Assembly: GCA_947461145.1 (NCBI GenBank)
Contig: CANHJD010000012.1
Coordinates: 1 to 32,866 of the forward strand
From: Bacteriovoracaceae bacterium
GTDB taxonomy: Bacteria; Bdellovibrionota; Bacteriovoracia; Bacteriovoracales; Bacteriovoracaceae
Reading direction: 5' to 3'
DNA: 32,866 nucleotides
Shown here: piece after piece, positions 1 through 32,866 of the stretch
Numbering within the stretch: position 1 is the stretch's first letter
How the letters are laid out: each line of letters starts with the position of its first letter
Position numbers and translations under genes: made by a program
The notes under the pieces: generated by a model
What the model saw: the letters and a program-made list of their open reading frames with translations, nothing else
Told to the model about the DNA's origin: nothing
The model's database searches: none

Positions 1-2
1 AT

Positions 3-284
3 TATGGACGTGTTCGAAAAGAGATTTCTCCAAATCGCTACGAGAAAGTTCTGCCATATCATTCTTGGAATGCTGACTATATTCTTTCTCGTGCGGTATT
101 ATTTGACCTGTCGAGACATTCAGATCACCACGCTAATGTTAATAGAAAATATCAAATACTTCGCCATCATGAAGAGAGTCCTCAGATGCCTACAGGCTAT
201 CCGGGGATGATTCTTCTCTCTCTTATTCCGCCACTTTGGTTTAGAGTGATGAATAAGAAAATTACGGAATTAAAATTTAGGTAG
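3..284 (+). CDS. alkB: Alkane 1-monooxygenase-like membrane hydroxylase, C-terminal fragment
   Basis: The open frame entering from the left edge encodes 93 residues and ends at TAG 282-284; the start lies outside the window. It contains SRHSDHHANVNRKYQ (His codons at 117, 126 and 129), which matches the last histidine box of AlkB-type non-haem di-iron alkane hydroxylases, followed by the family-typical LRHHEESPQMPTGYPGM and a hydrophobic stretch ending PPLWFRVM. AlkB enzymes are inner-membrane proteins that hydroxylate terminal carbons of alkanes or fatty acyl chains with rubredoxin as electron donor. Related desaturase/xylene-monooxygenase families share the histidines, but the ESPQxPTGY tail favours AlkB. 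Substrate cannot be inferred. The gene is followed by a 96-base gap and the acetyl-CoA synthetase operon. The other frame that opens at base 4 is a shadow. Confidence 0.85.
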   Translation, partial: YGRVRKEISPNRYEKVLPYHSWNADYILSRAVLFDLSRHSDHHANVNRKYQILRHHEESPQMPTGYPGMILLSLIPPLWFRVMNKKITELKFR

Positions 285-333
285 CTCTGCATCGAGAATT
301 TTTTGGTTAATGCTCTGAAGCGTTTCTTCGTGG

Positions 334-380
334 TGATAGTTATCATTTCTTACTCGTCATATTTTTTCTAAATTTTTCAC
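334..380 (+). promoter_or_regulatory. FNR-like box and -10 element of the acs operon; probable leaderless start
   Basis: Bases 334-345 read TGATAGTTATCA, a perfect inverted repeat (TGATA, GT, TATCA) matching the core of FNR/CRP-type sites (TTGAT-N4-ATCAA), with the outer bases not conserved. TAAATT at 369-374 or TCTAAA at 367-372 could be the -10 element, which puts the transcription start at about 379-381, directly on the ATG at 381. The box centre (339.5) is then about 41 bases upstream, the usual class II activator position. No Shine-Dalgarno sequence precedes the ATG (AAATTTTTCAC), which agrees with a leaderless mRNA. Box seen directly; activator identity and transcription start inferred. 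Confidence 0.5.
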
Positions 381-2093
381 ATGAAAAAGCCACCAATCAT
401 TAACTGGTCTGAGAAAGTCGCTGAGTTTGTAGAAGAGAACCAAGGATTTATTAACATCTGTTATGAAGCCCTTGATCGTCATCTCTCCACTACGATGAGA
501 GACAGGCCTGCTATTCGATATGTGGATAATTCTTGGCCAGATAAATCTGAAGCCATTCGAGATATTAGTTTTATTGAACTCGCTACAGAGACAAACCGAT
601 TTGCTCACGCCCTGAAGCGATTAGGAGTTGCAAAGGGTGAAGTACTTTTTTCTTTGTGCCCAAGAGTACCTGAATTTTATACAGTCGCCTTTGGAGCTTT
701 AAGGGCCGGTGTTGTCTTCTCCCCTCTGTTTTCGGTTTTTGGATCTGGGCCAATTCTATCGCGGATGAGGAAGGGGAAAGGCAAGGTACTCTTTACGCTT
801 GCCTCTTATTATCGAAAAAAAATACTCCCAATTAGAAGTTCACTAGTAGATCTTAAATATCTCATCCTGCTTGATGACGATGGATCACTAAATCAAATCG
901 ATGATGCGATTGATTTTCATCAATTGATGCATGATTCAGATCCCTCCTACATTATAGAAAAAACCTCTCCAACAGATCCTGCACTTTTGCATTTTACTAG
1001 TGGAACGACTGGTGAGCCCAAGGGTGCGATTCATGTCCATGAGGCAGTTCTTTATCATAAATTCTCAGGACTCATTGCTCTCGATTTAAGACCTGATGAT
1101 CTTTTTTGGTGCACGGCCGATCCGGGATGGGTCACTGGAACTTCATATGGAATTCTCTCACCAATTTGTAATGGGGTTACGCTTTTAGTGGATGGCGCTG
1201 AATTTAGCGCAGAAAGATGGTATCAAATATTGACGAAATTAAACGTCACCAACTGGTACACTGCACCGACGGCACTTCGCATGTTAATGAGGGCAGGGAG
1301 TGATCTTGCCCGTAACTACAATTTTAAAAATGTCCGTTACGGTGCAAGTGTAGGTGAGCCACTTAATCCTGAAGTCATTCATTGGGTAAAAGAAAATCTT
1401 GGGATTGAAATGCATGACAACTGGTGGCAGACAGAAACAGGTGGAATATTAATCTCAAACTACGCAAATTTTCCCGTTCGTCCTGGGGCAATGGGAGTTC
1501 CAATGACTGGTATTGAGATTGGTTTAGTAAAAAAAGTAGAAAATAATAACTTAATATTTGTTGATCGGCCCGGTGAGCAAGGTGAAATAGCTGTTAAAAA
1601 AGGGTGGCCATCAATGTTTGTTAATTATCTTGGTGATCCTGAAAAATATCAAAGATGCTTTATAGATGATTGGTACCTTTCTGGTGACTTGGCGAAATTT
1701 GATGAGGATGGGTATTACTGGTTTGTAGGGCGAAAAGATGATGTGATCAAAACATCGGGACATTTAGTTGGTCCATTTGAAATTGAAAGTCTTCTCATGG
1801 AACATGAAGCAGTTCTGGAATCAGCTGCGATCGGCATACCAGACCCTATTGCTGGAGAGTTAATTAAGGCATTTGTTGTTGTCAAAAGTGATTACAAAAA
1901 AACTGAAGAATTAAAATCAAAAATTCTCGCGTATGCGAGAGTAAGGCTTGGTGTCGCTATCGCTCCCCGAGAAATTGAATTTGTTGATAATCTCCCAAAA
2001 ACCAAATCAGGCAAAATAATGCGAAGGCTCCTTAAAGCGAGACAGCTTGGATTGCCTGAAGGTGATTTGTCGACACTTGAGCAACCACTATGA
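381..2093 (+). CDS. acsA: Acetyl-CoA synthetase (AMP-forming), AcsA type
   Basis: This 570-residue ANL-superfamily ligase converts acetate (or a short acyl acid), ATP and CoA to acyl-CoA, AMP and PPi in the cytoplasm. Visible motifs: P-loop TSGTTGEPKG at about 206-215, CTADPGWVTGTSYGI at about 244-258, WWQTETG at 348-354, YLSGD at 432-436, GRKDDVIKTSGHLVGPFE from 450, and the C-terminal PKTKSGKIMRR with catalytic Lys545, the residue that is reversibly acetylated in characterised Acs proteins. Length and the ending LPEGDLSTLE resemble Bacillus subtilis AcsA (572 aa, from memory) more than the 650-aa Acs of enterobacteria. It is the first gene of an operon: its stop overlaps the next start (ATGA at 2090-2093). 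No ribosome binding site is visible, but the N-terminus aligns with AcsA. A propionyl or other short-chain substrate is possible. Confidence 0.88.
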   Translation: MKKPPIINWSEKVAEFVEENQGFINICYEALDRHLSTTMRDRPAIRYVDNSWPDKSEAIRDISFIELATETNRFAHALKRLGVAKGEVLFSLCPRVPEFYTVAFGALRAGVVFSPLFSVFGSGPILSRMRKGKGKVLFTLASYYRKKILPIRSSLVDLKYLILLDDDGSLNQIDDAIDFHQLMHDSDPSYIIEKTSPTDPALLHFTSGTTGEPKGAIHVHEAVLYHKFSGLIALDLRPDDLFWCTADPGWVTGTSYGILSPICNGVTLLVDGAEFSAERWYQILTKLNVTNWYTAPTALRMLMRAGSDLARNYNFKNVRYGASVGEPLNPEVIHWVKENLGIEMHDNWWQTETGGILISNYANFPVRPGAMGVPMTGIEIGLVKKVENNNLIFVDRPGEQGEIAVKKGWPSMFVNYLGDPEKYQRCFIDDWYLSGDLAKFDEDGYYWFVGRKDDVIKTSGHLVGPFEIESLLMEHEAVLESAAIGIPDPIAGELIKAFVVVKSDYKKTEELKSKILAYARVRLGVAIAPREIEFVDNLPKTKSGKIMRRLLKARQLGLPEGDLSTLEQPL

Positions 2094-3055
2094 TTGATGA
2101 AGAAAAAATTTTTCTTCTGAAAAACATGTTAAGGGTCAGGCGAATGGAAGAACTCTGCGCCGAGCTCTATACAAGAGAGAAGATTAGGGGCTTTCTTCAT
2201 CTTTATATTGGTGAGGAAGCAGTGGCGACAGGAGTGTTGAGTTTAGTTGACCCTGTCGATAATGTGATGGCGACTTACCGAGAACATGCGCATGCATTAC
2301 TCAAAGGGATCAGCGCAAAATCAATCATGGCGGAAATGTTTGGAAGAGTTGATGGATGCTCTGGTGGACGTGGCGGATCCATGCATCTTTATTCCCGAGA
2401 AAAGCGTTTTTTTGGAGGAAATGCAATTGTTGCATCCGGTATACCACAGGCCGTGGGCCTTGCGTTGGCTGCACAAAGGTTAAGGGAATCTAGGAAGACG
2501 ATTTGCTTTTTTGGAGAGGGTGCCATTGCAGAAGGGGTTTTTTATGAGTCACTTAATATGGCTTCACTTTGGAAGATTCCCCTTCTATTTTGTTGTGAAA
2601 ATAATTTATATGCGATGGGAACTGGACTGGTCCGCTCTCAGGCGCAAACAGATCTCATAAAAAAGGCAACTATTCATAATATTTCTGCTGAAACAGTAAA
2701 TGGCATGGACGTGTTAGAGGTTGTAGCAAAAACTAAAAAGGCTCTTGAATATATTTCCAATGAAAAAAAACCTTATTTTTTAGAATTTAAAACCTATCGC
2801 TTCAGGCCTCATTCCATGTTTGATCCTGACCTTTATCGTGAAAAAAGTGAACTTGAGGTGTGGAAAAAGCATTGTCCAATTGATTCTTTTTCTTCCTCTC
2901 TTTTATCCACCCAAATCATTTCAGAAGATTCTCTAAAAAATTTAAAAATTGAAATTGAAAATGAAATGCAAGAGGCGATCGTCTTTGCAGAGAAGTCACT
3001 TGAGGAGTCAGTTAATGAATTAGAGCGACATGTTTACTTACAAGCTGGAATTTAA
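2090..3055 (+). CDS. 2-oxoacid (pyruvate/acetoin-type) dehydrogenase E1 component, alpha subunit
   Basis: The 321-residue thiamine-diphosphate enzyme subunit would decarboxylate a 2-oxo acid and, with E1 beta, pass the acyl group to the lipoyl arm of E2. Motifs: ATYREHAHAL at about 61-70, GGRGGSMH at about 92-99, and the ThDP/Mg motif from about 142 to Asn172, reading GEGAIAEG ... ENN. The usual motif begins GDG; here the metal-binding Asp position is Glu. The phosphorylation-loop region reads RFRPHSMFDP, with Pro where Gly is common. It starts inside the acs stop (ATGA overlap) and ends two bases before E1 beta, so translation is probably coupled. Family membership is clear. Whether the substrate is pyruvate, acetoin or a branched oxoacid is not, because these enzymes cannot be told apart by motif alone. 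Confidence 0.88.
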   Translation: MIDEEKIFLLKNMLRVRRMEELCAELYTREKIRGFLHLYIGEEAVATGVLSLVDPVDNVMATYREHAHALLKGISAKSIMAEMFGRVDGCSGGRGGSMHLYSREKRFFGGNAIVASGIPQAVGLALAAQRLRESRKTICFFGEGAIAEGVFYESLNMASLWKIPLLFCCENNLYAMGTGLVRSQAQTDLIKKATIHNISAETVNGMDVLEVVAKTKKALEYISNEKKPYFLEFKTYRFRPHSMFDPDLYREKSELEVWKKHCPIDSFSSSLLSTQIISEDSLKNLKIEIENEMQEAIVFAEKSLEESVNELERHVYLQAGI

Positions 3056-3057
3056 CT

Positions 3058-4029
3058 ATGAAGATGAGTTATCGAGAAGCCTTAAGGTGGTCTATTAGAG
3101 AGGCGCTGAAGAATGATTCAAGAGTTTTTCTTGTTGGCGAAGACGTGGGGGCCTATGGTGGTAGTTATGCGGTTTCAAAGGATTTTCTTAAAGAATTTGG
3201 TCAAGAAAAAATTCTTGATGCCCCTTTATCTGAGTTAGGTTTTACTGGGATTGGAATTGGTGCCGCTTTGGGTGGGTTGAGACCTATCATTGAAATCATG
3301 ACGGTGAATTTTTCTCTTCTAGCTCTAGACCAGATTATTAACTCAGCAGCATTCCTCTGTCATATGTCTGGGGGACAATTCTCGGTTCCAGTTGTTATAA
3401 GAATGACGACCGGCGGAGGAAGACAACTTGCGGCCCAGCACTCAAATTCTTGGGAAGGATGGCTGGCCCATGTTCCGGGTGTTAAAATTCTCACGCCAGG
3501 GACAGTGATCGACGCAAAGTTTATGCTTCAATATGCACTTGAAGACCCTAATCCAGTACTTATTTTTGAGCATGCGCTTTTACTTAATCATGTGCAAGAA
3601 ATTGATGAGAATTTCCAAGGAACTTCACCATTCAAAGCAATGGTCTTAAAGGAAGGAAGATCCCTCACTCTTGCCACATACGGTGGAATGCTCCCACGTA
3701 GTCTCGAAGCCGTTTCTATTTTAGAACAAAAAGGTAAATCGATTGAGCTTATTGATCTTAGATGCCTGAGACCTCTTGATGAGGAGAGCATATTGACTTC
3801 TGTAAAAAAAACTCATCGCTTACTTATTGTTGATGAGGGGTGGAGATCAGGAAGCTTTGCTGCTGAAATTTCTGCCAGAGTAATGGAAAAGATATTTTAT
3901 GAGCTAGATGCCCCCGTTCAAAGACTTTGTCGCCGAGAAGTTCCGATTCCTTATGCTGCTCAACTAGAAAGAGCCGCAATCCCTCAGACAGATGATATTG
4001 TTTCAAAAATTCAGGAGATGCTCAGATGA
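3058..4029 (+). CDS. 2-oxoacid dehydrogenase E1 component, beta subunit
   Basis: The 323-residue partner of the preceding E1 alpha has the transketolase pyrimidine-binding and C-terminal domains in order. Family signatures include VFLVGEDVGAYGGSYAVSK near residues 23-41, LDAPLSELGFTGIGIGAALGG near 54-75, FSLLALDQI, HMSGGQ, TTGGGRQLAAQHSNSWEGW and HVPGVKILTPG. The C-terminal domain holds LRCLRPLDEESI and LLIVDEGWRSGSF. The long HMSGGQ/GGGRQLAAQHS stretch is typical of PDH and acetoin-dehydrogenase beta subunits. The start ATGAAGATG at 3058 lies two bases after the E1 alpha stop, and its own stop overlaps the E2 start (ATGA at 4026-4029). Such tight spacing supports equal production of an alpha2-beta2 E1. 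Confidence 0.9.
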   Translation: MKMSYREALRWSIREALKNDSRVFLVGEDVGAYGGSYAVSKDFLKEFGQEKILDAPLSELGFTGIGIGAALGGLRPIIEIMTVNFSLLALDQIINSAAFLCHMSGGQFSVPVVIRMTTGGGRQLAAQHSNSWEGWLAHVPGVKILTPGTVIDAKFMLQYALEDPNPVLIFEHALLLNHVQEIDENFQGTSPFKAMVLKEGRSLTLATYGGMLPRSLEAVSILEQKGKSIELIDLRCLRPLDEESILTSVKKTHRLLIVDEGWRSGSFAAEISARVMEKIFYELDAPVQRLCRREVPIPYAAQLERAAIPQTDDIVSKIQEMLR

Positions 4030-5102
4030 AATATATTGTTCCTATGCCTTCACTCGGTGCAGATATGGAAGAAGGAAAACTTATGGCCTGGAAAATTGCT
4101 CCAGGGGATTCAGTTAAAAAAGGTCAGTCGATTGCTGTCGTCGAGACGACCAAGTCAGCAGTTGAGATTGAGAGCTTTTATGATGGCGTAGTTCTTGATG
4201 TCCTAGGAAATCTTGGCGATTCCATTCATGTAGGAGCTCCCATTGCCTCATTTGAAATCGCTGATCAAGTGATTCCTTCACCGGATCTAACCAAGCGTGT
4301 GAAGATCTCTCCCGCTGCAAGAAAGTTTGCAACTGAAAATAATATTAATTTTGAAAATATCCTAGGGCATGGACCTGAGGGGTTAATAGAATTGGCCGAT
4401 GTTGAACACTATGTGGAGTCTCATAAACCAGAAAAAGGGACAGTGAATATCAGGGCCGCTATCGCGAATGCCATGACAGATTCTAAAAAAGAAATTCCTC
4501 ATTATTACTTGAAGCATACATTCTCTCTTGATTTAGTCATGAGCTGGTTAGATGAGAAAAATAAAATATTGCCCCCAAATGAGCGCCTATTAATGCCAAC
4601 AATCCTTTTAAAAGCGATTGTTTCAGCTTTAAAAGATTTTCCCATGCTTAATGGGTATTTTAAGAATGGTGTCTATACTCCATCAGCGGTCATAAATGTT
4701 GGGGTCGCCGTTGCTTTAAAGTCTGGGGGAGTTCTTGTCCCTGCGATACTTGATTCTGAGAAATTGTCTTTAAATCAGCTTAATTTATCATTTCTAGACC
4801 TCGCTCACAGAGTTCAAGTGAATGAACTTAAGAATCGAGAGCTCATAGAGGGGACATTCACTGTTACAAATCTTGGTGATTCTGGTTGCGAAGAAGTCTT
4901 TGGTATCATTTTTCCTCCCCAAGTTGCGCTTCTCGGTTTGGGCTTTATTCATAAAAGACTTGTGATGATAAATGACAAGATTCAAAATTCCTGGGTAGTG
5001 GTAGGAAGTCTAAGTGCTGATCATCGAGTAACTGATGGGATGACTGGAGCCAGATTTTTAAGAAAAATTGATGAACTTTTACAGAAACCAGATCAATTGT
5101 AG
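4026..5102 (+). CDS. Dihydrolipoamide acyltransferase E2 (single lipoyl domain)
   Basis: The 358-residue E2 has all three canonical parts. The lipoyl domain covers residues 1-78, with the lipoylated Lys43 in ETTKSAVEIES. The peripheral-subunit-binding domain is at about 92-130 (KISPAARKFATENNI ... GHGPEGLIELADVEHYV), with the usual GRI replaced by GLI. The catalytic acyltransferase domain is at about 138-350, with the active-site DHRVTDG at 332-338 (His333, Asp337). It moves the acyl group from E1 through its lipoyl arm to CoA. The linkers are shorter than in multi-lipoyl PDH E2 proteins, similar to AcoC-like enzymes. No E3 (dihydrolipoamide dehydrogenase) gene lies nearby, so reoxidation must use an E3 encoded elsewhere. 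The next gene, an acyl carrier protein, follows after seven bases, an unusual partner for an E2. Confidence 0.9.
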   Translation: MKYIVPMPSLGADMEEGKLMAWKIAPGDSVKKGQSIAVVETTKSAVEIESFYDGVVLDVLGNLGDSIHVGAPIASFEIADQVIPSPDLTKRVKISPAARKFATENNINFENILGHGPEGLIELADVEHYVESHKPEKGTVNIRAAIANAMTDSKKEIPHYYLKHTFSLDLVMSWLDEKNKILPPNERLLMPTILLKAIVSALKDFPMLNGYFKNGVYTPSAVINVGVAVALKSGGVLVPAILDSEKLSLNQLNLSFLDLAHRVQVNELKNRELIEGTFTVTNLGDSGCEEVFGIIFPPQVALLGLGFIHKRLVMINDKIQNSWVVVGSLSADHRVTDGMTGARFLRKIDELLQKPDQL

Positions 5103-5109
5103 GAGGACT

Positions 5110-5364
5110 ATGAATAAAGATGAAGTGCTGAATGAACTAGCAAAAATTTTTTATCAAATAACACCTGAAATTGAATTCAAAAAAATAAATCCAACAATGC
5201 CCCTTAGGGATCAAGTTGAAATTGATTCTCTTGATTTTTATAGAATCCTTACTGAAATTCAAAAAAAATTAAATGTTTATGTTCCAGATTCTAAATTTAG
5301 AGAGTTAAAGAGTCTGGATGACTTAGCTTCTTTTATCAGTGGGCAACCCAACCACCATCTATAG
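5110..5364 (+). CDS. Acyl carrier protein linked to the E1/E2 operon
   Basis: The 84-residue protein has the phosphopantetheine attachment site EIDSLDFYRI with Ser40, and the helical pattern of carrier proteins. The start at 5110 is chosen because AGGAGG at 5101-5106 lies four bases before the ATG; an upstream in-frame ATG at 5068 would lie inside the E2 gene and add residues with no carrier-protein character. It is not the housekeeping AcpP, which is more acidic and normally sits in a fab cluster. Its place as last gene of the acs-E1-E2 operon suggests it carries or accepts an acyl group made by this complex. The last 29 bases overlap the 3' end of the convergent SDR gene. Carrier identity is firm; its role is unknown. 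Confidence 0.87.
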   Translation: MNKDEVLNELAKIFYQITPEIEFKKINPTMPLRDQVEIDSLDFYRILTEIQKKLNVYVPDSKFRELKSLDDLASFISGQPNHHL

Positions 5365-6085
5365 TGATTGACTGTCCAGTGATGTAAGAAGATTTCTCTG
5401 AGCAAAGCCAAATCACTGCATCGGCAATTTCTTCGGGTCTACCTAGTCGTCCCATTGGAGTCTGATTGGCCAAGTTGACTATAGTTTCCTTTCCTAATCT
5501 TTCGAGCATAGGCGTTTTGATGGGGCCTGGGCAAACAGCATTTATTCTTATTTTTTGCTTTGCATTTTCAAGGGCGGCAGTTTGAGTAAGACCAATCACA
5601 CCATGTTTACTAGCGACATAGGCGGGTGAGCCTTCAAAACCTACTAGCCCTGCAATAGATGAACAATTAACAATTGCTCCATGTCCATTTTTTATCATCG
5701 CCGGTATTTGATATTTCATACATAACCACACACCTCTAAGATTTATATCAATAGTCCGACTCCAATTTTCGAAACTACATTGAGTTGTTGGAGAGACTAC
5801 TCCTTCTACTCCGGCGTTATTAAAAGCCAAATGGAGAGCACCAAATTTTTCAATAGTTTTTGAGACAAGATTTTTAACTTCATCATCTAAAGAGACATCA
5901 CATTTTATAAAAAATGCGGATCCTTTTTTTTCTTCGATTAATTTAACCGTCTCAATTCCTTCCTCCTCCTGTAAGTCACTCACTACGACTTTTGCACCAT
6001 CTTGGGCGAAAGCTAGTGCCGTGGCCCGGCCAATACCTGAACCTGCACCAGTAATGATGATGACCTTATTTTCAAACTGTCCCAT
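5336..6085 (-). CDS. SDR-family NAD(P)-dependent dehydrogenase/reductase
   Basis: The 249-residue classical short-chain dehydrogenase has the cofactor motif TGAGSGIG at 12-19, NNAG at 89-92 and the catalytic tetrad Asn115, Ser143, Tyr156 and Lys160 (YVASK). It has PGPIKTPM after the active site and the conserved C-terminal GQSITIDGGW. Asp37 after beta-strand 2 (VVVSDL) suggests NAD(H) rather than NADP(H). The substrate is not predictable: FabG-like, 3-hydroxyacyl or sugar/alcohol dehydrogenases share all these motifs. A GGAGG precedes the ATG at 6085 by seven bases. It converges on the ACP gene with a 29-base overlap and diverges from the GH16 gene across a region that holds an FNR-like palindrome (6137-6148), so it may share regulation with the acs operon. 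Confidence 0.9.
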   Translation of the reverse strand: MGQFENKVIIITGAGSGIGRATALAFAQDGAKVVVSDLQEEEGIETVKLIEEKKGSAFFIKCDVSLDDEVKNLVSKTIEKFGALHLAFNNAGVEGVVSPTTQCSFENWSRTIDINLRGVWLCMKYQIPAMIKNGHGAIVNCSSIAGLVGFEGSPAYVASKHGVIGLTQTAALENAKQKIRINAVCPGPIKTPMLERLGKETIVNLANQTPMGRLGRPEEIADAVIWLCSEKSSYITGQSITIDGGWVAH

Positions 6086-6136
6086 TTCAGACCTCCACTT
6101 ACGGGGTATTTAAACATCATTTTTTAAAATGTGCCC

Positions 6137-6148
6137 TGATTCAAATCA
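6137..6148. promoter_or_regulatory. FNR-like palindrome between SDR and GH16 genes
   Basis: TGATTCAAATCA lies within a perfect 6+2+6 inverted repeat (CTGATT, CA, AATCAG at 6136-6149). It matches the FNR/Dnr core TGAT-N4-ATCA. For the minus-strand SDR gene, a -10-like TTAAAT or TAAATA at about 6107-6113 puts the transcription start near 6100, with the box centred near -41 (class II). For the plus-strand GH16 gene no convincing -10 at that distance is seen, although TATACC at 6153-6158 lies close by. Direct observation of the palindrome; regulator inferred. Confidence 0.5.
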
Positions 6149-6166
6149 GTTCTATACCTGACCAAG

Positions 6167-7771
6167 ATGATGAGTTACTTTCCGTTTTATATTTGCCTAA
6201 AAAAAGCCGACGAGAATATTGTGAAAAGTCATTTGACCATTCTTATACTTTTGGCGCTTTATATTTTCCCGTTTCATATCAGGGAGAAAGCTCCCTCTCG
6301 TACTCCAGCGGCCGAGGATGTTACCAAGTATGGTTGGAAGGTCTCATTTGTAGATGAGTTTGAGGATAGGGATCGGGCGATTTCCCAAGGAACATCTGCG
6401 AGCTGCTTTGATATGGCACCCCAATGCTTAGTTCAGTATTGGACTCAAAAAGAATGTAAGCCTCAGTATCATGGACAACTCAAAAATTTGAACAAATGCA
6501 ATTGGCGAGTGTATGACATGTATAACTGGATGGACTTTGATGCTCCAGTTGGACAAGGAGTCAATGCCTTGAATCCTTCACAGGTTGAAGTTAAAAATGG
6601 CTTTCTCACCCTTTACGCCTCAAGAAGTAGCACTCCAACAAACTCGTTGAATTGCAAAAATAAGATCTTTGATTTTGAGGCGAATATGGAGAATTACTCC
6701 AAGGATTGTCCCTTCATTTCGGGTGCCATCAACAGTGCGACTCACTGGAACAATGGAAAAAAAGTTGGATTCTCCCAAGAATATGGTCGCTTTGAAGTGA
6801 TGGCTATTTTACCTTATGGGCCAGGAACTTGGCCTGCTCATTGGCTTCTGCCAGACGAGGAGCCAGATACAAATTCCTCAGGTAAGCGATGTGGATGGCC
6901 AGTCAGTGGTGAAATCGACATCATGGAGATGTGGGCCGATAGTGATGGAGTTCAATATAAAGGTGGCCTCATTACTGGTGATTGTGAAAGAAATATAGCC
7001 GGTAATAAAGGTGGGTATGGAAAGTCAGATAGTATTTCAAAAAGTTTCCATAAATATATAGTTGAGTGGACGCCAAATTATGTAAAGTTTATCTTTGATG
7101 ATGAAGAAATTGAAACAGTTTATAAAGATGAGCCTATAAGAAGTAAATATCACAATGGCGATGGAACAAATTATTCTGCAGATGAGTTAGATGAACGATT
7201 TAAGCATCCAGCAAGAATTCCCAATCATCCTTTTTATTGGATACTTAATACTACTATCGAGCCAGCGACTGGAAAGAAAAAAAAATATCGACCAGATCCT
7301 GAAAATTTTCAAACGACGAAGCATATTATCGATTACGTAAAAACCTATGAGCGCTGTACGGCAGCTGATGATCCAAAGAAATGTATTAAATTTAAAGATA
7401 AGGACACTGTCTATCGCTACAATTCTAATAGGGGTGAAACAGCCTCGATGGAGATAAATGTCTACCCAAGTCCTCAATTAAAGGGGAGAGACATGACCAC
7501 AAGAATTACATCCAATCAGTATTGCAAAAATGTAAAATTTACGATTGTGAATATGGCCGGTCAAATAATTGGTGTAGATAAAGTTGGTCCTGATAATGAA
7601 GGTCGTACTTATCTCTACCAAGGCCCCATGGAAGAAAATGAAAGTAAGGAAATTGTTTTTAGAACGAATAATCTTGCCGCTGGCCTTTACCTCGCAACGG
7701 CTTGGTTCGACGGTTGTGGTGACAATGGTAAAGGTGAAGGAAACCATGTGTTTAAGATGGTTGTCATTTAA
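6167..7771 (+). CDS. Secreted GH16-family beta-glucanase with a sorting-domain-like C-terminus
   Basis: The 534-residue protein has one hydrophobic segment at about 22-37, probably a signal peptide or anchor. A GTG at 6221 (residue 19) would give a more normal signal peptide and is a plausible true start; neither start has a strong ribosome binding site. The GH16 jelly-roll domain spans about 55-395, with the catalytic motif GEIDIMEMW: Glu249 nucleophile, Asp251 and Glu254 acid/base. YGRFEVMAILPYGPGTWPAHWLLP just before it is typical of the family, which cleaves beta-1,3 or mixed-linkage glucans, agarose or carrageenan. Several cysteines suggest disulfides and export. Residues 428-534 form a separate domain (INVYPSP ... 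FTIVNMAGQII ... NNLAAGLYLA ... FKMVVI) that looks like a type IX secretion sorting domain. It converges on the glucan synthase gene with overlapping stops. Confidence 0.85.
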   Translation: MMSYFPFYICLKKADENIVKSHLTILILLALYIFPFHIREKAPSRTPAAEDVTKYGWKVSFVDEFEDRDRAISQGTSASCFDMAPQCLVQYWTQKECKPQYHGQLKNLNKCNWRVYDMYNWMDFDAPVGQGVNALNPSQVEVKNGFLTLYASRSSTPTNSLNCKNKIFDFEANMENYSKDCPFISGAINSATHWNNGKKVGFSQEYGRFEVMAILPYGPGTWPAHWLLPDEEPDTNSSGKRCGWPVSGEIDIMEMWADSDGVQYKGGLITGDCERNIAGNKGGYGKSDSISKSFHKYIVEWTPNYVKFIFDDEEIETVYKDEPIRSKYHNGDGTNYSADELDERFKHPARIPNHPFYWILNTTIEPATGKKKKYRPDPENFQTTKHIIDYVKTYERCTAADDPKKCIKFKDKDTVYRYNSNRGETASMEINVYPSPQLKGRDMTTRITSNQYCKNVKFTIVNMAGQIIGVDKVGPDNEGRTYLYQGPMEENESKEIVFRTNNLAAGLYLATAWFDGCGDNGKGEGNHVFKMVVI

Positions 7772-10700
7772 CTCGTAATATTTATATTCACAAAGTGATG
7801 TCCTTCGTCTTCTAGAATAGAAATTTCATTATTTTGTATTATTACACCATCAATTTCTATGCTGTGTAGCGGTTGGTGATTAAAAATATTAATTTCATAA
7901 GTTGTCTTCTCTCTACGATAAATAAGCCTAAATTCATTCCACTCTTTAGGAATTCTCGGATTAATACTCATAATGTGATTTTTTATTTTCAGGCCTATGA
8001 TACTTTCCAGTACGGCCCTATACATCCAGCTTGCAGAGCCAGTATACCAACTCCAACCACCACGGCCAATATTAGGTTTAATGCCATAGATATCTGCTGC
8101 AATAACATAGGGTTCGACTTTATATTTTTGAGATTGCTCTTTATCGAGGGCGTGCTCTATTGGGTTAAGAAGATTCAGCAGTTCATAGGCCTTTTCATTT
8201 TCCCCAAGTTGGGCAAAGGCCATCATCGCCCAGATTGCAGCATGTGTATATTGTCCGCCATTTTCTCTTATTCCTGGCAAGTAACCTTTAATATAGCCAG
8301 GGTCTTGTTCACTTTTATCGAAAGGGGGAGTAAAAAGTTTGATGAGTTTATTCTCTTTATCAAAAAGAAGTTCATAAACTGAATCCATCGCTTTTTTTGA
8401 TCTTTCTCTCTCTCCAAGACCTGAGATTACTGACCAACTTTGTGCAATAGAATCAATCTTACATTCTTTACTATTGAATGAACCCATCGGTTCACCATTA
8501 TCATAGTAGGCGCGCAGGTACCATTCCCCATCCCAAGCGGTATTTTCAATTGATGTCTTTAATTTATCTATGTGATTTGAGTAAATGTTATTTTTTAGTT
8601 CATCCTTCATGAGCTTACAAATTGGTAAGAATCCTTTAATCGTTGAAGCAAGAAACCATGCCATCCACACACTTTCACCGTTTCCTAGATGCCCAACTCG
8701 ATTCATCCCATCATTCCAATCACCAGATCCAAATAACGGGAGTCCATGGACTCCGACTCTTAGACTTCTATCAATCGCTCTCGTACAATGTTCATAAAGA
8801 GTCCCTTTGAATGTTGTTGATATTGGTTGAGTGTAGGATTCATCCTGACCTTCATCCAGAGAAGGTGCTTCAATATATGAAATATTTTCAGATAAAATAG
8901 AATCATCACCAGTCGTCTCAATATAATGACTAACAATATAGGGAAGCCAGAGTAGGTCATCTGAAAAGCGCGTACGCACTCCTCGTCCTGTTGGTGGATG
9001 CCACCAGTGCTGTATATCTCCCTCTGGAAATTGTCTCGATGCTGCTAACAAAATATGAGCTCTCGTTAATTCAGGCCGTGAATGAATAAATGCCGCGACA
9101 TCTTGAAGTTGGTCTCTAAAACCAAAGGCTCCTCCAGATTGGTAGAGAGCAGACCTTGCAAAATAGCGACAGGAGATAGACTGATAAAGAAGCCATCTAT
9201 TCATTAGGATATTAAGTGATTCATTTGGTGTTTTGATCTCAATAGCATGAACAGATTTATCCCAATACTCTTTTATTAAAAACAATTCTTCACTAATTGT
9301 TGAATCTTTTCTTAAAGCCTCTAGTATCATCTTTATTTCATCATGAGATTTCGCTTCACCCAAAAAAAGACATATTTCCTTCTCTTGAAATGGCTCCAAC
9401 TTAATAATTGTTTGTAGAGCTGCACAAGGATCAAGTGAGGCACCGGACCTGTTTGAAAGATTCTTACGTTTCATTGAGGCGGGTTTATCCATACTTCCAG
9501 CACGCCCTAAAAACTCACGCCTATCACAGGTGTAACTTGTCACTTTTTCATTCATAGCAAAAAACGACAGATGCTGGGCAAATTCATTATTATAGTTATT
9601 TTTTGCTACGATATATTCCTCTTGAGCGTTCCAGTCTGTAACGATAGTAGAAGCTGAAAGTGAATGAATTGTACCAAGGACAAGCTCAATATAAGAAGTA
9701 AGGGAAAGTCTTCTAGGTCTTCCTGTTTCATTTTTAAGTACTAATTTCCAAACTTTTACATTTCTCTTAAGACAAGCAAATACTGTTAGAAAATGATGAA
9801 TTCCATGCGAGCTATGTTGAAAAGAAGTGTAGCCCAGACCATGCGAGATAAGATAGTCATCTTGTCCTCGAATAGGCAGTGGAGTTGGTGTCCAGAATGA
9901 TCCAGTTTCTTCATCTCGAAGATAAATTCCTTCCGTGCTTGAGTCTGAAACCGGATCATTGGACCAAGAGGTGATTCTATTCTCTCGACTATTTTCTGCC
10001 CAAGTGTGTCCCTGACCAGATTCAGAAATAATGAAACCAAATTCATGATTATTGGCGATAACATTAATCCAGGGACATGGTGTCCATTCTTTATCCTTTA
10101 AATGAATGACGTATTCAGAGCCATCCAGTGTAAATCCACCATAACCATTAAAAAACTTTAGATCAGGCCTTTCTAGTTCCACTTTGTGATAACTAATCTT
10201 ATGCCTTGTAGGAGAGAAATGAGATGGAAGTTCTTTATCAAAAAATCGCCGTTGGAGCTGTTCCTCTAATGATCCCTTTTCTGCTACAAACTGTACTCGA
10301 GCAATTGTTTTTAGAAGAATTAAATCTGATTCTTGAATGAGATCGGCTCTTCTTAGAAAGATCCCCCCTGACTTATCCATAACTGCGTGTCCACCACTTA
10401 TAAGAATTTGCCTATTGATTTCATCATGTAAAGTCTGGAGGTAGCTTGTATTGTGTTCATTAAGAATGACTAAGTCAGATTTAATTCCCTTTAGCTTAAG
10501 ATATTCATGAGCGTGAAGGAGGTCTCTTACAAAAGCAACATCTTTATCTTGGTGAACTCTTACAAGAATTATGGGGTTATCGCCACTAATTCCATGGGCC
10601 CAAAGTGATGACTGTTGCTTAGTATTTTCTGTTGTGATCTTGCTGCTGGAGCGTAAATAAGGGGAGAGATAAATAATTCTTCCGGCTAAACGCTGATATG

Positions 10701-13700
10701 TATGGGCTTTTTCCATTGAAATATTTAAATGTCGTAGCATAATTTGGGATTTAACCCAACCAAGACTAATTTCTCTCATGAATAGGTTATGATCATGATA
10801 TTTTTGTGCTAACACTAAGGCTTCATGCCTTGACGAGGCGACTCCTGTGACAAAGATCATTTGGACTGTTTCATTCTTACGGAGATGAATTTTTTTTCTT
10901 AAAGAAAAAATTGGATCCAAGACTGCACCAGTCTTTTTGGAAAGCCAATCCTTCTCGGAAATCGCAATTGGGTTTTGAATCCCTCTTCCTCTCCCCAAGA
11001 AAACAGCTCTATCTGTTTCGTAATTGATATCATCTAAGGCAAGTCCGTTTAATGTTAATAAGTGAAATGCCCATAGCTCTTTTTCAGATGTTGATTTAGG
11101 TCTTCTTTCCGCAAGAAGGGTATTAAATTGTGGAATAAATTCAGTCTGGATAAAAAGTTTGCTAAAGGCTGGATGGGAACTGTCATCTGAAGCCTTCGCA
11201 AGAGCAATTTCCATGTAGCTAGTAACTTCAATCTCGACATGTTCTTCTGATTTATTTGTAAGAGATAAGCGTCTGAGTTCAACATTATCATCAGATGAAA
11301 CAATAATCTCCGTATTTGTGATAATGTTATTATCTTCACGATAAATATCTATTTTATCCTCTGCGAAGATTGCTTCGTATTTTTTTGGTCTGATACCTAT
11401 CGGTTGAAATCCTGCTGACCAAGTCTTTGAAGTTTTGGTGTTTTTCAAAAAATAATATTGTCCCCAATGATCCATCGTTGGATCTTCATTCCATCTTAGG
11501 ACCATTTTATCATTAATTTTTGAATACCCTGAACCCGCTGTTGTGACCAAAACGGAATACTGCCCGTTAGATAGAACATGGCAGACAGGTGTCGGTAAAT
11601 TTGGATCAGTGTAAACACGTGTATGATGATTTTCAGTCGCTCGAACAAAGCTTTCAATATGCGTATCTTCTGCTTTAGGTTTAATGATTTCAGTTACAAC
11701 GGGGATTCGCTCTTGTAATAACAGATGAATCGCTTGGTTTCTTGCATCGGAATGAAATCTTTCTTGTAAAATAGAATTATTAAGTAAGTTGTTTAAGGCT
11801 GAAAGACTCATCCCCTGATGGTGGGCCATATAGGACTGGAGAATCACAAATTTCTTATTTTTTGGAATTCTTTCCAACGTGTAATCAATTGATTCATAAA
11901 AACCAAAATCACCTAATGCATTATTTCTTTCAAGTTCCTCAAGATTCTGAAGCGCTTCTTTTGGTCTTATCATTGCTGCGAGGATGGTTGAGTAGGGCGA
12001 AACCACCAATTCATCTCTTAGACCTCTTTTTAATCCAAGTCCAGGGACACCAAAAGGGCCATATTGATAATTAAATTGCAAGTCCCTTGCATTATAGCCG
12101 GCCTCTGAAATACCCCAAGGTATTTGTCTCTGCACCCCATAATCGATTTGTCTTGTCACAACTGATTCATAACTCTGATCAAGAAGTGTTTCCTCATACC
12201 TCTTCATCACGAGCAAAGGCATGAGATATTCAAACATTGTTGCACTCCAGGAAATCAGAGTTCGATTACCTGCAGCACTTGTTAATTGTCGTCCCAGTCT
12301 GAACCAATGCTCATCAGGAATATCCCCCTTAGAAATTGCAAAATAACTCGCAAGTCTTGATTCAGAGGCGAGCAGGTCATAAAAGGATTCATCTCTTCTC
12401 GATTCTGAGACGTTATGTCCAATGGCAAAAATCTTTCTCTTTTCATCGTAAAGAAATTTAAAATCCATGCTGTGTGCCAAGTCATGCGCCTGATAGGCGA
12501 GTGTCTTGAGTTTAAGTCTCGACCTTGAGTGATTAAGGGATTCATCATATTCATATGAGGCAATTTGGTTTTCAATCGACCTAATCCATCGTGAAGTTTT
12601 TTCTGCCCACGATTTGTTTTGTTCTTCAGTAATATCTGCCAAAAGCTTTTTTGCTGTGGCGATTTCAGAAAGGATCATTTTAAATTGGATTTCAAAGATA
12701 TTGTTTGAAATGCTTTTAACAATTTTTAAAAGTCGTTTTAATGACCCACCTCTCAAAATATGGGGAACGCTTTCCATTTCATGAAGGTATTCTTCTAAGA
12801 TAATAAAGCTATCCCTTAATCCAATACGTGCATTTTCATTCAGATATTCGGACTTCGCCAGCTGTAGGCATGCCTGCTTAAAAGTGATTAAATGGCCTGC
12901 TAGATTTCCTGAGTCAACGGTTGATATATATCTTGGACTTAACGGTTCAAGATTTTGAGTATTATACCAGTTGTAAAAGTGGCCATTAAGTTTCTCAAGT
13001 TTATGAATGGATTCAAAAATTCGTTCTGATTTTTCGATGAAGTCCCCAAAACCAATATAACCAAGATCATATGCAGATAAATTAGATAGTATCTGAAGTC
13101 CAATATTTGTAGGAGACGTTCTATGTGCCACGACAGGTTTGGGATCCTCTTGAAAATTGTCTGGAGCAAGCCAGTTTTCCTCTGGTACTGCAAACGTTTC
13201 AAAAAAATGCCAAGTTAATCTTGCATATCGACGAAAGGATCTGACTTGATTTTTTGTTAATGGCTCTTCAGGGTAGGCGATTGGTTTTTCTATGCCTTTA
13301 GCGATGTAGGGACCAATAAACCAACAAGATAAGAAAGGTAACGAAATCAAAAATGAATCCGCTCTGAATTTTAAGACTACTATGGCCATAATGATTGAAA
13401 AAAAGGTTCCAAAAGTGAAGAGAACCTTCCATCTTCTTTTTATTCTTCCCGTTTTCTGGACCTGCGAAAAAGTGACCCATTCGAGTAGGTTTTTTCGGCT
13501 CACGAAGACTCGCCAGATTGACCTTAAAATTGCATCCGTTTGAGCGAATGCTACGTCAGGCAAGAAAACAACCATAAGAAAGACTTGTTCAATTCGATTC
13601 CTGTTGAGACGGATATTGTTCCTTATATGTTCCTGCCATGGGATGTTTTTTTTCTTTATCAAGTCTTGAAACATGGAGGCAAATATCGGACAGCTCATCG

Positions 13701-16245
13701 AAAAGACAATTATTGATGTCCAAATCAAAGGAGATCCTGGAAGAACAAGCCAAGAAAGAGATAACCAGAGGAGTGTTGAAGGGGCAAGGATGCTTCTTCT
13801 TAGATTATCAAAGATCTTCCAGCGACCGACATAAGGAAGATCATTCTTTACCTTTACAACCTTATCATTCGTAACTTTGGCAAAAAGCCAAGGTAGTAAT
13901 TGCCAATCACCTCTCGTCCAACGATGCATTCTTTTAATAAAACTTTCAACTCCTGATGGATAGTCATCAATGAGTTCTATGTCTGTTGCAAGGCCAACTC
14001 GTGTGAAGCATCCTTCAAACAGATCATGACTGAGAATTGAGTTCTCTGGGACTCTACCTTGAAGAACTGCGATAAAGACATCTACATCATAAAGACCCTT
14101 TCCGGTAAAAGTACCCTCCCCAAAAAGATCTTGATAAACATCTGATACTGCAGTTGTATAGGGATCAATACCGGTATTGCCGGAGAAAATTTGGGCAAAT
14201 CTCGTTTGTGCTGCTGAGACTAATGAGACACTTATTCTCGGCTGTATTATTCCGTAACCCTGAATGACCTTAGATTTTTTTTGATTAAGCACGGGACGAT
14301 TTAGTGGATGGGTTATGGTTCCGATGAGGCGGCGGGCAGACTGAAGTGGAAGTTGAGTGTCTGCATCAAGAGTAATGACATATTTAATACTTGTAAGAAA
14401 AGATGGATCTGTATTTGATGGTAGATAGCTTGTTGTTTTTGATCCTCTCAAAAAATAATTAAACTCTTCTATCTTTCCTCTTTTTCTTTCCCGGCCAAGC
14501 CATTTTTGATCATATCTGCTATATTTTCGCATTCGAGTGAAGTGATAGAATTTTGGCATCCCTGACGTGGGATAGCGTTTATTAAGTTCGGCAATTTCAT
14601 GATTTACAAGTTCAAGAAACTTTCCATCCGATTCCATTTTTTCACTCGGGGAGTCTGTAAAATCACCAAGTAATGAGAAGAAGATTTGTTCGTCTTGGTT
14701 TGCAAGATAATGGACCTCTAATGAGGAAACTAATTCTTTTATTGTTTTTTGATCATTGTAGAGACAGGGAATTACAACCATTGTTTTATATTTTTCTGGA
14801 ACTCCTTGCTTATACTCCATTTTCGGAAGCCTCTTGGGCTTTCTTATGATCGTAATGACATAGTTTTGCAATCCAATGGCGAGTTCACTAAGTGGAATAA
14901 CCAAAAGGAAGCTCAATAGGAGACCTATTGGACTTCTTATCTCTTCAATTTCAAAGCTTGAAAGGATTAACGAGTAGTAGGTAAATACCTGTACTAGAAA
15001 TGGAATAAAGTAGAAAAAAATCGGATATTTATCTGCCATATAGGTTAGAGATTCATTGAAAGATCTTTTATATAAAATTGATCTTTCAAAGCTCCTCAGT
15101 TTTTCTTTTAGAAGAATATTGCCGATATGGATTTTTTCTTCATTTGCTTTGCTTAGAATTTTTTCAGCAATTTGAATTTCACTAAAGTTGCTTCTCCTCG
15201 ACAAGTTTTCAATTCTTTTCCGATATGAGTCTTTGGTTTCAATGTCCATCGCGGAGTATTCATCGGTCGGGTCCTTCCTTAGTATTGGATCTACAAGGTT
15301 GACTCTTTCAAAGAAATCATGCCAGTCAATTGTTGAAAAAAGTCTCATGCTTGTAATAATGTTACTTATTGAGACTTGGTCAATTGCCTGCCTGTGATGC
15401 TCCTTATCAATTAGTGCTTTCGTATTTGAATTACATCGTACCAAAGTTTCTTCAAGCCACTCCATAGGTCGGAATAAATCTGGATCTTGATCTCTAAGTC
15501 TTTGTATGAGCTGGACAATAAATGATCTATTAAACTTTTTTGAATCACAGAAACAATTATTAAATAATCTAATGACTTCATCTGCAGGATTTTCATGACG
15601 ACCAAGGACCTCTAATACTTCATCAGCAAAAATATTTGCTTTTATCCTTTCTTTTTTTGTTTCGAGGATCGTTTTTACCAAGGGAAGGAGTGCTTCCATT
15701 AGAGAAATTTTTAAGGTAATCGGAACTGCCCATAACTCGCCAATTGAGAGTGGAGCTTTGGCCTGAAAGCCTTCAATGAATTTGACAACTGATTCGCTAT
15801 CTATTTTTGAATTTGATCTAGCAACTAAAATACGGGCAAGAACCAGAACCCTAGGATAGCCTTTCCTCACTCCTTTTGAAATCTTAGGTAACTCATTATA
15901 GTAATTCTTTGGTAGGTCACGTTTAATATTTCTTAACTGCTCTTCAATGATATGGTAGTTATCCAAAAACCATTCCGCCGCAGGTGTTAGAAAAAGGGAG
16001 CCAATATCCTGAGTCAATATCTTATAGGATTCAAGTAGCTCCAAACCAATATTCTCTATTTCAAATATTAAGTTTTTTGATTTATTAACTTTGGGAGTTA
16101 CTTCAATTTCGGATGTAATTTCAGACTCAATTTTTTCATATTCTAATTCCTCAAATTGGTGAGATTCAAAAAAAGACTCTTTATTTAAATTTTCTGTAAT
16201 ATTCTCATAATCAATTTCTTGAAATTCTTTTGAGGATATGAGCAT
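7768..16245 (-). CDS. ndvB: Cyclic beta-1,2-glucan synthase, NdvB/ChvB type (GT84 + GH94)
   Basis: This 2825-residue inner-membrane enzyme matches NdvB/ChvB in length (about 2830-2870 aa from memory) and domain order. Residues 1-400 hold the NdvB N-terminal region (LTPAAEWFLDNYHIIEEQL). Membrane helices lie at about 405-475. The glycosyltransferase core has DADTQLP at 627 and RMHRWTRGDWQ from 772, with HDLFEG between. More helices follow at about 815-870 and 935-985. A glycoamylase-like region lies at about 1370-1480 (MAHHQGMS). Two GH94 N-terminal-type domains start near 1550 and 2035, and the GH94 catalytic domain at about 2300-2800 has GDWND at 2508-2512. The protein self-primes, elongates beta-1,2-glucan from UDP-glucose, trims it by phosphorolysis and cyclises it. 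AAGGA precedes the ATG. No NdvA exporter gene is nearby. Actual linkage and cyclisation are untested. Confidence 0.9.
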   Translation of the reverse strand: MLISSKEFQEIDYENITENLNKESFFESHQFEELEYEKIESEITSEIEVTPKVNKSKNLIFEIENIGLELLESYKILTQDIGSLFLTPAAEWFLDNYHIIEEQLRNIKRDLPKNYYNELPKISKGVRKGYPRVLVLARILVARSNSKIDSESVVKFIEGFQAKAPLSIGELWAVPITLKISLMEALLPLVKTILETKKERIKANIFADEVLEVLGRHENPADEVIRLFNNCFCDSKKFNRSFIVQLIQRLRDQDPDLFRPMEWLEETLVRCNSNTKALIDKEHHRQAIDQVSISNIITSMRLFSTIDWHDFFERVNLVDPILRKDPTDEYSAMDIETKDSYRKRIENLSRRSNFSEIQIAEKILSKANEEKIHIGNILLKEKLRSFERSILYKRSFNESLTYMADKYPIFFYFIPFLVQVFTYYSLILSSFEIEEIRSPIGLLLSFLLVIPLSELAIGLQNYVITIIRKPKRLPKMEYKQGVPEKYKTMVVIPCLYNDQKTIKELVSSLEVHYLANQDEQIFFSLLGDFTDSPSEKMESDGKFLELVNHEIAELNKRYPTSGMPKFYHFTRMRKYSRYDQKWLGRERKRGKIEEFNYFLRGSKTTSYLPSNTDPSFLTSIKYVITLDADTQLPLQSARRLIGTITHPLNRPVLNQKKSKVIQGYGIIQPRISVSLVSAAQTRFAQIFSGNTGIDPYTTAVSDVYQDLFGEGTFTGKGLYDVDVFIAVLQGRVPENSILSHDLFEGCFTRVGLATDIELIDDYPSGVESFIKRMHRWTRGDWQLLPWLFAKVTNDKVVKVKNDLPYVGRWKIFDNLRRSILAPSTLLWLSLSWLVLPGSPLIWTSIIVFSMSCPIFASMFQDLIKKKNIPWQEHIRNNIRLNRNRIEQVFLMVVFLPDVAFAQTDAILRSIWRVFVSRKNLLEWVTFSQVQKTGRIKRRWKVLFTFGTFFSIIMAIVVLKFRADSFLISLPFLSCWFIGPYIAKGIEKPIAYPEEPLTKNQVRSFRRYARLTWHFFETFAVPEENWLAPDNFQEDPKPVVAHRTSPTNIGLQILSNLSAYDLGYIGFGDFIEKSERIFESIHKLEKLNGHFYNWYNTQNLEPLSPRYISTVDSGNLAGHLITFKQACLQLAKSEYLNENARIGLRDSFIILEEYLHEMESVPHILRGGSLKRLLKIVKSISNNIFEIQFKMILSEIATAKKLLADITEEQNKSWAEKTSRWIRSIENQIASYEYDESLNHSRSRLKLKTLAYQAHDLAHSMDFKFLYDEKRKIFAIGHNVSESRRDESFYDLLASESRLASYFAISKGDIPDEHWFRLGRQLTSAAGNRTLISWSATMFEYLMPLLVMKRYEETLLDQSYESVVTRQIDYGVQRQIPWGISEAGYNARDLQFNYQYGPFGVPGLGLKRGLRDELVVSPYSTILAAMIRPKEALQNLEELERNNALGDFGFYESIDYTLERIPKNKKFVILQSYMAHHQGMSLSALNNLLNNSILQERFHSDARNQAIHLLLQERIPVVTEIIKPKAEDTHIESFVRATENHHTRVYTDPNLPTPVCHVLSNGQYSVLVTTAGSGYSKINDKMVLRWNEDPTMDHWGQYYFLKNTKTSKTWSAGFQPIGIRPKKYEAIFAEDKIDIYREDNNIITNTEIIVSSDDNVELRRLSLTNKSEEHVEIEVTSYMEIALAKASDDSSHPAFSKLFIQTEFIPQFNTLLAERRPKSTSEKELWAFHLLTLNGLALDDINYETDRAVFLGRGRGIQNPIAISEKDWLSKKTGAVLDPIFSLRKKIHLRKNETVQMIFVTGVASSRHEALVLAQKYHDHNLFMREISLGWVKSQIMLRHLNISMEKAHTYQRLAGRIIYLSPYLRSSSKITTENTKQQSSLWAHGISGDNPIILVRVHQDKDVAFVRDLLHAHEYLKLKGIKSDLVILNEHNTSYLQTLHDEINRQILISGGHAVMDKSGGIFLRRADLIQESDLILLKTIARVQFVAEKGSLEEQLQRRFFDKELPSHFSPTRHKISYHKVELERPDLKFFNGYGGFTLDGSEYVIHLKDKEWTPCPWINVIANNHEFGFIISESGQGHTWAENSRENRITSWSNDPVSDSSTEGIYLRDEETGSFWTPTPLPIRGQDDYLISHGLGYTSFQHSSHGIHHFLTVFACLKRNVKVWKLVLKNETGRPRRLSLTSYIELVLGTIHSLSASTIVTDWNAQEEYIVAKNNYNNEFAQHLSFFAMNEKVTSYTCDRREFLGRAGSMDKPASMKRKNLSNRSGASLDPCAALQTIIKLEPFQEKEICLFLGEAKSHDEIKMILEALRKDSTISEELFLIKEYWDKSVHAIEIKTPNESLNILMNRWLLYQSISCRYFARSALYQSGGAFGFRDQLQDVAAFIHSRPELTRAHILLAASRQFPEGDIQHWWHPPTGRGVRTRFSDDLLWLPYIVSHYIETTGDDSILSENISYIEAPSLDEGQDESYTQPISTTFKGTLYEHCTRAIDRSLRVGVHGLPLFGSGDWNDGMNRVGHLGNGESVWMAWFLASTIKGFLPICKLMKDELKNNIYSNHIDKLKTSIENTAWDGEWYLRAYYDNGEPMGSFNSKECKIDSIAQSWSVISGLGERERSKKAMDSVYELLFDKENKLIKLFTPPFDKSEQDPGYIKGYLPGIRENGGQYTHAAIWAMMAFAQLGENEKAYELLNLLNPIEHALDKEQSQKYKVEPYVIAADIYGIKPNIGRGGWSWYTGSASWMYRAVLESIIGLKIKNHIMSINPRIPKEWNEFRLIYRREKTTYEINIFNHQPLHSIEIDGVIIQNNEISILEDEGHHFVNINITS

Positions 16246-16272
16246 GGAAAATCCTTGTTAATTAATGGGACA

Positions 16273-16295
16273 AAATGCCCAATATGGGGGCATTT
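16273..16295. promoter_or_regulatory. Perfect inverted repeat in the leader of the glucan synthase gene
   Basis: AAATGCCC at 16273-16280 and GGGCATTT at 16288-16295 form a perfect 8-bp stem with a 7-base loop, 27 bases upstream of the ndvB start codon (minus strand). There is no T-run after the stem on the minus strand, so it is not a normal intrinsic terminator. It could be an operator or an mRNA hairpin that controls translation. No known family is recognised. The rest of the 16246-16403 gap shows no gene. Confidence 0.35.
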
Positions 16296-16403
16296 ACCTC
16301 AGGAAATCTTGAGTTAATACTTCCTGCCTAACATTTGACGAGTTTGGTTTTGCACTTTTAGTGCCAGATTTTTTTGCTTTGAATTAAATGAAGCGTGAAT
16401 CGA

Positions 16404-17177
16404 TTAAATATTAAAAGGGTAGGTAATACCGACAATCGCGGCAAAATCTTTTGCTTTGGTTTTTGAGATTACACCATCCTCGACGGTTATTTCATCTCTA
16501 TTGGTCCAATTGATTGAAAGTTCAAGTGTCATTTGATTATCAAGTATTTTTCTGTGGGTCAGGAAAATGTCTAAATAATCAGGATTTCCAGCTCCTTTTA
16601 TTGTCTCGGCATTTTCTGAACAATTGGTATTTAAACAACGGGTTTTAATGCCTCCATTTGGGGTGCTAAACGAGTTATAGCCCACAAAGAGAGTGGCTCC
16701 TAAATCTCTTCTATAGTCCCACTCATGGCCTAAACGTATATATCGGTAATCACTTTGATAACCGAAATAGTCATTCATATAGGATAGTTCAAGAATAAAT
16801 CTACGATAATTTAAAAATAAATTAAATTCATCGGTGTTAAAAACCTCTGCGCCAGGGAAGGTGAAGTAATTGTAGGATAGTTGGAGCTCCCAATTTGTCG
16901 TTTGCCATCTCTTGCCAAAAGAGTAGTCAATCTCTTGCGTCACGATGGAGTTTCTTCCCATCGCTTCATCGCTAAATTCAGCATTTGAAACAAATGTTCC
17001 AATAAAAAAACCATGTTCTTCTTGCCCATCTAAGATCGCCTGTAATGCAGGTTTGTTTTCTGTAAATGTTGTCCCGCGCCAGATAAAATTAGAAAAAGCA
17101 CTCACTTCACCTTCAATAATGGCAAAGACATTCAAGCTGTAGACAAGGGCAGCGATTAAGAAGGCAAATTTATACAT
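16404..17177 (-). CDS. TorF-family putative outer-membrane porin (Gcw_chp-like)
   Basis: The 257-residue protein begins with a clear signal peptide (MYKFAFLIAALVYSLNVFA, cleavage near 19). The mature part starts EGEVSAFSNFIWRGTTFTENKPALQAILD, the characteristic opening of the TorF/Gcw_chp family ('SNYxFRGxSxTxxxPAxQ'). Alternating aromatic and polar residues then follow through to a C-terminal aromatic strand (FAAIVGITYPFNI), as expected of an outer-membrane beta-barrel. Function in the family is poorly known; transport is presumed. The gene lies 34 bases after the 54-residue gene and 158 bases before ndvB on the same strand, so the three may be co-transcribed. Two cysteines in one loop (CLNTNC) are unusual for a barrel protein and could form a disulfide. 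Confidence 0.8.
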   Translation of the reverse strand: MYKFAFLIAALVYSLNVFAIIEGEVSAFSNFIWRGTTFTENKPALQAILDGQEEHGFFIGTFVSNAEFSDEAMGRNSIVTQEIDYSFGKRWQTTNWELQLSYNYFTFPGAEVFNTDEFNLFLNYRRFILELSYMNDYFGYQSDYRYIRLGHEWDYRRDLGATLFVGYNSFSTPNGGIKTRCLNTNCSENAETIKGAGNPDYLDIFLTHRKILDNQMTLELSINWTNRDEITVEDGVISKTKAKDFAAIVGITYPFNI

Positions 17178-17211
17178 GCCTTAGTTTGATGTATTTTCCT
17201 TTTTCTGTAAA

Positions 17212-17376
17212 TTAATCTTTCCTTTTCTTGTTAAATGTCGCGGCCTCAGTGTTCACACTTCCTTTGCCTTGATAGCCTGATCCTTTATAGGATTCTCCGT
17301 GCTTGTTTAAAACAGGGATTTTCTTTTTAAAGGATATTCTCAAATTGTTTAATAAGGTTGTTAATTTTTTTCCCAT
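17212..17376 (-). CDS. Small basic hypothetical protein (54 aa)
   Basis: The start at 17376 is chosen because GGAGG stands six bases before its ATG; the longer frame beginning at 17406 has no ribosome binding site. The product is 54 residues, strongly basic, starting MGKKLTTLLNNLRISFKKK and ending FNKKRKD, with a Gly/Ser-rich middle (ESYKGSGYQGKGS) that is probably disordered. No signal peptide or membrane segment is seen. I do not recognise the family. The charge would fit nucleic-acid or ribosome binding, but that is only a guess. It is divergent from the Hsp20 gene and shares its 198-base promoter region, including an FNR-like box and TATAAG at 17444-17449 (minus strand). It may head a unit with the TorF and ndvB genes. 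Confidence 0.6.
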   Translation of the reverse strand: MGKKLTTLLNNLRISFKKKIPVLNKHGESYKGSGYQGKGSVNTEAATFNKKRKD

Positions 17377-17475
17377 TTTCGCCTCCGGTTGTTTGTATTT
17401 CATCATGATCAGGTTTGAAAGTTGAATAAAGATAAACTCAATTCTTATATCTGACTTAGCTCAGGTATTGGGTTG

Positions 17476-17487
17476 TGATATCAATCA
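17476..17487. promoter_or_regulatory. FNR-like box between the Hsp20 operon and the 54-aa gene
   Basis: TGATATCAATCA matches the core TGAT-N4-ATCA found upstream of three other genes here. It is centred 93 bases before the Hsp20 ATG. A -10-like TAAACT at 17533-17538 would place it near -61 (class I spacing) for Hsp20. On the minus strand TATAAG at 17444-17449 would place it near -44 for the small basic gene. The box also contains the simpler palindrome TGATATCA. TATAAAAT at 17500-17507 is another possible -10. Which direction is served is undecided. Confidence 0.42.
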
Positions 17488-17574
17488 TTTTTGAATCCCT
17501 ATAAAATCATGCCTGCTAAATTTTTTTCAGACTAAACTTCCATCAAGACGTAGACGTAAAATCAGGAGGTCTGT

Positions 17575-18039
17575 ATGTCTTTTTTTGGGAATCAACTTAC
17601 ATCTTTCGGAAATCAAAATCCTTTCTCATTATGGCGGAGAGACATGAATGATCTTTTTGATCGTTTCAATCGCGATGTTGAATTTGGACCTGGAGTTATA
17701 GGTAATATCACTCCTAATGTTGAAATGCTTGAAAATGATAAGTCCTATCATCTTTCAGTTGAGGTTCCAGGTATGAAAGAGAGTGATTTAAATATTTCAC
17801 TCAAAGAAAATCAGCTTATCATTGAGGGGACTAGAAAAGCTCCTGCCCAAGAAAAGGCGGATGAGTTCTATTCTACGGAATTCTCTTATGGGGATATCTA
17901 CCGTGTTATAACTCTAAATGATGAGGTCAACGCCAATACGGTTAAAGCAACTTGCCATGATGGTCTTCTTTATATTGTGTTAGATAAGCTTGAGCCGAGT
18001 ACACACAAAGCTAAAAAGATTCCTATTTTAAAGTCTTAG
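17575..18039 (+). CDS. Small heat shock protein, Hsp20/alpha-crystallin family
   Basis: The 154-residue cytoplasmic holdase has a short N-terminal arm with a Phe/Asn-rich start and the DMNDLFDRF helix. The alpha-crystallin domain covers about 45-140 (PNVEMLENDKSYHLSVEVPG, GLLYIVLDK), and the C-terminal IPI motif at 149-151 docks neighbouring dimers in the oligomer. Such proteins bind unfolding proteins without ATP. AGGAGG lies seven bases before the ATG. It is the first gene of a stress operon whose other members are a universal stress protein, a phosphoribosyltransferase, a CBS-pair protein and a hydrolase. A stable hairpin right after its stop may separate or dampen downstream expression. 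An FNR-like box upstream suggests control by oxygen or redox rather than by heat alone. Confidence 0.93.
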   Translation: MSFFGNQLTSFGNQNPFSLWRRDMNDLFDRFNRDVEFGPGVIGNITPNVEMLENDKSYHLSVEVPGMKESDLNISLKENQLIIEGTRKAPAQEKADEFYSTEFSYGDIYRVITLNDEVNANTVKATCHDGLLYIVLDKLEPSTHKAKKIPILKS

Positions 18040-18044
18040 TTTCG

Positions 18045-18080
18045 TTGGGGGCAAGTTACTTGCCCCCAAATTCTTTCTCT
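18045..18080 (+). terminator. Strong hairpin with T-rich tail after Hsp20
   Basis: An 11-bp perfect stem (TTGGGGGCAAG at 18045-18055, loop TTA, then CTTGCCCCCAA at 18059-18069) is followed by a T-rich but interrupted run (ATTCTTTCTCTT). It lies between the Hsp20 stop and the universal stress protein start (18094). This looks like an intrinsic terminator, perhaps partial, or a processing/stabilising hairpin that gives more Hsp20 than downstream product. Seen directly; efficiency unknown. Confidence 0.7.
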
Positions 18081-18093
18081 TGGCGAGGAAATC

Positions 18094-18912
18094 ATGCTTA
18101 GTCATCCAACAATTCTAGTATGTACAGATTTCTCTCCTTATTCAAATATGGCATTGAGCTTTGCCGAAAAGATCAGGGGTAAGTCAGAAGGTAAAATTCA
18201 TGTTGTTCATGTTTCGGATCTTCCGCTTGAATGGGATTTAAATCAGGATGTCGGTACTTTCCTAACAATGGATGAGCGGCTTAAAAGCTTTATTGTTCAA
18301 GATATTGAGGACAAACTAGTAAAACAAATTACTGATTTGAAAATTGAGTGCACCCATGAAATTGTAACAGGGTTCCCTTTTAGCTTTATTCATGAAATCA
18401 GCAAAAAGATCAATGCGGACATTCTTGTCCTCGGGAATAAAGGTAATAAGAATACCCCCCTTCCTCTTGGTGGCATTGCTGAGAAAATGCTGGCGACGTC
18501 TCAAATTCCAGTCCTGATTGTTAAGAAAGAAAAACCTCTCATCAAGATAACTGGACTTGTTGATCCTCATTACTTTTATCAGAAAATTATTAATGCTACT
18601 GAAGAGTTTGCTTCACTTTTTAGCTCACAGGTGGAAATCCTGACCTTATGGCCTGAACCAGACACCATGTCTAAAGTTAGAGAAATTATAGCTTCACACC
18701 TCACTTCACAATTAGAGGGAGAAGTTAAGGTTGAGCCGTTAACAGATAAAAAAGTGGCTTACCGATTAAACGAAATTCTTACAGAAGACTATACAGATAT
18801 GGTTGTAATGCAAAGGCATCACAAGTCTCTTCTGTCTAAAATGATTATCGGATCGGAAACGCGAAGAATGCTTGAATTATTCCATGGTAATATACTTGTT
18901 TTGCCAGATTAA
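18094..18912 (+). CDS. Universal stress protein, tandem UspA domains
   Basis: The 272-residue protein holds two Usp folds. Domain 1 (about 4-145) starts TILVCTDFSPYSNMALSFA, as Usp proteins do, and has the nucleotide motif as LGNKGNKNTPLPLGG (Gly114, Gly117, Gly126-127). The final G-S/T pair of the consensus is altered to G-I. Domain 2 (about 150-272) ends MVVMQRHHKS ... IIGSETRRMLELFHGNILVLPD. It keeps the late GS but has lost the early glycines. ATP binding is therefore likely degenerate in both halves. Usp proteins of this kind help survival under starvation, oxygen limitation or oxidative stress. GAGGA precedes the ATG by about six bases. It follows the Hsp20 gene after a hairpin and is nine bases before the phosphoribosyltransferase gene. 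Confidence 0.88.
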   Translation: MLSHPTILVCTDFSPYSNMALSFAEKIRGKSEGKIHVVHVSDLPLEWDLNQDVGTFLTMDERLKSFIVQDIEDKLVKQITDLKIECTHEIVTGFPFSFIHEISKKINADILVLGNKGNKNTPLPLGGIAEKMLATSQIPVLIVKKEKPLIKITGLVDPHYFYQKIINATEEFASLFSSQVEILTLWPEPDTMSKVREIIASHLTSQLEGEVKVEPLTDKKVAYRLNEILTEDYTDMVVMQRHHKSLLSKMIIGSETRRMLELFHGNILVLPD

Positions 18913-18921
18913 GGAGGAGAT

Positions 18922-19602
18922 ATGCTTGGTGAATTTATTTATAATGATCGATCTCACGCTGGTAAAGTTCTTGCTGAGTATTTAATGAATCATGAATTAC
19001 ATTTCCCCTTTATACTTGCACTCCCAAGAGGAGGTCTGCCAGTTGCAGATGAGGTTGCGCACTTTCTAAAGGCCCCAATGGATGTCCTTGTTGTTCGGAA
19101 AATTGGTGCTCCTTTCAATCCTGAATATGGAATAGGTGCTATTAGTGAAGACCTTGTTCCCTTAATGAGTGCTGAGTCTTTTTTTCCGACCAACCATATG
19201 GAAGAGGATGTTAAGGCGATTATTCAAAAAGAAAAAAAAGAACTCTCAAGGAGGGTTCAGCTTTTTCGTCATGGCCGCTCACTTCCAGATTTAAAAAATC
19301 GTTCCGTTATTGTCGTTGATGACGGAATTGCAACTGGGGTTACAGCGGCTTCGGCGGGAAAGTACCTTAAATCACTTGGGGCCAAAGAAGTGATTCTTGC
19401 AGTTCCTGTTGGGCCTAGACATCTCAGTGATCTTGTTAGGAGCAATTTTAGTGAAATTATTTGTCCTTTTACACCATCAGGCTTTTCTGGAGTAGGTAAT
19501 TGGTACCGCGACTTCAGACAAGTTAGTGATGAAGATGTCATGGGCGTTTTAGATAAATACTATCCACCTCATACAGGAGAGTTTTATGAAGCTAGTAAGT
19601 GA
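18922..19602 (+). CDS. Type I phosphoribosyltransferase-fold protein
   Basis: The 226-residue protein shows the PRPP-binding loop VIVVDDGIATGVT at 129-141 (Asp133, Asp134) and the N-terminal ALPRGGLPVADEVA plus VVRKIGAPFNPEYGIGAIS, features of a subgroup of type I PRTases without a known substrate. It lies in the cytoplasm. The same domain is fused to a dienelactone-hydrolase-like domain in some actinobacterial proteins (Mycobacterium tuberculosis Rv0571c, from memory). Here the hydrolase is a separate gene two positions downstream. GGAGG precedes the ATG at 18922. Its 3' end overlaps the CBS gene by 17 bases, so the two are likely coupled. A purine or pyrimidine salvage role is possible, but the context points to stress. 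Confidence 0.82.
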   Translation: MLGEFIYNDRSHAGKVLAEYLMNHELHFPFILALPRGGLPVADEVAHFLKAPMDVLVVRKIGAPFNPEYGIGAISEDLVPLMSAESFFPTNHMEEDVKAIIQKEKKELSRRVQLFRHGRSLPDLKNRSVIVVDDGIATGVTAASAGKYLKSLGAKEVILAVPVGPRHLSDLVRSNFSEIICPFTPSGFSGVGNWYRDFRQVSDEDVMGVLDKYYPPHTGEFYEASK

Positions 19603-20026
19603 TATAATGATTAAAAATCCTATCACCTGCGGACCCTCAACTTCCTTGGAGCATATTGCAAGTCTAATGCTGAATCATAATTGTGGAGAAATAACAATTG
19701 TTGATGCTGAAAATCGTCCTATTGGGGTGGTTACCGACAGGGATATTTGCATTCGCTCTCTTGCCTTAGGTAAAAATCCTCTTTCCATGAGGGCCATTGA
19801 AATTATGTCGACACCCGTTGAGTCAGTAACTCCAGATGCTAGCTTGGATAAATGCGTTGCTCTCATGGAGCTCAAGTTAATCAGAAGACTTCCAGTGGTG
19901 GACGAAAACGGAAAATGTTGCGGGATCATTTCTTATTCCGATATTGCTCGTGTGGCAGATGATGCTTTGACATCTGATATGGTTTTTCAGTTATCTCGTC
20001 CAACTCCAATTGACTACACTCATTAA
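19586..20026 (+). CDS. CBS-domain pair protein
   Basis: The 146-residue protein consists of two CBS motifs: residues about 1-60 (VSDIMIKNPITC ... GVVTDRDICIRSLALGK) and about 68-130 (AIEIMSTPVESVTPDASLDKCVALM ... RRLPVVDENGKCCGIISYSDIAR). A pair like this forms one Bateman module that binds adenine nucleotides and senses energy charge. With no attached enzyme domain it probably acts as a free sensor, like hypoxic response protein 1 of mycobacteria. AGGAG lies six bases before the ATG, inside the end of the phosphoribosyltransferase gene. Cysteines in the second CBS half (CC in GKCCGI) could sense redox, but this is speculation. It is followed 11 bases later by the alpha/beta hydrolase. Confidence 0.88.
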   Translation: MKLVSDIMIKNPITCGPSTSLEHIASLMLNHNCGEITIVDAENRPIGVVTDRDICIRSLALGKNPLSMRAIEIMSTPVESVTPDASLDKCVALMELKLIRRLPVVDENGKCCGIISYSDIARVADDALTSDMVFQLSRPTPIDYTH

Positions 20027-20037
20027 AGGGTTGCATT

Positions 20038-20700
20038 ATGGAAAAAGAAATTATTTTTCAACATGAAGGGCAGCAGTTATTTGGTCACGTTTCCAAAGTG
20101 GACCATTCTAAGGGATGGGTAATTTTTGCGCATGGGAGTGGAAGCTCCAGAAAAAGTTCTCGAAATAATTGGGTCGCAAAAAAACTGAATCAAAATGGAT
20201 TTAGCACATTATTAATTGATCTCCTGACCAAAGGAGAAGATGATATTTATAAAAATCGCTTTGATATACCACTTTTATCAAAAAGACTTCTTGCCGCCAC
20301 AGATTGGCTGATTCATTCCCCCTATTACGATCAGACTCCCATTGCTTATTTTGGTGCCAGCACTGGAGCAGCCGCTGCTCTTGAAGCAATTGCTGAAGCT
20401 CATGACTCTTATCCTTTATTTGCAATAATTAGCCGGGGAGGTCGCCCAGACTTAGCTTCTGAAGAGGCTTTGGGAAATGTGCTGTTACCGACTTTACTTA
20501 TTGTCGGAAGCCGCGACGATGAGGTCATTAGGCTTAATGAGTCCGCAAAGTCTTATCTTTTTGACGCAAAATTAGTACTGGTTCCAGGAGCAACTCACTT
20601 ATTTGAAGAGTCAGGAGCTCTGGAGGAGGTTGTTAAGCTCGCTTCTAATTGGCTTGATACACACCTTGGACATAAAGAGTTCCCAATGGCCAATCCTTGA
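20038..20700 (+). CDS. Alpha/beta hydrolase, dienelactone hydrolase-like
   Basis: The 220-residue enzyme has the oxyanion-region HGSGSSRKSSRN at about 32-43, the nucleophile elbow GASTG with Ser108, the acid Asp160 or Asp161 in VGSRDDEV, and His187 in PGATHLF, which together form a complete catalytic triad. It lacks a signal peptide and is cytosolic. Small esters or lactones are the likely substrates; no specific one can be named. It is the last gene of the Hsp20-Usp-PRTase-CBS operon and is the stand-alone counterpart of the hydrolase half of PRTase-hydrolase fusions seen elsewhere. No clear terminator follows in the 117-base gap before the aminotransferase gene, where no other gene is seen. 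Confidence 0.86.
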   Translation: MEKEIIFQHEGQQLFGHVSKVDHSKGWVIFAHGSGSSRKSSRNNWVAKKLNQNGFSTLLIDLLTKGEDDIYKNRFDIPLLSKRLLAATDWLIHSPYYDQTPIAYFGASTGAAAALEAIAEAHDSYPLFAIISRGGRPDLASEEALGNVLLPTLLIVGSRDDEVIRLNESAKSYLFDAKLVLVPGATHLFEESGALEEVVKLASNWLDTHLGHKEFPMANP

Positions 20701-20817
20701 AAGTGAGATAATGTTAGAGTCTTTTGGTAAAGAATATTCTACCGCTATAGGACAAAAATTTGCTATCTTGTAGAATGAAGATGGCATTATTTTTGACAGC
20801 TCGAGAGCGATAGAAAA

Positions 20818-22053
20818 ATGAAAATAAAACCTCCAAAAAGTTCACCCATTTCAGAAATTCTTCCAAAAAAACCAGTCCTTTTGATGGGAGCTGGGCCCGT
20901 GCCAATTCCAGAAGAAGTTGCAAAGGCAAACTCAATAGTAATCAGCCACCTTGGTGAAACAATGAAGCAAATTGTTTCCCGAGTTCAGGCCATGGGGCAA
21001 TACATATTTCAGACTTCAAGCCAAAAGATTTTTGGGATTTCAGGACCATCATCGGCCGCTATGGAAATGGCCGTGACTTCTCTTCTTTGGCCTGGACGCA
21101 AGGTTTTAGTTCTTAACCTAGGGACTTTCAGTGCAAGGTTTTCTGAGCTGGCCAAAGGAGTGGGAGCAGAAGTTACTGAGATCCATACCCCTCAATTTGG
21201 ACCGTTCTATGCAGAACAAATAAAAGAAGCTTTAGAGAAATCCCAGTTTGATGTTCTGACTCTTGTTCAGGGCGAGACATCTTGTGGGGTAAAAAATATT
21301 GATCTTGAAGCAATTGTAAAGGTTGCTAAAAGTTATGGTGTGCGTACTATTGTGGATGCTGTTTGCACACTTTCAACCATGCCACTTCAGATGGATGAAT
21401 GGGGTATTGATATAGTTCTTGTTGGTGGACAAAAAGGCATGTCGGCCATTCCAGGTATTTCATTAATCGCTTTTGCTGAAGAAACTTTTGAATTTATTTC
21501 TAAGAGAGAGGCGACTATGCCCCATTGGTGCCTAGATCCAAGGAGGGCCTACAAATTTTGGGGATTAGGTGAGTATCATTATACTGCTCCTGTACCAGGA
21601 ATTTTGGCTATTCATGAAGGCCTCAGGCTTATTTGCGAAGAGACCCTCGAGAAAAGATTCGAGCGCCACGCAAGTTGCTCTAAGCTTCTTCAAAAGTGTC
21701 TTGAACTTATGGGACTTGAACTCTACACACCTGAGAAATTTCGACTCAACTCTGTTGTGGCAATCAAGAATAGTTTTAAGATAAATGTTAAAGAGATGAT
21801 TGCCTTCATGATCAACGAGCACCATGTAGAAATTTCTGGGGCTTTCGGTCTGGATATCTTTCGCATAGGACAAATGGGAGAGCAGGCGAGACCAGAAAAT
21901 ATAAAGCGAGTACTGATTGCGCTTACCGCTGGTCATGCAAAGTTTGATGTGAGTCTTAATCTAGAGGCAGCTCTGGCAGAAATTGAGAAGTTTGAGGGAG
22001 GAGGCCCTAAAGCTTCTAGTCGTTCTGTGGATGAGATGGTTGCTTTAAGTTAG
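20818..22053 (+). CDS. Class V aminotransferase, alanine-glyoxylate/serine-pyruvate type
   Basis: The 411-residue PLP enzyme has LLMGAGPVPIPEEV at about 21-34 (the substrate-loop GPGPxxxP region of the family), SGPSSAAMEMA at about 75-85 that cradles the PLP phosphate, Asp180 in IVDAVCTLS, and the PLP Lys206 in VGGQKGMSAIPG. The C-terminal domain has FRIGQMGEQARPENI, close to the family's RIGxMG signature. It would transfer an amino group among alanine, serine, glycine or aspartate and glyoxylate or pyruvate. The length is normal plus a short C-terminal tail. The ribosome binding site is weak (GAGAG). Its stop overlaps the convergent rlmN gene by nine bases with no terminator between them. 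Confidence 0.86.
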   Translation: MKIKPPKSSPISEILPKKPVLLMGAGPVPIPEEVAKANSIVISHLGETMKQIVSRVQAMGQYIFQTSSQKIFGISGPSSAAMEMAVTSLLWPGRKVLVLNLGTFSARFSELAKGVGAEVTEIHTPQFGPFYAEQIKEALEKSQFDVLTLVQGETSCGVKNIDLEAIVKVAKSYGVRTIVDAVCTLSTMPLQMDEWGIDIVLVGGQKGMSAIPGISLIAFAEETFEFISKREATMPHWCLDPRRAYKFWGLGEYHYTAPVPGILAIHEGLRLICEETLEKRFERHASCSKLLQKCLELMGLELYTPEKFRLNSVVAIKNSFKINVKEMIAFMINEHHVEISGAFGLDIFRIGQMGEQARPENIKRVLIALTAGHAKFDVSLNLEAALAEIEKFEGGGPKASSRSVDEMVALS

Positions 22054-23085
22054 TTTTTTCGAATTCAACTGTCCACACGCTGCAAGGATTTCATCACCCT
22101 TTGTTGCGCGAATGAGTGTAGGAATTTTATAGGTATCAAGAATCGTCTTGAAGTGTTGGACCCTCTCTAATTGAGGTCTTTTATAGTCTGATCCCGGAAA
22201 GGGGTTAAATGGAATGAGACTGATATAAGCACTTTTTCCTTCAAGAAGCTTTCCAGTCAGATGGGCGTCTTCATCAGAGTCATTAAAACCCTCAATCAAT
22301 AAATATTCATAAGTCACGAAACGATTTTTTCCACTTGGTATGGCCTCGACATATTTGAGTACTTCTTCAAGTGGATAACGCTTATTGATTGGAATCAGCT
22401 CATCTCTTTTTTCTTTGACTGGTGAGTGAAGAGAAAGAGCGATGTTAACTTTTGGCATTTCATCTTTCCATCGCTGAAGCCCTGGTAAATATCCTGCCGT
22501 AGAGATTGTGATTTTCTGATCAGCAACAGAGAGTCCATGCTGAGAGAGAAAAATTTCACAGGCCTTTTTAACAGCTTCAAAATTATGAAGTGGCTCGCCT
22601 TGGCCCATAAAAACAATATTTAAAATTTTGTCGTCATCAGGCCTGTTGGCAGTTAGCCATCTCTGACTTTGGAGAAATTGACCGATAATTTCATCCGTCC
22701 GTAAATTTCGGGCCAGTCCCTGAAGGCCAGTGTGACAAAATGAGCACTTCATGGCACATCCAACCTGAGAGGAAAGACATATAGTGTACTTTCCGTTGAA
22801 TGGGATCAATACCGTTTCAACCTTTTGCCCATCTTGAAGCTTAAAGAGAAATTTAACTGTTTTATCTGCAGAGTCTTGAGTCTGATCAATCTCCGGTAGA
22901 TTGAAATCAAATTTTTCTGCGACAAACTGGATCGACTTTTTTGCCAGATCTGCGAGACAAGGTTCAATCTTTCTTTTTTTATAGTGCCAATTATATAGAA
23001 GTCCAGGCCCTGAAGGGGGAAGCCCATTATGCTCGAAAAGCGTCTTTAAGTCGCTAAGGGAATATTGGTAAAAAGAAGTCTTCAT
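22045..23085 (-). CDS. rlmN: 23S rRNA/tRNA adenine-C2 methyltransferase RlmN
   Basis: The 346-residue radical-SAM enzyme methylates C2 of A2503 in 23S rRNA and of A37 in some tRNAs. The cluster motif is C110-x3-C114-x2-C117 (VGCAMKCSFCHTG); VFMGQGEPLHN at about 158-168 binds SAM; the mono-methyl-carrying Cys is near residue 337 in ILAACGQL. An N-terminal helical domain (SLSDLKTLFEHNG) contacts RNA. It is slightly shorter than E. coli RlmN. Cfr, which methylates C8, shares the architecture, but GEPLHN and overall similarity fit RlmN. It is the last of the photolyase-OsmC-RlmN set, 21 bases after osmC, without a strong ribosome binding site. Confidence 0.92.
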   Translation of the reverse strand: MKTSFYQYSLSDLKTLFEHNGLPPSGPGLLYNWHYKKRKIEPCLADLAKKSIQFVAEKFDFNLPEIDQTQDSADKTVKFLFKLQDGQKVETVLIPFNGKYTICLSSQVGCAMKCSFCHTGLQGLARNLRTDEIIGQFLQSQRWLTANRPDDDKILNIVFMGQGEPLHNFEAVKKACEIFLSQHGLSVADQKITISTAGYLPGLQRWKDEMPKVNIALSLHSPVKEKRDELIPINKRYPLEEVLKYVEAIPSGKNRFVTYEYLLIEGFNDSDEDAHLTGKLLEGKSAYISLIPFNPFPGSDYKRPQLERVQHFKTILDTYKIPTLIRATKGDEILAACGQLNSKKLT

Positions 23086-23106
23086 GGAATGGCATGAATA
23101 CCATAA

Positions 23107-23547
23107 TTAAGCTTCTACGTGGAAGTGAAAAATAACCTCCGTGTTCACCGAGTTGATAATCATGCAATTTTTCTTCGTCTTTTCCATAAGATTGAGCGCT
23201 CTTTCTGCCTGTGGAGCTCCAGAAAGGATGATGTTTACTTCTAATTTTTGCATCCATGGAGATTTTTTATCCCCAAGACCCACCGAGAGTTCAGCATTAC
23301 CAGTGATATTTTTGAACTCAAGTCTTGATTTCTCTGCAACAAACTTAAAGGTTGCTATGAAGCAATTTATTAAGGCAAGAGCATACAGATCTTCTGGTGA
23401 GTAACCGTCACCAGGGCCTTCAAATTCAGGGGGAATAGACATTTTAATTTCAGGTTGATTTTTGTTTGGCAGATGACTTATCCAAGACGTCTGAATGCCT
23501 GATTCACTCACTGATTGAACATGAAAAGTTTTGGGATCAGTACTCAT
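23107..23547 (-). CDS. OsmC-like peroxiredoxin-type protein
   Basis: The start at 23547 (MSTDPK) is preferred because AAGGA lies seven bases upstream; a seven-residue longer frame would overlap the photolyase gene. The product of 146 residues has the OsmC fold with the two redox cysteines (ALINCFIATF and KKNCMIIN) on their usual helices. Homologues reduce organic hydroperoxides with thiols. The segment SPEDLYALALINC corresponds to the family's 'xPExLxxxALxxC' signature. It overlaps no gene, lying two bases after the photolyase stop and 21 bases before rlmN. DNA photorepair and peroxide removal in one unit suggest a light or oxidative damage response. Whether it is OsmC, Ohr or the YhfA-like group cannot be settled by eye. 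Confidence 0.85.
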   Translation of the reverse strand: MSTDPKTFHVQSVSESGIQTSWISHLPNKNQPEIKMSIPPEFEGPGDGYSPEDLYALALINCFIATFKFVAEKSRLEFKNITGNAELSVGLGDKKSPWMQKLEVNIILSGAPQAERALNLMEKTKKNCMIINSVNTEVIFHFHVEA

Positions 23548-23549
23548 TA

Positions 23550-24779
23550 TTATTCCTTTATTAACCATTTATTTTGATAGAAATTTTCCGGATCATATCT
23601 TAGTGCCTGATTGGGAGGATGAAAAATTCGGTCTCTTTGATCAGTTCCCACTCCTGCATTGTAATTCCAGTTACCCCAATTACTACATGGATCATAGTCA
23701 ATGAGCATGGTTTCAAACCATTCAGCTCCCCATATCCAATTTACTTTCATCGTTTTTGCCAGATAATTTGCAACATTTTGACGACCTCTATTGGACATCC
23801 ATCCGGTCTTGGCCAGCTCATTCATATTGGCGTTTATAAATGGCTCCGCAGTCCTTCCTTCTTTCCAGGCCAGAAAGTTCTCCTGACTATTTTCAAAAGT
23901 ATGCTCCTTCTTTGAAATCCCATTTGGCATAAAGATTTTTGCCCCAAACTTTTTAGCATAGAACTTAAAATAATCCCGCCAAAGCAGTTCATAAAAAATC
24001 CAATAGGTCGACTTACTTTTTTCTCTCGTTTCCTCATATTTCTGGATTTCTTGAAAGACGAATCTTGCCGATATTGATCCATTAGCTAGCCATGGGGAAA
24101 ATTTTGAAGAATCATTAAACGAGATCATGCCGTTTCTCGTTTCAAAATAGGTCTTAATTGAATCTGTATTCCAAAGGTAATCCTGAACTCTTTGTAGCCC
24201 AAATGTTTCGCCACCATGAAAGTTTGGGGTGGACTTTACGCTTCCCCAATCAATCATTTCATGAGGTAAATTGATTGATTTGAAATTAAGCTCTTGAGTC
24301 TCAACCGGTGGTCGAATTGGAATTTTATTTTCTACCTTATTTTTAAAATCAGTGAAGAGGTTAGGGAGGTCCTGAATAGCAAATGGGAGGTCTTCTTGAT
24401 GAAGCATGGTCATTTGGTCAAACCCAAGAATCTTGACACCGTTGAGTTGATCGAGAACCAGCTTCTCTTCTAGGGCTTCATTAAAAGCAAAGTCTTTGGT
24501 AAAAAGCAAGGCCTCAACCTGATGCTCTGAAATAAGCTGGGGGATTAATTCTGCAGGCTTTTTTAGTGAGATATTAAGGCTTAGGCCAAATCGGGAGAGA
24601 TTTTCCTTAAAATTCTCCAGAGTCTCCCTATGAAAGTTTCTGCGCTCCACTCCCCATTTTTTAAAATCGTTGGGGAGAAAATAAATAAGGAGCACTTCGG
24701 ATCCATTTTTGCACAGCCATTCGATTGCTAGGTTGTCTAGTAAGCGTAGATCATTTCTTATCCAGTAGAGAGCTTTCAT
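23550..24779 (-). CDS. Cryptochrome-DASH/deoxyribodipyrimidine photolyase family flavoprotein
   Basis: The 409-residue protein starts with the antenna-binding Rossmann domain (ALYWIRNDLRLLDN at 3-16). Its FAD-binding helical domain contains YELLWRDYFKFYAKKFG, the signature GWMSNRGRQNVANYLAK and DYDPCSNWGNWNYNAGVGTD. These three together are typical of the cryptochrome-DASH branch, which repairs cyclobutane pyrimidine dimers with blue light, best in single-stranded DNA. It has no extended C-terminal tail. It heads a three-gene unit with osmC and rlmN, two bases before osmC. A 12-bp palindrome lies 15 bases upstream of the start. A plain CPD class I photolyase is less likely because of the NWGNWxYxAGVG motif. 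Confidence 0.92.
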   Translation of the reverse strand: MKALYWIRNDLRLLDNLAIEWLCKNGSEVLLIYFLPNDFKKWGVERRNFHRETLENFKENLSRFGLSLNISLKKPAELIPQLISEHQVEALLFTKDFAFNEALEEKLVLDQLNGVKILGFDQMTMLHQEDLPFAIQDLPNLFTDFKNKVENKIPIRPPVETQELNFKSINLPHEMIDWGSVKSTPNFHGGETFGLQRVQDYLWNTDSIKTYFETRNGMISFNDSSKFSPWLANGSISARFVFQEIQKYEETREKSKSTYWIFYELLWRDYFKFYAKKFGAKIFMPNGISKKEHTFENSQENFLAWKEGRTAEPFINANMNELAKTGWMSNRGRQNVANYLAKTMKVNWIWGAEWFETMLIDYDPCSNWGNWNYNAGVGTDQRDRIFHPPNQALRYDPENFYQNKWLIKE

Positions 24780-24793
24780 CCAAAAAATGTACC

Positions 24794-24805
24794 AGCTCTA
24801 GAGCT
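24794..24805. promoter_or_regulatory. 12-bp palindrome upstream of the photolyase gene
   Basis: AGCTCTAGAGCT is a perfect 12-bp palindrome 15-26 bases before the photolyase start (24779). It may be an operator over the promoter, or chance. The 199-base gap (24780-24978) to the divergent protease gene holds no recognisable gene and no clear -35/-10 pair. Only the palindrome itself is certain. Confidence 0.25.
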
Positions 24806-24978
24806 AAACGACACTTAACATCCTCTCAACAAATGCCGGAAGTACTAGACGAGAGTGATCAACAATTAAAAATTATTAATATCTGCATGTAATTGTAAGG
24901 AAAACACTCTGTACGATTGGATTAAGAAAATCTTACGATTTAAGGCAATGGATTGTTTTTTCAGTCAAGGAGTTAGAC

Positions 24979-26634
24979 TTGAAATTTCTTAAAATTGCCC
25001 TTATTTCTGTTTCCCTACCGCTCAGTGTATTTGCCGAAAGGTTAATTTATCCTGAGGGCAACATTGCACTTAGTTCGAAAACTGGAAATGCTCTAGAGCA
25101 AGTTTCGGCCCAGATGGGATTAGGCCTTGATGCAAATAGTTTTGAACTTAAAGAGACGAAACAAAGTCTTCTTGGAAATCACTACTACTACCAGCAAGTT
25201 CTAAATGGCCATGAAGTTGAAGGTGCTCAAGTTGTTGTCTCTATTGATTCACAGGGAAAAATCTTAAAAGTTTATAATAATCAGGTGAAGGCAGAATCAA
25301 AAATGCAGTTAGCCGCTATTCCTATGATTAGTGAGCAAATGGCGCTTGATCTGGCCTGGAGTCATTTAAAAGTGACTGGGGAGCTTTTGGATCTTCCAAC
25401 TGCTGAGCTCGTTTATAATACTGACTTGAAACTTGTTTACAAAATTACCATCAGTTCATCAGCTCCATTTGGGCACTTTGTTGTTCAAATGGATGCAACT
25501 AATGGAGAGGTGCTTGCTATTGAAGATGCTGCACTTCCTAGAATGAAAAGAGCAACAGCTCCAGTCGTGAACCTAAAGGGTAAAGCACTTTTTAATTCAC
25601 TTTCTTCGGCTGTAAAGGCCTATGAACAGAAGCATCCTAAGAATTTTCTCGTAAATGAAATTAATTTCGTTAATGGTACCGCGCAAGTTTTCGATCCAAA
25701 TCCTGTTGTGACCCTTGGGCGCACAGATTTAGAGAATGATAGTGATGCAAGTGTCTTTTTACAGGCCTACAAAAATGAAGACCTAAAAGATATCTCTTTT
25801 GTTAATGGTGTTTACTCACTCAAAGGTCCAAAAGTTACCCTCATTGATTTTGAAAACCCTTATGTTGAGCCTTCAAACTCTTCAGATGGATCTTGGATTC
25901 ATGATCGTGGAAATGAAGCCTTTAACGATGCGATGACTTATTTGCACATTGATCGCAGTATTCGCTACATCGAATCGATGGGATTCACGGGATCACGTTC
26001 CGTTTTTCCAAGAACTCTTGAGGTTGATGCAAATGGTGTAAATGGTGATGATAACTCTCACTATATTCCTTCTTCACGTCGTTTGGCCTTTGGTCATGGT
26101 TGTGTTGATGATAATGAAGATGCTGACGTTATTCTTCACGAGCTTGGTCATGCTATTCAACATCACATCAATTCATCTTGGCGCGGGGGAGATACTGGAG
26201 CCATGGGTGAAGGATTTGGTGATTATTGGGCCGCTAGCTATAGTGTAACGACTGAAAATGGAAATACTGGAAATATTAACTGGGTTTTCAAGTGGGATGG
26301 CCATAACGCTTGTTGGGGTGGTCGTAAGTTGAATGCTTTCAGCCCGGTCTATAATTCTATGAGAAGTTACTCTGCTCACTCTCAAGTCGACGGTGGTATT
26401 TCAGATGAGCTGTGGTCTACTCCCATTTTCCAAGCTTTCCTTGAGCTTTACGGAAATGGTGTAAGCCGCGGTGATATCGATAAAATCATTCTTGAAGCGC
26501 ATTTTGGACTTGGTTCTGGAATCAAAATGCCTGAGATGGCAAAATCAATTGTGAAAGCAGCGAAAGCTCTTTTTCCTAATCAAGATTATGATCAAGTTTA
26601 TCTAAAGCATTTTAAGAAACAGAAGATTCTTTAA
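24979..26634 (+). CDS. Secreted zinc metallopeptidase, fungalysin/thermolysin-like (M36/M4)
   Basis: Translation starts at a TTG (24979) seven bases after AGGAG, opening a good signal peptide (KFLKIALISVSLPLSVFA, cleavage near 19). Residues 20-185 resemble the FTP/PepSY propeptide (YYYQQVLNGHEVEGAQVVV ... GEVLAIED), which keeps the enzyme inactive until cleavage. The catalytic domain at about 200-550 has HELGH at 387-391 (His387, Glu388, His391), with the third ligand Glu411 in GAMGEGFGDYW, a gluzincin. GEGFGDYW fits M36 fungalysins better than the NEAxSD of M4. It is 551 residues long and exported, suited to digesting prey or environmental protein. It has no obvious C-terminal targeting domain. 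A strong terminator follows at once. No regulator is apparent. Confidence 0.84.
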   Translation: MKFLKIALISVSLPLSVFAERLIYPEGNIALSSKTGNALEQVSAQMGLGLDANSFELKETKQSLLGNHYYYQQVLNGHEVEGAQVVVSIDSQGKILKVYNNQVKAESKMQLAAIPMISEQMALDLAWSHLKVTGELLDLPTAELVYNTDLKLVYKITISSSAPFGHFVVQMDATNGEVLAIEDAALPRMKRATAPVVNLKGKALFNSLSSAVKAYEQKHPKNFLVNEINFVNGTAQVFDPNPVVTLGRTDLENDSDASVFLQAYKNEDLKDISFVNGVYSLKGPKVTLIDFENPYVEPSNSSDGSWIHDRGNEAFNDAMTYLHIDRSIRYIESMGFTGSRSVFPRTLEVDANGVNGDDNSHYIPSSRRLAFGHGCVDDNEDADVILHELGHAIQHHINSSWRGGDTGAMGEGFGDYWAASYSVTTENGNTGNINWVFKWDGHNACWGGRKLNAFSPVYNSMRSYSAHSQVDGGISDELWSTPIFQAFLELYGNGVSRGDIDKIILEAHFGLGSGIKMPEMAKSIVKAAKALFPNQDYDQVYLKHFKKQKIL

Positions 26635-26640
26635 AGAATA

Positions 26641-26673
26641 AAAAAAAGGCTCCTTACGGAGCCTTTTTTTTTT
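26641..26673. terminator. Bidirectional intrinsic terminator
   Basis: A-rich run, GGCTCC, loop TTAC, GGAGCC and a T-run (stem 26641-26653 with 26658-26670) form a 13-bp stem flanked by As and Ts. It lies between the convergent protease and DUF475 genes and works in both directions. The last bases touch the DUF475 stop codon at 26672-26674. Confidence 0.93.
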
Positions 26674-27712
26674 AGTGACTATTTTTCTTGTTGTACATCA
26701 CAGAAGACATAATTGAGAGAGCGATCAGGACGGCCCCTATTACACCAGTAATCGTTTCATTGATATGAATCACAGTATTTGAGAACATTATCAATGCCAG
26801 GGATCCAATGGCATAAAAAGCACCATGCTCAAGGTAGCGATAATGGGCCAAAGTCCCTTTATCAACCAAGAGGATCGTTAAGCTACGGACAAACATAGCA
26901 CCCACACCTAAGCCGATCATGATGATAAATAAATTATTAGTTACAGCAAAGGCACCAACAACTCCATCAAACGAGAATGAAGCATCCAGGACTTCTAGGT
27001 AGAGAAACATACCCATGCTGGCCTTATTCAGATCAAGCTCTTTCGTTTCATCTGGAGATTGAAGAAAAGCGCCAATCCCATCTACGGCCACATAAGTTAC
27101 GACACCCCAAAGTCCTGAAACAAGAAATGTCATTTTTTCATGCTCATGCTGATAAAGGGAGAAAACATAGATTGTAATGAGGGCTATCGCAATTTCGACT
27201 GCATCCATTCTTCCTAATTTGCTTATTGGCTTCTCGATAACTGAGATCCAATGAACGTCTTTCTCTTCTTCAAAAAAGTACTTCAGAGCAACCAATAGAA
27301 GAAAAGCACCACCGTAAGCTGCAATACTAACATGAGCAGAAATCATGATTTGCGCATATTCATTCGGTTTTGTAGCGGCCAGAACAAGAGCATCAATCGG
27401 ATTAATATTGGCCATCACCCCAACTAATAAAAGAGGGAAGACTAGACGCATACCGAATACAGCTATCGCAATACCCCAAGTCAAAAAGCGGTGTTGCCAT
27501 AGCGGGGTCATCTTTTTGAGAACAATCGCGTTGACTACGGCGTTATCAAAAGAAAGGGAAATCTCTAAGACACTAAGTACTGTGGCAAGAAAGAGTGCTG
27601 AGAATCCACCAGCAACTGTTCCTGAATAGTATTGACCAATATAAAAGGCAGCTACTCCACCAAAGAGAGAGAGAAGGATTGAGCCTTTAAAATATTTTAA
27701 AATATCGCGCAT
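26672..27712 (-). CDS. DUF475/TerC-like integral membrane protein
   Basis: The protein is about 346 residues (350 if a GTG at 27724 is used) with eight or so hydrophobic helices. It carries the acidic membrane motifs ISLSFDNAVVNA (about 51-62) and LDASFSFDGVVGAF (about 240-253), the twin signatures of the TerC/DUF475 family. TerC-type proteins are thought to move or sense metal ions (manganese in well-studied cases), and TerC itself belongs to tellurite resistance. A cytoplasmic loop of charged residues (EEEKDVHWISVIEK) lies in the middle. The start is uncertain: the ATG at 27712 follows a weak GTGG. It is a single gene, convergent with the protease, divergent from rlmF. Confidence 0.85.
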   Translation of the reverse strand: MRDILKYFKGSILLSLFGGVAAFYIGQYYSGTVAGGFSALFLATVLSVLEISLSFDNAVVNAIVLKKMTPLWQHRFLTWGIAIAVFGMRLVFPLLLVGVMANINPIDALVLAATKPNEYAQIMISAHVSIAAYGGAFLLLVALKYFFEEEKDVHWISVIEKPISKLGRMDAVEIAIALITIYVFSLYQHEHEKMTFLVSGLWGVVTYVAVDGIGAFLQSPDETKELDLNKASMGMFLYLEVLDASFSFDGVVGAFAVTNNLFIIMIGLGVGAMFVRSLTILLVDKGTLAHYRYLEHGAFYAIGSLALIMFSNTVIHINETITGVIGAVLIALSIMSSVMYNKKNSH

Positions 27713-27810
27713 TGCATTACCCACTTTTGAAAATATTAAAGCCCAACTTTATGACAGGACTTGTCTAAAAATCAAGGTGTATCTAATGCAAAGAAGACAA
27801 GAAGGTCACC

Positions 27811-27843
27811 ATGAAGCTAATCTTCCCTTATGCATATTCGTAA
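27811..27843 (+). CDS. Possible 10-residue leader ORF overlapping the rlmF start
   Basis: ATG at 27811 follows GAAGGT by four bases and encodes MKLIFPYAYS before TAA 27841-27843, in a different frame from rlmF. rlmF's own ATG (27830) has no ribosome binding site and lies inside this mini-ORF, so ribosomes ending here could restart or be coupled to rlmF. Low confidence: it may be chance. Confidence 0.25.
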   Translation: MKLIFPYAYS

Positions 27844-28750
27844 CAAACACTCTGGTCGATATGACTTTAAAAAGCTAAAGGCCTATGGGTCCGAGCTTTC
27901 TTCACACGTTTTCACAAATCAATATGGTAATGAGACCATTGATTTTTCAAATCCAGAGGCCGTTAAGTTGTTGAATCAGGCGATTCTCAAAATGGATTAT
28001 GGAATCTCATTTTGGGATCTTCCTGAAAACTTTCTTTGTCCGCCAATTCCAGGCAGAGCGGACTATGTTCATCATCTCGCTGACCTTCTGGCATCATCTT
28101 TTGGGGATGTCATTCCAAAGGGAGAAAATGTTTTAGGACTAGATATTGGAGTTGGGGCCAATTGCATTTATCCAATTTTAGGAGAGCATGAGTATGGGTG
28201 GAGTTTTATTGGCTCGGAAATTGAAATTGAAGCCGTAAGATCGGCCCGATTAATTCTTGAAAAGAATATTCACTTAAAAAATAGAATAACAATTTATCAT
28301 CAGACCGAGAAATCAAATATCTTGAAGGGTGTCATTCGACCGCAGGATGAGTTTGATTTTACGATGTGTAATCCACCATTCCATGCTTCAGCTCAAGATG
28401 CTGCCATGGGGACAAAAAGAAAACTAAAAAATTTGGGAATAAAAAAACACCTCCTTAATTTTGGAGGCAAAAGTCATGAACTCTGGTGCCAGGGGGGAGA
28501 AAAGGCTTTTGTGAGAAAGATGATCTCGGAAAGTGAATTGATGAGAAATAATTGTCTTTGGTTTACAACACTTGTCTCAAAAAAAGAGAATCTCCACTTT
28601 TTTGAACAAGAGTTAAAAAAGATTTCCGCCATAGATGTCAAAGTCATTGAAATGGGCCAGGGTCAAAAGATCTCCAGAATATTGGCCTGGAGTTTTAAAA
28701 ATAAAGAAGAGCAGCTGCAGTGGGCGAAAAGAAGATGGAGTTTGAAATGA
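27830..28750 (+). CDS. rlmF: 23S rRNA (adenine1618-N6)-methyltransferase RlmF
   Basis: The 306-residue enzyme methylates N6 of A1618 in 23S rRNA. It aligns with E. coli RlmF throughout: HIRNKHSGRYDFKKL at 2-16, FWDLPENFLCPPIPGRADYVHHLADLLA at about 61-88, the SAM-binding VLGLDIGVGANCIYP at about 101-115 and the catalytic NPPF at 181-184 (FTMCNPPFHAS). In-frame stops at 27812 and 27818 fix the start to 27830. It lacks its own Shine-Dalgarno sequence; the mini-ORF in front of it may supply one. It overlaps the next gene at ATGA (28747-28750), indicating a two-gene unit with the MazG-like protein. Confidence 0.93.
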   Translation: MHIRNKHSGRYDFKKLKAYGSELSSHVFTNQYGNETIDFSNPEAVKLLNQAILKMDYGISFWDLPENFLCPPIPGRADYVHHLADLLASSFGDVIPKGENVLGLDIGVGANCIYPILGEHEYGWSFIGSEIEIEAVRSARLILEKNIHLKNRITIYHQTEKSNILKGVIRPQDEFDFTMCNPPFHASAQDAAMGTKRKLKNLGIKKHLLNFGGKSHELWCQGGEKAFVRKMISESELMRNNCLWFTTLVSKKENLHFFEQELKKISAIDVKVIEMGQGQKISRILAWSFKNKEEQLQWAKRRWSLK

Positions 28751-29106
28751 ATCAACTTGATTTGAAAAAAATTTACTCTGAGATCGAAAAATTTACTACT
28801 GATAGAGATTGGGATCAGTTCCATTCAATAAAAAATCTCTCCATGGCCCTAAGTGTAGAATCTGCAGAATTACTTGAGATTTTTCAGTGGCTCACGGAAG
28901 AACAATCCAATAAAGTCAAGGATGACCCAAAGACGAAAAGCAAAATTGAAGATGAGGTCGCCGATATCTTTGTTTACTTGCTAAGAATAGTTCATAAAAG
29001 CAATATTGACCTAGAATCTGCCGTGCTAAATAAATTAAAAAAGAATGAAGAAAAATATCCGATTGAAATGTCTAGAGGGAATTCAAAAAAGTACAATGAG
29101 TTTTAG
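28747..29106 (+). CDS. MazG-like nucleotide pyrophosphohydrolase (dCTPase-type)
   Basis: The start at 28747 (MNQLDLKK) follows GGAG by six bases and overlaps the rlmF stop; a start at 28720 would lie deeper in rlmF and has no support. The 119-residue all-alpha protein has the metal-binding pattern SVESAELLEIFQW (Glu38, Glu41, Glu44) and KIEDEVADIFVYLL (Glu70, Asp73). This matches the short RS21-C6/dCTPase-like MazG branch that hydrolyses (often modified) dNTPs to dNMP and PPi as house-cleaning. WDQFHSIKNLSMALSVE near the N-terminus is typical. It is probably cytoplasmic and tetrameric. Substrate is not predictable; a role in phage defence is known in a few relatives but not suggested here. 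Confidence 0.86.
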   Translation: MNQLDLKKIYSEIEKFTTDRDWDQFHSIKNLSMALSVESAELLEIFQWLTEEQSNKVKDDPKTKSKIEDEVADIFVYLLRIVHKSNIDLESAVLNKLKKNEEKYPIEMSRGNSKKYNEF

Positions 29107-29219
29107 CCTTTTAATCTTTAGGTGATCTCAATTTTTCCAATATCGTTTTAATTCAGGTGCGGTTTTTCCCTCCATTCGTTAAAGTTTTCTGTGCTTTTTG
29201 ACTTATCAAAGGAGAGCTT

Positions 29220-29333
29220 ATGGCCCGAGAACAAGACAAAGGTAAAAAGAAAATTTCGATCAAAGAAAAGCAAGAGAGAAAAAAAGAAAAACAGAAAACT
29301 AAAGAAAAACAGGAACAATCAGAACCAAGTTAA
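29220..29333 (+). CDS. Small highly charged Lys/Glu/Gln-rich protein (37 aa)
   Basis: ATG at 29220 follows AGGAG by six bases. The product has 37 residues, of which 12 are Lys, 7 Glu and 5 Gln, beginning MAREQDKGKKKISIKEK and ending EQSEPS. A strong terminator begins inside the stop codon (TAA 29331-29333), which supports a real, expressed unit. It has no membrane segment and is probably a charged single helix or disordered. Function unknown; nucleic-acid binding is possible. The longer frame through this region (29191-29466) has no ribosome binding site and runs across the terminator, so it was not chosen. The gap 29107-29219 upstream holds no clear gene. Confidence 0.62.
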   Translation: MAREQDKGKKKISIKEKQERKKEKQKTKEKQEQSEPS

Positions 29334-29356
29334 GGCAGCTAAAGGCTGCCTTTTTT
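29332..29356. terminator. Intrinsic terminator
   Basis: AAGGCAGC (29332-29339) and GCTGCCTT (29345-29352) form an 8-bp stem with a TAAAG loop, followed by a T-run to 29356. It ends the 37-residue gene and overlaps the last bases of the convergent beta-CASP gene (stop at 29355), for which the opposite strand gives fewer Ts. Confidence 0.88.
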
Positions 29357-30650
29357 ATATGATCAAAGTTGTTCCACGATGGGGAAGGGAGACATTGGTG
29401 AAGCCTTTCTTATTAAGGGCATTCTTAAAGGCATCTTTAGATTCCTGTTCTCCATGGATTAAGTAGAGATGAGTATCTTTAGAAATATTCCCAACCCAGT
29501 TTAATAATTCATTTTGATCTGCGTGGGAAGAGAATGCATCTGAATTCCAAACTTCTCCTGTCCAGGTTAGCCATTCATCTTCACCAGTTTTCATTTGTCT
29601 TTGGCCTTCAACAAAGGCCCTGCCGTGAGTTCCTTCGCCTTGGTAGCCTGGTAAAAATAAAATTGCTTTTGAATCTTCTTGCCAATTTTCTAAATGACGC
29701 TTGATTCTTCCACCGGTGAGCATTCCACTTGAGCTAAGAATAATCAAAGGTCCACTTTTTTTCTTCAGTGTTTCCCATTCTCTTTGATGTTCCAAAACTT
29801 CAAATTCTTCCATGGCCTCTTTAAGATGGTCTTTTTTTAATGTGAGGTGTGCATATTGTTTATAAACTCGACTTGCCTCTTTCATCATCGGAGAGTCAAT
29901 AACGACTCTAACTTTTTCTTCAGGATGCCTTTGATAAAATTCAGATATAAGAGTCATGAGCATTTGAGCACGTGCAACAGCAAAACTGGCGATGATACCA
30001 ACTCGTTGTTCTCTTGATATTTTATCTAAAAATGTATGAAGTTCTTTATGGTAATCTCCCTGACGAACCTTACCACCGTAAGTTGATTCCATGATTATGG
30101 CATCAACTTTGGGACATTCTGGTGGTCCAGGAATAAGAGCATCGTCACTTCTTCCTAAGTCGCCAGAGAAAAGAACTCTCTTGCTTCCAGACTGAATGAG
30201 GACACTTGAAGCACCCAGAATATGTCCGGCCGGCAAAAATTTTAAGCTTGCCCCCAAGATTTCTGTCGGTCTATCCCATTCAACAGTTTCAATCATCGAA
30301 AGTGTGACCATTACGTCTTGTTCACTATAAAAGTCTTCCTCAACGAGATTGGCACTATCCAAAAGTATAACCCTTAAAAGTTTCGCTGTAGGTGGAGTGC
30401 AGAATATTTTCCCAGCAAAACCTTTCTTGACCATTCTCGGCAGCAGGCCTGAGTGATCAAGATGGGCATGAGTAATGATGATATGTTGAATTTCTGAATA
30501 ACTGAAAGGTAGTGGTGAGTTGTTTAGCTCTTGGGCATTATCTGGACCTTGTACAAGACCACAATCAATCATGACAAGTCCATCTGGGAGTTCGACAAAA
30601 GTTTTTGAACCTGTAACCTCAGTGGTGGCTCCGCAAAAAAAGATTTTCAT
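29355..30650 (-). CDS. Beta-CASP metallo-beta-lactamase-fold ribonuclease
   Basis: The 431-residue enzyme has motif 2 HAHLDH at 61-66 (two-zinc site), further metal ligands in GHILGASSVL and GDLGR, a beta-CASP cap with VIIDSPM-like VRVVIDSPMMKEASRVY, SSGMLTGGR and the C-terminal motif SSHADQ. It resembles CPSF73/YSH1-type bacterial proteins that cut or degrade RNA, rather than RNase J, which is longer. It is cytoplasmic. GAGG lies in front of the ATG by about nine bases. The gene follows an ATP-cone/Mrr-like nuclease after six bases, and the pair is probably co-transcribed. RNA as substrate is inferred from family; DNA-processing relatives exist (Pso2/Artemis), so the possibility of a repair or restriction role stays open. 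Confidence 0.88.
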   Translation of the reverse strand: MKIFFCGATTEVTGSKTFVELPDGLVMIDCGLVQGPDNAQELNNSPLPFSYSEIQHIIITHAHLDHSGLLPRMVKKGFAGKIFCTPPTAKLLRVILLDSANLVEEDFYSEQDVMVTLSMIETVEWDRPTEILGASLKFLPAGHILGASSVLIQSGSKRVLFSGDLGRSDDALIPGPPECPKVDAIIMESTYGGKVRQGDYHKELHTFLDKISREQRVGIIASFAVARAQMLMTLISEFYQRHPEEKVRVVIDSPMMKEASRVYKQYAHLTLKKDHLKEAMEEFEVLEHQREWETLKKKSGPLIILSSSGMLTGGRIKRHLENWQEDSKAILFLPGYQGEGTHGRAFVEGQRQMKTGEDEWLTWTGEVWNSDAFSSHADQNELLNWVGNISKDTHLYLIHGEQESKDAFKNALNKKGFTNVSLPHRGTTLII

Positions 30651-30656
30651 ATATGC

Positions 30657-31496
30657 TTACCTCGTCAAAAATTCAATCTCGGACATGAGTATTTGGACTT
30701 CTCGTTCAGTCATACCAAGTCGATATAAGAGTTCCTCTTGATGCAAAAGTTCTTTTGCCAGAAGAAAACCACGGCCAATAAGATTATTCTTCATAAACCG
30801 ATTTATACGACGCAGGCTGGTGATTGGGTAGAGCCCCAATTCTTTAATATGATCTAAAAAGGATTTGTCTGAGGGGGCATTTACGCCTAGAAGCTGGAGG
30901 CCACTTCCTTTGGCATAGACAATAGCATCGAGACTGAAAGAGGTATTACTGGCGAGGTAAAATTGATTGAGATTTTTTCCTTCAGGTCCTTCTTTGAGGT
31001 CATCCCATCTAGCTTTAACATAGAGGGCAATTTTGATATCGTTCTTGATTCCCTGCCTGTTATGAAACTTACACTCAGCATATATTTTCGATGAACCCTT
31101 TTGTCCAACGACATCCACCTCATGCTTAACCAATCGACCTTGAATGATCTGACATGTATTTGTCTTAAATCCAATAGCGTTGAAATATTTAGCAACAAAA
31201 AGTTCGAAATTATGTCCTGTAGGTCCTAGATCAAAGAGCGCCCTTTTCAGGGAGTACTGAGCAGCAGCGATTCGTGAATTCTTTTCTACAAGGCTTAGAG
31301 CTTTACGATAAATATCTCGAGTCTTGAAACCCTCATTTAGTTCATGGGCAACATTATCGACAATATTTTCACAAGTTTTTGGAGAGAGCCCAGTTCGTTG
31401 AATTGATGTATATAACTTTTTTTTTGAAAACGGCTCGGGAAAACCGCTCGCTTTGATGATGTTGAAATTATTTTTTACTCTGTTTTGTCTTTTCAT
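30657..31496 (-). CDS. ATP-cone plus Mrr-like PD-(D/E)XK nuclease
   Basis: The 279-residue protein has two parts. Residues about 10-92 form an ATP-cone (IIKASGFPEPFSKKKLYTSI ... IYRKALSLVEKNSRIAAAQYSLKRAL), the nucleotide-sensing module of NrdR and ribonucleotide reductase. Residues about 95-200 form a restriction-endonuclease-like core (GHNFELFVAKYFNAIGF, HEVDVV with Asp128, and YAECKFH with Glu141 and Lys143), that is Asp, then Glu-x-Lys, a complete PD-(D/E)XK site with Glu98 as the helix residue. A C-terminal helical tail follows. This architecture suggests a DNA or RNA nuclease gated by ATP/dATP. It overlaps the mini-cNMP gene at its 5' end (29 bases) and lies six bases before the beta-CASP gene. 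Function unknown. Confidence 0.82.
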   Translation of the reverse strand: MKRQNRVKNNFNIIKASGFPEPFSKKKLYTSIQRTGLSPKTCENIVDNVAHELNEGFKTRDIYRKALSLVEKNSRIAAAQYSLKRALFDLGPTGHNFELFVAKYFNAIGFKTNTCQIIQGRLVKHEVDVVGQKGSSKIYAECKFHNRQGIKNDIKIALYVKARWDDLKEGPEGKNLNQFYLASNTSFSLDAIVYAKGSGLQLLGVNAPSDKSFLDHIKELGLYPITSLRRINRFMKNNLIGRGFLLAKELLHQEELLYRLGMTEREVQILMSEIEFLTR

Positions 31497-31851
31497 CTTC
31501 TTTAATATTACTAATCAGTCCAAATAATTTTGATTCTTTATTCTTTATACACTCAAGTACATCGGAACGACTAATCAAAATAATTTTTGAATCCTTCTTC
31601 ACCTTACAGCCAAACTTAACGGGTTCTTGATTAATAATATGATGAATACCTAGCAGATAACCAGAAGTAATTTTTTCCAGGATTTTTGATTTCTTAGTCA
31701 GTTCAATCTCTCCATCAATAAGCGCAATTCCTGCATTGGGAATTTGTTTCTCATAGACTAAGTCGCAGTCATTATTGATAGAAAGAATTTCGTGAGTTTC
31801 TTTAAGTGTCTTTATTGCTTTTTCTGACAACTTATTGATTTTTTTCTTCAT
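31468..31851 (-). CDS. Short cNMP-binding-fold (Crp-like) protein without DNA-binding domain
   Basis: The 127-residue protein resembles a reduced cyclic-nucleotide-binding beta-barrel: EKQIPNAGIALIDGEIELTKKSKILEKITSGYLLGIHHIINQEP corresponds to 'G..a.....l..G.....' with a roll, and VKFGCKVKKDSKIILISRSDVLECI to the last strands. The N-terminal helix is lysine-rich and the C-terminus ends in a charged tail (KEDEKTKQSKK). No HTH follows, and the phosphate-binding cassette is not clearly kept, so it may be a partner or sensor instead of a full regulator. It lies 61 bases after the crp/fnr stop and overlaps the ATP-cone gene, so translation is likely coupled. Recognition is by pattern only. Confidence 0.6.
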   Translation of the reverse strand: MKKKINKLSEKAIKTLKETHEILSINNDCDLVYEKQIPNAGIALIDGEIELTKKSKILEKITSGYLLGIHHIINQEPVKFGCKVKKDSKIILISRSDVLECIKNKESKLFGLISNIKEDEKTKQSKK

Positions 31852-31912
31852 GGCTAAATATTAATTCAACCATGAAAAAAGAAATATGTTCTAGATCATT
31901 AAATTAAATGAT

Positions 31913-32626
31913 TCAGAAATTAAGATTGGCAAATTCAAGTAGGCGATCTTCGTCGACGACAAAAATTGTCTTACCTTCTTGCTCAATGAGGCCTTCCTCT
32001 TTGAATTCGGATATAAACCTGATGACTGTTTCATTCGCAGTTCCCACCATTGATGCCATCTCTTCACGAGTGAGTTTAATATCAAGGCGCCAACGATTTC
32101 CTTCCTTAATTCCGTAGGTCTTTTTGAGCATAAGGAGAAGCTCGGCTAGTCTTTCCCGAACGTTCTTCTGAGAGAGGGCAGCACTTCTTGCCTCTGCAGA
32201 CCCCATTTCTTTACTTAGTTTTTGGATGAGATTAAGGGCAATAGTGGGTTCTTTTTGTACTGCCTTATAGATAAATTTTTTATCAAGAAAGCAAATTGCG
32301 GAATCCTCTATCACCGTGGCAGTGGCAGTGTAGTTTTCTTCGCTGAATAGGCTACGGTGGCCAAGAACATCTCCAGGGCCTGCAATGCGAATGATGGATT
32401 CTTTTCCATCGTTGCCTAGTTTAGAAACTTTGATTTTGCCGCTACTTATACAGTAAAGACCAAATGGAGGGTTCCCTTGGAAAAAGATTGTCTGACCTTT
32501 TTTATAGAGGTTCATTACCTTATTGTGGTTTACATCAGTGAGAGCAGCGTGCTCAAGTTGACAGAAAATACCCTTATCTTTTGAAACACAATGATCGCAA
32601 TCAACATTTTTAAAAGTGGTCGTCAT
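31913..32626 (-). CDS. Crp/Fnr-family regulator with FNR-like cysteines
   Basis: The 237-residue transcription factor has an N-terminal cysteine patch (Cys10, Cys13, Cys22: DCDHCVSKDKGIFCQL), a cNMP-type barrel at about 30-120 (KKGQTIFFQGNPPFGLYCISSGKIKVSK ... GPGDVLGHRSLF), the dimer helix at about 123-165 and the HTH at about 185-212 (TREEMASMVGTANETVIRF). Cys112 lies near the place of E. coli FNR Cys122, so a [4Fe-4S] cluster sensing O2 or NO is plausible. The recognition helix keeps Glu199 and Arg203 of the FNR E-x2-SR motif but has Ile202 instead of Ser. GAGG precedes the ATG. It probably controls boxes of TGAT-N4-(A/G)TCA type, one of which is upstream of its own gene. Confidence 0.9.
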   Translation of the reverse strand: MTTTFKNVDCDHCVSKDKGIFCQLEHAALTDVNHNKVMNLYKKGQTIFFQGNPPFGLYCISSGKIKVSKLGNDGKESIIRIAGPGDVLGHRSLFSEENYTATATVIEDSAICFLDKKFIYKAVQKEPTIALNLIQKLSKEMGSAEARSAALSQKNVRERLAELLLMLKKTYGIKEGNRWRLDIKLTREEMASMVGTANETVIRFISEFKEEGLIEQEGKTIFVVDEDRLLEFANLNF

Positions 32627-32656
32627 ATGATCCTCTATCTTCTAAATACCTTTATT

Positions 32657-32696
32657 TTTATATCACAATTCAGTCAAAAAAAACTGATCCAGGTCA
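32657..32696 (-). promoter_or_regulatory. Promoter of the Crp/Fnr gene with an FNR/Dnr-like box
   Basis: On the minus strand TGACCTGGATCA (32685-32696) matches TGAC-N4-ATCA, an Anr/Dnr-type site; TATAAA at 32657-32662 is a good -10 element. A transcription start near 32650 puts the box centre about 40 bases upstream, class II spacing. This suggests autoregulation. A weak inverted repeat (TCAGT ... ACTGA, 32670-32687) overlaps the box. The gap 32627-32726 otherwise contains no gene. Confidence 0.5.
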
Positions 32697-32726
32697 TGTT
32701 TTCAGGCTAATTTGACAGGGCTCCAG

Positions 32727-32866
32727 CTACTTAGAAGCTTTCCTCGATTTTATCAGATTTTCTAGTTCTAATATTTCAAATTGAATTTCCTTTGGAATGT
32801 GAGTTCCAGATGAACCTGAAAACTCAAACTCAACACTTTCCTTATATTCTTCGAGGCATTTTGAAG
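32727..32866 (-). CDS. C-terminal end of an unidentified protein (partial)
   Basis: An open frame enters from the right edge on the minus strand and ends at TAG 32727-32729 after 45 codons (SKCLEEYKESVEFEFSG ... LELENLIKSRKASK). The residues are acidic, then Lys/Arg-rich, with no recognised motif. No start lies within the window, so it may be the end of a real gene or a chance frame. The other two minus-strand frames stop early or contain less protein-like sequence. Confidence 0.4.
   Translation of the reverse strand, partial: SKCLEEYKESVEFEFSGSSGTHIPKEIQFEILELENLIKSRKASK

Follow-up and report, generated by a model that had tools for sequence, protein, structure and literature searches.

A conserved FNR-like box at a crp/fnr gene points to a small low-oxygen regulon in Bacteriovoracaceae

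Box cores in the window and in the assembly

The window, meaning the whole 32,866-nucleotide stretch of DNA analysed here, is one of the 212 contigs that make up a 2.65 Mb Bacteriovoracaceae assembly. Its main features are an acs operon, in which acs is followed by three pyruvate-dehydrogenase-type genes (PF00676, PF02779/PF02780 and PF00198), an SDR gene, an Hsp20 operon and a crp/fnr gene, together with four intergenic boxes that an initial annotation had proposed as an FNR/Dnr-like regulon. Gene starts in this study come from a simple in-house caller or from tblastn ends.

334-345, plus strand: TGATAGTTATCA, box upstream of the acs-PDH operon
381..2093, plus strand: acetate--CoA ligase (acs) gene, first gene of the operon, NF003313 over cut-off
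5336..6085, minus strand: SDR oxidoreductase gene, NF004818 over cut-off
6137-6148, minus strand: TGATTCAAATCA, box between the SDR and GH16 genes
17476-17487, plus strand: TGATATCAATCA, box upstream of the Hsp20-Usp-PRTase-CBS operon
17575..18039, plus strand: Hsp20 gene, PF00011 over cut-off
31913..32626, minus strand: crp/fnr gene, 237 aa, cNMP-binding-type sensor fold and Crp-type HTH
32665-32657, minus strand: TGATATAAA, extended -10 of the crp/fnr promoter, read from sequence
32685-32696, minus strand: TGATCCAGGTCA, read TGACCTGGATCA on the minus strand, predicted operator of the crp/fnr gene, with flanking A/T tracts

All four boxes lie exactly where the initial annotation had placed them, and its expectation of about 0.05 intergenic copies of TGAT-N4-ATCA was recomputed as 0.055 over 1,557 intergenic start positions. 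The three intergenic copies observed correspond to a Poisson P(>=3) of 2.7e-5, a value that is optimistic because the motif was chosen after the sequence had been read. Over the whole window there are seven exact copies against 1.39 expected from shuffles, a count reached in 0 of 100 shuffles; four of them are intragenic (positions 911, 22386, 26761 and 32592) and had previously gone uncounted. Copies inside genes were set aside from the site analysis.

Across the entire assembly there are 139 copies, equivalent to about 1.7 for each window length. A sample covering 1.134 Mb, or 43% of the total, contained eight intergenic copies against 3.08 expected, which places TGAT 6th among the 256 intergenic inverted repeats of the same form, and 57 of the 65 sampled copies were coding (51.6 expected). 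Since three of the eight intergenic copies fall in this window, the excess is local: the remainder of the sample showed no clear excess of the core (five intergenic copies, about three expected), and the genome scan that had been proposed initially as a check does not bear out an enrichment of the bare core outside the window. A longer flanked pattern matched eight sites in the same genome, four of them in predicted genes, against seven for a reversed control. The window alone is insufficient to decide whether the boxes work, and their predicted functional status is instead decided by comparison with relatives. In this comparison, genomes of one genus share a history and near-identical pairs (L007/L008, L035/L036 and other G003/G011 loci) were counted separately, such that the fractions given below overstate independence. 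The choice of matrix, of thresholds and of target families was made in the course of the analysis.

The regulator's own promoter

The comparison of orthologous promoters, also named initially as a check, recovered the crp/fnr box 48-87 bp upstream of the regulator in 22 of the 28 homologues that reach 53% identity, a set drawn from 76 loci with two second copies included, and did not find it in the other six promoters of that set. Taking one hit per family genome without any choice by identity, the box was present 40-100 bp upstream of the regulator in 20 of 28. Among Bacteroidetes relatives it lay within 250 bp of the regulator in just 9 of 25, and the remaining boxes of this set stand before genes neighbouring the regulator.

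The core also ranked 1st among the 256 inverted repeats in the intergenic DNA of two groups of regulator loci: the 12 Bacteriovoracaceae-type loci had 17 copies (1.51 expected) and the 25 Bacteroidetes loci had 29 (2.43 expected). In nine other regulator loci it ranked 2nd (5 against 0.76). The 4-base spacer stands out in both groups: for spacers of 0 to 10 bases, the counts were 1, 0, 1, 0, 17, 0, 1, 1, 0, 6 and 0 in the Bacteriovoracaceae-type loci and 0, 1, 0, 1, 29, 2, 3, 5, 1, 4 and 1 in the Bacteroidetes loci, where the next highest values are 6 and 5, respectively.

Judged from the extended -10, the centre of the crp/fnr box would lie about 40.5 bp upstream of the transcription start. 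A TGnTA element follows the regulator box in 18 of 21 relatives, at an offset of 19 (12 relatives), 20 (5) or 21 (1), and in none of the 21 at offsets 8-18 or 22-27. The regulator box is thus predicted to sit at the class II activator position, near -41 with an extended -10; of the 23 FNR-activated E. coli promoters whose starts are known, 19 are reported to have sites centred at -41.5 +/- 4 (PMC3688515). We scored sites with a held-out matrix built from 20 distinct sites of 21 of 24 relatives (three relatives were without a site in range), from which the window's own regulator site was omitted. This site scored 28.2, the best value in the 1.13 Mb sample, followed by 17.0 for the next one. From these sequence comparisons, the box at 32685-32696 is conserved and is predicted to let the gene of a putative FNR-like oxygen sensor regulate itself.

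An FNR-type protein with a shifted cysteine and a shifted box

The crp/fnr product (P0001) has the domain architecture of the CRP/FNR family, and its nearest named relatives belong to Bacteriovoracaceae assemblies. It carries the cysteines C10-X2-C13-X8-C22 plus a distal C112, all four of which are kept in close homologues and are putative cluster ligands. The protein shares with E. coli FNR and Pseudomonas Anr the sensor fold, an E-x-x-x-R recognition helix (here E199-T-V-I202-R203, or ET-x-IR) and four cysteines, three of them aligned with FNR C20, C23 and C122, whereas the third is shifted by three residues from FNR C29. Because its spacing is C-X2-C-X8-C, found in 35 (own protein counted) of the 65 sequences in an alignment of homologues and paralogues, instead of the C-X2-C-X5-C of E. 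coli FNR, we filed it as FNR-type and not as FNR itself. Assignment to FNR or FnrL proper was dropped, as the protein scored below the NCBIfam cut-offs for both (FnrL, 90.2 bits with a cut-off of 300; Fnr, 84.7 with a cut-off of 228). The initial "FNR/Dnr-like" label stands in its first half, given the cysteine motif; the second half is less likely, and classification as DNR was dropped, since DNR and HcpR, members of the same family, are described as being without FNR-type cysteines (PMC1274295). The sequence match to the Porphyromonas gingivalis Crp/Fnr protein (PDB 2gau) covers residues 42-233 only, with the N-terminal cysteines outside it.

The box resembles that of FNR/ANR (TTGAT-N4-ATCAA) in its core and its N4 spacer, and differs in its outer base, being [C/A]TGAY in place of TTGAT. 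Across 54 sites (108 half-sites, with the Usp bases taken from 13 of 30 loci), the outer base was C in 54, A in 42, G in 11 and T in a single half-site, while T flanked 71 of 200 half-sites around coding copies. The earlier reading that the outer bases are not conserved is therefore contradicted at conserved sites, where 96 of 108 half-sites have C or A. The core of the DNR box is also TGAT-N4-ATCA, and its consensus, CTTGATnnnnATCAAG, is reported to retain the outer T (PMC1274295). On the protein side, Ile occupies the position of FNR Ser212 in the recognition helix.

Low-oxygen genes as candidate targets

Outside the window, boxes precede several genes of low-oxygen metabolism. ccoI, encoding the cation ATPase of the cbb3 cluster (PF12156), was found in 13 of 26 genomes and has a box within 200 bp upstream at all 13 genus loci, at -46 to -87 in 11 of them. 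For hemN, a box lies within 200 bp upstream at 9 of 9 genus loci, at -47/-48 in eight, and the Usp family of the window genome's own cco cluster has one in 16 of 27 distinct promoters. This last count corrects a raw 18 of 30, from which three loci were removed: L299, whose hit lies downstream and which has no upstream DNA, and L314 and L315, duplicates of the L291 and L308 promoters. As background, a box precedes 20 of 981 genes of the own genome; for leader genes, the figure is 12 of 500. Since ccoI and Usp were picked because boxes had already been noticed there, and hemN was taken up once its box in the own genome was known, only the further promoters of relatives count as tests. Promoter elements differ between these targets: nine of the 13 ccoI loci have TGnTA at offset 20-21, an element seen there in none of the nine hemN loci, seven of which have NATAAT at offset 23.

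In the window genome itself, boxes stand before hemN (contig C148, score 22.8) and before the Usp gene of the cco cluster (contig C79, score 16.9), as well as before a gene resembling 4-hydroxyphenylpyruvate dioxygenase (C49; identity read from its translation) and an M10-type peptidase gene (C11). Its ccoI gene runs off its contig, leaving the promoter beyond the contig end. The regulator also co-occurs with both pathways across 26 genomes, with splits of 9/0 versus 8/9 for hemN (Fisher P 0.009) and 14/2 versus 3/7 for cbb3 (P 0.0085), where regulator-positive means about 65% identity or more and G021 was counted as cbb3-positive by its ccoI match. In Bacteroidetes relatives, boxes precede genes for hemerythrin, an MFS protein that we interpret as NarK-like from an MFS_1 match, MoeA, DoxX and a fused ccoNO. 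Boxes are thus found at hemN and cbb3 genes and at class II distance, an arrangement shared with FNR and with Pseudomonas Anr, for which boxes at hemN and ccoN are reported (PMC6588701). Two genomes, G020 (59% complete) and G023, kept the ccoI box while a close regulator orthologue was not found in them, which suggests that another Crp/Fnr paralogue can probably read the same box.

The other boxes of the window

The proposal that all four boxes form one regulon under the Crp/Fnr gene is supported for the regulator's own promoter and by the low-oxygen genes of relatives, but the remaining boxes of the window have low scores: 0.1 for acs (334), 6.3 for SDR (6137) and -3.6 for Hsp20 (17476). These either undercut the scores that the same matrix gives at ccoI (4.2-24.5) and hemN (10.0-24.0) or lie near the lowest of them. 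Conservation is uneven, as the crp/fnr box recurs in relatives while the Hsp20 box is kept in part, the acs box once and the SDR box not at all.

At Hsp20, the 13 nearest loci (L137-L149, the window's own counted) include seven with a box at -94 to -101, which makes 6 of 12 relatives, and a second site at 17452 (TGACTTAGCTCA), 24 bp upstream of the window's box, scores 14.6. The Hsp20 operon, with its partly conserved box, may be a member of the regulon. Because the outer bases of Hsp20 boxes differ from those of other targets, with T at 3 of 12 positions in the six boxes compared and at 1 of 108 elsewhere, its regulator may instead be a second Crp/Fnr paralogue. Such a division of labour, in which P0001 would control itself, hemN, ccoI and Usp while the paralogue would act on Hsp20 and acs through boxes tolerant of an outer T, seems to us slightly less probable than an even bet. 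The genome does contain a second intact Crp/Fnr gene, adjoining two Usp genes, and in genome G019 a 38%-identical Crp/Fnr gene lies on the same contig as acs, Hsp20 and SDR, where a box stands in the promoter of this Crp/Fnr gene as well as in those of Hsp20 and acs. However, the promoter of the second gene in the window genome has no intergenic box, both paralogues have the ET-x-IR recognition helix, and few Hsp20 boxes entered the comparison.

For acs and SDR, the chances are about equal that their boxes are mere coincidental matches close to one true operator. Besides their low held-out scores and the four further exact copies within genes of the window, a box was seen at a comparable place in 0 of 11 relatives with usable DNA upstream of SDR (one other box lies at -154), and upstream of acs in one of six. 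The SDR box was consequently dropped as a conserved site and is a weakly supported candidate member of the regulon. Against coincidence stand the three intergenic copies where 0.055 were expected, and the absence at acs is weak evidence, as the upstream DNA of some relatives resembles another coding gene. The promoter layouts also argue for function. The initial annotation had put a box near -41 at acs, SDR and crp/fnr, which agrees with crp/fnr (about -40.5) and with SDR, where TGTTTAAAT follows the box at offset 20, the same as for the crp/fnr extended -10. At acs, CTAAAT at offset 22 would place the start right at the ATG; a closely similar layout is seen at hemN loci, and the 47 bp from the start of the acs box to the ATG equal the hemN distance.

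A predicted low-oxygen regulon

Taken together, these comparisons make it quite likely that the crp/fnr gene heads a low-oxygen regulon of the FNR type, one that is small, has a shifted specificity and lies for the most part outside the window. The gene would encode an FNR-type oxygen sensor with an oxygen-labile iron-sulphur cluster bound by its four conserved cysteines; when oxygen is low, the dimer would bind [C/A]TGAY-N4-RTCA[G/T] and act on the regulator's own promoter from the class II position. Across the genus, predicted members include ccoI, for cbb3 oxidase assembly, hemN, for oxygen-independent haem synthesis, and a Usp gene; in the window genome, the supported candidates are the regulator itself, hemN and the Usp gene inside the cco cluster. 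A regulator responding to another signal, such as nitric oxide, redox state or a nucleotide, in the manner of DNR or Crp, appears improbable given the four cysteines retained in close homologues, which DNR and HcpR do not have as described in PMC1274295, and given that the targets are low-oxygen genes.

Bdellovibrio, Bacteriovorax and other described Bdellovibrionota are called aerobic in PMC13200544, which also reports oxidases of the cbb3 and bd types for assemblies of magnetotactic Bdellovibrionota and infers low-oxygen respiration. Titles and abstracts yielded no description of an FNR regulon in this phylum, a result at that level from which absence from print does not follow. A conserved FNR-type regulon including cbb3 and HemN genes would add a regulator to this low-oxygen picture, together with a defined operator and target list. 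If true, the change of outer base alongside Ile for Ser212 would also make a clear example of a CRP/FNR protein and its site evolving together, a phenomenon reported before for other positions of the family (PMC1274295).

A broader possibility, which we rate at slightly less than even odds, is that Bacteriovoracaceae and Bacteroidota have in common a clade of oxygen sensors that would be recognisable by C-X2-C-X8-C, ET-x-IR and a [C/A]TGAY-N4-RTCA box without the outer T of FNR, and that would act as a low-oxygen switch. Such a clade would be an undescribed one, and the lineage is known mainly for aerobic predators.

Promoter architecture at Hsp20 and metabolic genes

Upstream of the Hsp20 gene, a second box-like site, TGACTTAGCTCA, lies at 17452-17463 of the window and precedes the Hsp20 box by 24 bp. 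Its score of 14.6, on the matrix built from 20 distinct regulator-promoter sites of relatives, exceeds that of the Hsp20 box itself. Six Hsp20 promoters (window 17452-17520, L138-L140, L145 and L146, the last five from the nearest Hsp20 loci) have in common, by eye, an RTCAT element about 18-19 bases 3' of the box, along with a GGAGG ribosome-binding site.

At the hemN loci (L276 and L278-L286), a box and a -10-like element lie very near the ATG, as they do at acs (window 334-381). Given this proximity, the hemN mRNA would be nearly leaderless, and the acs mRNA perhaps also.

Regulator paralogues and neighboring genes

In genome G019 (contig C59, locus L268, 1908-13093), a 38%-identical Crp/Fnr gene occurs together with Hsp20, SDR and acs genes. 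Boxes were found at three promoters of this set, which looks like a cassette that brings along a regulator of its own. The N-terminal cysteines of a paralogue in the source genome (contig C4, L087, 10980-11681) and of this one in L268 (1908-2627) are differently placed, as C-X-C-X2-C and C-X3-C-X2-C, possibly representing other cluster-binding layouts.

Two further window genes were annotated:

31468-31851, 127-aa protein following the regulator, weakly similar to the cNMP-binding family PF00027 (score below the cut-off)
7768-16245, 2,825-aa protein carrying both GH94 and glucoamylase-type domains, presumably cyclic beta-glucan synthase-like

A protein 40% identical to the 127-aa product also comes after the regulator in L033, where it has its own box (10710).

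Across the source-genome sample (L077-L136 plus the window; 1.134 Mb, 43% of the assembly), intergenic CTCC-N4-GGAG was strongly over-represented (12 occurrences vs 1.06 expected).
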